Virus record (IMG/VR): IMGVR_UViG_3300032092_000106
Span: 1-37,418 of that record
DNA: 37,418 nt
DNA from: a virus
Reading direction: 5' to 3' (one strand)
Shown here: piece after piece, positions 1 to 37,418 of the stretch
How positions within the stretch are numbered: the first letter of the stretch is position 1
Layout of the letters: every line of letters begins with the position of its first letter
Program-made: the position numbers and the translations under genes
Notes under the pieces: model-generated
Told to the model about the DNA's origin: nothing
The model's database searches: none
What the model saw: only the letters and a program-made list of their open reading frames with translations

Positions 1-182
1 CCAGTGCGCCATTTGACTCATCTACATGGACAACAATATATGATAATCCAGCCATCAATCATGGTACACTTAGTCTTGGCTTTGGATGTTCAATACCAGT
101 TCTCTCAATAGTAACATTAGAGGGTGTAGCTAAAACTACATATGTTGATTGGGCTTCTGTTATATGGGATCAACAAAGATAA
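1..182 (+). CDS. 3' end of a virion protein gene (partial)
   Basis: An open frame entering from the left edge (codons start at position 3) runs without stops to TAA at 180-182. The visible 59 residues end in WASVIWDQQR and are rich in Ser, Thr, Ile and aromatic residues, as in beta-structured fibre or baseplate proteins. It lies directly upstream of late-type genes on the same strand, so a structural role is likely, but no family can be named from this fragment. The start is outside the window. Confidence 0.6.
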   Translation, partial: SAPFDSSTWTTIYDNPAINHGTLSLGFGCSIPVLSIVTLEGVAKTTYVDWASVIWDQQR

Positions 183-202
183 TACTGGTTTTTTTAACTT
201 AA

Positions 203-209
203 CTAAATA
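203..209 (+). promoter_or_regulatory. T4-type late promoter (CTAAATA)
   Basis: CTAAATA matches the late box seen before the sheath, endonuclease and tube genes. Here 16 bases, not 5, separate it from the ATG at 226, so this transcript would have a leader of about 11 bases. It is the exception to the leaderless rule. Confidence 0.5.
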
Positions 210-225
210 ACAATCGTTTTTAACT

Positions 226-639
226 ATGAACCTAACAACGCAAACACAACGACAACTAGCAGCAGTAGAAGCTCATGGTGATACATGTCTTCGTTCTCTC
301 ATCTCATTTGCAGAATGCCTAAATCGAGCTCACAAAGACTTTTGGGCTAAATCAGATGATGAACTACAAGCATTCTTACAAGCACTTCTAGACTCAGGTA
401 ATTTAACAACACTGTTTCAAGACCACGAGTTCTATGCAAACACGACTAACTCTATTCTACAAAGATATGGCGCGACTCCTGTTTGCACAACTGGTGCATT
501 GAAAGATTTTACAATTCAGAACGGTGTAGTAGTTATTACACAACCTATTATAGCACCACCTGAGCCAGATATTATCACACCACCAGAACCTGATATTATT
601 GCTCCACCTGAGCCAGATATTACTGAGCCAACATCATAA
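226..639 (+). CDS. Small late protein with Pro/Glu-rich repeat tail
   Basis: A 137-residue protein of unknown function. The first 100 residues are mixed and globular-looking. The C terminus carries three copies of a PPEPDI-type motif (residues about 109-133), a proline/acid-rich extended tail of the kind that serves as a flexible linker or spacer in virion-associated proteins. It is preceded by a late-promoter box and lies between the partial virion gene and the convergent protease gene, so late expression is inferred. No domain was recognised. Confidence 0.7.
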   Translation: MNLTTQTQRQLAAVEAHGDTCLRSLISFAECLNRAHKDFWAKSDDELQAFLQALLDSGNLTTLFQDHEFYANTTNSILQRYGATPVCTTGALKDFTIQNGVVVITQPIIAPPEPDIITPPEPDIIAPPEPDITEPTS

Positions 640-667
640 TATTGGTTGTTAAATTTGTGATCAAATC

Positions 668-1921
668 TTATCCAAGAATATTTGGATCGGTAGCTACACT
701 AACAACATAATTTGTATTGATTCCAGCCCTTGCATCAACTTCAGCGATCATTGCGTTGAGGAGTGATTCACTTGTTAATGTTCCACTATTTGGAAATGTC
801 ATAATGGAATATAATGCAAGATCATTATTTGGTAATGGTAAAAATACAGGACTACCAGAATCACCAGTAATACCGTTAGATTGAAAGTTCTCATAAATTT
901 CAAATAATCCCATTTGAAAACGTCCACCCGCCGAAGTATGTGGGATATATGATATATTAGTTCCAATAGTAACTGGTGCTGTTGGATATGGGAAATTTAA
1001 ATTATAACTTTGTGATATTGTCGCAAACTTAATTTCTCTCGCTTGATTTGTTGTTATAAATGCATTTGAAATTTCGGAACTCACACTTTGCACATTATTA
1101 CTAGCCGATAAAAATGTCGAAGGATATGCCCAATCACCAACTACTGAATATTTTTTAATTGAAGCTGGTAATGGAGAATCTAGTAAGAAAACGCACAAAT
1201 CTCCAACATTCAAAGTTTGTGGTTTTAATTCTGATCCAGTAGTTTGTGCAATAATAGTTCTAGTAATAACCTGATTGTCTGGTGTGCAAAAACGTAATAT
1301 TTCACCAACTTTATTTCGGGTTTCATAATGATATGTGCAAATATAATGTCGTGGAGTGATACATGCTCCACCTCCAAAAAATCCTCCATAAAGATATGAT
1401 ACCGCAACACCTGAAAAATCCCAATTAGCACCCCAACAATTCGGGTTTCTTTGTATACCTCCATTAGCTACACATTCTGCATATGTTGCACCATTATAAT
1501 ATCTTAATGATTTATTGATATTGACTTTATTTAAAATAGTATTCAGCGAAAATTTACCATTTGTCCCAGAAACAAAATCTGATAATGTTGAAACACTATA
1601 AGACATATTTTCTGGTGGAAAATTTAAAACTATTGATTTTTTAAATGTTCCAAAATCGAGAATAACTGTAGCTGCGCCCTCCCCTAAACGATTGACAACA
1701 TTATCTTGGATTTCACAAATTTGCGGTGTCAAATTACTTAATGTGGCACTATCCATTGGATAGGATATTTGATAATTTGAATATGCTGATTCATATGTAT
1801 CAACTGTGAAGATTCCATCTCCAATGGTTTCGACTGTAGAACTTTCAGAATAGCCTACAGGAATTTCTAATATACTAATATTAGGAAGATAGTCGGATGA
1901 TTGTTTTTGTATAATATTCAT
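668..1921 (-). CDS. Trypsin-like serine protease, probably virion-associated
   Basis: A 417-residue protein whose C-terminal two thirds has the layout of chymotrypsin-fold (S1-like) proteases. ITPRHYICTYHY at 188-199 aligns with the usual ISPRHVLTAAHC block, so His198 is the likely catalytic His. GDLCVFLLD at 240-248 matches the Asp block (Asp241), and TGDSGSPVF at 352-360 holds the nucleophile Ser355. The first 130 residues are a separate, Ser/Thr-rich region that may attach it to the particle. No signal peptide is obvious. It starts one base after the stop of the minus-strand fibre-like gene, so the two form an operon read from the late promoter at 3296-3302. Possible roles are processing of tail or fibre proteins or attack on host surface protein. 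Family assignment rests on motifs only. Confidence 0.75.
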   Translation of the reverse strand: MNIIQKQSSDYLPNISILEIPVGYSESSTVETIGDGIFTVDTYESAYSNYQISYPMDSATLSNLTPQICEIQDNVVNRLGEGAATVILDFGTFKKSIVLNFPPENMSYSVSTLSDFVSGTNGKFSLNTILNKVNINKSLRYYNGATYAECVANGGIQRNPNCWGANWDFSGVAVSYLYGGFFGGGACITPRHYICTYHYETRNKVGEILRFCTPDNQVITRTIIAQTTGSELKPQTLNVGDLCVFLLDSPLPASIKKYSVVGDWAYPSTFLSASNNVQSVSSEISNAFITTNQAREIKFATISQSYNLNFPYPTAPVTIGTNISYIPHTSAGGRFQMGLFEIYENFQSNGITGDSGSPVFLPLPNNDLALYSIMTFPNSGTLTSESLLNAMIAEVDARAGINTNYVVSVATDPNILG

Positions 1922-1922
1922 T

Positions 1923-3290
1923 TTATGATAAAGGTTTTACGATAAATCCAAAAGTTCCTGTGCAAAATAGGTTAGTGTCTAAGTCAGTATTTCCATCAGA
2001 AAGTAATGCCAAAGCAACATTAAGTGACCTCGGAACATTATCTATGCCAGTAATATTGCCAATGTTTTGATATGCAGAATCATTGATATCACATCCATCG
2101 ACATATGTCCCTGTTCTCGTTATTGTTCGATAAAAAGAATTTGGGAGACTACCAGTTTGTGCTGTTAAATTAAGCTGCCAAGGTTGACCAGTATTTCCAT
2201 TATTTGTTATTGAAAAAGTAGCATCAAAAGTTCTTACTTTTTTTGTATAATTTTCATCAGCAGTAGCAATTAAAAACATCCATCCGGGTTCTTCAAAACT
2301 TAACGGATCTTCGACTTCAGAAGGGTAAATGTAAAAGTATACATCAGGTTTTAGATTTGGAGTAGTGCTAGGACATAATAAACTTATCTCAGATGTGATA
2401 TATAAAAAATTACCATTTTGTGCTTCGTTTTCATTAAGATAAATTTTACAAAGTGGTGCAATAAGATTCATATTGACCATCATCGAAGAACCTTTAGTCA
2501 CACCAAAACGAGAAATTGTATTACTCGTTACAAATTCTGGCAAAACATCACCATTAGAAATGTCATCATGAATGACCATATTCCCATTTGAATTTAAACC
2601 CAATGAACCAGATGGCAATGCAACTTCACCAGTATCTGAGAGTTGTATTGATGTAATTTCTATATTTTCTGGTAAAAATTCCGCTCCAATTTTTGAAGGT
2701 TCTGCTGCTTCACCTCCAATTGACCCCAATACATTATCCTGATTTACAATTTTTGTAAATGTAGCAGTTGCAACACCACCACTTCTTCTACATATATAAT
2801 CAGTGAATGGTCCGACTCCGCTTACTACAGAAACCCTTACAATTTGACCATCGAATGCATTAGTTACTCCATTTATTGGAACACTGGTCAAATAAAGGGG
2901 AGCATTTGCTTGCAAAACATTTTGTGCAACTGCGCTTAAAGAAGTACGAACAGTGTTACCACCTTGAGAGATAGAAAATAACTCACCACCAGAAAGTGTA
3001 GCCGATGTGGATAGTCTAGTAGGAATTTGAAGATATGTCGAAGAGAGATATGTATTAACAGTGCTTAAAGAAGTGCGAACACTATTACCACCCTGTGAAA
3101 TGGAAAGTAACTCACTACCCAAAAGAATAGACGATGTAGATAATCTAGTAGGAATTTGAAGATAAGTTGATGAGAGATATGTATTAACAGTGCTTAAAGA
3201 AGTACGAACAGTCTCCCCACTTTGGACAATTGGAATTAATTCTGCTCCTGACAGTGGTGAAGCTGTTAATAATGACGAAATCTTTGGCAT
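1923..3290 (-). CDS. Fibre-like structural protein with triplicated N-terminal module
   Basis: A 455-residue protein. Residues about 4-122 contain three copies of a 43-residue unit (LSGxEL..I.QGG..VRTSLS..., with TYLQIPTRLSTS linkers). Modules of this LxGxELxPxxQGG type are common in phage tail fibres and other tail appendage proteins. The rest is Ser/Thr/Asn-rich with many short beta-prone stretches and no catalytic motif. The start ATG lies 5 bases after a CTAAATA late box on the minus strand, and the gene is followed by the protease gene with a 1-base gap. A host-recognition or decoration role is inferred. Being inverted relative to the surrounding tail genes suggests the pair was acquired as a cassette. 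Confidence 0.7.
   Translation of the reverse strand: MPKISSLLTASPLSGAELIPIVQSGETVRTSLSTVNTYLSSTYLQIPTRLSTSSILLGSELLSISQGGNSVRTSLSTVNTYLSSTYLQIPTRLSTSATLSGGELFSISQGGNTVRTSLSAVAQNVLQANAPLYLTSVPINGVTNAFDGQIVRVSVVSGVGPFTDYICRRSGGVATATFTKIVNQDNVLGSIGGEAAEPSKIGAEFLPENIEITSIQLSDTGEVALPSGSLGLNSNGNMVIHDDISNGDVLPEFVTSNTISRFGVTKGSSMMVNMNLIAPLCKIYLNENEAQNGNFLYITSEISLLCPSTTPNLKPDVYFYIYPSEVEDPLSFEEPGWMFLIATADENYTKKVRTFDATFSITNNGNTGQPWQLNLTAQTGSLPNSFYRTITRTGTYVDGCDINDSAYQNIGNITGIDNVPRSLNVALALLSDGNTDLDTNLFCTGTFGFIVKPLS
2925..3281 (-). repeat. Three 129-bp in-frame repeats in the fibre-like gene
   Basis: The coding sequence repeats with a period of 43 codons: VRTSLS recurs at residues 28, 71 and 114. Copies 1 and 2 share the long TVNTYLSSTYLQIPTRLSTS segment almost base for base. 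Copy 3 has diverged after VRTSLS. Such repeats can expand or contract by recombination. Confidence 0.85.
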
Positions 3291-3295
3291 GATAT

Positions 3296-3302
3296 TATTT
3301 AG
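3296..3302 (-). promoter_or_regulatory. Late promoter, minus strand (CTAAATA)
   Basis: On the minus strand CTAAATA is followed by ATATC and then the ATG of the fibre-like gene, giving a spacing of exactly 5. The 93-base gap 3291-3383 therefore holds two divergent late promoters and nothing else that I can see. Confidence 0.75.
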
Positions 3303-3371
3303 TCGATCTTACCATTAACTGATTTATTTTAACTTTTAAAAATATGCAAATAAAAATTCAGCCGAAAATAT

Positions 3372-3378
3372 CTAAATA
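3372..3378 (+). promoter_or_regulatory. Late promoter of tail sheath (CTAAATA)
   Basis: CTAAATA, then CAGTT, then ATG. With the T4 late box at -13/-6, transcription would start at or next to the A of the ATG. Confidence 0.75.
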
Positions 3379-3383
3379 CAGTT

Positions 3384-6122
3384 ATGGCATTTAGAATCAA
3401 TCAATCTCCCGCAGTCACTATCCTTGAACGCGATTTGTCTTTAATCGCACCAAATAACGCTGGAACCAATGTTTTTATCGCTGGATTCACCCCCCAAGGT
3501 CCCACAGATGAAGTTTTAAAAATTACTACTAGAGATGAACTAGAAGCAATTTATGGTGTCCCAACAAATAGTGCAGAAAGATATTTTTATTACTCAGTAA
3601 GAGAATTGTTAAATTCTCCTGCAAGTATCTATACTTTCCGTCTCCCATACGGAACTGGATCTGGAGATGGTTTCGGTTCGGAACATTCAGCATTGGTATA
3701 TCCAGTTAAATCTTATACACAAGGTAATAGCTATGATAGCGTGAGTTCATTCACTTTAAACATGGTTTATGATCAGAATTTAGCTGGGACTCCTTTATCT
3801 GGTGCTGCATTCAAAATCCAAGATTCCACTGGTGCGCCAAAAACTGTAGTATTTTCTATCAATGGTCAAACACCTGCTAGAAGTGGTAACATCACAGTTC
3901 CAGTCCTTTCGACCTCTACATTTGCACAAATCTTAACTGCAATTTCGAACACGATTCCTTTATCTGCACCAAGTGTTACTGTTGCAACAACAGCACCAAA
4001 CACTTTCACAATCAGATTGAGTGGGTATGTTCCATTGGTAGAAACTCCTTCTTTGAGTTCTTCGGTTCTTGCAGGTCTAGATGATTCTGGAGATATTTTC
4101 ACTATTTCTTCTGCTCTTTCAACTGCTTATTCTACGACACCTGTTTTGGGTGATAATCTTGATATTGAAAATGGTGTTTACTTCCTTGGAGAACCAGTTC
4201 AAGTTAAATTGAGTGAAACACAATATCAACAAGCACTGGAAGGAACTCTTTTCGATTGGTCTTCTACTGCTTCTGCTAGAACTTCTCTATCGAATCTTTC
4301 GGCAATCGGTGGTGCTGGTGTTGTCGTTCTTGATAAAGCTCAAACTACTATCAATAGCCAATTCGAAGGTTACTATGTCGGTCTGACTGATAACGTTAAT
4401 TTGGATGTTGCAACCGATTTCAAAAATATCACTGGAATTAAGAGCACTTCTCTTACTGCAAATGCAGTTGGTCTTGGAACTAATACTTATACAAACATTC
4501 CAAGTGGAACTCTACAATTCAACTTGTCTTCCAGTTCTGCGGTTTCCAATAACAGTATCTCTCGTGTAATGGCTAATCTCACTGACTATGACATCGCAGG
4601 TCGTGAAGATGATGATTTGCTTGGTCTGGGAGTGTTCAAACTTCGTAAGAGTGTTTATGCCACAGAATCCTTCAAATTGGATTATGTGGTTGATGATGCG
4701 ATTGTTGGATCTATCGATAGCTTCAGAACTCAACTCAATCCTACTGGTGGTTCTGCAATTCCATTCTTCTTAGAGTCACAAGACACCAATTCTAGAAACG
4801 TCGAAATTTTGGTAAACCCATATCTTTCAAACAAATACTCCGATACTGCAATCGGTAATGATGGTCTTCCCAAGAAGAAAATCAGAGTGCTTACTCAAGC
4901 TACTGTTACGAACTATAATTCAGTTTCTGCTGCTGTTGGTGCTCCTCTGAATATTGTTAATTCTGCGATTGCTTCAATCAATACAGCAGATTCATTGTAT
5001 CCTCTGGGTGTTTATAATCCAGTTAAAATTACCCAAAAAACTATTGGCAATGTTCCAACCAAAATCAATCGTGCATTAGAATCTGTCCTCAACGATGAAA
5101 TCTATGACATTGATGTGGTTGTCGAAGCTGGTCTGGGAACTATCTTCACAATGGCTTCTGCTGCTGGAACAACATATTATGATGATACTCTCTACAATAA
5201 CACAATCAAGACTAAGTTAGATACTTTGAGAACATCTAATGACATTTTCAACGATGTTGTAGCAACAGATATTCGTGGTAGCTACAGTGCCGTGTTCAAT
5301 CAATTTGAAAACTTCTGTAACTTGCCTGTGAACACTGGTGGTCGTGGTGACTGTATCTTTATCGCTGACCCAATTCGTCACATTCTCGTGACTGGTAGAA
5401 ATACCAAAGTGTTGGCAGATAGAAACAACAATTTCCAACAACATGTGTATTGGGCAATGCGTCACCAATTCGAATTGGAAAACACTTCCTATGCTGCTGC
5501 ATATGCGAACTGGGTTCAAGTGTTTGAAGAATTTAATGGTGATAAAGTATGGATTCCATTCTCAGCATTCCAAGGTGCTATCATAGCAAGAAGTTCTGCA
5601 AACAATTATCCATGGTCTGCTCCTGCTGGATTTAACCGTGGTCTATTGACATCCTCTGCACTCGATCTGGCAATCAATCCTAATCAGAAACAACGTGATG
5701 AGCTTTACAAGATCAACTTGAATCCTGTGATGTTCTCTGCATCGCAAGGTATGGTAGTGTTCGGTCAAAAGACCATGCAGCGCAAACCTAGTGCCTTCGA
5801 CCGCATCAACGTTCGCAGATTGTTCCAAGCACTGGAAAGACCTACCAAAAAGGCTTCTCAATTCTTCATCTTTGAACCGAATACCGAATTCACTAGAAAT
5901 CGTTTGGTCATCGCTATCGATCCAATCTTCCAATTCGCGAAGCAAAATGATGGATTGTATGATTATCTGATCATCTGCGATGAAAGAAACAACACTCCAC
6001 AAGTTATTGACAACAATGAGTTGAAAGTGGACATCTTGATCAAACCTGTCAGAACTGCTGAATATATAACAGTCACATTCACTGCTACAAGAACTGATGC
6101 GGTGTTTGATGAATTGATCTAA
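3384..6122 (+). CDS. Contractile tail sheath protein (T4 gp18-like)
   Basis: A 912-residue protein, longer than T4 gp18 (659 residues) but with the family's ends. The N terminus (FRINQSPAVTILERDLS) and the region just after it (FIAGFTPQGPTDEVLKI) are typical of sheath subunits. The conserved C-terminal domain contains WIPFSAFQGAI, PWSAPAGFNRG, FDRINVRRLFQALER and FIFEPNTEFTRNRL, followed by a DILIKPVRTAEYITVTF strand. The extra length lies in the variable middle (about residues 100-450), where surface domains are inserted in this family. It polymerises around the tail tube and contracts to drive the tube through the cell envelope. It is followed by a strong terminator and then, after two inserted genes, by the tail tube gene, as 18-19 order predicts. 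Confidence 0.95.
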   Translation: MAFRINQSPAVTILERDLSLIAPNNAGTNVFIAGFTPQGPTDEVLKITTRDELEAIYGVPTNSAERYFYYSVRELLNSPASIYTFRLPYGTGSGDGFGSEHSALVYPVKSYTQGNSYDSVSSFTLNMVYDQNLAGTPLSGAAFKIQDSTGAPKTVVFSINGQTPARSGNITVPVLSTSTFAQILTAISNTIPLSAPSVTVATTAPNTFTIRLSGYVPLVETPSLSSSVLAGLDDSGDIFTISSALSTAYSTTPVLGDNLDIENGVYFLGEPVQVKLSETQYQQALEGTLFDWSSTASARTSLSNLSAIGGAGVVVLDKAQTTINSQFEGYYVGLTDNVNLDVATDFKNITGIKSTSLTANAVGLGTNTYTNIPSGTLQFNLSSSSAVSNNSISRVMANLTDYDIAGREDDDLLGLGVFKLRKSVYATESFKLDYVVDDAIVGSIDSFRTQLNPTGGSAIPFFLESQDTNSRNVEILVNPYLSNKYSDTAIGNDGLPKKKIRVLTQATVTNYNSVSAAVGAPLNIVNSAIASINTADSLYPLGVYNPVKITQKTIGNVPTKINRALESVLNDEIYDIDVVVEAGLGTIFTMASAAGTTYYDDTLYNNTIKTKLDTLRTSNDIFNDVVATDIRGSYSAVFNQFENFCNLPVNTGGRGDCIFIADPIRHILVTGRNTKVLADRNNNFQQHVYWAMRHQFELENTSYAAAYANWVQVFEEFNGDKVWIPFSAFQGAIIARSSANNYPWSAPAGFNRGLLTSSALDLAINPNQKQRDELYKINLNPVMFSASQGMVVFGQKTMQRKPSAFDRINVRRLFQALERPTKKASQFFIFEPNTEFTRNRLVIAIDPIFQFAKQNDGLYDYLIICDERNNTPQVIDNNELKVDILIKPVRTAEYITVTFTATRTDAVFDELI

Positions 6123-6135
6123 AATAATATAATAT

Positions 6136-6172
6136 AACCCTTCCATTCGTTAAGGATGGAAGGGTTTTTTTT
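6136..6172 (+). terminator. Rho-independent terminator after tail sheath
   Basis: An 11-bp perfect stem, AACCCTTCCAT (6136-6146) with ATGGAAGGGTT (6156-6166), and a 9-base loop, run into eight T residues (6165-6172). The next gene's ATG is the very next base, 6173. Confidence 0.9.
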
Positions 6173-6901
6173 ATGATTGAAAAACCAAAAATTCATGTAT
6201 TTACTATATGTTATAATGAAGAAAAAATAATTCCATTTTTTCTTGATCATTATAAATATGCAGACAAAATTACTGTTTATGATAATGAATCGACAGATAG
6301 TTCCAGAGATCTTTTGCTGAAAGATCCAAGAGTTGAATTGATCACTTATCAAACTGATAACAAATTACATGATGGTGAATATGTTAGAATAAAAGAATCT
6401 TGTTGGAAAAATACTGATTGTGAATATGCAATTATTGTTGATATGGACGAATTTGTATATCATCCAAATATAAAAGATTTTCTCATGGAAGATAACCATG
6501 CAGCATATAAACCAAAAGGATACAATATGATCAGTGAAGTATTTCCAGAAAATGGAACTTTAACTGAAAAGGTGAATATGGGCGTTAAAGATTCTAAGTA
6601 TTCTAAACTATGTATATTAAACACTAAAAAAGTTGAATCTATCAAATATAAATTGGGTTGTCATGAATCGAGTATTATTATGAATAACCCAGAAGATAAA
6701 GTTATTCATACAAACAATTTAAAATTATTACATTATAAAAATTTATCTTTTGATTATAGATTCAAAAAACACGAAGAATATAGAAAAAGAAGAAGTGAAT
6801 TTAATAATAGAGAGGGTGCAGGTACACATTATTTACATAATGAAGAAAAACAACGAAAAGAATTTGAAAAAATTCTTCTTAATATGAAAAAAGTGATATG
6901 A
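6173..6901 (+). CDS. Glycosyltransferase (GT-A, GT2-like)
   Basis: A 242-residue protein. FTICYNEEKIIPFFLDHY (residues 9-26) is the nucleotide-sugar binding start of the Glyco_tranf_2_4 group, and VYDNESTDSS follows. VDMDEF near residue 88 is the metal-binding DxD. It transfers a sugar from a nucleotide donor, either to a phage structural protein, to DNA or to a host surface polymer; which cannot be told here. The start is fixed by the terminator: ATG is immediately after its T tract, with no room for a ribosome binding site. The gene sits between sheath and tube genes, which are usually adjacent, so it looks like an insertion. Its base composition is clearly more AT-rich than the sheath gene. 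Confidence 0.8.
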   Translation: MIEKPKIHVFTICYNEEKIIPFFLDHYKYADKITVYDNESTDSSRDLLLKDPRVELITYQTDNKLHDGEYVRIKESCWKNTDCEYAIIVDMDEFVYHPNIKDFLMEDNHAAYKPKGYNMISEVFPENGTLTEKVNMGVKDSKYSKLCILNTKKVESIKYKLGCHESSIIMNNPEDKVIHTNNLKLLHYKNLSFDYRFKKHEEYRKRRSEFNNREGAGTHYLHNEEKQRKEFEKILLNMKKVI

Positions 6902-6939
6902 ATGTTCTTTCAAATAACCGAAAAATATGATTTGTCACA

Positions 6940-6946
6940 CTAAATA
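6940..6946 (+). promoter_or_regulatory. Late promoter of homing endonuclease (CTAAATA)
   Basis: CTAAATA, GTAAC, ATG: spacing 5. It is part of a segment that matches the tail tube gene's 5' region (see repeat 6940-6974). Confidence 0.7.
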
Positions 6947-6974
6947 GTAACATGGCAACGAATATCGAAACTTT
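6940..6974 (+). repeat. Copy 1 of duplicated late promoter plus first codons
   Basis: The promoter, ATGGCA, and ACGAATATCGAAACTTT here match 7712-7749, with one 3-base gap and one mismatch in the coding part. The first codons read MATNIET here and MAGTNIET in the tail tube gene. Confidence 0.85.
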
Positions 6975-7719
6975 AGGTGAGGCTATTGAATATAAACAAT
7001 GCCCCGCTATTTATATTTTAAAAAATAATATCAATGGTAAGGTTTATGTTGGAGAGACCATGAATTTAAGGCAGCGAGTGTATTCTTATCATAAGTCGAA
7101 TATGGATACGCTTAGACCAATATTGAGAGCTATAAACAAACACGGATTGGAAAATTTTTCATTTGAATATCAATATCATCCAAATTTTTCTAAAGATGAA
7201 TTGTTGGATTTAGAAGAAAAATTGATAAAGGAACATAATAGTTTGATGAGTGGAAATGGTTATAATGTTTGTTCCAGAGGTCAAAATAGATATTCTGCCA
7301 CCCAATCATTGGAAGCTAGAAAAAAAAGAAAAGAAATATTCAAAGGACGTATTCTTAATGAAGAATGGAGACGAAATATGTCAAAATCAAAAACAGGTAA
7401 AAATCACCCAATGTATGGTAAAAAATTATCTGAAGAAACTAGGAAAAAAATGGGAGACTCTCGTAGAGGGGAAAAAAATTATAAATTTGGCAAAGAAACC
7501 GATGAAAAAATTAAATATAAATTAATGATGAATAGAAAGGATCGTATAGAGGTTGCCCAATATACAAAATCTGGTGAATTTGTTGCTAAATATCCATCAA
7601 TTAGAGAGGCTGCAAGACAAACTGGTATAGATAGTAGATATATTAATCCGGTTTGTGATAAAATAGGTAGGAGTGCTAAGGGATTTATATGGAAAAAAGT
7701 TATCATAGAGACTAAATAA
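6952..7719 (+). CDS. Free-standing GIY-YIG homing endonuclease
   Basis: A 255-residue protein. The GIY-YIG core opens at residues 20-34 (IYILKNNINGKVYVG), with Arg40 following and the acidic LEEKLIKEHNS helix near residue 87, where the catalytic Glu is expected. The middle carries NUMOD3-type DNA-binding motifs (NHPMYGKKLSEETRKKMG, then GEKNYKFG). The C terminus has a NUMOD1/IENR1-like helix-turn-helix (AKYPSIREAARQTGIDSRYI) ending in KGFIWKK. It resembles Seg-type mobile endonucleases of T4-like phages, which cut related genomes and spread by repair. The first seven residues look borrowed from the tail tube protein. The final codons (ACT AAA TAA) form the late promoter of the tail tube gene. 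Confidence 0.9.
   Translation: MATNIETLGEAIEYKQCPAIYILKNNINGKVYVGETMNLRQRVYSYHKSNMDTLRPILRAINKHGLENFSFEYQYHPNFSKDELLDLEEKLIKEHNSLMSGNGYNVCSRGQNRYSATQSLEARKKRKEIFKGRILNEEWRRNMSKSKTGKNHPMYGKKLSEETRKKMGDSRRGEKNYKFGKETDEKIKYKLMMNRKDRIEVAQYTKSGEFVAKYPSIREAARQTGIDSRYINPVCDKIGRSAKGFIWKKVIIETK
7712..7718 (+). promoter_or_regulatory. Late promoter of tail tube (CTAAATA)
   Basis: CTAAATA, ATACT, ATG: spacing 5. The box overlaps the stop codon of the endonuclease gene. Confidence 0.75.
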
Positions 7720-7749
7720 TACTATGGCAGGAACTAATATCGAAACTTT
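7712..7749 (+). repeat. Copy 2 of duplicated late promoter plus first codons
   Basis: The native partner of 6940-6974 at the start of the tail tube gene. The shared ATCGAAACTTT ends at 7749; weak similarity may continue a little further. Confidence 0.85.
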
Positions 7750-8296
7750 CATGAATCAAGCGATGCAAAAACAATTTGCACGAGATTTCCTTTTTAGAAT
7801 AAGACAAATTGATGTTACTGGTTTATCTCTTGATGGAGAAACTGACTTGGTTTATGCAAGAACTGCAACATTTCCCGGCAGAAACATTCAAAACAAACAA
7901 GTAAATTATAGTGGTCAAACTTTCAACCTTCCCGGTAAATCGGAATATCCCGGTTCTGAAGGATGGTCTATCGAATTTTTCGTAGATCAAAACTTAGATA
8001 TTCGTAATAAGTTGGAACGCGCATCGAGAGTTCTTTTTGATAACGAAAATACCACAGGTAATATTTGTATGCCGGGTTATGAATCCATAATCACTTTGGA
8101 CGTTTTACAAATTCCTTGTTCTCGTGGTGCTAACGCAACTGGTAATGCTCTCCAAATCGGTCAAACGATTCAATTGGTGGGTGCATCTTTGAGAGATATT
8201 GGGCAAATCGATTATCAGATTGCTGATGGTAGTGGCGAAATTTTGAATTTTACTGCAACATTTGCATACCACTTCTACAAAGATTTTACGAAATAA
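7724..8296 (+). CDS. Tail tube protein (T4 gp19-like)
   Basis: A 190-residue protein, near the 163 of T4 gp19. Characteristic features are an N-terminal amphipathic stretch, FLFRIRQIDV, the TATFPGRNIQNKQVNYSGQTF block (residues about 47-67), GWSIEFFVDQNLDIRN with its conserved acidic strand, and a C-terminal IDYQIADGSGEILNFTATFAY hairpin. It stacks as hexameric rings to make the inner tube through which DNA passes. Downstream of the sheath gene it gives the expected order, interrupted by the glycosyltransferase and homing endonuclease. A terminator follows at 8352-8382. Confidence 0.9.
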   Translation: MAGTNIETFMNQAMQKQFARDFLFRIRQIDVTGLSLDGETDLVYARTATFPGRNIQNKQVNYSGQTFNLPGKSEYPGSEGWSIEFFVDQNLDIRNKLERASRVLFDNENTTGNICMPGYESIITLDVLQIPCSRGANATGNALQIGQTIQLVGASLRDIGQIDYQIADGSGEILNFTATFAYHFYKDFTK

Positions 8297-8351
8297 TTTG
8301 ACATCAAAAATTATCATGTTAAATTAAAACATGATTCAGAGAATCAATACA

Positions 8352-8382
8352 GGGTTACTTCGAAATAAGTAACCCTTTCTCT
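8352..8382 (+). terminator. Rho-independent terminator after tail tube
   Basis: A 9-bp perfect stem, GGGTTACTT (8352-8360) with AAGTAACCC (8367-8375), has a 6-base loop and is followed by a T-rich tail, TTTCTCTTTCTC. Confidence 0.85.
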
Positions 8383-8401
8383 TTCTCATACACTTTGTTG
8401 G

Positions 8402-8408
8402 TTAAATA
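8402..8408 (+). promoter_or_regulatory. Late promoter (TTAAATA)
   Basis: TTAAATA, TCTTT, ATG at 8414: spacing 5, as in the other late genes, with T in place of C at the first position. Confidence 0.7.
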
Positions 8409-8413
8409 TCTTT

Positions 8414-9013
8414 ATGCGTCCACAAATTAACGATTTCTTACAAGCATTTTCAGGAGATGCTAAGTTTTGTCTCTCGATTCCTGTATTATGGACAGTATCT
8501 ATTGATGGTGTTTCCGAAGGTGCTATTAACAGCGTATTGAGTAATGCTGGTCAATATTGGTCAGCAAAATTGACACCTAATCAGATGTCTAGAAATGGTA
8601 ATATACTACCAGCACAACAGGTAGTTATACCAAATGAAAGTGCGAGCTTTGTTGCTATGGCAGAAGGTTCTGGATTGGGAGGATTTCTTCCGGGGTATGC
8701 TATGGATTCTAGATCAGATTTCTTATCTCGATCATTTTCTATCAATTTTTTGGAAACTCGTAGAGACTTGGAGCATGAATTCTTTCGACCATGGTCTATC
8801 GCATTGGGTATTAAAGGTTTGATTGAACAAGGTGTTAATTTAAAGGCAACGATTACTGTGAAACAATATAATAACGCTGGTCAATTCCGAAAAGGTTTTC
8901 AATTTTACAAAGCATTTCCGACAAATGTTGAAGGTTTCAATCTCGATTATAACAACACTGATTATCCTATTAAATCAGTGACCTTTGCATGTGAGAATTA
9001 TAAGCAATTATGA
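8414..9013 (+). CDS. Second tail-tube-like virion protein
   Basis: A 199-residue protein just downstream of the tail tube gene, with its own late promoter. It has the size and beta-rich character of tube-fold proteins. The segment SFSINFLETRRDLEHEFFRPWSI (about residues 110-132) parallels the SIEFFVDQNLDIRN region of the tube protein, and the end (YPIKSVTFACENY) is a strand like the tube's last hairpin. It could be a tube initiator or baseplate tube protein (T4 gp48/gp54 role) or a tail terminator; I cannot decide. Its last bases overlap the next gene by ATGA. Confidence 0.65.
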   Translation: MRPQINDFLQAFSGDAKFCLSIPVLWTVSIDGVSEGAINSVLSNAGQYWSAKLTPNQMSRNGNILPAQQVVIPNESASFVAMAEGSGLGGFLPGYAMDSRSDFLSRSFSINFLETRRDLEHEFFRPWSIALGIKGLIEQGVNLKATITVKQYNNAGQFRKGFQFYKAFPTNVEGFNLDYNNTDYPIKSVTFACENYKQL

Positions 9014-9720
9014 GAATTACTTTTCAGAATTTAAAAGATATTTCAGACACTTTATCAAAAGATGATGAACAATTTCTAGTTGATTATCTTAATAGATTTG
9101 ATGGAAAAAATATCCATGAAAAATTTTTGAATATTTTAAAAACATGGGAGGAAGATGTTTCACATACAATATCTTTTTCTAATGATGAAAAAAATATGAA
9201 AGTAAATATCTCATATGTCATAGAATCTTTCAAAGACGTTGAAAGAGAAGATATTGTTCTGGAAAAAGATTTTCAAATCACATTAGGTATACCAGACAAG
9301 TTCACTAATAAAGGTGTTTTCGATCTATCCAAAACCATAAAAAATATAAAATATGGTAGCTCACAAATAAAATTGAATGACATGAATGATGAAGATAGAG
9401 ATCATTTTGTCGAAAATCTTCCTGCTAATGTGTTCAATACTATTGCAAAAGAAGTATTGAGTAATCAGAAATATACGGCAGGTTTTGATAACGATAATTT
9501 AAAACATTTAAAAATAAATTTTTTGAATAACTCAGCATATATGTTTTTGAAAGGTTTATTCAATCCTTATAAAAAAGATTATTTTCTTGATATAATTTAT
9601 TATTTGTCGAGAAAAATCGATGGTAATATTCTTCTCAATTCTACGATCACAGATATTGAATATTACATTGATAAGATGAATATAGAAAATTCTGAAAATG
9701 AAATTCCAAGTTTGGCTTGA
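9010..9720 (+). CDS. Possible baseplate hub assembly protein (T4 gp26/gp51-like)
   Basis: A 236-residue acidic protein. Features are an alternating N-terminal half and a C-terminal helical part with NLPANVFNTIAKEVL and FLDIIYYLSRKIDGNILLNSTITDIEYYID. The latter resembles the C terminus of the T4_baseplate family (gp26/gp51 type), proteins that help assemble the baseplate hub. Its position directly after tube-like genes, translationally coupled by ATGA, fits a tail assembly role. The assignment is by pattern only and may be wrong. Confidence 0.5.
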   Translation: MRITFQNLKDISDTLSKDDEQFLVDYLNRFDGKNIHEKFLNILKTWEEDVSHTISFSNDEKNMKVNISYVIESFKDVEREDIVLEKDFQITLGIPDKFTNKGVFDLSKTIKNIKYGSSQIKLNDMNDEDRDHFVENLPANVFNTIAKEVLSNQKYTAGFDNDNLKHLKINFLNNSAYMFLKGLFNPYKKDYFLDIIYYLSRKIDGNILLNSTITDIEYYIDKMNIENSENEIPSLA

Positions 9721-9744
9721 CAAATTAATGAGTAATGTTAAATG
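9717..9744 (+). promoter_or_regulatory. Sigma70-like promoter before rmlB-like gene
   Basis: TTGACA (9717-9722), a 16-base spacer, then TAAATG (9739-9744). The ATG at 9751 is 6 bases after the -10 box, so +1 falls on the start codon. The -35 box overlaps the stop codon of the upstream gene. Confidence 0.6.
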
Positions 9745-9750
9745 TTGATT

Positions 9751-10758
9751 ATGGCAATTGATTTAAATGGAAAAAAGATATTGGTCACTGGTGGATTGGG
9801 ATTTATTGGTTCCAATTTTATCGAATATGTAATTAAAAATTATAAAAATTTACAGATTGTAAATTATGACAAATCTGGTCATGGTTCTCGTCCTCTGTAT
9901 CATACCAGTAAAGATAAACTGGTGAATATAGATGAGAATTTCTATACGTGGATTTGTGGCGATTTGTCCTATGAAGATTATAATGCGGCATCTATTAAGA
10001 ATGTTTTGAAGAATCACAAATTCGATTATATTTTTCACTTTGCTGCTGAGTCACATGTAGACAGAAGTATCAATAGCCCAGCATTTTTCATCGAGAATAA
10101 TGTGGTCGGAATGGTAAATCTATTGGAAGGTATCAGATTGCATCAACCAGATACGAGAATGATCAATATCTCCACAGATGAAGTATATGGTCATTTAAGT
10201 ATGAATGATAAACCATTTACAGAAGATTCACCATTTGATCCTAGAAGTCCTTATGCGGCATCTAAAGCATCTGCTGATATGATAGCTAGTTCTTATGTGA
10301 ATACTTTTAATCTGAATGTTGTTACAACGCATTGCTGCAATAATTTCGGACCTAATCAAGCTGATGAGAAATTCTTACCAACTATTATTCGACATATTGT
10401 GAAGGGTGAAAAGATTCCTGTCTACGGTGACGGAACAAATGTTCGTGAATGGATATTTGTTTATGATCACAATAAATCTATTTTGGAAATAGCAGAATAC
10501 GGTAAATCTGGTGAGCATTACAATATCGGCAGTGGTGTTGAAAAATCCAATTTGGATTTGATCTTAGAAGTTTTGAGAATTTTAAAATTTAAGAAAATTG
10601 TTTTAGGCAATTATATCAATTTTGTAGAAGATAGAAAAGGACACGATTTCCGATATGCTATCGATACGAAAAAATATATTAGGAATTTTAATCTAACGAA
10701 ATTTGAAGATTCTTTGACATCTACAATTGAGCATTATAAGGTTAAATATTCTAAGTAA
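9751..10758 (+). CDS. rmlB: dTDP-glucose 4,6-dehydratase-like sugar-nucleotide enzyme
   Basis: A 335-residue extended short-chain dehydrogenase. The NAD-binding glycine motif GGLGFIG is at residues 14-20. AAESHVDRS follows near residue 98, ISTDEVYG (TDE triad at 142-144) holds the catalytic acid/base pair of RmlB enzymes, and SPYAASKAS gives Tyr168 and Lys172. NNFGPNQ and GDGTNVREWIFV are also family hallmarks. It converts a nucleotide-linked glucose to the 4-keto-6-deoxy sugar. With the glycosyltransferase at 6173 it suggests the phage makes or redirects a deoxysugar for decoration. I chose ATG 9751 over the upstream in-frame ATG 9742, because 9742 lies inside the -10 box. Confidence 0.85.
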   Translation: MAIDLNGKKILVTGGLGFIGSNFIEYVIKNYKNLQIVNYDKSGHGSRPLYHTSKDKLVNIDENFYTWICGDLSYEDYNAASIKNVLKNHKFDYIFHFAAESHVDRSINSPAFFIENNVVGMVNLLEGIRLHQPDTRMINISTDEVYGHLSMNDKPFTEDSPFDPRSPYAASKASADMIASSYVNTFNLNVVTTHCCNNFGPNQADEKFLPTIIRHIVKGEKIPVYGDGTNVREWIFVYDHNKSILEIAEYGKSGEHYNIGSGVEKSNLDLILEVLRILKFKKIVLGNYINFVEDRKGHDFRYAIDTKKYIRNFNLTKFEDSLTSTIEHYKVKYSK

Positions 10759-10776
10759 AATTAACAAAAAATACGC

Positions 10777-11856
10777 ATGGACAATAATATAAAAGAAGCA
10801 GTAGTGGACGCTAGAGTAAACAAGCAATGGACATATTCTATGATTTTTGAAGAATACGGTGTTCCAAAATCTACCGCACAAGGTTGGGTGGCAAAATATG
10901 AAAATGGTTTTTCTTCCAATGAAGAAAACACTGAACAAATCCAAGGATTTATTAGTGAAAACTTTCAAAGAAATCGACCACAAAAATTTAAAAAAACGGA
11001 AGATGAAGTTTTTGAATTTCTATCACAACTTGCACCTGTTAATGTTTTAAATATTCGTCAGTCGCAACAAAAACGACTCACGAATTATGCTGTAGTTGGT
11101 TCAGACTTCCACTTTGGATGTCATGATGATAGATGTGTGAATATTTTTCTGGAAACAATCGATGAATTGAAACCATCAACAATTGTTCTTAATGGAGATA
11201 CCATGGATATGTTGGCGATTTCTAAGTATCCAAAAGATATCAAAAAACATTGGTCATTACTTGATGAACGTAAAGCATATCATAAGTTTTTGGATGATTT
11301 GATTTCAGTAGCAGGAGAAGCTAAAATATATGAAACATACTCCAACCACTCTGGTCAAAGTGTTCATGGTAGATGGAGAAGATACCTATCGGAAAGACTT
11401 GGAGAATTGGGTTCTCTACCAGAAATTACTGATACTTTGAGTTACGAAAATGTCTTCATGGGTGCTTACCAAAAATTGGTAGAACATGTTGATTTCGTAA
11501 TGCTCAATTCACTGGTGGTGACACATGGAACTACAGTTCGTGGTAATGGTGGTGCATCATGTCTTGGAGAGGTGAATAAATGGAATTCTTCAATTATGCA
11601 TGGACATACACATCGTATAGGTTCTAGTTGCAAGCGTGTTCCAGCATTTGGAAATAGGCAAGAAACACAATTGTATGGATTTGAGGGTGGTTGTTTGTGT
11701 TCACTCGATGCAGCTTATGGTAGTTCGATGAACTGGCAGCAAGGATTCAATATCGTATCCTTGGCAGATGATGGTGTTAGTTTCGGTGTTGAGCAAGTAA
11801 TGATCAATAATGGTAAAGCCGATGTAGCTACATTAGGTGCAACTATTCATGGTTGA
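10777..11856 (+). CDS. HTH domain fused to calcineurin-like phosphoesterase
   Basis: A 359-residue protein. Residues about 17-40 (YSMIFEEYGVPKSTAQGWV) form a homeodomain-like helix-turn-helix. From residue 104 on it is a calcineurin-like metallophosphoesterase: VVGSDFHFG (Asp110, His112), LNGDTMD (Asp141), YSNHSG in the GNH position, VVTHG, and the C-terminal metal motif MHGHTH. It should hydrolyse phosphodiesters or phosphomonoesters using two metal ions. The fused HTH suggests a nucleic-acid-bound substrate or autoregulation. It is the first of two phosphoesterases in this window (the other is at 22499) and has no clear promoter of its own. Confidence 0.8.
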   Translation: MDNNIKEAVVDARVNKQWTYSMIFEEYGVPKSTAQGWVAKYENGFSSNEENTEQIQGFISENFQRNRPQKFKKTEDEVFEFLSQLAPVNVLNIRQSQQKRLTNYAVVGSDFHFGCHDDRCVNIFLETIDELKPSTIVLNGDTMDMLAISKYPKDIKKHWSLLDERKAYHKFLDDLISVAGEAKIYETYSNHSGQSVHGRWRRYLSERLGELGSLPEITDTLSYENVFMGAYQKLVEHVDFVMLNSLVVTHGTTVRGNGGASCLGEVNKWNSSIMHGHTHRIGSSCKRVPAFGNRQETQLYGFEGGCLCSLDAAYGSSMNWQQGFNIVSLADDGVSFGVEQVMINNGKADVATLGATIHG

Positions 11857-11864
11857 ATAATTCT

Positions 11865-12593
11865 ATGTTAAAAAAAAGAAGAGAACTATTTGTTGAGAGG
11901 CAAGAACGTAATAGATTGCGTAAAGCTAGAATGGCTCAAATTGATAATTCGGGGCGTTATCATCATGCAAAAAAAGACATGACTCTGATCTTAGAAAAGA
12001 GAGGTTTCCGTGTTTATATTGATAAAGATACTGATCCTGAATTACTTGATTATGTGAAACACCTATCAATAGGATGTATAAACAAATTATATGATCATTT
12101 TAAAGATCTGTTCAAAAAAAATATGGTAAAGATTCCAAAAAACGTTCCTGTTTTGGTTACTTCTTTTAAGAAATATAAGGGCAATGAAAAAAATTCTGGT
12201 ATTTATGATCCCAATACGAAAATGATATATATAAATGAGCATCACGTTGATAATCATACCGTTTGGATTCATGAATATGCACATTTTATATCATATCTAG
12301 TGCCTGATCGATTCGTTGATTATGCGATTGAAGAATATAAAAAAATGTTATCTGATTATTTTGAATATTATGTTCAGAAAAAAACAAAAAGAAAAAATTT
12401 GGAAACTCGTAGACATAATAATGAAATGCATCGTGAACAAATGGCAAAATATCTGGGATTACCCAGTGAGTATTCTTCAACAAATTCAGATGAATTTTTT
12501 GCCGAAATGTTGGAAAATTGGGATAACATTCCAACCAATAAATTGACATTTAAGCTTAAACAAACGATTAGAAAAATATTAATGAGATTATGA
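11865..12593 (+). CDS. HExxH zinc-metalloprotease-like protein
   Basis: A 242-residue basic protein. WIHEYAHFI gives the zinc-binding HExxH at residues 136-140, and the downstream SDEFFAEMLENW (residues 208-219) offers the third ligand Glu, a layout of gluzincin- or SprT-like families. The first 45 residues are Arg/Lys-rich and probably helical. A TTG at 11853 overlapping the upstream stop is an alternative start; I prefer ATG 11865. A protease acting on a host or virion protein is the simplest reading. The gene overlaps the next by ATGA. Confidence 0.65.
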   Translation: MLKKRRELFVERQERNRLRKARMAQIDNSGRYHHAKKDMTLILEKRGFRVYIDKDTDPELLDYVKHLSIGCINKLYDHFKDLFKKNMVKIPKNVPVLVTSFKKYKGNEKNSGIYDPNTKMIYINEHHVDNHTVWIHEYAHFISYLVPDRFVDYAIEEYKKMLSDYFEYYVQKKTKRKNLETRRHNNEMHREQMAKYLGLPSEYSSTNSDEFFAEMLENWDNIPTNKLTFKLKQTIRKILMRL

Positions 12594-12784
12594 AATATGA
12601 AAGTAGTATTAACGGTTATTCATTTTTAATGGAAACCGATGATAAAATTGAGGTATGGGAAAATAGCAATGTTAATGATCCATTGTGTTACATTAAAGTT
12701 GATTCCGGTTCTATTAAAAATGAAAAGGATTTTCACGTAGAAATTAGCCATTGGTTCATGGAAAAATTAGGAAATGAATACTGA
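12590..12784 (+). CDS. Small hypothetical protein
   Basis: A 64-residue acidic protein, starting in an ATGA overlap with the HExxH gene and overlapping the next gene by 11 bases. No motif is recognised. The tight coupling on both sides argues that it is translated. Confidence 0.6.
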   Translation: MKYESSINGYSFLMETDDKIEVWENSNVNDPLCYIKVDSGSIKNEKDFHVEISHWFMEKLGNEY

Positions 12785-13262
12785 ATTACCAAGCATCATC
12801 GTATCAGGTGATTTGACAATTGAGGAAATTGGTGCTATATTCATTACGTTCTCTTTGAAAAACGTTGGAGAGGACGTTAAGAACAAATGGATCAATGATC
12901 CAGAATTGTCTAGAATATATCAAGAATTACAAAAGAAGAATATGCTCAAAAATGAAGATGGTAAATTAGTGATCGACATTATCGATCAGACCAAAGATTC
13001 ATTCTTTTATATTGAAGATTACGATGATAAGGATAATCCTATCTATGCTTCACCATCTGTTTTTGGAACAGAAGAGAATGGTTTGATGTCATGGAGAGTT
13101 AAACCTGAATTATGGGATCTCAATATCGTTTGGGTCAATTGTTCTGATTCCGACCTCATGACAGATGATATAGAATTAACATTCGATTCATTGGAGCAAG
13201 CAGAAGAATATTTTAGAGAACAAAATGCCGAAATTATGGCATCATTTCAAGAAGATTTATGA
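12774..13262 (+). CDS. Hypothetical acidic protein
   Basis: A 162-residue protein, strongly acidic, with an N-terminal helix-rich half (GDLTIEEIGAIFITFSL) and a C-terminal half containing DIELTFDSLEQAEEYFREQN. No catalytic motif is visible. It is coupled to both neighbours (11-base overlap upstream, ATGA downstream), so it belongs to the same transcription unit as the HExxH and Cys-cluster genes. Confidence 0.65.
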   Translation: MNTELPSIIVSGDLTIEEIGAIFITFSLKNVGEDVKNKWINDPELSRIYQELQKKNMLKNEDGKLVIDIIDQTKDSFFYIEDYDDKDNPIYASPSVFGTEENGLMSWRVKPELWDLNIVWVNCSDSDLMTDDIELTFDSLEQAEEYFREQNAEIMASFQEDL

Positions 13263-13606
13263 AAAATATAAATAGCGGTAAGATTCCAGATAATCTTCCA
13301 TGTTATCCATGTCCACACAAATCATGTTGTTGTAGATGGGGAACATGGTTGACAGATGAAGAAGGTATCAAATTAAATGAACTGTATGGTGATATGGTGT
13401 TTTTGGATGAAGACACAAAGGTATGGAGAACTCAAGTAAGAGATGGTAGATGTGTATTCCTAAATCGTAAAGATATTGGTTGTAGTATCCATCACTTGGA
13501 TATCTACCCTCAAAGTTGTAGGGACTTTCCTTGGAAAGATGCTCGTGATCCACTTGCTCCTAGAGCGTTTGATGCAATCACATGCCCAGAAATTCCAATA
13601 GAATAA
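13259..13606 (+). CDS. YkgJ-like Cys-cluster metal-binding protein
   Basis: A 115-residue protein. The N terminus PCYPCPHKSCCCRWGTWLT gives a CxxCxxxxCCC cluster. Further Cys follow in RCVFLN, DIGCSIHH and YPQSCRDFPW, and a last one in ITCPE. The pattern C..C....CC, then GxC and YPxxCRxFP, is that of the YkgJ/UPF0153 family of putative zinc- or iron-chelating proteins. Substrate and role are unknown. It starts in an ATGA overlap with the acidic gene upstream. Confidence 0.75.
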   Translation: MKNINSGKIPDNLPCYPCPHKSCCCRWGTWLTDEEGIKLNELYGDMVFLDEDTKVWRTQVRDGRCVFLNRKDIGCSIHHLDIYPQSCRDFPWKDARDPLAPRAFDAITCPEIPIE

Positions 13607-13614
13607 AAAAATAT

Positions 13615-13770
13615 ATGAGCGTAAAAGGAGATTGGAGTAGAGTAAAGGACACGGAATCGTATCGTAGTAATTACGATAATATTTTCCGTAAAAATAAAGA
13701 AAAAGAACCTCAAAAGGACGAAAAAGATAAAAAAGAGGAAAAAAATCCTAAAGAGGTTGACAACAATTAA
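13615..13770 (+). CDS. Small charged protein
   Basis: A 51-residue protein. MSVKGDWSRVKD... is followed by a long Lys/Glu/Asp tail, probably disordered. The start is ATG 13615, 8 bases after the previous stop. Its own stop TAA is the TAA inside the next promoter, so the gene end and the promoter overlap. Confidence 0.6.
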   Translation: MSVKGDWSRVKDTESYRSNYDNIFRKNKEKEPQKDEKDKKEEKNPKEVDNN

Positions 13771-13784
13771 AACTAGATTATAAT
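13767..13784 (+). promoter_or_regulatory. Leaderless-type promoter 1
   Basis: TTAAAACTAGATTATAAT, then GTGGGT, then ATG 13791. The stop of the upstream gene lies inside it. It is the first copy in the window and marks the start of the accessory region. Confidence 0.8.
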
Positions 13785-13790
13785 GTGGGT

Positions 13791-14207
13791 ATGATACAAT
13801 TCCACAGAAATGAAATCGACGAAGAATGGTGGGACTTGGTAAACGAGTTCCCACACATTTTTTTAGAACCAAGTCCAGAAGTATTGTCTTTGTATGAAGA
13901 ATACAAAGATGCGGAATATTCAGGATTTCCAAATAATAAGGAAGATTTATGTAATCTGAGATTTGGTTTCGAATGTAATATCAAATGGAAAGAAATCATT
14001 CGGGAATTTTGTTTGGAGATGGATGAAATTCATCGAAAGGCAAAGGAGAATGGTGATGAAGCTTTTTACTGCACATTTATCCTCAAAGAAAAATTTGGAA
14101 CTTGTCGAGACCAAGGCACAATGTTTGGCAAGGACAAGACAAAATACTATAAGGATTGGAGTGAAGCTTCGCATAGATTGTATGAAAAATCAACAAAAAT
14201 AAAATAA
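13791..14207 (+). CDS. Hypothetical protein, possibly related to the 20705 product
   Basis: A 138-residue protein. FECNIKWKEIIREFC followed by FILKEKFGTCRD parallels WQPMFEELCSKVAKI and IEQVKEKFGGLRF in the gene at 20705, so the two may be distant paralogues of a common phage family. Function is unknown. The start ATG 13791 is set by the promoter spacing; an in-frame GTG at 13785 falls inside the 6-base spacer and would precede +1. Confidence 0.65.
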   Translation: MIQFHRNEIDEEWWDLVNEFPHIFLEPSPEVLSLYEEYKDAEYSGFPNNKEDLCNLRFGFECNIKWKEIIREFCLEMDEIHRKAKENGDEAFYCTFILKEKFGTCRDQGTMFGKDKTKYYKDWSEASHRLYEKSTKIK

Positions 14208-14208
14208 T

Positions 14209-14670
14209 ATGATATTGTCAGGATTTAGAAATAATAAAAATGTTGTAGCATCGATTTCCCATTATGATTATAGGGAATTTGAAGATATTATGGCAGATGG
14301 TGGACAACCTTATACATTTGATTATGCTGGATATTCACGTTTTCGTGGAACACCATGTATATTCAAAGTTCCTCAAAATTATGCGGAATTGTATCATGAC
14401 TATCAATTCAACCGTAAAGACCGTGAATATGGTGTTTGGAAATTAAAAGATGTCGAAATTCTTCCTGACGATATTGAATTGGATATTGAAGAGTTGAAAT
14501 TCCAAAATGCTATTTGGGGAACTCGCGGTAAGAGTGGAAAAGAACCTTTAAAATATGTTCATCTGGTGGATTGTGAAACCGATCACTTAGAAGAAATATT
14601 GAAGTTGAAACAAGTAAAATCTGTGTATACTATATTTATTAACAGAATTTTGAAAGAAAGAAAACAATGA
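14209..14670 (+). CDS. Hypothetical protein
   Basis: A 153-residue protein, one base after the previous stop. The N-terminal part is aromatic and Gly-rich (YDYREFEDIMADGGQPYTFDYAGYSRFRG) and the C-terminal part is acidic. No recognised domain. It overlaps the following gene by 4 bases, so it belongs to the unit read from promoter 1. Confidence 0.6.
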   Translation: MILSGFRNNKNVVASISHYDYREFEDIMADGGQPYTFDYAGYSRFRGTPCIFKVPQNYAELYHDYQFNRKDREYGVWKLKDVEILPDDIELDIEELKFQNAIWGTRGKSGKEPLKYVHLVDCETDHLEEILKLKQVKSVYTIFINRILKERKQ

Positions 14671-15131
14671 GTGATAATCAATTATCCACACAAGTAGAAG
14701 ATCTCAAAAAAGAGCTTACTGAAGCAAGAGAACTTATACAAATGCATAAAGAATTCCGCGAATCTCTGTATTTACCAGAACGTAGAAGATTGAATGAGCA
14801 GAAATATTTGTATGATCAATATGATCTTGCTTGTGAAGAGCTTGGAATTGGAAAACTTTCAACAGATGAAGGGGATACACTTTTAGAAGCAGTGTGCCGT
14901 TTGAAAAGCGAGCTTGCAGAAGCGAAAAAGCAACTTACCGAAGGAAAGGAATCATGGAGATTTTCCAGTGTATGTAGAGAATCGAGGCATCAACTTGACA
15001 CATTGGTGGCGGCTTTATATAGAATCATGAAACTTACAACTCCTGACCCAAACATGCCTTATTGTAACGATGACAGGATTTATGGGATTGCAAAAGATAC
15101 CCTAGCCACAGTGAAAGAGTATGAACAATAA
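14667..15131 (+). CDS. Coiled-coil hypothetical protein
   Basis: A 154-residue protein. Residues about 4-35 and 73-95 show heptad-like patterns rich in Leu, Glu and Lys (QVEDLKKELTEARELI; LKSELAEAKKQL), interrupted by a central segment. The C terminus has a short conserved-looking stretch ending in TVKEYEQ. It is similar in design, and perhaps in origin, to the product of 31942-32388. The upstream AAAGAAAG could act as a weak ribosome binding site, one of few in the window. Confidence 0.65.
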   Translation: MSDNQLSTQVEDLKKELTEARELIQMHKEFRESLYLPERRRLNEQKYLYDQYDLACEELGIGKLSTDEGDTLLEAVCRLKSELAEAKKQLTEGKESWRFSSVCRESRHQLDTLVAALYRIMKLTTPDPNMPYCNDDRIYGIAKDTLATVKEYEQ

Positions 15132-15133
15132 TT

Positions 15134-15151
15134 TTAAAACTAGAATATACT
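15134..15151 (+). promoter_or_regulatory. Leaderless-type promoter 2
   Basis: TTAAAACTAGAATATACT, TAAAAC, ATG 15158. It starts 2 bases after the upstream stop codon. Confidence 0.8.
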
Positions 15152-15157
15152 TAAAAC

Positions 15158-15361
15158 ATGACTATTACACAAGCAATTAATGAGCTAAAGGATCGATGGG
15201 GATATGACTTCACAGAGTTGAATCACATCCAAGAATTGATGGAAGAAGTGGCATCTAAGACCTATACTATGGGTTATTTGGATGGTGACATTGATGCAAA
15301 ACAAGCTGAAGCATCTTCTGAGAAGGGATTCGTGTCTTATGGTAAACCCGAAGATTGGTAA
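15158..15361 (+). CDS. Small hypothetical protein
   Basis: A 67-residue protein with a helical N terminus (TQAINELKDRWGYDF) and a Glu/Asp-rich centre. No domain is recognised. The start is fixed by promoter 2. The RNA ligase gene follows 8 bases after its stop without its own promoter, so the two are probably co-transcribed. Confidence 0.65.
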   Translation: MTITQAINELKDRWGYDFTELNHIQELMEEVASKTYTMGYLDGDIDAKQAEASSEKGFVSYGKPEDW

Positions 15362-15369
15362 AATATAAT

Positions 15370-16731
15370 ATGATTAAAAAATCAGAAAATCATGATACAA
15401 ATTACCTCGCAACGGTAGTTGAAATTGATAATCTCAAGAATCACCCAAACGCAGAGAGATTGGAAATTTTCGAGATTTATGGTGGAAATGTTATCGTAGC
15501 CAAAGGTCAATATCCTATTGGTTCGAAAGTCGTTTATTTCCCCATTGAAACAAAAATCAGTGGTGAATTTCTTCATTGGGCGAATCTTTTCGATAAGCCA
15601 GAGATGAATGCTGATGGTAAGACGAAAGGTTTCTTCTCCACGAAACAGCAAAGAGTTCGTCCAATCAAATTGAGGGAGATTCCATCAGAAGGTTTTGTCT
15701 ATCCAGTCGATAAGTTGTCTGAATTCTTTGGGGTATCTACAAATGTCTTCAATGTTGGCGAATCTTTCGATATGGTCGGTGACAAGGTTCTTTTGGAGAA
15801 GTGGGTATCTGGTGAGAAACCTGTTCAAAATTCTGCCAAAAAGGTTGTATTACCTAAATGGTTGCAGATTCTTCCAAAACCTGTTCGCAAATTTATCGGA
15901 CAACGTTTTTATAGCAAAAAAGATGATGGTATCGGTTCACAAATTGTGAAAGGTCAATTTCAATTTCATTATTCGACTCCTCAACTTGGCAAATCGATGT
16001 TTTTGATCGATCCAGAAGATGATATTACGATTTCGGACAAGTGGCACGGAATTTCAGCAGTCTTTTCGCGGGTTCTTTGCCACCAACAAAGGAACTGGTT
16101 GCAGAAATTGTTGGGTGTTTCTAATGATAGACTTGCTAAAGAATATCGCAATATTTACAGCAGTCGTAGTGTGATTAAAAATCGTAGAGATGGTCAATAC
16201 ACCGATGATCTATGGGGTAAATGGGCTAGAGAACTTTTTGAAAATTGTTCTCTGAAAGATGGTGTGAGTATATATGGCGAAATCGTTGGTTATGTCAATC
16301 ATTCTAAAATGGTTCAAAAAGGTTACGATTATTCATGTAAACCAGATGAAAATAAATTATATGTTTATCGAATTACTCATACTGATGATAATGGAAATGT
16401 TCATGAGTATTCATTCAATGAGATACGTGATTATTGTGATTTCCAAGATTTGGAAACAGTTCCTATCTTCTATCAAGGTAAAGCAAAAGACCTATTCTCA
16501 AATATTGCTATCGATGATGAATGGCGTAAGAATTTCTTACACTCTCTGAGTGAGAAATACTTAGAGAAAAATTGTCAATTCTGTAAGACTAAAGTTCCTG
16601 CCGAGGGTATCGTTCTTCGTATCGAATCGAAAGACAATAAACCTGCTCTGAAATTGAAAAGCTTCCGTTTCAAAGAGAAAGAATCTAAGGAGCGTGACAG
16701 TGGAGAATCCAACATTGAAGAAGAGTCTTAA
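15370..16731 (+). CDS. RNA ligase, Rnl5 (DRB0094) family
   Basis: A 453-residue protein. It has the two-part layout of Deinococcus Rnl5: an N-terminal OB-like domain (residues 1-150, with DNLKNHPNAERLEIFEI and GSKVVYFPIET) and a C-terminal adenylyltransferase domain. The AMP-accepting lysine is Lys224 in KWHGISAVFSR (motif I). SIYGEIVGYV is motif IIIa, EGIVLRIES is motif IV, and LKLKSFRFKEKES is motif V. Enzymes of this family seal 3'-OH/5'-phosphate RNA nicks. In a phage this fits repair of tRNA or rRNA cut by host nucleases. I chose ATG 15370; an upstream in-frame TTG overlaps the previous stop. It is the longest gene of the accessory region. Confidence 0.88.
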   Translation: MIKKSENHDTNYLATVVEIDNLKNHPNAERLEIFEIYGGNVIVAKGQYPIGSKVVYFPIETKISGEFLHWANLFDKPEMNADGKTKGFFSTKQQRVRPIKLREIPSEGFVYPVDKLSEFFGVSTNVFNVGESFDMVGDKVLLEKWVSGEKPVQNSAKKVVLPKWLQILPKPVRKFIGQRFYSKKDDGIGSQIVKGQFQFHYSTPQLGKSMFLIDPEDDITISDKWHGISAVFSRVLCHQQRNWLQKLLGVSNDRLAKEYRNIYSSRSVIKNRRDGQYTDDLWGKWARELFENCSLKDGVSIYGEIVGYVNHSKMVQKGYDYSCKPDENKLYVYRITHTDDNGNVHEYSFNEIRDYCDFQDLETVPIFYQGKAKDLFSNIAIDDEWRKNFLHSLSEKYLEKNCQFCKTKVPAEGIVLRIESKDNKPALKLKSFRFKEKESKERDSGESNIEEES

Positions 16732-16742
16732 AAATCCATTAA

Positions 16743-16760
16743 TTAAAACTAGATTATACT
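16743..16760 (+). promoter_or_regulatory. Leaderless-type promoter 3
   Basis: TTAAAACTAGATTATACT, TTGGGC, ATG 16767. Confidence 0.8.
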
Positions 16761-16766
16761 TTGGGC

Positions 16767-16961
16767 ATGACAAAGATTCTCAATAATATCAAAAATAAAT
16801 TCTTCAGGTGGTTGCTCGTTCGTCGTCATGGTGAAGTTGAGGCAAATCGTATGATCCTTGGTGCGAGATTGATGGGTAATCATTTACATCGTTTCAATCA
16901 TGGTGGATGGTTGGTGAATACTTACAATTCCAAAGGTGAAAGGGTAGTATTTTTTAAATGA
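16767..16961 (+). CDS. Small basic hypothetical protein
   Basis: A 64-residue protein, Arg/Lys/His-rich (FFRWLLVRRHGEVEANRM, HLHRFNHGGWLV), pI clearly high. It could bind nucleic acid. No family recognised. The start ATG 16767 is set by the 6-base spacing; an in-frame ATG at 16761 lies within the spacer. Confidence 0.6.
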   Translation: MTKILNNIKNKFFRWLLVRRHGEVEANRMILGARLMGNHLHRFNHGGWLVNTYNSKGERVVFFK

Positions 16962-16993
16962 GTAAGTATCTGATATAATCAATAACATAAGAT

Positions 16994-17536
16994 ATGTATA
17001 TAACACTCATTAGACATGCTCAGTCATTGGGGAATGCTGATCACACCATTTACCATAAAATGATGGATCATGAAATACCTTTGACTGAAAAGGGAGTAAA
17101 GGATGCAGAAAAAAAATATTCATCCGAAAAACTATATAATCAAATTTATTATTCACCATATACTAGATGTGTTCATACCAAAAATTTATTGTTTGGAGAT
17201 AGTAAAGGAATTGAAAATCCATTATTGATCGAGAGACAATGGGGTCAATTACGAAATCTTGTCGGCACTAAAAATTTTGATAAAAAAGTTCATTTCAACT
17301 TCTTTTATCGACCACAAAATGGAGAATCTTTTTTTGATGTCTACCAAAGAGTTGCTTTATTTTTTGAGTTTATTAAAAGTCGTCATTCAACTCTTCACAA
17401 TATATGCATAGTTTCACATGGTGAGTGGATAAAAGTGGCTTGTATGTATCTGGAAGGAAATACCGTTGAGGATTTTCATAATGATCGATCAAGAATTACA
17501 AATTTAAGTGAGAGAATAAAATATTTTGAATTTTAA
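16994..17536 (+). CDS. Histidine phosphatase (phosphoglycerate mutase fold)
   Basis: A 180-residue protein. LIRHAQSLGNA (residues 4-14) is the RHG-type phosphohistidine motif, YSPYTRCVHT supplies the second catalytic Arg, and IVSHGEWIKV near residue 141 the second His. It should dephosphorylate a small metabolite, nucleotide or protein. The 32 bases upstream contain a TATAAT (about 16973) but not the conserved promoter. Its stop shares bases with the ATG of the repeat protein gene that follows (TAATG). Confidence 0.8.
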   Translation: MYITLIRHAQSLGNADHTIYHKMMDHEIPLTEKGVKDAEKKYSSEKLYNQIYYSPYTRCVHTKNLLFGDSKGIENPLLIERQWGQLRNLVGTKNFDKKVHFNFFYRPQNGESFFDVYQRVALFFEFIKSRHSTLHNICIVSHGEWIKVACMYLEGNTVEDFHNDRSRITNLSERIKYFEF

Positions 17537-17766
17537 TGGATATTGATAATAAAACGTTCTTTTCTGTTCGGAATTCTGTTTGGAATTCTGTTTGGGGTTC
17601 TCTTCATCATTCTGTTTGGGATTCTGTTGGGGATTCTGTTGGGGGTTTTGTTGGGGGTTTTGTTAGGGATTCTGTTGGGGGTTTTGTTGGGGATTCTGTT
17701 GAGGGTTCTGTTGGGGGTTCTGTTCATCATTTTGTTGGGAACAAATTGAAAAGATATAAATTTTAA
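17536..17766 (+). CDS. Tetrapeptide-repeat small protein (SVxx family, copy A)
   Basis: A 76-residue protein. After MDIDNK the sequence is about 15 tandem tetrapeptides of the form [S/F]Vxx (SVWD SVGD SVGG FVGG FVRD ...), then the C-terminal NKLKRYKF. The DNA is a 12-bp repeat (GTTGGGGATTCT-like), so all forward frames and one reverse frame stay open; the chosen frame is supported by the shared start and end in the other copies. No known domain matches; pentapeptide repeats have a different period. A beta-helix or amphipathic surface is possible. The stop TAA is the first TAA of promoter 4. Confidence 0.7.
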   Translation: MDIDNKTFFSVRNSVWNSVWGSLHHSVWDSVGDSVGGFVGGFVRDSVGGFVGDSVEGSVGGSVHHFVGNKLKRYKF

Positions 17767-17780
17767 AACTAGAATATAAT
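17763..17780 (+). promoter_or_regulatory. Leaderless-type promoter 4
   Basis: TTAAAACTAGAATATAAT, ACTTAC, ATG 17787. The upstream repeat gene ends TTT TAA inside it. Confidence 0.85.
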
Positions 17781-17786
17781 ACTTAC

Positions 17787-18128
17787 ATGAGTAAGTTACC
17801 TTCATTCAATATTATCAGAATCCCATTAGGAATGTCTATGGTTATTATTGGAACTGCTATTGCATCCATAGCCAACATTGTTCCTTATTTTCTAGGTGCT
17901 ATCATCTCTATTATTGGAGCATGGATTTTTTCAAAGAATATAAACCCATATTTTCGTGGAGGATTTTTTTGGATAATTTTCGGTCTACCTCTATTTTTGT
18001 TTTCTCTTCTACCAAATTCTTTTCTTTGGTTGAATTATTTTGAAGTATCCAACATGACAATTTGTGTGGCAAGATTTATTGGTGTGTTTATCGGAGCTAT
18101 TTCCTTTTTGATGGTATATGAAGATTGA
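17787..18128 (+). CDS. Small membrane protein, 3-4 transmembrane helices
   Basis: A 113-residue hydrophobic protein with predicted membrane segments at about residues 12-30, 34-50, 56-75 and 90-110. A short basic or polar stretch separates helix 2 from helix 3. It probably inserts in the host inner membrane. Function is unknown; an exclusion or lysis-control role is only a guess. It overlaps the next gene by 11 bases. Confidence 0.7.
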   Translation: MSKLPSFNIIRIPLGMSMVIIGTAIASIANIVPYFLGAIISIIGAWIFSKNINPYFRGGFFWIIFGLPLFLFSLLPNSFLWLNYFEVSNMTICVARFIGVFIGAISFLMVYED

Positions 18129-18918
18129 TAAATTAATTATAGGATCGGTGGCGATGAAGCACTGGTTTCCAGATTTTCCAAGAGTTCCTAAAGATATTGA
18201 TTATATATCTCCAGAAAATCATGTCAACAACAAAGAAGTTGAATACTTATGGGAATCGGAATTCCAATGGTTTTTGGATAACAATAAGGATTCTACATAC
18301 ATCGATCCTGAAAACCTACTTTTATTGAAAACTGCTCATTTGGGTTGGGATATCAAATGGGAAAAACACATATCGGATGTTGATTTTCTCAAGCGTAAAG
18401 GTTATAAAGTAAACAATAGAAAAATGTACGATACCTTGGTAAAAGCCTTTACGAGAAAACATGGAAAGAGATGGGCATCTTTGAAAAATAAAGACTCCAC
18501 ATCTTTCTTTGAAGATGCGGTGTCTAGAAAATATATCCACGATGATATTCATGAAGCAGTGGCTATTTACGATAAACCTCTTTATAAATCTTTGGTGTAT
18601 GAGGGTGTTTCATGTTCAGAAAAAGGATTTGACAAACTCTCATATGATGATAAATTGAATCTTGTGAAGGAGGAAGTCTGGGTGACTGCCTTGGAAAGAT
18701 ATCTGATACCAGAAGATTTCAAGTGTTCCAAAATTCATGCTTATCAAAAGGCACTGAAAAAATTGGCTACCACGATGTCTTCTGGATGGTTCAAATATTT
18801 TATCCTTACAAATATTGATGTATTAAGATCGGATCGGGATTTCACATATATAGATAAATTTAAACAAGCAGAAAAAGAAAACAAATTAAGATATTATGAA
18901 AACGGCAGACCAAATTAA
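18118..18918 (+). CDS. Nucleotidyltransferase-like protein
   Basis: A 266-residue protein. The N terminus LIIGSVAMKHWFPDFPRVPKDIDYI has the GS...DxD arrangement of the Pol beta nucleotidyltransferase fold, as in a known group of phage proteins with a GS.A.KHWFPDF.R.PKD.D signature. ENLLLLKTAHLGWDIKWEKHISDVDFL, giving another Asp pair, follows. The rest is helical and charged. Possible activities are addition of a nucleotide to RNA or protein; none is shown. The start overlaps the membrane protein gene. Confidence 0.6.
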   Translation: MKIDKLIIGSVAMKHWFPDFPRVPKDIDYISPENHVNNKEVEYLWESEFQWFLDNNKDSTYIDPENLLLLKTAHLGWDIKWEKHISDVDFLKRKGYKVNNRKMYDTLVKAFTRKHGKRWASLKNKDSTSFFEDAVSRKYIHDDIHEAVAIYDKPLYKSLVYEGVSCSEKGFDKLSYDDKLNLVKEEVWVTALERYLIPEDFKCSKIHAYQKALKKLATTMSSGWFKYFILTNIDVLRSDRDFTYIDKFKQAEKENKLRYYENGRPN

Positions 18919-19372
18919 AGAAGAGATGGAGAAAAAATTGAAACAATTTGAACATGAAATGGTAATTCTTCAGAAAGAATATCAAGACGTTTGTAGTAAA
19001 AAATTGCCAGATTTTATTGAAAATATTGATCCAACAAAAATTAAAAGAGTATTTGATCATTTGGAGAAAAACAAACATTTGCTTCAACCTGAACCTAATT
19101 ATTTTGACGGTAAAGATTTTTTATATGATATAAATAAAAAAATTATTATCGGAAAATATACTATCACAATTGTTGACCAAGAGGGTGGTGGTGAAGGTGA
19201 AGGAGAACACTGGCATTCAGTATTCAAAATTCAACAAGATGATAGTTGCGATATTCACTATTATTATATTCCCGGTTATTATTACTCTTATGATGGATCA
19301 ACCATTGAATGGGATAGTATCTATGAGGTTGAGCCATATGAAAAAGTTGTGACCGCATGGAGAAAAAAATGA
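18896..19372 (+). CDS. Hypothetical protein with N-terminal coiled coil
   Basis: A 158-residue protein. Residues 4-34 form a likely coiled coil (IKEEMEKKLKQFEHEMVILQKEY). The C-terminal half carries a Gly/Glu-rich loop (EGGGEGEGEHWH) and many Tyr residues (HYYYIPGYYYSYDG). No family recognised. It overlaps both neighbours (23 bases upstream, 4 downstream), so translation is probably coupled. Confidence 0.6.
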   Translation: MKTADQIKEEMEKKLKQFEHEMVILQKEYQDVCSKKLPDFIENIDPTKIKRVFDHLEKNKHLLQPEPNYFDGKDFLYDINKKIIIGKYTITIVDQEGGGEGEGEHWHSVFKIQQDDSCDIHYYYIPGYYYSYDGSTIEWDSIYEVEPYEKVVTAWRKK

Positions 19373-19869
19373 AATATTATGCTGGGATTGGTTCTAGAAA
19401 GACACCACCCAACATCCTTAAAGAAATGAAACTACTAGCCTCTCAATTGGAAGAGAGAGGCTGGTGGTTGCGTTCTGGTGGTGCTGGTGGTGCTGATGAA
19501 TCATTTGCTGACGGTGTTGAGGAGAAGGCAGAGATATGGCTACCATGGGAAGGTTTTGTGAAAACACCTAACCCTCTTCATACTTACCGTATCATATCAA
19601 GCGATGATGAAGAATCATTTCAATCAATATCCAAATATCATCCAAGACCAAAATCTCTGTCCAAATCTGGTGAATCTTTAATGGCACGTAACTATAGACA
19701 AGTTATCGGTAATCCTAATAGTGATTTCATAATTTGTTGGACACCTAATGGTGAGATTTGTGGTGGAACTGGTCAAGCTCTCAGAATAGCTAAAGATAAA
19801 AAAATTACCATTTTCAATATGTTTTTTGACAGTAGAGAAGATATCTTAAACATAATCTCATTATTTTAA
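19369..19869 (+). CDS. SLOG-fold (DprA/YspA-like) protein
   Basis: A 166-residue protein. YAGIGSRKTPPNIL (residues 4-17) and RSGGAGGADESFADGV (about 35-50) are the two glycine motifs of the SLOG/LOG-like Rossmann fold, which binds nucleotides or nucleotide-derived ligands. IWLPWEGF and the late GGTGQALRIAKDKKI segment also fit. Its role in phages is not established; SLOG proteins elsewhere act as ligand sensors or nucleotide-processing enzymes. The ATG at 19369 overlaps the upstream stop, preferred over 19357. Its stop lies inside promoter 5. Confidence 0.75.
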   Translation: MKYYAGIGSRKTPPNILKEMKLLASQLEERGWWLRSGGAGGADESFADGVEEKAEIWLPWEGFVKTPNPLHTYRIISSDDEESFQSISKYHPRPKSLSKSGESLMARNYRQVIGNPNSDFIICWTPNGEICGGTGQALRIAKDKKITIFNMFFDSREDILNIISLF

Positions 19870-19883
19870 AACTAGAATATAAT
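19866..19883 (+). promoter_or_regulatory. Leaderless-type promoter 5
   Basis: TTAAAACTAGAATATAAT, AACAAT, ATG 19890. The upstream gene stops at the TTT TAA at its left edge. Confidence 0.85.
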
Positions 19884-19889
19884 AACAAT

Positions 19890-20174
19890 ATGACAGCAGC
19901 AGAAGAACTATTAAAGCATGTCGGTGATCGTGCAGTAAAGTATGTTCAGATATTTTATGATATTGATTGGGATAATCTTGAACAAATCGAAGGTACTCTT
20001 GAACAGGTATTGCCTCGTCTTAACTTTGAATATGATCGTGGTTATGGTCATCAAGAACTCTTTGGCACAATTTGGTATAACGATGGCTCATGGAGCGAAC
20101 GTGATGAATATGATGGTAGTGAATGGTGGGTGCATCGAGCATGTCCACCATTACCAGAAGGAGTTTCAATATGA
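19890..20174 (+). CDS. Hypothetical acidic protein
   Basis: A 94-residue protein, acidic and Trp/Tyr-rich towards the C terminus (GTIWYNDGSWSERDEYDGSEWWVHRACPPLPE), an arrangement seen in small conserved phage proteins of unknown function. It starts at the promoter's +1 and is coupled to the next gene by ATGA. It opens a run of five coupled genes up to 21699. Confidence 0.65.
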   Translation: MTAAEELLKHVGDRAVKYVQIFYDIDWDNLEQIEGTLEQVLPRLNFEYDRGYGHQELFGTIWYNDGSWSERDEYDGSEWWVHRACPPLPEGVSI

Positions 20175-20437
20175 CAAAAGAAATAAAAAAATTCATTGAA
20201 TCTCACGGAGCCTTGATTTGCCCTAGCTGTGAAGGAGAAGGAGAAGTCGGCTATTTTTGCGGACATGATACAACTACTAAGTGTAGTAAGTGCGCAGGAA
20301 AAGGCTTGGTAGCTTCATTGAAAAAACAAAAGCAAAGTAAAAAATGTATTATCTGTAATGGTAGAGATGGAGGTTGTGGTGGATGCAACTCTCATCCAAA
20401 AGGATTTATTGAATGGGAAACTTACGAACTAATATGA
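20171..20437 (+). CDS. DnaJ-type zinc-finger protein
   Basis: An 88-residue basic protein. CPSCEGEGEVGYFCG, CSKCAGKGL and CIICNGRDGGCGGCNSH are CxxCxGxG-type repeats as in the Cys-rich region of DnaJ, here without a J domain. It probably binds one or two zinc ions and may act in protein or nucleic-acid binding. The ATG at 20171 overlaps the upstream stop; another ATG further upstream in frame is not needed. Confidence 0.75.
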   Translation: MTKEIKKFIESHGALICPSCEGEGEVGYFCGHDTTTKCSKCAGKGLVASLKKQKQSKKCIICNGRDGGCGGCNSHPKGFIEWETYELI

Positions 20438-20703
20438 ACAGAGAATTACGTCCTAAAATATGCATTGTGCGATCTGACCAAAAAGCTTTAGACAGAGCAG
20501 ATCGTATTGACAAGATGAATATCAAAATACTTGGAAAAATCAAAAACCGCTTTGATGATGATCTTATCAAAATGCCCGAAGATATTTGGACAAATAATAA
20601 ATACCGAATTAGACTTGACAAAACTGGAGAATGGTCTAAAATAACAAAGTGTTATGACTTGGCAATGGCAAGCATAATTGAACTTGGAATAGTAGACGAA
20701 TAA
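20434..20703 (+). CDS. Hypothetical basic protein
   Basis: An 89-residue protein, Lys/Arg/Asp-rich and mostly helical (DQKALDRADRIDKMNIKILGKIKNRFDDDLIK). No motif recognised. The start ATG 20434 overlaps the previous stop; an in-frame ATG at 20413 is an alternative. Confidence 0.6.
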   Translation: MNRELRPKICIVRSDQKALDRADRIDKMNIKILGKIKNRFDDDLIKMPEDIWTNNKYRIRLDKTGEWSKITKCYDLAMASIIELGIVDE

Positions 20704-20704
20704 T

Positions 20705-21190
20705 ATGAGCGAAACATTTAAAAACGTAGGAGAGATGTTGGATTATTTCACAAAAGAAGAAAATATCCAAGAGCGATTTGTAGAAAGGCTAATGACCGCA
20801 TATCCACAACTCTTTCCAAAAGATGCTGATGGCAAACCTAGAGAGCCTGACTGCGGTGTATGGTGTCCAGTTGGATGGCAACCTATGTTCGAAGAGCTAT
20901 GCTCTAAGGTCGCTAAGATTGTAGAGGAAAAGAATCTAACCTTTAAAATCGAGCAAGTTAAAGAGAAGTTCGGTGGATTGCGATTCTATTATTCTTGGAG
21001 TGGTGATCGAGTTGATGAAATCTCCGATCTTATTCATGATGCTGAAGCACGTAGCTTTAAGATTTGTGAAGTAACTGGTGAAGATGGCGAGCTTCGCATT
21101 AAAGGCAAAGGCTATGGTTGGTTGAAAACACTATCGGATGGTGAAGCGGGGCGACAAGGCTATAAAACACTAAAAGAAGAAGAAAGATGA
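20705..21190 (+). CDS. Conserved phage protein (VKEKFGGLRFY family)
   Basis: A 161-residue protein. Its features, C.VWCPVGWQPMFEELCSKVAKI, then IEQVKEKFGGLRFYYSW, then AEARSFKICEVTGEDGEL, form a pattern shared by many phage hypotheticals in which the last part often carries paired Cys. Here only one Cys remains in that part (ICEVTGEDG). Function is unknown. A shorter or diverged relative may be at 13791. Confidence 0.65.
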   Translation: MSETFKNVGEMLDYFTKEENIQERFVERLMTAYPQLFPKDADGKPREPDCGVWCPVGWQPMFEELCSKVAKIVEEKNLTFKIEQVKEKFGGLRFYYSWSGDRVDEISDLIHDAEARSFKICEVTGEDGELRIKGKGYGWLKTLSDGEAGRQGYKTLKEEER

Positions 21191-21699
21191 GCGAAACAAT
21201 ACCACAAAAACCAATGATGTCTGATCAACATATTGTAGATATTTTAAAATATATCAATGGTGGTTTAGCATTTGAATATGGTTGCGGTGGTTCTACAATG
21301 TTTTTTAGTAATCTATTTGAAAAATATGTATCAGTAGAACATTCGCGGGAATGGTATGACCTTATGAATCCTCATGTTCCACAAAATGTTATTTTAAAAT
21401 TGCGAGAACCTGTTGGAGAAATAATTAAACCTTTTGGTCCTGGAAAACCAGAATTACAACAGGATTATATTAATGCTATCAATGAAACAACTGAAATATA
21501 TAATTTTATATTAGTGGATGGTCGGTGTCGTGTGGATTGTGCCAAAGCATCCATAAAAAATATGGATGATAATTCGATACTTTTTATTCACGATTACGAA
21601 AGAAAAAAATATCATTCTATAGAAAAATATTTAAAATTACATGAAGTAACCATTTACAAGGGAAGAAAAACATCTTTGGCTAGATTTTCATTGAAATAA
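21187..21699 (+). CDS. Class I SAM methyltransferase-like protein
   Basis: A 170-residue protein. LAFEYGCGGSTMFF (about residues 27-40) matches the glycine-rich motif I, VSVEHSREWYDLM motif II with its ribose-binding acidic residue, YNFILVDGRCR motif IV, and SILFIHDYERKKY motif V. It is short for a methyltransferase with a separate target domain. The substrate cannot be inferred. The start overlaps the upstream stop; AGAAGAAAG just before it could assist initiation. Confidence 0.65.
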   Translation: MSETIPQKPMMSDQHIVDILKYINGGLAFEYGCGGSTMFFSNLFEKYVSVEHSREWYDLMNPHVPQNVILKLREPVGEIIKPFGPGKPELQQDYINAINETTEIYNFILVDGRCRVDCAKASIKNMDDNSILFIHDYERKKYHSIEKYLKLHEVTIYKGRKTSLARFSLK

Positions 21700-21707
21700 T
21701 TGATCAA

Positions 21708-21725
21708 TTAAAACTAGAATATAAT
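21708..21725 (+). promoter_or_regulatory. Leaderless-type promoter 6
   Basis: TTAAAACTAGAATATAAT, AGGCTC, ATG 21732. Confidence 0.8.
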
Positions 21726-21731
21726 AGGCTC

Positions 21732-21875
21732 ATGCAAAACGATGTTCTATTACCAGATAGAGAATATTTCAATTATAAAGATTGGAAAGTATCGGCAGCA
21801 TTTACCCTACTTGACAAAAAACAATTCGATGATAAATTCATCAAACAAACAATAAATTATGAAAGAATACGATAA
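21732..21875 (+). CDS. Small hypothetical protein
   Basis: A 47-residue protein (MQNDVLLPDREYFNYKDW...) whose ATG is exactly at the promoter's +1. That is the main reason to call it. It is mixed charged with no motif. It overlaps the next gene by 17 bases in another frame. Confidence 0.6.
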   Translation: MQNDVLLPDREYFNYKDWKVSAAFTLLDKKQFDDKFIKQTINYERIR

Positions 21876-22101
21876 AATTATCAAACAAATACGCAAAGAA
21901 ATCCAAGAACTTGCTATTGAACAGGATGTGTTGTATAATGCGCTCAAAAAATCATTACCAAAATTGACAGAACGTGCCGAAGATTTTCTTTTTGATTACA
22001 TCTTCAACCATGGTGACGACTATTCTTATGAAGACCATCTGAAAAAGATATTTGGTGAAGAAATACCATTTGACATTTTTGAAAAAACCACATTACAATA
22101 A
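21859..22101 (+). CDS. Small hypothetical protein
   Basis: An 80-residue protein with a helical N-terminal half (KIIKQIRKEIQELAIEQDVLYNALKKSL) that may be a coiled coil, and an acidic aromatic C-terminal half (FNHGDDYSYEDHLKKIFGEE). No family recognised. It follows the promoter-proximal 47-residue gene by overlap. Confidence 0.6.
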   Translation: MKEYDKIIKQIRKEIQELAIEQDVLYNALKKSLPKLTERAEDFLFDYIFNHGDDYSYEDHLKKIFGEEIPFDIFEKTTLQ

Positions 22102-22108
22102 ATGCGAT

Positions 22109-22348
22109 ATGAAACTAACTTTATTAACAAATAAAAATTGCGGACCTTGCTTCGTTTTAAAAAACAAATTGAAGAACAAAGAATTGGAAGTAGAAACTTT
22201 ATGCTTTTCTGATCCCGATACTCATGAATTTTTCAAGAAACATAACATCAAATCAGTTCCAAGATTAGTAATCGAAGACGGTGAGAATGTCACAGTCGTA
22301 GATGGTGTTGATGATATTTTTGCAGAAATAGAAAAAAGTGTAAAATGA
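22109..22348 (+). CDS. Glutaredoxin/thioredoxin-like protein
   Basis: A 79-residue protein, the size of NrdH-type redoxins. The active site CGPC is at residues 11-14 (NKNCGPCFVLK), with the cis-proline loop SVPRLVIEDG downstream. It likely supplies electrons to ribonucleotide reductase or another thiol enzyme. The start ATG 22109 is chosen because the fold begins at once; longer in-frame starts would extend over the previous gene. It is coupled to the next gene by ATGA. Confidence 0.8.
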   Translation: MKLTLLTNKNCGPCFVLKNKLKNKELEVETLCFSDPDTHEFFKKHNIKSVPRLVIEDGENVTVVDGVDDIFAEIEKSVK

Positions 22349-22512
22349 ATACTTTTATTATATTAATCATGCAATTGGCATCAATCGCGTCGATCTTGTC
22401 GGCAGCATTCTGCTCATATCATGACAAAGAGGGTTGGGGATGGTTCTTACTTTCTGCTCTCCTTCTATCCTCCTCCATAACTTTTAAAGACAAAAATAAT
22501 GTTGAAGATTAA
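22345..22512 (+). CDS. Small membrane protein, two transmembrane helices
   Basis: A 55-residue protein starting in an ATGA overlap with the redoxin gene and ending 14 bases into the phosphoesterase gene. Two hydrophobic segments (residues 3-23 and 32-46) are separated by a polar loop with HDKEGWGW. It is probably an inner-membrane protein of unknown function. Confidence 0.65.
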   Translation: MNTFIILIMQLASIASILSAAFCSYHDKEGWGWFLLSALLLSSSITFKDKNNVED

Positions 22513-23158
22513 AAAACACCGAAAGGATTATAATAATATATATTTTATGTCCGATAGTCACTATGGACATAATAGAGATTTTTTATATAATCCAAGAGGA
22601 TTCAATAGTGCCGAAGAACATAATCAATGGATGGATGAACAGATATCCAATCTTCATCCAAAAGACCTATTGATTCATGCTGGTGACGTAGGATTGTCTA
22701 TTGGCTTTAGAGGAGTCCAAGAGTTTATGAACAGATTTCCATGCGAGACATTGATGGTATGGGGTAATCATAATTCTGGTGTGGTGCAAGCATATAAACA
22801 AGCATTGCCAAGAGGTTTTGACAATTTTGAAGTATATCCATTAACCATCGTTAAAAATATTCAAATGATGGGCAGCGATTTTCTGTTAGATATTGACCAG
22901 AATTTCTTTTATATTAAACATATGGCTCCATTGATCTGGGATGATATGAATAAAGGAGAAGCATCAAGATTTTGCGTGTGTGGACATTCTCATGGAAACT
23001 TGAAGGGTGCTAATCCAAATGATCATGGACTCGGTAAAATTTTGGATGCTGGTGTAGAAAATTCCATCAAATACAATGGAACAGCATTCTTCTCATTGGA
23101 TGATGTGATAAACATTATGAAAAACAAAGAAGTTTCAGTGGTGGATCATCATGAGTAA
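22499..23158 (+). CDS. Calcineurin-like metallophosphoesterase
   Basis: A 219-residue protein with all metal motifs in order: YFMSDSHYGH (DxH), LIHAGDVG (GD), MVWGNHNSG (GNH), IKHMAPL, and VCGHSHG (GHxH). It belongs to the short phage/bacterial phosphoesterase group. The substrate is unknown; 2',3'-cyclic phosphates or other nucleotides are plausible. Together with the RNA ligase and the 2H phosphoesterase it may take part in RNA end repair (inference). The last codons overlap the following repeat gene. Confidence 0.85.
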   Translation: MLKIKKHRKDYNNIYFMSDSHYGHNRDFLYNPRGFNSAEEHNQWMDEQISNLHPKDLLIHAGDVGLSIGFRGVQEFMNRFPCETLMVWGNHNSGVVQAYKQALPRGFDNFEVYPLTIVKNIQMMGSDFLLDIDQNFFYIKHMAPLIWDDMNKGEASRFCVCGHSHGNLKGANPNDHGLGKILDAGVENSIKYNGTAFFSLDDVINIMKNKEVSVVDHHE

Positions 23159-23381
23159 AGATATTGATACAATATTGGATCATAATAACAATATGATGAT
23201 CTATATTCGGGATTCTGTTGGGAATTCTGTTGGGGGTTCTGTTCGAGATTCTGTATGGTTTTCTGTTCGGGATTCTGTTAAGGATTCTGTTGAGGATTCT
23301 GTATGGTATTCTGTTCGGGATTCTGTATGGGATTCTGTTCGGAATCCTGTTAGGAATAAATTGGATAGTTATAAATTTTAA
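23151..23381 (+). CDS. Tetrapeptide-repeat small protein (SVxx family, copy B)
   Basis: A 76-residue protein. A 23-residue N-terminal part that differs from copy A (MSKDIDTILDHNNN...) is followed by 12 tetrapeptides (SVGN SVGG SVRD SVWF SVRD SVKD SVED ...) and the C-terminal NKLDSYKF. The repeat positions carry more charged residues than copy A. It begins inside the last codons of the phosphoesterase gene. Function unknown. Confidence 0.7.
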   Translation: MSKDIDTILDHNNNMMIYIRDSVGNSVGGSVRDSVWFSVRDSVKDSVEDSVWYSVRDSVWDSVRNPVRNKLDSYKF

Positions 23382-23383
23382 TT

Positions 23384-23593
23384 ATGGAAAATGAAGAAGA
23401 ATATGAATATCTTTTTAAAGGTATTCGAGAATTGAAAAATGAGATGTTTGAAATCGAAAAAATGTTATTAGACGAAGATTTCGATTATGATAAAGTGGAA
23501 AAAGAATTAGAGGTATTGACAAATAAGTTAAGTATGTTAAAATCCTATCAGGAAGTCGAAAGCGCACTTCTGGAACTTGAAGAAAAATTATGA
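23384..23593 (+). CDS. Small acidic coiled-coil protein
   Basis: A 69-residue protein, very Glu-rich, with a continuous heptad-like pattern (LKNEMFEIEKMLLDEDF, then VEKELEVLTNKLSMLKSYQEVESALLELEEKL). It probably forms a helical bundle or oligomer. No family is assigned. It starts two bases after the repeat gene's stop and is coupled to the next gene by ATGA. Confidence 0.65.
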   Translation: MENEEEYEYLFKGIRELKNEMFEIEKMLLDEDFDYDKVEKELEVLTNKLSMLKSYQEVESALLELEEKL

Positions 23594-23868
23594 AAACAAC
23601 AAATACAACAAAAATGAAAGCGAAAACAGTAACAAACAAAGTGACTAGCAACCGTAAAAATAAACAATGGTTGAGAAATCCAGATCAACGTAAGAACCCA
23701 AAAGTTTTCTCCGTGAAGATGGTGCAAACTAAAAATGGTGACTTTGTTATGTTGGGTGGCAATAGTTTGGTGTATTCTCGTAAGAACCAACATGGTGGTG
23801 AGTGGATTCCAGTTGATACTCGCGATTTGGCTTGCGAACTTCGTAATAATCGTATCATCACACAATAA
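23590..23868 (+). CDS. Small basic hypothetical protein
   Basis: A 92-residue protein. The N-terminal 35 residues are Lys/Thr/Asn/Arg-rich and disordered-looking; the rest may be a small beta domain (FSVKMVQTKNGDFVMLGGNSLVYSRKNQHGGEWIPV). A nucleic-acid-binding role is possible. The 137 bases after it, up to 24005, hold only promoter 7 and a short repeated CAATTTCGAA; I see no gene there. Confidence 0.6.
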   Translation: MKTTNTTKMKAKTVTNKVTSNRKNKQWLRNPDQRKNPKVFSVKMVQTKNGDFVMLGGNSLVYSRKNQHGGEWIPVDTRDLACELRNNRIITQ

Positions 23869-23981
23869 TCGGTAGTCAAAACAGTGACAGCAGGAGAGAC
23901 TGCAATTTCGAATAGTTTAAGTTAGAAAAAACATCCTCTAAAAAGGAAAATGTTGGTGCAAATCCAATTTCGAAAACCTAA

Positions 23982-23999
23982 TTAAAACTAGATCATACT
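23982..23999 (+). promoter_or_regulatory. Leaderless-type promoter 7
   Basis: TTAAAACTAGATCATACT, TGTCGT, ATG 24006. It is one of the more divergent -10 boxes (CATACT). Confidence 0.75.
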
Positions 24000-24005
24000 T
24001 GTCGT

Positions 24006-24494
24006 ATGAATATTTTCTCCACATCATCCGATCCCTTTCAATCAGCACAATGGTTAGTGGATCGCCATGCTTGCAAAATGTTGCTAGAAAGCACACAATT
24101 ATTATGCACTGCATATCATTTACAGGGTATTGATGCTCCATATAAACCATCGCATCGTAACCATCCATCATCTATTTGGACACGTAAAAGTTATGATAAC
24201 TTTCAATGGCTTATCGCACATGCTCATGGTATATCAGAAGAATATACTGCACGATACGGTAAAGTTCATAAGTCATTGTCAGTCTTAGAGTGGTGTGAGG
24301 ATAATGCTGATAAATTGTCATTCGATTCATATGACCTTACCGATTTTGCTATTGCTATTGCAGACGATACAGAATGTCGTAAATTACCAGAATTTGAATC
24401 CCTATCTTCTATTGACAAATATAGAGCATATTATATTCATGATAAGAAACATTTACATTCTTGGAAGCGTAATAGACCAGATTGGATTCCATGA
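24006..24494 (+). CDS. Conserved phage protein of unknown function
   Basis: A 162-residue protein. The opening MNIFSTSSDPFQSAQWLVDRHACKM, followed by ESTQLLCTAYH, YKPSHRNHPSSIW and EYTARYGKVHKS, is a pattern seen in a widespread phage family rich in conserved His, Trp and Lys. I recall variable functional labels for it and do not trust any. The conserved Lys/His/Asp residues suggest an enzyme. The start is fixed by promoter 7. Confidence 0.7.
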   Translation: MNIFSTSSDPFQSAQWLVDRHACKMLLESTQLLCTAYHLQGIDAPYKPSHRNHPSSIWTRKSYDNFQWLIAHAHGISEEYTARYGKVHKSLSVLEWCEDNADKLSFDSYDLTDFAIAIADDTECRKLPEFESLSSIDKYRAYYIHDKKHLHSWKRNRPDWIP

Positions 24495-24502
24495 TATAAA
24501 TT

Positions 24503-24520
24503 TTAAAACTAGAATATAAT
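24503..24520 (+). promoter_or_regulatory. Leaderless-type promoter 8 (GTG start)
   Basis: TTAAAACTAGAATATAAT, TCAAAT, GTG 24527. The overlapping ATG two bases earlier is closed by TAG after two codons, so only the GTG at the fixed distance opens the gene. The preceding GATATAAA is also found at the end of repeat gene copy A. Confidence 0.85.
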
Positions 24521-24526
24521 TCAAAT

Positions 24527-24967
24527 GTGCTAGACTTACGATCAAGTAGTGGTATAATAAATGTCGGACGCGAAAGAATCGTGGTCGATCTATCAAATGA
24601 TTTTGTGGATTATTACCATTGGTTCGTGAAAAGAAAGTATTGGGTTGTTTTACAGACCCCATTACATGGCGCACATATCACGATTGCAACCAGTAAAATA
24701 TATAAAAATGTGAATTGGGATCGAGCAAAAGATTTTTATAAGATGAAGATTGACTTTGATTATTCTGTTGATATGATCCATGGAGGAAGGTCAAAAGGGT
24801 TTGATATGTTTTATCTGGAGGTATTCTCCGATGAAATTGATTTGATTAAAAAAGACATTGGAGCAATTGATGATGAAAAATATCGTGGTCTACACGTTAC
24901 AATCGGAAATTTTGGTAAAAGCGGTTCATACAAAAAATTATGGTATCCAGAGATTATAAAATTGTAA
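24527..24967 (+). CDS. 2H phosphoesterase, Acb1 (T4 57B)-like candidate
   Basis: A 146-residue protein with two HxT motifs, HIT at 50-52 (LHGAHITIATS) and HVT at 123-125 (GLHVTIGN), the signature of 2H phosphoesterases. Length, motif spacing (73 residues) and the aromatic YYHWFVKRKYW region near residue 30 resemble the T4 57B group. T4 57B is Acb1, which cleaves the cyclic oligonucleotide signals of CBASS defence. This product could therefore be an anti-defence enzyme, or act on RNA 2',3'-cyclic ends as other 2H enzymes do. It starts with GTG, which is the only start compatible with promoter 8. Confidence 0.7.
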   Translation: MLDLRSSSGIINVGRERIVVDLSNDFVDYYHWFVKRKYWVVLQTPLHGAHITIATSKIYKNVNWDRAKDFYKMKIDFDYSVDMIHGGRSKGFDMFYLEVFSDEIDLIKKDIGAIDDEKYRGLHVTIGNFGKSGSYKKLWYPEIIKL

Positions 24968-25149
24968 GTGAAATAGCATTATTTAGATCATTTTTAGTTC
25001 AGGATGTTTCAAAAAAAATATCCGCTAAATTAGTGGTAGGTGAACTTATACCGAATATCATGTCTAATGTTGGTGACACAATCTTTAATCAATTGCTGGA
25101 TAAAACAGAAAGGCATTTATTAGATTATGATTTTAAAACTAGATTATAA
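24940..25149 (+). CDS. Small hypothetical protein ending inside a promoter
   Basis: A 69-residue open frame overlapping the 2H gene by 28 bases. It has a mixed helical pattern (IVSEIALFRSFLVQDVSKKISAKLVV). The C terminus DFKTRL and the stop TAA are encoded by promoter 9 itself. It fills a stretch with no other gene, but the start is uncertain and a shorter product is possible. Confidence 0.45.
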   Translation: MVSRDYKIVSEIALFRSFLVQDVSKKISAKLVVGELIPNIMSNVGDTIFNQLLDKTERHLLDYDFKTRL

Positions 25150-25150
25150 T
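25133..25150 (+). promoter_or_regulatory. Leaderless-type promoter 9
   Basis: TTAAAACTAGATTATAAT, AACAAC, ATG 25157. Confidence 0.8.
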
Positions 25151-25156
25151 AACAAC

Positions 25157-25237
25157 ATGACAAAAGTAATCGTATTATTCAAAATGATTTGGTGGTTTAT
25201 TGTAGAAATTTTCGAAAAAATCACTGGAAAAAGATAA
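25157..25237 (+). CDS. 26-residue hydrophobic peptide
   Basis: MTKVIVLFKMIWWFIVEIFEK... is a single amphipathic or membrane helix with a basic end, starting exactly at promoter 9's +1. This spacing is the only evidence for translation besides its coherent hydrophobic pattern. It could be a membrane-active microprotein. Confidence 0.55.
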   Translation: MTKVIVLFKMIWWFIVEIFEKITGKR

Positions 25238-25258
25238 CAAACAAACTATAATAAAATT

Positions 25259-25555
25259 ATGCAAAGTGAACTAATTCAATATATCAGAGACAAAAATAAT
25301 GCACCTTTGGGTGTGGTAGTAGCACAAAAACGTGATAACGTAATCTACTATGGATATTCACTCAGAAACAAAAAAGATAAGTGGAACAGGGAAGTAGGTA
25401 TTAAAATCGCCATCGCTAGAGCAAATGCTGATAGTTATGTTCTACCAAGTAGTGTTAAACTAACTACCTTAGTGTTGAATGCACTTAGTGACCTAAATAA
25501 ACGTGCTATTCGTTATTTTAAAGATTCTGAAGTGGATGAAATTAAATTTCAATGA
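25259..25555 (+). CDS. Hypothetical phage protein
   Basis: A 98-residue basic protein (LGVVVAQKRDNVIYYGYSLRNKKDKWNREVGIKIAIARA...). This arrangement recurs in small phage proteins of unknown function. A TATAAT (25247-25252) lies 6 bases before the ATG, so the same leaderless geometry applies, but without the AAAACTAG box. It is coupled to the next gene by ATGA. Confidence 0.65.
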   Translation: MQSELIQYIRDKNNAPLGVVVAQKRDNVIYYGYSLRNKKDKWNREVGIKIAIARANADSYVLPSSVKLTTLVLNALSDLNKRAIRYFKDSEVDEIKFQ

Positions 25556-25869
25556 TCGAGAAAAAAATACATATCCAAGAACTTAAAAATTATGATGATC
25601 GCCATGGATTCATTTTTGCTGGTGTGACACATAGTTCGGATGATTCAATTCGTCGTTTGGCTCAAACTATTAAAAATGTTGGAAAGTCTTCAGATTTACC
25701 AGAATTTTTTGCTAGAATTGATAAAAACGTTGTGGCGTTTGTTTATCCAGCACAATGCAGTCTTGCATCAGGTGAAATCTATCTTGCAGCACAAAGATTG
25801 AAACCATTGGGAATGTTTGAAGTTGAGATGTTGGGTTATTTCATAGACAATGTTTTAAATAAAAATTGA
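25552..25869 (+). CDS. Hypothetical protein
   Basis: A 105-residue protein with a mixed alpha/beta pattern (HGFIFAGVTHSSDDSIRRLAQTIKNVG; KNVVAFVYPAQCSLASGEIYLAAQRL). No catalytic motif is seen. Translationally coupled to the 98-residue gene before it. Confidence 0.6.
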   Translation: MIEKKIHIQELKNYDDRHGFIFAGVTHSSDDSIRRLAQTIKNVGKSSDLPEFFARIDKNVVAFVYPAQCSLASGEIYLAAQRLKPLGMFEVEMLGYFIDNVLNKN

Positions 25870-25870
25870 T

Positions 25871-25898
25871 TTGACAAACAAAAATAATGTTGTAAAGT
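25871..25898 (+). promoter_or_regulatory. Sigma70-like promoter
   Basis: TTGACA (25871-25876), a 16-base spacer, TAAAGT (25893-25898), then 8 bases to ATG 25907. Any 5' leader would be about two bases. It has the same -35 and spacer as the promoters at 9717 and 28257. Confidence 0.55.
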
Positions 25899-25906
25899 AA
25901 AAAAGT

Positions 25907-26257
25907 ATGAAAGATAATACAAAAAGAGAATTAGTAATTTTGCATGGAGAAGCTATGATTTTTCCAAGTGAAATCCCAAGTAGTGCGAAGAAAATTGATG
26001 CGAGTAACAAATCATATCATATTATCGCAGATTCTGAAACCACTGGAAACCACCATGTAGTTGATGCTGTCGTTGGTGTGGAATTTTTCCAAGATGTGGA
26101 TGGTAAAATGTATATGCGTAATTCTAAACCAACTAGAGTTCGTTGTATTATGAAAGAAAGACATTCACCAATTGATATTGAACCCGGAGTTTATGAGTTT
26201 GGTGTGCAAAAAGAGTATGACCATTTTGCTCAAAATCTCATCAATGTAAGAGATTAA
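25907..26257 (+). CDS. Conserved phage protein of unknown function
   Basis: A 116-residue protein. ELVILHGEAMIFPSEIPSSAKKI, followed by SYHIIADSETTGNHHVVD, is a block I associate with phage hypotheticals; the paired His and acidic residues could bind a metal. No function is known to me. It has its own TTGACA promoter. A weak hairpin follows at 26286-26323. Confidence 0.6.
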   Translation: MKDNTKRELVILHGEAMIFPSEIPSSAKKIDASNKSYHIIADSETTGNHHVVDAVVGVEFFQDVDGKMYMRNSKPTRVRCIMKERHSPIDIEPGVYEFGVQKEYDHFAQNLINVRD

Positions 26258-26285
26258 AACATTTGCTTAGTATCCCTTTTTTATG

Positions 26286-26323
26286 GGGTGGGTGTATAAA
26301 ATCGCCCAACCTATATAATTTTT
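26286..26323 (+). terminator. Possible terminator
   Basis: GGGTGGGTG (26286-26294) can pair with CGCCCAACC (26303-26311), with one mismatch and one G-U pair over an 8-base loop. A short T run follows only after seven bases. Weak, but placed between two transcription units. Confidence 0.35.
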
Positions 26324-26327
26324 AATT

Positions 26328-26498
26328 ATGGATATTAATAATGAAGTATTGAGTTCTTTTCGGTTTAGTATTGCGGGATCTTTTGTAAATTTTGTTTCTA
26401 ATTCTGCTTCTAATTCTGTCTGGTTTTCTGTAAGGAAGTCTGTTCACAATTCTGTTTGCATGTCTGTTGGACATAAATTGTATAGTTATGAATTTTAA
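26328..26498 (+). CDS. Tetrapeptide-repeat small protein (SVxx family, copy C)
   Basis: A 56-residue protein, MDINNE..., with degenerate tetrapeptides (FRFS, FVNF, SASN SVWF SVRK SVHN SVCM) and the end SVGHKLYSYEF. Start (MDI.N), repeat register and C terminus match copies A, E and F, so it is a diverged member. It starts just after the possible terminator and ends where the late promoter of 26512 begins. Confidence 0.65.
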   Translation: MDINNEVLSSFRFSIAGSFVNFVSNSASNSVWFSVRKSVHNSVCMSVGHKLYSYEF

Positions 26499-26505
26499 TT
26501 AAATA
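26499..26505 (+). promoter_or_regulatory. Late-type promoter in the accessory region (TTAAATA)
   Basis: TTAAATA, then 6 bases (TAGAAA), then ATG 26512. The box matches that of 8402-8408 but the spacing is one base longer. Confidence 0.5.
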
Positions 26506-26511
26506 TAGAAA

Positions 26512-27108
26512 ATGAAATCTTTTATACAATTTTTTTATGAGGCTTACTCAGATTTGGGTAAATTATCCCCAGAGCAATTACAAAAGGGATATAGACTTAA
26601 TCCCCAAGATTCTGATAACTTCAAAGAAGTTGACGGTAGAGTGTTCCATGATGTCTTGAAGGTTATCATGGGTAAAGATGCTAGTAGACCACCAGAAAGG
26701 AAAAAAGGCATCATGGAAAATCTGACACTCTACAGTGTGGAAGATTACAAACAGATGAAATGTTTCATTGGTAAAAATAATTCCAGTGGTTTTTGTATCA
26801 AAGGTGGTGATGAAATTGTTTCACTATTCTCATCTCTTGATTCGGCGGGTGATGCAGCAGCAGCAGAAGCTGTCAAACAAGGTGGTAGACGTTTGGATTG
26901 CTTTGCTGAACAGGACGGTAAAGGTGGTATCAAGAATACTGGATTGTATAGATTGTATTCGAGAAATGGTTTTAAAATAGATAAAGATTTGAATATTGGT
27001 GAAGTTGGCGAACCATATTCTGTGCAGAACGGTATATCATACTTTGTAGATGATAACGGAAATGTTGATCCGACAAACGAAAAAGTTGTGGTATATATGA
27101 AATTATGA
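26512..27108 (+). CDS. Probable internal head protein with capsid-targeting-like N terminus
   Basis: A 198-residue protein. MKSFIQFFYEAYS resembles the capsid-targeting sequence of T4 internal proteins and Alt (MKTYQEFIAEA), which is removed by the prohead protease after the Glu, here Glu10. A C-terminal part containing RRLDCFAEQDG and GLYRLYSRNGFKID recalls a GNAT-like segment found in other phage proteins, but that is tentative. It has a late-type promoter although it lies among accessory genes. It may be packaged in the head and injected with DNA. Coupled to the next gene by ATGA. Confidence 0.6.
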   Translation: MKSFIQFFYEAYSDLGKLSPEQLQKGYRLNPQDSDNFKEVDGRVFHDVLKVIMGKDASRPPERKKGIMENLTLYSVEDYKQMKCFIGKNNSSGFCIKGGDEIVSLFSSLDSAGDAAAAEAVKQGGRRLDCFAEQDGKGGIKNTGLYRLYSRNGFKIDKDLNIGEVGEPYSVQNGISYFVDDNGNVDPTNEKVVVYMKL

Positions 27109-28007
27109 AAGATGATTTAAAAATAAGAGAATTGTATAATCAGATCCTAAATGAGAGAGCATTAGCAAATGGTTCAATCATTAAGGAAAACTTAAATATT
27201 CCAGTTACTAGAACCAGTCCTGACCGATTGGAGTTCGATGGTTCGGTATTGAGTTTTGATCGTAATGCAAGAGCATTTGCTTTTATTGGACAAGGTTCTG
27301 ATTTGATAGGATATATAAATGATAGTGGTGGAACACACCCATATATATTCTCTGCTTTCGTAGAATTAGCAGCAGCACTTAATTTAACAGAGTTCCCTCC
27401 TATGTTAGCATATAGAGCAGATCGATATAAGGGAACGAAATTGAAAGATGCTAAGAAGATTCTGAAATCAAATGATGTATCTTACCATGGAAACATGAGT
27501 GAAGATAATTTGGATTATTTTGCCAATAAACAAAAACAAGGTGTGATGACAGATACCAGAAGAAACACCAGAGCAGGTAGAATATGGTTCAATGTTCCTT
27601 CAAAGAAGAGCGGTGGCAACACAAATGTTGTAGTGTTCTGGTGTCGTCAAAAAGACGTAAGACCAGAAGACTTACAACAATTGAAAGAATTATTTAAAGT
27701 TTCTGAATTCTATTGGTCTGGAACTGATTCTTCTAAATTTAATTTTTATAATGATGATTACCAAGAAAGTTCCAGTGGAAAAATTAAGGAACTGAAGAGT
27801 AAGATTTATCCTGATTTGAAACATGACCAGATCGTTGACATTCTGATGAGAGCGCACACTGGTTATAAGATCACACCATTCGAACAAAAGGTGGTGTGGG
27901 AATTCCGTGGTTTTGATCCTAGTGAGTTGAAACAAGTAACAGGTGGATATCCTACAAGAGCAGAATATGAGTCAAAAACAAGATTCTCAGAATCATTTGA
28001 AAGTTGA
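27105..28007 (+). CDS. Hypothetical protein, possible second packaged head protein
   Basis: A 300-residue protein. The N terminus has IRELYNQILNERALANG; LNE at residues 15-17 is a plausible prohead-protease site, so it may also be a head-targeted protein. The rest has no recognised motif; RAGRIWFNVPSK and VVVFWCRQKDVRPEDL suggest an alpha/beta domain. It is co-transcribed with the 26512 gene by ATGA overlap. Its end overlaps the diverged repeat-family gene by 41 bases. Confidence 0.55.
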   Translation: MKDDLKIRELYNQILNERALANGSIIKENLNIPVTRTSPDRLEFDGSVLSFDRNARAFAFIGQGSDLIGYINDSGGTHPYIFSAFVELAAALNLTEFPPMLAYRADRYKGTKLKDAKKILKSNDVSYHGNMSEDNLDYFANKQKQGVMTDTRRNTRAGRIWFNVPSKKSGGNTNVVVFWCRQKDVRPEDLQQLKELFKVSEFYWSGTDSSKFNFYNDDYQESSSGKIKELKSKIYPDLKHDQIVDILMRAHTGYKITPFEQKVVWEFRGFDPSELKQVTGGYPTRAEYESKTRFSESFES

Positions 28008-28206
28008 AAATACTGACACCGAAAGAAAAATTCGGAACACAGTTGCCAGTGCTGTATGGAATCACGTTGAAGACCCTTGCTGGTTGAATGTGAAAAATTC
28101 TATCGAAATTCCTGTCATGGATCATGTTCGAGATTTTGTTTTTAGTCCTTGTAGAAACCTTTATGAGCGTGAGGTTATAAAACATTTGGAAAAAAACAAT
28201 TTTTAA
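27967..28206 (+). CDS. Tetrapeptide-repeat small protein (SVxx family, diverged copy D)
   Basis: A 79-residue protein. The centre (NTVASAVWNHVEDPCWLNVKN, then IPVMDHVRDFVFSP) keeps V every fourth position in part, but the DNA repeat has decayed. The C terminus EVIKHLEKNNF replaces NKLxSYxF. It lies directly before promoter 10, as copy A does before promoter 4 and F before 11, and its stop is inside that promoter. Start ATG 27967 overlaps the gene before it. Confidence 0.55.
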   Translation: MSQKQDSQNHLKVENTDTERKIRNTVASAVWNHVEDPCWLNVKNSIEIPVMDHVRDFVFSPCRNLYEREVIKHLEKNNF

Positions 28207-28220
28207 AACTAGAATATAAT
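28203..28220 (+). promoter_or_regulatory. Leaderless-type promoter 10 (start codon lost)
   Basis: TTAAAACTAGAATATAAT, TCTGGC, then ACG at the position where every other copy but one has ATG or GTG. Confidence 0.75.
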
Positions 28221-28226
28221 TCTGGC

Positions 28227-28256
28227 ACGACAAACAAACCGAGCCAATTACAATAA
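28227..28256 (+). pseudogene. Remnant of a leaderless gene (ACG for ATG)
   Basis: ACG ACA AAC at +1 mirrors the ATG ACA AAC of the gene at 33073. The frame closes with TAA after nine codons, and a new TTGACA promoter begins on the next base. The simplest view is a gene deleted to its first codons whose start then mutated; a genuine non-coding leader is the alternative. Confidence 0.35.
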
Positions 28257-28284
28257 TTGACAAAATTAAAAGGTGGTATACAAT
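28257..28284 (+). promoter_or_regulatory. Sigma70-like promoter
   Basis: TTGACA (28257-28262), 16 bases, TACAAT (28279-28284), 9 bases to ATG 28294. The 5' leader would be about three bases. Confidence 0.65.
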
Positions 28285-28293
28285 TACAACATC

Positions 28294-29271
28294 ATGAGTG
28301 AAAAAAATAAAATTGAACAAATTACTGAAAAGCAAAAAGAGCAAATGCCAGTATATGTTGAGAAGTGGCGCAAAATAGGTTCAAAGACTGATCGTTTGGA
28401 TTTTGAAAAAACCAAGAAAATTGTTGATGATTTCCGTGAAATCATTAATATGTCTCCAGCACCTTTGCTGATCGTTGACAATCCTATTGAAGCATGGGTA
28501 TCATGTGTATTGTTTGAAGAATATAAAGTTCCATTGGAATCTATCAAAGAAGAAATGGTATTGGTGTTTGATGGCAATCCTAAAAAATATCAAATTCCAA
28601 GGGCATCTCTTCCATATCAAACAGGTTCTTACTTTGCATCGGTGTTTTCCTTTTATGATTACATGTTTGAATGTCTTGGAGTAGAAATTGAAAAAGACCT
28701 GTGGATCAAATACAAAAAGTGGGAAGCTACTTCTCAAATTGGAATGATCTATCCTCTTGAAAATATCACGGTTGTTTGTGAAAAACCGATTAAAATTCAC
28801 TTGAATGAGAATCGAGTTCTTCATCGAGATGGTGAACCTGCTGTTGAATATGCTGGTTTGGGTGATTATAAAATCTATTCATTGAACGGTGTCGAAGTTC
28901 CAGAATATCTTGCAGTTACTCCAGCAGAGAAATTGGATATCGCAAAATACCACGAAGAGAAAAATGCAGACGTTAAAGCTGAATTCGTTCGTAAAGTTGG
29001 TATCGAGCAATTTAAATCTCTGGGTAAAATATTGGACACTTATAAGAACTATTCGGAAGAAGAAGAACCATTCTTTTACTCTAGTCAATATGAGCTTTGG
29101 GACATGGAAGCTATCTTTAGTGGCTTGTCGAAAGCACCTTACTTGTCTATGGTCAATCCCACCACAAAGATTTTCCATTTTGAGGGAGTTTCTCCATCAT
29201 GCAATACTATCGAAGATGCTTTGAAAGAAAGATTCGGTGGCTCATATTACAAGATCAAAGATATGGCTTAA
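28294..29271 (+). CDS. DUF6745-family protein
   Basis: A 325-residue protein. The second half has the marks of this family: VLHRDGEPAVEYAGLGDYKIYSLNGVEVPEYL, then EFVRKVGIEQFKSLGKILDTY, then YLSMVNPTTKIFHFEGVSPSCNTIEDAL. Members occur in bacteria and phages and have no known function. The N-terminal half is helical. The start ATG 28294 fits the TTGACA promoter; an upstream in-frame GTG would precede the -10 region's end. A clear terminator follows. Confidence 0.75.
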   Translation: MSEKNKIEQITEKQKEQMPVYVEKWRKIGSKTDRLDFEKTKKIVDDFREIINMSPAPLLIVDNPIEAWVSCVLFEEYKVPLESIKEEMVLVFDGNPKKYQIPRASLPYQTGSYFASVFSFYDYMFECLGVEIEKDLWIKYKKWEATSQIGMIYPLENITVVCEKPIKIHLNENRVLHRDGEPAVEYAGLGDYKIYSLNGVEVPEYLAVTPAEKLDIAKYHEEKNADVKAEFVRKVGIEQFKSLGKILDTYKNYSEEEEPFFYSSQYELWDMEAIFSGLSKAPYLSMVNPTTKIFHFEGVSPSCNTIEDALKERFGGSYYKIKDMA

Positions 29272-29278
29272 ACAATTT

Positions 29279-29308
29279 AAAAGGGGTGAATCTCTCCCCT
29301 TTATTTTT
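29279..29308 (+). terminator. Rho-independent terminator
   Basis: AAAAGGGG pairs with CCCCTTT around a short loop (TGAATCTCT, partly paired), followed by ATTTTT. The next ATG (29309) is the next base after the T run, as at 6172/6173. Confidence 0.8.
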
Positions 29309-29527
29309 ATGACAAAAGATAATATCAAATTATATCTTCATATAAAAATTAGAAATTTTGCACATGAGGATACATTCGTTGGTCAACAAGTAAATGATCG
29401 TGTCCACTTTCCCCATGAAACATTTCAGGAATGCTTATTAAATGATGACGAAGATATTTTTTTATTGGACAATTTCGATAGAATTGTTGGATCAATCTTT
29501 AATAAAGTAATAAAATATGAATTTTAA
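29309..29527 (+). CDS. Small hypothetical acidic protein
   Basis: A 72-residue protein starting right after a terminator's T tract. It is acidic in the centre (ECLLNDDEDIFLLDNFDR). The C terminus FNKVIKYEF, in DNA TATGAATTTTAA, resembles the ends of the tetrapeptide-repeat genes, two of which follow at once. It may be a relative that lost the repeats, or may share only a recombination boundary. Confidence 0.55.
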   Translation: MTKDNIKLYLHIKIRNFAHEDTFVGQQVNDRVHFPHETFQECLLNDDEDIFLLDNFDRIVGSIFNKVIKYEF

Positions 29528-29529
29528 TT

Positions 29530-29700
29530 ATGGATATTGGTAATAAAGTATGGGAATCTGTTCGGGATTCTGTTTGGGATTCTGTTGAGGATTCTGTTGA
29601 GAATTATATTTTTTATTTTGTTTGTGATTCTATTTGTTATTATGTTGGGAATTCTGTTCAGGGTTCTGTTGGAAATAAATTGAGTAGTTATGAATTTTAA
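29530..29700 (+). CDS. Tetrapeptide-repeat small protein (SVxx family, copy E)
   Basis: A 56-residue protein: MDIGNKVWE, then SVRD SVWD SVED SVEN, a diverged aromatic middle (YIFYFVCDSICYYVGN), SVQG SV, and the end GNKLSSYEF. Its first bases and last bases are nearly identical to those of copy F, which follows after two bases, so E and F are a tandem duplication with different internal wear. Confidence 0.7.
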   Translation: MDIGNKVWESVRDSVWDSVEDSVENYIFYFVCDSICYYVGNSVQGSVGNKLSSYEF

Positions 29701-29702
29701 TT

Positions 29703-29897
29703 ATGGATATTGATAATAAAGTATGGGAATCTGTATGGTTTTCTGTTGGGAATTCTGTTGGGGATTCTGTTCGAGATTCTGTATGGTTTTCTGTTCGGGA
29801 TTCTGTTTGGAAAACTGTTGGGGATTATGTTCGGGGTTCTGTATGGTTTTCTGTTCAGGGTTCTGTTGAGAGTAAATTGGATAGTTATGAATTTTAA
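29703..29897 (+). CDS. Tetrapeptide-repeat small protein (SVxx family, copy F)
   Basis: A 64-residue protein: MDIDNKVWE, 12 tetrapeptides (SVWF SVGN SVGD SVRD SVWF SVRD SVWK TVGD YVRG SVWF SVQG SVES), then KLDSYEF. It is the most regular copy after A and B. Its stop TAA opens promoter 11 of the ATPase gene. Other frames stay open because the DNA repeats every 12 bases; the start and end shared with A and E support this frame. Confidence 0.7.
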   Translation: MDIDNKVWESVWFSVGNSVGDSVRDSVWFSVRDSVWKTVGDYVRGSVWFSVQGSVESKLDSYEF

Positions 29898-29911
29898 AAC
29901 TAGAATATACT
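29894..29911 (+). promoter_or_regulatory. Leaderless-type promoter 11
   Basis: TTAAAACTAGAATATACT, TTTGAC, ATG 29918. Copy F's TTT TAA overlaps it. Confidence 0.85.
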
Positions 29912-29917
29912 TTTGAC

Positions 29918-30865
29918 ATGCAACTGAATACAAACGAAACAACCTTCCAAAAATGCAGTTCGATTGAAATTCCTCAATCTTTCTATGACCGTATGCAAAC
30001 AGGTGTTCCCGAAATCGATCACATGTTTGGAACAGAATACTTATCTGGGTTTATGCGTGGTAGTGCTATTACCATCACTGCTACGCCCGGTGCTGGTAAG
30101 TCCACCCTAACATGCACTATCGCACAGATGCTTACTTCTAAGGGACTTAAAGCCGCCATCGCTTCTGGTGAGGAATCTCATTTACAGATTGCTTATACTT
30201 GCAAACGTTTGGGTGTGGAAGATGTGGATGTAGCTCACATCAAAGATGTTGAGGTGATTGCCGATGCTATGAAACATTATAATTTCATGGTCATCGATTC
30301 ATTTCAAGCACTTCGATCCAAAAACAATATGAAAAAGCGTGAGTTCTCACAATACGCTCAAGACCTATTGCTTTCAACTGCTAAAGAAACTGGTTGTGTG
30401 TTGGTGTTTATTCTTCATATTACTACTCAAGGTCTTCCCAAAGGTGGCACTGATATTATTCATGCTGTTGATGTGAACGTTAAAATGAGTGTTGATAAAG
30501 ATGAACCTAGCAGACGTATCATCGATGTATACAAAAATCGCTTCGGTGAGACCAAGCAACATATCGCTATCATGGGTGCGCGTGGTTTTGATTTCCAAGG
30601 TGTTTATGTTCCACCAACAGAAGAATCATCTGGTTCTAGTCGTCCTAACGTAAACAAAGATCGTAAAGATGATATCTTGAATTTGAATGGTGATATTACT
30701 CTCGATGATGTTTGTGAGAAATTTGGTGTCTCTGGTCAAATTGCTGGAATTCTTCTACGAGAATTGGTCGGTGAAAACAAGTTGGAAAAGATTGGTCGTG
30801 GTGCAAATGCAGTATGGAAAGTTATGAAGTCTCTATCATCAAATAAAGAAGAACAATATGTTTGA
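29918..30865 (+). CDS. RecA-fold ATPase (RadA/KaiC/DnaB-like)
   Basis: A 315-residue protein. The Walker A motif is TPGAGKST at residues 56-63 and Walker B FMVIDS at 123-128 (Asp127). FILHITTQG follows in the sensor position and VDVNVKMSVD in the strand after it, as in RadA/Sms and DnaB-type domains. MQTGVPEIDHMFG at 26-38 is the usual lead-in. The C-terminal 60 residues look like a winged helix (LDDVCEKFGVSGQIAGILLRELVGENKLEKIG). It likely works on single-stranded DNA in replication or recombination. The start is fixed by promoter 11. Confidence 0.82.
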   Translation: MQLNTNETTFQKCSSIEIPQSFYDRMQTGVPEIDHMFGTEYLSGFMRGSAITITATPGAGKSTLTCTIAQMLTSKGLKAAIASGEESHLQIAYTCKRLGVEDVDVAHIKDVEVIADAMKHYNFMVIDSFQALRSKNNMKKREFSQYAQDLLLSTAKETGCVLVFILHITTQGLPKGGTDIIHAVDVNVKMSVDKDEPSRRIIDVYKNRFGETKQHIAIMGARGFDFQGVYVPPTEESSGSSRPNVNKDRKDDILNLNGDITLDDVCEKFGVSGQIAGILLRELVGENKLEKIGRGANAVWKVMKSLSSNKEEQYV

Positions 30866-31082
30866 ATCAATTATAGTAATCAATGGAACATTAATCTTGA
30901 ACTGGATCATATCGATTATAATGACTGCTCTTGTGGGATCATGTATGTATGTATCAATGCTTGATGCTTTTCACGAGCAACCTAGTATCAAACATGGTCG
31001 CTTTTGGTTGTGCCAAGGTATCGCTGCATCTGTAATAATCTGCATTTATCTCACGAATATTGGAGTTATTGTATGGCATTGA
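30858..31082 (+). CDS. Small membrane protein, two transmembrane helices
   Basis: A 74-residue protein with hydrophobic segments at about 5-33 (IIVINGTLILNWIISIIMTALVG) and 52-72 (GIAASVIICIYLTNIGVIVW), and a polar loop between with EQPSIKHGR. It overlaps the ATPase gene by 8 bases. Unknown function. Confidence 0.65.
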   Translation: MFESIIVINGTLILNWIISIIMTALVGSCMYVSMLDAFHEQPSIKHGRFWLCQGIAASVIICIYLTNIGVIVWH

Positions 31083-31486
31083 AAACTATGGCAAAAAAGA
31101 ATCGTCAAAAATGGCTCACTGATCAAATCTCTGGTGACTGGATAGACAAAGACTATATCATCGAGACTGTCTTGGTGCAGTGCTTGTTTGATTATGTCGA
31201 GAAAGAAAAGAAAGGAGTGCTGCCTGACCGTGGCTATTATGATGAAGACTTAGCAGCAGGACATGTTAGTGAAGGCTATGCAGAACAAAGCTATGCTTGG
31301 AATGATGAGGTTCGCAAAGTGTATGCATATTTCAAAACAGAACGTGTAGAACTTGAGAAAGAAATTGATGAGGCATTTGACACAAACGAAATACAACGTG
31401 CGATCAAAGCAGAGAACGATCTTTATGAACGTGACACTGAGATGTTAAACGTGATTGTCAAATATCGCGGCTATATGTGGACATAA
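31073..31486 (+). CDS. Conserved phage hypothetical protein
   Basis: A 137-residue charged helical protein. DWIDKDYIIETVLVQCLFDYVEKEK, followed by YAEQSYAWNDEVRKVYAYFKTER, is a layout I associate with phage hypotheticals of unknown function. ATG 31073 overlaps the membrane gene's stop; ATG 31088 (MAKKNRQKW) is an equally plausible start. Confidence 0.6.
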   Translation: MALKTMAKKNRQKWLTDQISGDWIDKDYIIETVLVQCLFDYVEKEKKGVLPDRGYYDEDLAAGHVSEGYAEQSYAWNDEVRKVYAYFKTERVELEKEIDEAFDTNEIQRAIKAENDLYERDTEMLNVIVKYRGYMWT

Positions 31487-31499
31487 AGAATTAAATAAA

Positions 31500-31697
31500 A
31501 TGAAAATAATGAATACTGACAAAAATAAATTTAAAATATATGGAAAATTTAAAATGTTGGAATGCATTGTTGACATTAGTGAAAAAGGCACTAAAATAAT
31601 TTCAACCTGTCAGGATAAAGCACAAAAATGTGCCAAGTATCTTTATGGTGAGGGATTTGTTGATGATGACGAAAACATTGAATTAGAACTCAGATAA
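31500..31697 (+). CDS. Small hypothetical protein
   Basis: A 65-residue protein, Lys-rich in the first half and acidic at the end (GFVDDDENIELELR), with a possible small alpha/beta fold. ATG 31500 follows the previous stop by 13 bases with no promoter of its own. A second in-frame ATG at 31509 could be used instead. Confidence 0.55.
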   Translation: MKIMNTDKNKFKIYGKFKMLECIVDISEKGTKIISTCQDKAQKCAKYLYGEGFVDDDENIELELR

Positions 31698-31715
31698 TTA
31701 AAACTAGAATATAAT
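31698..31715 (+). promoter_or_regulatory. Leaderless-type promoter 12 (ATA at +1)
   Basis: TTAAAACTAGAATATAAT, ACGCAT, then ATA at 31722 in place of ATG. The ATA is in frame with the gene that starts at ATG 31752. Confidence 0.75.
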
Positions 31716-31751
31716 ACGCATATAGCAAACAAAAACACACAAAAAAATACA

Positions 31752-31949
31752 ATGAATAAAAATAGCAAAGCAGCAAGAAAACGTGGTATGTCCAACATGG
31801 AAACTACTACAATTGGATCGGGAACTGGTCGCCAGATCGTGGCTAGGAATGCAGAACCAATCTTCAAAGGTTCTACGTGCGATACCGCATGGAACAACCC
31901 GAATTCCCGCCACCGCAATCCGAAACGATATAATAAGAATAATGGATAA
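31752..31949 (+). CDS. Small basic hypothetical protein
   Basis: A 65-residue protein, Lys/Arg/Asn/Ser-rich and probably disordered (KNSKAARKRGMSN; NSRHRNPKRYNKNNG). The first ATG is 30 bases after the promoter's +1. An in-frame ATA at +1 would add ten residues if used as a start. It overlaps the next gene by 8 bases. Confidence 0.5.
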   Translation: MNKNSKAARKRGMSNMETTTIGSGTGRQIVARNAEPIFKGSTCDTAWNNPNSRHRNPKRYNKNNG

Positions 31950-32388
31950 CAAAATATCCTCATCGGAAGATATTGATTTTGCAACATTCCTTGAAATGGA
32001 AAGTATGCAAAATCAAATCGAAGATTTGACAATTGATCTTAATAGAGTCAAATACGAGCTTACCAAGGCGCAGAATATCCTGAAGCAGTGCCTGTCGATC
32101 ATGCCAGTCGGGTATGTCCCAACGCACACGGTGGAGAACCTACCTGAGATGATTGGCGACTTGGCGAAAGCACTCGCTGAAGAAACAACGGAGTGTGAGC
32201 AACTCGAACGCGAGCTTGCCGAGGTGAGAAAACAACGCGACATATTAGAAAGAGCATTGATGATAATCGAAAGTCTTTACGTTGATGGTAAAGATACTCA
32301 CGAAGACTGGGAGACAATAGGGCAAATTGCAAAACAAGCATTATTGCGAATTACACCTACAGAAAAAAATGAGCAGACCAACTATTGA
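31942..32388 (+). CDS. Coiled-coil hypothetical protein
   Basis: A 148-residue protein. Long heptad segments lie at about residues 18-45 (MQNQIEDLTIDLNRVKYELTKAQ) and 78-105 (EETTECEQLERELAEVRKQRDILERAL), around a centre with MPVGYVPTHTVENLPEMI. The second half (ERELAEVRKQRDIL; IGQIAKQALL) resembles the layout of the 14667 product, so the two may be paralogues. The central part is less AT-rich than its neighbours (about 32060-32240), a hint of separate origin. Confidence 0.6.
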   Translation: MDNKISSSEDIDFATFLEMESMQNQIEDLTIDLNRVKYELTKAQNILKQCLSIMPVGYVPTHTVENLPEMIGDLAKALAEETTECEQLERELAEVRKQRDILERALMIIESLYVDGKDTHEDWETIGQIAKQALLRITPTEKNEQTNY

Positions 32389-32626
32389 AAAAATATCCTC
32401 CAAATTTCCAATTGGAGCGAAAGTCATGTATAGAAATCGTGGACGCAAAGGCGATGGAAACATTGCGACAGTGAAAGATTTCTTAGTGGGATTTTCGAGT
32501 CCAGAAAAGATTGGAGTAATTCAACTTGAATTTGAATCTGGAGGCAACCACTATGTAAGCCCAAATCAATTAACAAAGTATTATTCTTTGATTGATCATC
32601 ATGCCGCAAATAACCTAACACACTGA
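32369..32626 (+). CDS. Small hypothetical protein
   Basis: An 85-residue protein. FPIGAKVMYRNRGRKGDGNIATVKDFLVG suggests a small beta-barrel (SH3/KOW-like) fold that might contact nucleic acid; this is a guess from pattern. It overlaps the coiled-coil gene by 20 bases. Confidence 0.55.
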   Translation: MSRPTIEKISSKFPIGAKVMYRNRGRKGDGNIATVKDFLVGFSSPEKIGVIQLEFESGGNHYVSPNQLTKYYSLIDHHAANNLTH

Positions 32627-32648
32627 TAAATTAATTTAAACTTTGGAT

Positions 32649-33014
32649 ATGAAAAAAAATCAACTAATAGAACAACTTCAAAAAATCAAAGGCAATCCAG
32701 ATATCAAAATGTGGAACGGTCTTGTAGAAGACTGGATGAACATTGAAATTGTAGAATGTGAATTGGTTAAACGATGTGCAGAAAATGTTCGTTGGGGTAT
32801 CGAAACAGAATGGAAGCAGAAAAATCGGTCTAAGGAAATCCCCGCTGATGTTCAAAAATATCTTGACCAGATCATCAAAGAGCAAATCAGAGAAGAAGAA
32901 TGGGAGTTTCCAAATAAATACTTGGACGAAGAGGGAGAAAAAAGATGGTATGGCAAAAACAGAAAAAAAGTCGTAATGATTGATGCCAAACGAAAAAAAC
33001 AAAACGTATGCTGA
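32649..33014 (+). CDS. Conserved phage hypothetical protein
   Basis: A 121-residue charged protein. MKKNQLIEQLQKIKGNPDIKMWNGLVEDWMNI is a start shared by a family of phage proteins of unknown function. The rest is Lys/Glu-rich helix. Upstream, TAAACT, TTGGAT, ATG keeps the 6-base spacing but the AAAACTAG box is missing, so this may be a decayed copy of the conserved promoter. Confidence 0.6.
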   Translation: MKKNQLIEQLQKIKGNPDIKMWNGLVEDWMNIEIVECELVKRCAENVRWGIETEWKQKNRSKEIPADVQKYLDQIIKEQIREEEWEFPNKYLDEEGEKRWYGKNRKKVVMIDAKRKKQNVC

Positions 33015-33048
33015 CCGACTTGGAGAAATCAAATACTAAAACAACCGA

Positions 33049-33066
33049 TTAAAACTAGAATATACT
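33049..33066 (+). promoter_or_regulatory. Leaderless-type promoter 13
   Basis: TTAAAACTAGAATATACT, GATCAC, ATG 33073. Confidence 0.8.
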
Positions 33067-33072
33067 GATCAC

Positions 33073-33567
33073 ATGACAAACACAAACACAAACATCCAAT
33101 CATTGACTGCAAGCGAAATCCTTTCCAACTTTTTCAAAGGTAAAGGACAATTCATGCGAGTAGCATGGAAAAGCAATGAGAAACCAGCAGCATCTTACAA
33201 AGATGTTGTATTGGAAAAGCGCACCACGACAATTGTTCGTTCTGGTGTTGAGTTTAAGAATCTTTCTAGCGTCAAAGCAGGGATCGAATCTGGTGAACGT
33301 GGTGAAGTTCAAGAACTTCCATGGGGTGAGTGGGTTCAATACCCTCACCTCATCAAGCATAAAGATTCCTACTACTGCCGTGTTTATCCTACGGATTCGA
33401 TTCCAGTGGTAAAATATCTTGCCAGCGGCGAAGAAGTCGATAAGGAGAAATATGCATCATATCTCACTCCATCATCGGCTCAGAAATTGCTGGGTGAGAA
33501 AGAAAAGCCAGAATGCTTCACCATCAAGATGGAGAACATTATTTCCACGGAAGAGGTGATCAATTGA
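33073..33567 (+). CDS. Hypothetical protein
   Basis: A 164-residue protein. An N-terminal Thr/Asn-rich stretch is followed by a domain with KGQFMRVAWKSNEKP and ERGEVQELPWGEWVQYPHLIKHKDSYYCRVYP; the latter half looks like a small beta domain. No family assigned. It is the gene immediately upstream of the tRNA, and the two may share a transcript. Confidence 0.65.
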   Translation: MTNTNTNIQSLTASEILSNFFKGKGQFMRVAWKSNEKPAASYKDVVLEKRTTTIVRSGVEFKNLSSVKAGIESGERGEVQELPWGEWVQYPHLIKHKDSYYCRVYPTDSIPVVKYLASGEEVDKEKYASYLTPSSAQKLLGEKEKPECFTIKMENIISTEEVIN

Positions 33568-33583
33568 TCATCTCTTGTAGATG

Positions 33584-33682
33584 GATGATGTGGTGTAGTG
33601 GTAGCACGACAAATCCGAACTGTTCAAAGCAGATTAGGTATCCAAAATGGTTGCGTGGGTTCGATTCCCACCATCATCCCCA
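33584..33682 (+). tRNA. Atypical tRNA (isotype uncertain), CCA encoded
   Basis: The acceptor stem GATGATG (33584-33590) pairs with CATCATC (33672-33678), the D arm is GTGT/GCAC (33593-33607) and the T arm is GTGGG-TTCGATT-CCCAC (33655-33671). C, then CCA (33680-33682), follows. Between D and T arms there are 47 bases where about 23 are usual. Two readings of the anticodon arm are possible: loop ATCCGAA (CCG, Arg) with a 30-base variable arm, or loop TTCAAAG (CAA, Leu) in a stem with a mismatch and ten extra bases before it. Neither is clean. It may be a class II tRNA with a long arm, a tRNA with an insertion, or a decayed one. Promoter 14 starts on the next base. Confidence 0.65.
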
Positions 33683-33700
33683 TTAAAACTAGAATATAAT
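33683..33700 (+). promoter_or_regulatory. Leaderless-type promoter 14
   Basis: TTAAAACTAGAATATAAT, AAAAGC, ATG 33707. It directly abuts the tRNA 3' CCA. Confidence 0.85.
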
Positions 33701-33706
33701 AAAAGC

Positions 33707-34228
33707 ATGAAAACATTCAATAATCTGAAAGAACTGTGTGTCGATGGTGGTTATGATAACTTTTATCAATTCGGACGTTCTCTTTATAAATTCAGTTACG
33801 GTCTTTGGACTAGATTGATTCTCGATGATGGTTCGGAAGTTTACTACGAAGACAAGTCTGGAAGCACCATTCCCGACAATGCGGTTGCATTGGAGATTGG
33901 TGGTATCGTAGAGGGCAGTGAAGTTGAAATCGATGCTGTTCGTCTGACATTCCCATTCACGGACAAAAAATTGTGGGAGACTGTTGAATTGATTAATGAG
34001 GAAGTAAATTTCTACTGGAAACGAGACAACGAGGACGACTACCAAGTGGAACACGATGGAAAATTCTATTACATTTGTGGTGAAGAATTTCCAGAAGATA
34101 TGAGTGAAAACGTCAAAACATTTTTCGATGAATCATACGATGAAATTTGTGAACTGGATGATGGTGAGAGTCTTGAGAAGGATGGTTTCAAAGTTACCAA
34201 GATCGATAAATCGGATTTCATCTTTTAA
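33707..34228 (+). CDS. Hypothetical acidic protein
   Basis: A 173-residue protein, strongly acidic, especially the C-terminal third (EEFPEDMSENVKTFFDESYDEICELDDGESLEKDGF). The N-terminal half is aromatic (DNFYQFGRSLYKFSYGLWTRL). It could be a DNA mimic or a binding partner of a basic protein; that is speculation. The start is set by promoter 14 and the stop lies inside promoter 15. Confidence 0.65.
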   Translation: MKTFNNLKELCVDGGYDNFYQFGRSLYKFSYGLWTRLILDDGSEVYYEDKSGSTIPDNAVALEIGGIVEGSEVEIDAVRLTFPFTDKKLWETVELINEEVNFYWKRDNEDDYQVEHDGKFYYICGEEFPEDMSENVKTFFDESYDEICELDDGESLEKDGFKVTKIDKSDFIF

Positions 34229-34242
34229 AACTAGAATATAAT
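34225..34242 (+). promoter_or_regulatory. Leaderless-type promoter 15
   Basis: TTAAAACTAGAATATAAT, CGAGAC, ATG 34249. Confidence 0.85.
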
Positions 34243-34248
34243 CGAGAC

Positions 34249-34701
34249 ATGCAAACGGACACTGATTATAAAAATCGTCAAAGTCAATTGGAGCAAGAGG
34301 GTTTGAATACTTTTTGCATGAAGATTCTTGATTCGGAATTGGTAATCGATACGGATTATGAACCAGAGAATGAGGGTGATCCCATCGCTTATCGCACCAA
34401 GGATCATATGTTCATGTTTGTTCCAAAAATGGATGATCCAGTTGTCAGAAAGACTTTGCATGGTGACAGAAAAATTCATAACCAGTATCGTTACTCTGTC
34501 GAAGTCGGTATGTCCATTGGTGGTGATCATTGGTCTCCTCCAGATTATGATCAAGTGGAGATTGCAAGAGGTGACTCATTGTTTGAATGCATTTCTATGG
34601 CAGCACATTATCTTCTGGATCAGAAAATCCAACACATAAATGAGGAGATTTATTGGGATATGCATTACAAACTTGAGGATGAATTTCCTGTCGAATTTTA
34701 A
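34249..34701 (+). CDS. Hypothetical acidic protein
   Basis: A 150-residue protein, acidic, with a central strand-rich part (MFMFVPKMDDPVVRKTLHGDRKIHNQYRYSVEVG) and a helical C terminus. No domain recognised. A single gene between promoters 15 and 16, sharing its stop with promoter 16. Confidence 0.65.
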   Translation: MQTDTDYKNRQSQLEQEGLNTFCMKILDSELVIDTDYEPENEGDPIAYRTKDHMFMFVPKMDDPVVRKTLHGDRKIHNQYRYSVEVGMSIGGDHWSPPDYDQVEIARGDSLFECISMAAHYLLDQKIQHINEEIYWDMHYKLEDEFPVEF

Positions 34702-34715
34702 AACTAGAATACACT
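34698..34715 (+). promoter_or_regulatory. Leaderless-type promoter 16
   Basis: TTAAAACTAGAATACACT, ATTACC, ATG 34722. Confidence 0.8.
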
Positions 34716-34721
34716 ATTACC

Positions 34722-35480
34722 ATGACAACGTTTGAAACAATCGCTAAAGCATTCCGTCACAATTCAGGTAAAAACCCTTTTGACTCTGGTGACTACTACG
34801 GTAGACACTATGACAAGCCACCCATCGAAGAGAAAACACCGATGGTTACTATCGATATCTATCGTAATGATGATATCAATGCTACTATCGAGACTGCGGT
34901 GTTTCTCGCAGAGACTTGTGAAGTCGATGAAGATATTCAAAAACAATTTGAAGAGTGGGCAGAAATGGATGAGAATTCCGATCTGTCATGGTTTGAAGCA
35001 GGTGAGAAATTCGCTACAGAAGTTCTTGGATTGACTCAGAAAGCAAGAGACAACACTTGCAATGGTGAGAGTGATCTGTCACAAAATTATGTGTGGGAGG
35101 TCTATTCTGAAAATGACAACGGTGATTGGATTTACGATGACGATGCACTGATGGTTGTTTATGCACACACTGGTTGCGATCTTCGTTCTGGTTACTCATA
35201 CCCGATCTTCCTTCGTCATCAAGGTGACTATTCTATTCCTGTCGATATTGTCGCAGAGTGGTATATCTCAGAGGGTCGCTTGAATGGTGAAGTCTTGAGC
35301 AATAATGATCTTTGTGATCTGTATGAGCAATACCAATGTGGTTACTCGTCCAATCCATCTTATGAGTTGTCAAAAGATTTGGAGCGTGTTTTTCACTTCA
35401 CCAAGAAAGTGGACTCAGTGGTGGTTAAATTGAAAAGTGGTGAGATTGTAAAAATCCATGCCAGTGCGAGAGTATATTGA
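34722..35480 (+). CDS. Conserved phage hypothetical protein
   Basis: A 252-residue acidic protein. The middle (DNTCNGESDLSQNYVWEVYSE, then DDALMVVYAHTGCDLRSGYSYPIFLRHQGD) is a block that recurs in large-phage hypotheticals. Conserved Asn/Gln/Asp/His residues there could form an active site, but no known enzyme family matches. The first 60 residues are polar and probably variable. Singly transcribed from promoter 16. Confidence 0.65.
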   Translation: MTTFETIAKAFRHNSGKNPFDSGDYYGRHYDKPPIEEKTPMVTIDIYRNDDINATIETAVFLAETCEVDEDIQKQFEEWAEMDENSDLSWFEAGEKFATEVLGLTQKARDNTCNGESDLSQNYVWEVYSENDNGDWIYDDDALMVVYAHTGCDLRSGYSYPIFLRHQGDYSIPVDIVAEWYISEGRLNGEVLSNNDLCDLYEQYQCGYSSNPSYELSKDLERVFHFTKKVDSVVVKLKSGEIVKIHASARVY

Positions 35481-35516
35481 AAGTAATATTCGTAGGCAAT
35501 TCTATAATCAATATGT

Positions 35517-35534
35517 TTAAAATTAGATTACACT
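35517..35534 (+). promoter_or_regulatory. Leaderless-type promoter 17 (variant)
   Basis: TTAAAATTAGATTACACT, ATTAAC, ATG 35541. It has AAAATTAG in place of AAAACTAG, the only change in that box among the complete copies. Confidence 0.75.
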
Positions 35535-35540
35535 ATTAAC

Positions 35541-35732
35541 ATGACTTACGATATTGAAGATGTTCGCGAATATGTTGAAGGATTTTTATGGACTAAAGCA
35601 TATAAAAAAGAATTGACTATGAATGAAATTCTCGCCATGTTAAACAATGCACTAGCAAGTATCGAAGATGGTGATGATGGACTTGATGCTTATATTGAGA
35701 GACAAAAATACTATGAAAACATTAAAGGATAA
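35541..35732 (+). CDS. Small hypothetical protein
   Basis: A 63-residue acidic helical protein (YDIEDVREYVEGFLWTKAYKKELTMNEILAMLNNAL). Start at the promoter's +1. It overlaps the next small gene by 20 bases. Confidence 0.6.
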   Translation: MTYDIEDVREYVEGFLWTKAYKKELTMNEILAMLNNALASIEDGDDGLDAYIERQKYYENIKG

Positions 35733-35781
35733 AGATTTGGAAATTGATGATCTAACAGATTTGGATTGGACACTAGAATGA
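35713..35781 (+). CDS. Possible 22-residue peptide
   Basis: ATG 35713 opens MKTLKDKDLEIDDLTDLDWT..., ending at a TGA that overlaps the next gene's ATG (ATGA). The tight overlaps on both sides suggest a translated linker gene that couples its neighbours, but its length makes this uncertain. Confidence 0.4.
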   Translation: MKTLKDKDLEIDDLTDLDWTLE

Positions 35782-35993
35782 AAAAGTTAGAAATACCTAG
35801 CGATATATTGGATTTGATTGGCACTACTATAAAGATTAGTGGTAACAAACATTTCACTCAAAACGGTGAGAAATACTATGTATTGAAACATGGTAATGGT
35901 CACATATATGAGATGGATGGTGATGAACGACCAGAGGGAATCAGAGTTTGGCGCGATGGTCAATATATCGGTGATATTAAAACTAGAATATAA
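35778..35993 (+). CDS. Small hypothetical protein ending inside a promoter
   Basis: A 71-residue protein, mixed alpha/beta (DLIGTTIKISGNKHFTQNGEKYYVLKHGNG; EGIRVWRDGQYIG). The last residues IKTRI and the stop are encoded by promoter 18, so the promoter sequence is also protein-coding here. No family recognised. Confidence 0.6.
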   Translation: MKKLEIPSDILDLIGTTIKISGNKHFTQNGEKYYVLKHGNGHIYEMDGDERPEGIRVWRDGQYIGDIKTRI

Positions 35994-35994
35994 T
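35977..35994 (+). promoter_or_regulatory. Leaderless-type promoter 18
   Basis: TTAAAACTAGAATATAAT, ACACAT, ATG 36001. Read in the upstream gene's frame it encodes IKTRI and a stop. Confidence 0.85.
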
Positions 35995-36000
35995 ACACAT

Positions 36001-36198
36001 ATGCAACTAAAAGACATACATCTCGGAATGGTGGTTCGCGTGAATTTACCAGATGATAATAGAATTGGTTACGTTAGAGATGTAGAAGAGACACCCAGTG
36101 GATTGCCAATCTTTGCAATTCGCTTCTCTGATGGTTTCGAGAGATTATTATTTCCAGAAGAATTTGATAAAGCAGATGAAGATCATACCTCCCGATAA
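36001..36198 (+). CDS. Small hypothetical protein
   Basis: A 65-residue protein. LGMVVRVNLPDDNRIGYVRDVEET, then FAIRFSDGFERLLFPEEF, is a likely small beta-barrel of the type seen in phage proteins of unknown function. It overlaps the next gene by 23 bases. Confidence 0.6.
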   Translation: MQLKDIHLGMVVRVNLPDDNRIGYVRDVEETPSGLPIFAIRFSDGFERLLFPEEFDKADEDHTSR

Positions 36199-36385
36199 AC
36201 TCATGGATTTTATCCATGCAGCAGAACAATTTAAAATGAAACATCATACCATACGCGAAGGACAAGCGTATATGAATGTTCTGTTTGAAATGTATCCAGA
36301 AATCTATAGAAGAATTACTGGAACAGAATATGATTGCTTCTACGATGATTCGCGTATCTCCCATTTCTTTTCGGAGATCTCTTAA
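36176..36385 (+). CDS. Conserved small phage protein
   Basis: A 69-residue protein. The C-terminal part, REGQAYMNVLFEMYPEIYRRITGTEYDCFYDDSRI, matches a pattern repeated in phage hypotheticals (GQa.mN.l.e..Pe.y..itgt..DcFYdd.RI). Function unknown. ATG 36176 is preferred over longer in-frame starts that would run over the previous gene. Confidence 0.65.
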   Translation: MKIIPPDKLMDFIHAAEQFKMKHHTIREGQAYMNVLFEMYPEIYRRITGTEYDCFYDDSRISHFFSEIS

Positions 36386-36403
36386 TTAAAACTAGAATAC
36401 AAT
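36386..36403 (+). promoter_or_regulatory. Leaderless-type promoter 19
   Basis: TTAAAACTAGAATACAAT, GTGGAC, ATG 36410. Confidence 0.8.
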
Positions 36404-36409
36404 GTGGAC

Positions 36410-36601
36410 ATGAAGATTGTTCAACTTACTATGGAACACGTTCAAATAGGAACGAATGTATCTGAACTTCCAGTATATTTCACAGGAACGAAGAAGCAAT
36501 GTATCGGAATGATGCATCGTTTTGTATTCGTAAAGGATGAAAGTCTTTTCGGTGGTTACTGGAGAAATGAGAGTGGTGATTGCTATTACCTTATTCCATG
36601 A
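36410..36601 (+). CDS. Small hypothetical protein
   Basis: A 63-residue protein with a probable beta-rich fold (VYFTGTKKQCIGMMHRFVFVKDESLFGGYWRNE). No family recognised. It is a single gene between promoters 19 and 20. An in-frame GTG at 36404 is inside the spacer and is rejected. Confidence 0.6.
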   Translation: MKIVQLTMEHVQIGTNVSELPVYFTGTKKQCIGMMHRFVFVKDESLFGGYWRNESGDCYYLIP

Positions 36602-36608
36602 TCAACAA

Positions 36609-36626
36609 TTAAAACTAGAATATAAT
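36609..36626 (+). promoter_or_regulatory. Leaderless-type promoter 20
   Basis: TTAAAACTAGAATATAAT, AGACAC, ATG 36633. Confidence 0.85.
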
Positions 36627-36632
36627 AGACAC

Positions 36633-37415
36633 ATGAACGACAACAAAATTCGTGAAAAGCTCGCTAAAATGCTCGCACTTGCCAGTGATGGTAACGCCAC
36701 ACAGGGAGAGATTGAAAATGCTCTTGCTATGGCAACACAGATGATGGTTAAGTATAACCTTACTCGCGATGATATTGATATGACTCAAGCCGATCCTATC
36801 AAGAATATCAAGTATTCCAAGAATCAAGCATACACACTCTCCCCCAAGTTGTATTCGTGGGAAGGTTCATTGGCAGTGTTCATCTCCAAATTCATTGGAA
36901 CTGTTGATTGCTATGTTCAGAGGGGTAAATACCCAAAACGTATCAATGGTCTTCAACAATTCGATGGTGATGGTAATCCTATTCATAGTTGCATGATTAC
37001 ATTCTATGGTGTGGAAGACGATTGTGAGATTGCCACAGCACTCTATCATGAGCTACAGAAAGCTATCCAGATGGCAGCACTTGTGCGCTATGGTGCATGG
37101 GCTAAGGGTGATGGTGGAGTTTATTGTGAAGGTTTCGTGCAGGGTTTGAGAGACTCTAACATTCGTGAGATTCAAAAATTGAAGAACTGCGATGCACAGA
37201 CAAGTTCTCTGATTCTATTGTCCGAAAAAACACAGTTGGCAATCCGTAATGAGGCTAAAAATTGGCTGAAACAAAATACAAATGTTTGTCTTCGTGCTGG
37301 TCAAAGAACTACAGGATCATCTGGTTCTCATAGTGCGAGAGCAGAGGGTCGTGCCGATGGTTCTCGATACAGTGTGGAGAAGGGACAAGCAACACGTAAG
37401 ATCGCTTACAATTAA
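36633..37415 (+). CDS. DUF2786-domain protein
   Basis: A 260-residue protein. The N terminus IREKLAKMLALASDGNATQGEIENALAMATQMMVKYNL is the DUF2786 helix pair. A DUF7168-like core follows (WEGSLAVFISKFIGTVDCY; MITFYGVEDDCEIATALYHEL). The C-terminal 40 residues are Ser/Gly/Arg-rich and probably flexible. The family is common in phages and plasmids and has no established function. Its stop TAA lies in the next promoter, cut by the window end. Confidence 0.8.
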   Translation: MNDNKIREKLAKMLALASDGNATQGEIENALAMATQMMVKYNLTRDDIDMTQADPIKNIKYSKNQAYTLSPKLYSWEGSLAVFISKFIGTVDCYVQRGKYPKRINGLQQFDGDGNPIHSCMITFYGVEDDCEIATALYHELQKAIQMAALVRYGAWAKGDGGVYCEGFVQGLRDSNIREIQKLKNCDAQTSSLILLSEKTQLAIRNEAKNWLKQNTNVCLRAGQRTTGSSGSHSARAEGRADGSRYSVEKGQATRKIAYN

Positions 37416-37418
37416 AAC
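37412..37418 (+). promoter_or_regulatory. Leaderless-type promoter 21 (cut by window end)
   Basis: TTAAAAC at the right edge, overlapping the stop of the DUF2786 gene in the usual way. Confidence 0.6.

Follow-up and report, generated by a model that had tools for sequence, protein, structure and literature searches.

A homing endonuclease gene of T4-like phages that probably starts from the captured promoter and first codons of the tail tube gene

In an uncultured family of T4-like phages, a GIY-YIG homing endonuclease gene most likely lies behind the original late promoter of the tail tube gene, and the tube gene now appears to run from a promoter and first codons brought by the mobile element itself. 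We put the probability of this history, in which the endonuclease captured the promoter and start of its target and the tube gene continued on an element-borne replacement, at roughly 0.8. The analysis centers on one T4-like myovirus, IMG/VR virus record IMGVR_UViG_3300032092_000106 (positions 1–37,418); the window is this whole stretch of 37,418 bases, which is listed as L089 among the loci compared.

Results

Gene neighborhood and sampled relatives

The relatives of the window are 37 loci found in a search with the tube gene, together with further loci from profile searches. The genome contigs searched for relatives of the window yielded none, and annotated phage records gave distant tube matches only (26%) and, among those listed, endonuclease matches of about 33% or less. 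The genes that frame the endonuclease in the window are as follows.

3384–6122, + strand: tail sheath gene (PF17482, 5.4e-13; phrog_23, 1.9e-59), the upstream neighbor in relatives
6136–6172, + strand: terminator-like hairpin and T-run 3′ of the sheath gene, from the sequence
6173–6901: family 2 glycosyltransferase gene, between the sheath terminator and the endonuclease
7724–8296, + strand: tail tube gene (gp19-like), the target gene (phrog_45 tail tube, 3.3e-14; 37 relatives at 49–82% identity)
8414–9013: second tube-family gene, 3′ of the tube gene (PF06841, E 1.8e-5, below the gathering score)

The glycosyltransferase gene occupies the interval between sheath and endonuclease in the window only, with no match among the 37 tube relatives, and is possibly cargo that arrived together with the element. 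The second tube-family gene likewise has TAAATA 5 nt 5′ of its ATG. The sheath–tube junction is a hotspot in relatives, where phrog_3339 homing endonucleases and reverse-strand HNH or endonuclease VII-like genes are found (L009, L020, L187, L205, L231, L237, L028 and L219), stacked in L187 and L237.

Elsewhere in the window, nineteen early-type promoter-like motifs (TAAAACTAGAATATAAT) lie on the + strand between 13770 and 36640, for example at 15137, 17766, 19869, 25136, 33052, 34228 and 36612. The −10-like end of the motif is exactly 6 nt 5′ of an ATG at 14 of these sites, a spacing from which early genes may be leaderless too. Degenerate 12-nt repeats make up open reading frames or stretches (protein ..DSVWDSVGGSV..) at 17536–17766, 23151–23381, 26313–26501, 29515–29703 and 29703–29897; these are dispersed paralogues, about 3–6 kb apart.

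No separate start codon precedes the catalytic motif of the endonuclease

The endonuclease gene and its domains, all on the + strand, are these.

6952–7719, + strand: GIY-YIG endonuclease open reading frame, 255 aa (Pfam GIY-YIG PF01541, 4.9e-10; NUMOD3, 1.1e-19; NUMOD1, 7.3e-7; phrog_314 homing endonuclease, 4e-34)
7003–7266, + strand: GIY-YIG catalytic domain, residues 18–105 (Pfam)
7345–7452, + strand: NUMOD3 DNA-binding motif, residues 132–167 (Pfam)
7549–7647, + strand: NUMOD1 domain, residues 200–232 (Pfam)

The protein resembles the I-TevI domain 1ln0 (E 2.7e-5). I-TevI is encoded by an intron and is not known to be fused to codons of its target. Homologues of the window endonuclease, at 67–81% identity, sit at the same place in twelve contigs and together with the window give six distinct alleles, a sample behind which only a few recombination events may stand. 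In all six, the GIY-YIG residues Y21, Y32, G34, R42, E88 and N105 are unchanged. A dN/dS of 0.08–0.29 places the protein under purifying selection. No ATG, GTG or TTG occurs between the leader and the PAIY catalytic motif in any of these alleles, and the next in-frame start falls at codon 37 at the earliest; the enzyme thus relies on the tube-like start codon described below. Residues ~183–255, the C-terminal part that contains NUMOD1, come in two distinct types, one in L008 and L012 and the other in L001, L005 and the window, joined to an N-terminal part that is nearly the same, which suggests that the DNA-binding part has been swapped among alleles.

The start of the endonuclease gene repeats the start of the tube gene

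Four short features define the repeat.

6940–6946, + strand: CTAAATA, core of the late promoter 5′ of the endonuclease and, from its position, the putative ancestral tube promoter (sequence, ATG spacing, same core at other late-type starts)
6952–6974, + strand: putative captured tube leader, start codon and first 7.7 codons (ATGGCAACGAATATCGAAACTTT), forming the endonuclease N-terminus (17/18 repeat, alignment and shuffles, comparison with other late starts)
7712–7718, + strand: late-promoter core CTAAATA of the tube gene, overlapping the last codons and stop of the endonuclease (sequence; retained in scars of endonuclease-less relatives)
7724–7749, + strand: putative element-borne tube start, the second leader copy (repeat, alignment; hypervariable in the endonuclease/scar clade)

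An earlier note, made from the window alone, had described the endonuclease start as nearly identical to the tube 5′ end, and the comparison bears this out: each CTAAATA stands exactly 5 nt 5′ of its ATG (6952 and 7724), and AACGAATATCGAAACTTT (6957–6974) and AACTAATATCGAAACTTT (7732–7749) agree at 17 of 18 bases. What the two starts share is confined to the 7-nt promoter core, ATGGC and this 18-nt block; the promoter surroundings differ (CTAAATAGTAAC versus CTAAATAATACT), and the tube copy of the leader has one additional codon, GGA. The same note placed the tube promoter in the last codons of the endonuclease, as is the case, since the reading frame ends ..GAG ACT AAA TAA and CTAAATA thus lies within its final codons and the stop. 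In 20,000 shuffles of the window tube start, the observed leader–tube alignment score was never attained, and no other of the 163 late-type starts in the data set attains it.

The likeness extends to the homologues. The endonuclease leader is tube-like in six of six alleles, with best tube scores of 14–20, whereas the top scores among 119 other late-type starts are 8.5–12.5, and neither an unrelated 5′ end nor a loss of the similarity, either of which the note had taken to speak against its reading, was found among them. Within single loci, the agreement between leader and tube start varies: the window has a very strong match, L001, L008 and L012 each have a clear one, L005 has a weak one (shuffle p 0.018), and L017 has none (p 0.14). 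Differences between the leaders of donor and recipient, or later drift, would produce weak or absent matches of this kind, though they are not proof of it. In L008, the tube start reads MPTSIENF and the leader of its endonuclease MAGTTIENL.

It is highly improbable that the two starts are alike without copying, as a consequence of a leaderless start signal (CTAAATA-N5-ATGGCAAC...) common to late genes. CTAAATA-N5-ATG is indeed frequent among late-type starts, and ATGGCAACT also occurs in some unrelated ones, with scores up to 12.5. However, other late starts reach median scores of 3.5–5 against the endonuclease leaders and none equals the best tube scores; the 13-mer ATATCGAAACTTT occurs twice in the window genome and in none of the other loci compared; other endonucleases at the same junction, the phrog_3339-type genes that serve as controls, have no tube-like leader; and a physical exchange of leaders is seen between L008 and L012 (below). 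Convergence is thus already disfavored.

A copied start could also have been a general trait of endonucleases, and 63 other endonuclease leaders were searched for copies of neighbor-gene starts. The top three hits pair endonuclease-like proteins with one another and the lower scores are chance-like, so the trait is not general. A related GIY-YIG/NUMOD1 endonuclease at L191:4606–5499 lies directly 3′ of the tube gene, with a late-type promoter of its own and no copied start.

Across tube and endonuclease starts, TAAATA-N5-ATG spacing is kept at 86 of 95 (redundant contigs counted), and this fixed distance between promoter and ATG is consistent with leaderless translation. Late promoters of cyanophages are given as NATAAATA (PMC2984593).

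Removal of the insert, exchange of leaders and scars

The putative mobile unit that follows from the removal result and the L008/L012 breakpoint is the following.

6975–7749, + strand: inferred mobile unit, 775 bp, comprising the endonuclease body, the embedded tube promoter and the replacement tube start

Deleting everything between the leader end and the corresponding base of the tube restores an in-frame tube open reading frame in six of six alleles, with MATNIETFMNQAMQKQF as the product in the window. Both leader copies of the window share derived bases (NIET versus TIEN in relatives), and this agreement in bases absent elsewhere points to duplication in place or to later gene conversion. 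A simple insertion of the endonuclease between sheath and tube, followed by gene conversion that homogenized two fortuitously alike leaders, would give shared derived bases of just this kind. We nevertheless hold it improbable, as it requires an initial similarity and leaves unexplained both the missing start of the endonuclease and the tube frame that is restored in every allele.

The comparison of L008 with L012 shows a change of leader at close range. The two loci are ~100% identical over roughly 700 bp upstream and over ~2.8 kb past the tube start, with endonuclease bodies 99.9% and tube genes 99% identical, and their local difference is a single upstream/promoter/leader block. It spans from the terminator T-run through the leader, and the two sequences rejoin at its end, at AATTT|AGG. 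In L008 this block consists of a remnant of an endonuclease 3′ end, a promoter of the tube type and the leader ATGGCTGGAACTACCATTGAAAATTT; the endonuclease-less L003 has a tube start that departs from this leader at two positions. A tube-type start has therefore been turned into an endonuclease start. The event in L008 could be ordinary recombination of an endonuclease-bearing allele with a scar allele instead of homing.

Alleles with and without the endonuclease exist at one insertion site. Comparison of the endonuclease-less relatives, as the earlier note had proposed, finds either a bare sheath–tube junction or a scar of the endonuclease 3′ end. In L003, L013 and L014 the last 47 nt 5′ of the tube ATG match the end of the L001 endonuclease at 96–98% (E 1e-18 to 1e-21) and encode KGFVWRKI..ND followed by a stop; L002, L004, L007, L010 and L011 retain similar but more diverged endonuclease ends. 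The retained piece includes the tube promoter, as expected if loss of this promoter is not tolerated. In more distant relatives the junction is bare, with about 16–31 bp between sheath and tube.

These results sustain the proposal that the endonuclease was inserted within the first codons of a tube gene that stayed intact, for which the restored frame, the scars and the L008/L012 exchange all speak. Fusion of the endonuclease to a ready-made promoter stands as well, with one revision: the note took this promoter to be a copy, and it is better read as the captured original, the tube gene being the one on an element-borne copy. The captured arrangement is directly visible in L008; in the window we infer it from the position of the promoter and from its type, CTAAATAGTA, which is that found 5′ of the endonucleases of L001, L005 and L012.

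The endonuclease and its flanks have separate histories. Endonuclease bodies of L001 and L008 are 81% identical versus 97.5% for their tube bodies, and between the window and L017, which belong to distant clades, endonuclease dS is 0.88 and tube dS is saturated. The sequences thus indicate that the endonuclease has spread horizontally, independently of its flanks. In the endonuclease/scar clade, diversity is 0.245 at tube codons 2–9 and 0.10 in the tube body; the corresponding values in a sister clade are 0.129 and 0.25.

Discussion

Proposed history of the element

According to the history we favor, a GIY-YIG homing endonuclease gene would have inserted about 23 nt (codon 8) into the tube gene, keeping the reading frame. 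The late promoter and start codon that originally served the tube gene, both upstream of the insertion point, would now drive the endonuclease, which lacks a separate start codon and is joined at its N-terminus to the first tube codons. At its 3′ end, the unit would encode a second late promoter within the last codons and stop of the endonuclease, followed by replacement first codons that continue in frame into the tube body. During homing, the enzyme would cut an uninterrupted tube gene near codons 8–9, and repair would then insert a copy of the unit. The right homology arm would be the tube body, and the left arm would be either the leader itself or the sheath side. The promoter and leader of the recipient would then start the endonuclease, and the tube gene would receive the promoter and leader of the donor; with the tube gene on element-borne codons, homing would swap its 5′ end. 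A later deletion could drop the endonuclease but would have to keep its last ~50 nt, because those nucleotides are the tube promoter.

Alternatively, the tube-like sequence may be kept as a copy of the homing site that the enzyme binds to repress its own late promoter, by analogy with I-TevI. In the account of T4 endonucleases in PMC2988022, I-TevI has a homing-site-like operator at a late promoter, and such operators over late or middle promoters are put forward for I-TevII and I-TevIII as well; in the window, a target-like copy does lie directly at a late promoter. We regard an operator as unlikely to be the explanation, because taken alone it does not account for the in-frame continuity of tube and endonuclease, the restored tube upon removal, the missing start or the scars, although it is compatible with the promoter-capture history as an added function.

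A further idea, to which we give somewhat less than even odds, is that the element works as a start-codon trap with a built-in rescue. It would be expressed only via the captured promoter and start of its target, and the target would be re-supplied with a start and have its 5′ end rewritten at each homing; the carried start may be recoded against recutting, which would amount to a natural cleave-and-rescue design. The locus illustrates how the coding start of an essential gene can admit a selfish gene and come to no harm, and why the newcomer is then hard to lose. It also illustrates the modular capture of a promoter and start codon joined in one unit, and alleles from before, during and after the insertion occur naturally in one contig set.

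Comparison with known systems

Two elements of this arrangement are already known, namely fragments of host genes on homing elements in fungal mitochondria and promoters embedded in endonuclease genes in T4; our search of the open-access literature found no phage endonuclease that starts from the captured start codon of its target gene. The free-standing GIY-YIG endonucleases SegA–G of T4, and especially segG beside gene 32, are likewise nucleases next to an essential gene with downstream promoters inside the open reading frame, and as PMC2988022 describes them, seg genes can contain the promoters of the next essential gene, which favors their retention. This trait appears to be present here: the endonuclease reading frame contains the putative promoter of the essential gene that follows it, and the scars keep that promoter. 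In the same description, however, seg cassettes are promoter-less and join upstream transcripts or have promoters in non-coding DNA, and, unlike the window element, the seg genes as presented there neither begin with the opening codons of their target nor bring along a replacement start for it (PMC2988022). Aeh1 mobE, T4 mobA and phage 25 seg43 also lie inside essential phage genes but, in the account of PMC2988022, leave the host gene in pieces, whereas the target gene in the window is whole.

Another analogy is with mobile open reading frames and introns of fungal mitochondria, whose elements carry a foreign copy of a target-gene segment, which takes the place of the resident segment in frame; examples are Allomyces atp6, Glomus atp6, atp9, cox2 and nad3, and Tremella cox1 and nad genes, and gain and loss of such elements swaps gene fragments (PMC3630166; PMC7315562). 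The window element similarly seems to carry an in-frame copy of part of its target gene. In the mitochondrial cases compared, the carried fragment restores the downstream part of the host reading frame, and the native piece persists as a remnant; the element in the window differs in that it would carry a promoter and start codons, in that the displaced native piece has become the start of the endonuclease, and in that its host is a phage and not an organelle. By this analogy, the element may represent a phage counterpart of the host-gene-carrying homing elements of fungal mitochondria.

Follow-up and report, generated by a model that had tools for sequence, protein, structure and literature searches.

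Results

Putative box promoters in the window

The window, that is, the whole 37,418-nucleotide stretch of viral DNA analysed here, carries 20 copies of the putative promoter TTAAAACTAGAATATAAT, all in one orientation (+ strand) between 13767 and 36634. The distance from the end of the -10 hexamer to the start triplet was exactly 6 nt in 20/20 copies. The triplet at the predicted +1 was ATG in 17 copies and GTG (24527), ACG (28227) and ATA (31722) in one each, and the base at -1 was C in 14/20 and T in 6/20. The first-pass annotation had reported the same copies, spacing, triplets and -1 bases, and all of these were reproduced. Allowing for up to two mismatches (<=2), AAAACTAGNNTATAAT was observed 19 times in the window, vs 0.9 expected by chance.

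The first copy (TTAAAACTAGATTATAAT, 13767-13784, predicted +1 at ATG 13791) is preceded by TTGACA at -34 to -29. It is followed by copies at 15134-15151, 16743-16760, 17763-17780, 19866-19883 and 21708-21725 (predicted +1 at ATG 15158, 16767, 17787, 19890 and 21732, respectively) and by one with a weak -10, CATACT, at 23982-23999 (ATG 24006). The copy at 24503-24520 (GTG 24527) serves a gene family that has a box promoter in 9/9 compared genomes, and the next lies at 25133-25150 (ATG 25157). The box at 29894-29911 (ATG 29918) precedes a P-loop, ATPase-like gene and is present in 8/8 homologues; that at 33049-33066 (ATG 33073) is present in 7/7. The copy at 33683-33700 (ATG 33707) lies immediately 3' of a tRNA gene. 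Further downstream are those at 34225-34242 (ATG 34249) and 34698-34715 (ATG 34722), a degenerate one (TTAAAATTAGATTACACT, 35517-35534, ATG 35541), and those at 35977-35994 (ATG 36001), 36386-36403 (ATG 36410) and 36609-36626 (ATG 36633). The 5' part of a 21st copy, TTAAAAC (37412-37418, + strand), runs off the contig end.

Two copies have no start codon at the predicted +1. The ATA at 31722 (box at 31698-31715) is followed 30 nt downstream by an ATG in the same frame (31752), and the reading frame from the ACG at 28227 (box at 28203-28220) is only 9 codons long. These two are therefore more likely short-leader promoters than leaderless starts, and the transcript from 28227 would be leadered.

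Anatomy of the element

The anatomy of the element was derived from 497 ATG-linked box sites pooled from the clade. The -10 hexamer is of the sigma70 type (consensus T77 A98 N A86 A75 T96), with A-11 and T-7 as the best-conserved bases, which is the typical hierarchy, and a pyrimidine is found at -1 in 96% of the sites. Upstream, the conserved element TTAAAACTA spans -24 to -16 and contains an invariant heptamer at -22 to -16, without dyad symmetry. The pooled sites showed no conservation at -36 to -27, the region of the MotA box, and no TGn of an extended -10 at -15 to -13 (G in 67% at -15, A in 77% at -14, mixed at -13). The comparison across the clade strongly supported the earlier view that the box belongs to none of three known types: the -35, the extended -10 and the MotA box. 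The accompanying statement that there is no -35 box does not hold throughout; the exceptions are the copy at 13767 and a slight clade-wide excess of TTGACA-like hexamers at -35/-34 (25/497 for both positions summed vs about 5 per position elsewhere).

Within one genome the copies closely resemble each other, and many of them overlap the preceding gene's stop codon. Alignment of the sequence flanking the box ends at the TTA upstream of it.

Fixed spacing and drift of the box in relatives

Related uncultured T4-like phages hold 10-75 box copies at the spacing seen in the window. The proportion of AAAACTA heptamers in which the box starts 22 nt before an ATG was 75/132 in G005, 62/118 in G004, 52/117 in G008, 39/93 in G006, 31/49 in G003 and 30/51 in G015. 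The spacing proposed for the window is thus kept in the relatives, which in addition show a secondary peak at 25 nt, i.e. 3 nt longer. In this 25-nt class the purine at +1 still lies 6 nt past the -10, and it is the ATG that is shifted by 3 nt (ACC ATG, ATC ATG). As the position of the +1 purine stays constant while the ATG moves, the box appears to be tied to +1 and not to the codon. When boxes were filtered solely on the -10 bases and on pyrimidine/purine at -1/+1, 398/554 had an ATG at +1.

We considered whether the element acts at the RNA level instead, enhancing translation or serving as a processing site just ahead of the start codons of longer, leadered mRNAs. Its position next to start codons would suit this, as would the fact that Shine-Dalgarno motifs are absent from these phages. 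Yet the element includes a -10 hexamer with the usual ranking of conserved bases, the 25-nt class holds its distance to the purine and not to the ATG, and in two window copies +1 does not fall on a start codon; we consider an RNA element highly improbable. Another possibility was that gene packing alone accounts for the short leaders, and that the spacing is exact only because a promoter cassette was duplicated recently. The near-identity of copies within a genome and their frequent overlap with a stop codon speak for it. Against it, flanks cannot be aligned past the TTA, and the spacing is constant in deeply diverged lineages with different boxes, so that we regard this explanation as highly improbable. 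The reading that we prefer is that the box is part of a promoter with a fixed start site.

The box differs by lineage (AAAACTA, AACACTA or AAAACCG), with position -22 constant. No exact match to the full window motif was found in viral contigs; the motif of the relatives has an extra A (TTAAAAACTAG) or another -10. The pattern occurred in more than 117 stretches of IMG/VR, many of them multi-copy. Bacterial and archaeal genomes (257 Gb, with each of 84,980 species represented by one genome) yielded 10 scattered singletons, about the level expected by chance.

These data bear on whether a phage factor is needed at all, or whether unmodified host RNA polymerase, with its own housekeeping sigma or a host transcription factor, reads the box. 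The pattern being at about chance level across these species and the variation of the box between phage lineages argue against the latter, and we know of no sigma70 contact that would match the seven invariant spacer bases. In its favor are the host-like -10, the TTGACA of a few copies, the failure to detect a second sigma or a known T4 activator (see below) and the precedent of T4 early promoters, described in PMC6024815 as functioning without a phage factor. On balance we find it unlikely that the host polymerase suffices, and favor a phage-encoded activator.

Start codons

Of about 223 orthologue pairs with box promoters, 158 share the start residue and nearly all the others are offset by 1-3 residues. 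The N-termini thus agree with a predicted 5' end at the start codon. Taken together, the comparative evidence strongly supports the earlier suggestion that these promoters would yield leaderless mRNAs.

Candidate late promoters with the same geometry

The window also contains five T4-type late promoter motifs, TAAATA, each ending 5 nt before an ATG. Four are on the + strand, at 3373-3378 (ATG 3384, tail sheath gene), 6941-6946 (ATG 6952), 7713-7718 (ATG 7724, tail tube gene) and 8403-8408 (ATG 8414, tail-tube-like gene); the fifth, at 3296-3301 on the - strand, precedes the ATG of the gene at 1923-3290. T4 late promoters have a TATAAATA-like box roughly one helical turn before +1. TAAATA at -11 to -6 from ATG was enriched in all larger relatives, which would place +1 at the ATG. 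TAAATA starting exactly 11 nt before ATG was found 14-48 times per relative record of >60 kb; in the eight T4-like phages used for comparison, the same geometry occurred only 0-2 times in each stretch of 35-50 kb. A homologue of gp55 was found in seven relatives; in G005 both gp55 (phrog_234, E 1.9e-23) and the gp45 clamp (phrog_223, E 1.1e-8) were recognized. The corresponding part of the genome lies outside the window. Box and late promoters are on different genes, with 1 cross-class orthologue pair vs hundreds within class.

Since the late promoters share the start-on-AUG geometry, both promoter classes appear to be fused to the start codon. That an unrelated late element has converged on this arrangement further argues against an element acting in RNA, and its presence in independently built promoters against cassette duplication. 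The late class had been overlooked in the first-pass annotation, which therefore understated its case.

Search for a protein reading the box

A phmmer search with T4 MotA, AsiA and RpbA gave no match in 10 relatives and the window, at a sensitivity that remote homologues could escape. For a second sigma factor (sigma70 region 2, PF04542), only weak matches were obtained, with one ORF per record, which was the gp55 gene, in 7/10 records. When 73 proteins from the early region of G008 were scanned against Pfam and PHROG, no recognised regulator was among the families listed, up to 25 for each.

Only one universal protein, that of family 12 (window 12774-13262), is predicted to have a winged helix at its N-terminus. 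In its AlphaFold model, the winged helix covers approximately residues 10-70, with a pLDDT of about 72-91 there and 61 overall; structural matches were weak (Z <=5.4) and a profile search of the PDB found nothing. Phages that have one common box differ in the recognition helix of this protein, a misfit with the reading of an invariant sequence, and we therefore do not favor it as the box reader.

The proposal of a phage-encoded factor is supported indirectly, by the absence of the box from bacterial genomes beyond chance and by its drift between phage lineages at a constant position; the factor itself was not found. A new middle or early class, as also proposed, is plausible, early and middle being indistinguishable from sequence.

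Host and phylogenetic placement

The absence of Shine-Dalgarno motifs and the A-rich leaders, a trait of Bacteroidota (PMC6847099), suggest a Bacteroidota host, and one report assigned T4-like genomes to Bacteroidetes (PMC7198788). We did not settle on this host: the Bacteroidota promoter TTG-N-TAnnTTTG was not consistently enriched in the phages (TTGAC/TAYAAT was, in several), and Flavobacterium johnsoniae mRNAs are for the most part leadered (PMC6847099). A tail sheath search of genome contigs for misbinned relatives, as a clue to the host, found no relative.

Kinship with the Far-T4 phage RM378 of Rhodothermus was also considered. As judged from protein matches, RM378 is not the nearer relative of G005: stretches of S-SM2, HTVC008M or T4 were matched by more of its proteins, and more strongly, than was the complete RM378 (19 vs 7 proteins). 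RM378 showed no start-on-AUG signal of the box or late type.

Discussion

An uncultured group of T4-like bacteriophages appears, from its genome sequences, to start most of its messages at the start codon or 3 bases before it, by means of a DNA signal unseen in the other phages examined; this would be an unusual mode of viral gene expression. We propose, with good confidence, that the box is the promoter of this clade, that box and late classes both give leaderless mRNAs or mRNAs with a 3-nt leader, and that the activator is most likely phage-encoded. The sigma70-type -10 would set +1 on the start codon's A, or on that of the ACC/ATC lying 3 nt before it, and mRNAs from box promoters would be leaderless or carry a 3-nt leader accordingly placed. 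The heptamer at -22 to -16 would be the site of a sequence-specific activator, most likely of phage origin, bound beside the -10 and substituting for the -35 contact. Non-structural genes would use the box class, and virion genes a separate T4-type TAAATA/gp55 late promoter. In a stronger form, for and against which we see the case as evenly balanced, the whole programme would have been rewired to AUG starts in both classes, through a new phage-encoded, non-sigma activator at -20, one turn nearer than MotA, the site of which drifts between lineages.

If this is true, two temporal promoter classes fused to start codons would offer a natural system for genome-scale leaderless initiation, as well as an exact start-codon rule that gene finders could apply to these uncultured aquatic phages. 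The box would also point to an undiscovered way in which bacterial RNA polymerase is activated from a site lying between -35 and -10. We found no matching description in the literature on a leaderless phage promoter class.

A close parallel is the T4 middle promoter, which likewise has a sigma70-type -10 without a -35, an upstream box that lacks dyad symmetry and measures about 9 bp, and a phage-wide use for non-structural genes. The MotA box is centred near -30, some 12 bp before the -10, whereas the clade's box is centred at about -20, approximately one helical turn nearer; its sequence is unlike TTGCTTTA, MotA/AsiA are not detectable by phmmer in the 10 relatives and the window, and the clade's promoters are predicted to be leaderless. 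With the T4 late promoter (gp55/gp33/gp45) the clade shares TAAATA at the predicted -10 position and homologues of gp55 and gp45; in T4, however, the distance from the start of TAAATA to the nearest ATG is mostly 18-46 nt (peak 33-34), vs 11 nt in the clade, which would leave no leader. As in extended -10 promoters, the upstream element is joined directly to the -10 and a -35 is dispensable, but instead of TGn there are seven bases, from -22 to -16, that do not vary. Finally, the transcripts would start at AUG, as leaderless mRNAs do in bacteria and in the case of lambda cI. Leaderless phage transcripts are known as single cases, of which lambda cI is an example, whereas in this clade dozens of genes would regularly be transcribed in this way, from two promoter classes and with a dedicated upstream box.

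Two promoter classes in the window

The window, a 37-kb contig, is part of a T4-like myovirus, as its tail sheath (3384-6122) and tail tube (7724-8296) genes show. The 20 promoter copies of the first-pass annotation were all recovered: an 18-nt element is followed by 6 nt and then by ATG (17 copies), GTG, ACG or ATA (one each), with the announced pyrimidine at -1 (C in 14, T in 6). With up to two mismatches, AAAACTAGNNTATAAT occurs 19 times in the window as against 0.9 times in dinucleotide shuffles. All 20 copies are on the plus strand, where the contig carries small, mostly non-structural genes. The claimed lack of a -35 box is not absolute, the first copy having TTGACA at -34.

A class not described earlier was found in the structural part. 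Here five copies of TAAATA, the core sequence of T4 late promoters, are each separated from a following ATG by exactly 5 nt (3373, 6941, 7713 and 8403, plus strand; 3301, minus strand). T4's own late box is located roughly one helical turn before the start site (PMC2988020), and this geometry would place the start on the A of ATG. Two differently built promoters with the same geometry thus both indicate transcription start on the start codon.

Conservation in relatives

A sheath-protein scan of IMG/VR gave 80 loci with 50-71% identity; in the nearest cultured phages, the sheath is about 40% identical, in its C-terminal third only. Fourteen large related records were read in tiles. The same spacing recurred there: in records sharing the window's box, about one-third to two-thirds of all AAAACTA occurrences have ATG at exactly 22 nt (75/132 in G005, 62/118 in G004, 31/49 in G003). 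When k-mers were counted de novo at fixed offsets, position -22 carried AACACTA in G002 and AAAACCG in G009 instead. TAAATA stands 11 nt before ATG 14-48 times in each record above 60 kb.

Records with the window's box show a minor second peak at 25 nt, with the order box, -10, six bases mostly ending in a pyrimidine, ACC or ATC, ATG. The distance from box to purine +1 is thus fixed while the codon shifts, which would be expected for a promoter but not for a translation signal. This subclass has weaker -10 hexamers (TAAGAT, TAAACT, TAAAAT; G005 tiles L094-L104, G004 tiles L111-L120, G006 tiles L121-L130) than the leaderless one and may therefore be a separately regulated group.

The start codons were compared with orthologues below 85% identity from other genomes (382 box, 65 three-nt-leader and 404 late starts). 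N-termini coincided in most pairs, with offset 0 in 158 box pairs, nearly all others being at most 3 residues apart, and in 433 late pairs. A 22-nt promoter in one member was matched by a 25-nt promoter in the other in 14 pairs, with an unchanged N-terminus. Upstream of start codons, SD-like tetramers did not exceed background (0.10-0.12) in any class, at 0.01 for late, 0.03 for box and 0.08 for other genes; T4 gave 0.31-0.62, according to the gene set.

The promoter pattern is thus real and broader than first claimed, extending to a late class and many relatives. From these sequence comparisons, we consider with high confidence that the box and late elements are promoters, with a predicted +1 at the start codon or 3 nt before it. 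No published description of such a class was found in the open-access literature searched.

Operon-internal genes of the clade also lack Shine-Dalgarno motifs; upstream of them, A is enriched at -3, -6 and -11 to -13 throughout the clade. SD absence and A-rich leaders recall Bacteroidota (PMC6847099), and previous work assigned T4-like genomes to marine Bacteroidetes (PMC7198788). Such a host is possible, but the Bacteroidota promoter was not consistently enriched in the phages.

Reading and timing of the box

In 497 pooled ATG-linked sites, the -10 follows the sigma70 hierarchy (A-11 98%, T-7 96%) and TTA is frequent at -25 to -23, upstream of the box; farther upstream, the only conservation is a slight excess of TTGACA at -35/-34. 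The box lies about one turn nearer to the -10 than the MotA box does. This position, and a fixed heptamer without dyad symmetry, suggest a protein bound next to sigma. Across 257 Gb of bacterial and archaeal genome sequence, the box pattern with 6-nt spacing turned up 10 times, once each in unrelated taxa, which is near chance by our own rough estimate; more than 117 IMG/VR stretches carry it, many in several copies. Combined with the change of the box from lineage to lineage, these counts favour a phage-encoded reader, and we would assign moderate confidence to the requirement for a phage factor. The only sigma-like gene found in the relatives was gp55; searches of relatives and window for MotA and AsiA gave no match, and domain scans revealed no regulator among the matches listed. 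A universal winged-helix protein (12774-13262) was considered as the reader and is not favoured.

Box and late families are distinct, the annotated late families including sheath and tube, and a single orthologue pair mixed the two classes, with a box in one member and a late promoter in its counterpart, which indicates separate regulons. The box class may be immediate-early or middle. Promoters that combine TTGACA with the box exist, as do a few boxless ones of the canonical TTGACA/TATAAT type; either kind could be the first to fire. In three relatives, a canonical promoter (TTGACA, 15 nt, TATAAT) with a G-rich stretch after it is conserved near uvsW and gp55 (tile positions L100:9832 and L116:12094, plus strand; L124 offset 11785, minus strand), and possibly marks a small RNA or an origin.

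Other genes of the window

The GTG-initiated gene at 24527-24967 has a box promoter in 9/9 genomes compared. Its product contains two H-x-T motifs (HITIA, HVTIG) resembling those of 2H phosphoesterases, for example anti-CBASS Acb1; no relative came up in a PDB profile search, and a putative 2H phosphoesterase is only a lead. Small genes of 15-nt tandem repeats, encoding a five-residue D-S-V-x-x repeat, are scattered over the early region (17536-17766, 23151-23381, 26328-26498, 29530-29700, 29703-29897). There are also a 96-nt tRNA gene missed by ARAGORN (33584-33679) and one whose anticodon was not assigned (23906-23978).

Comparison with other T4-like phages

Eight T4-like phages were compared over 35-50 kb each, or in full for Rhodothermus phage RM378; the others were T4, HTVC008M, S-SM2, Pseudoalteromonas phage XG4, marine virus AG-345-P14, Sinorhizobium phage phiM19 and Ochrobactrum phage OC. 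None had a repeated heptamer at -22, and in none did the distance from TAAATA to ATG peak at 11 nt (0-2 cases per stretch). The proteins of G005 are closer to those of cyanophages and Pelagibacter phages than to those of RM378. In T4, the TAAATA-to-ATG distance peaks at 33-34 nt, as opposed to 11 nt in the uncultured clade, to which, among the phages examined, the predicted start-on-codon promoter trait is restricted.
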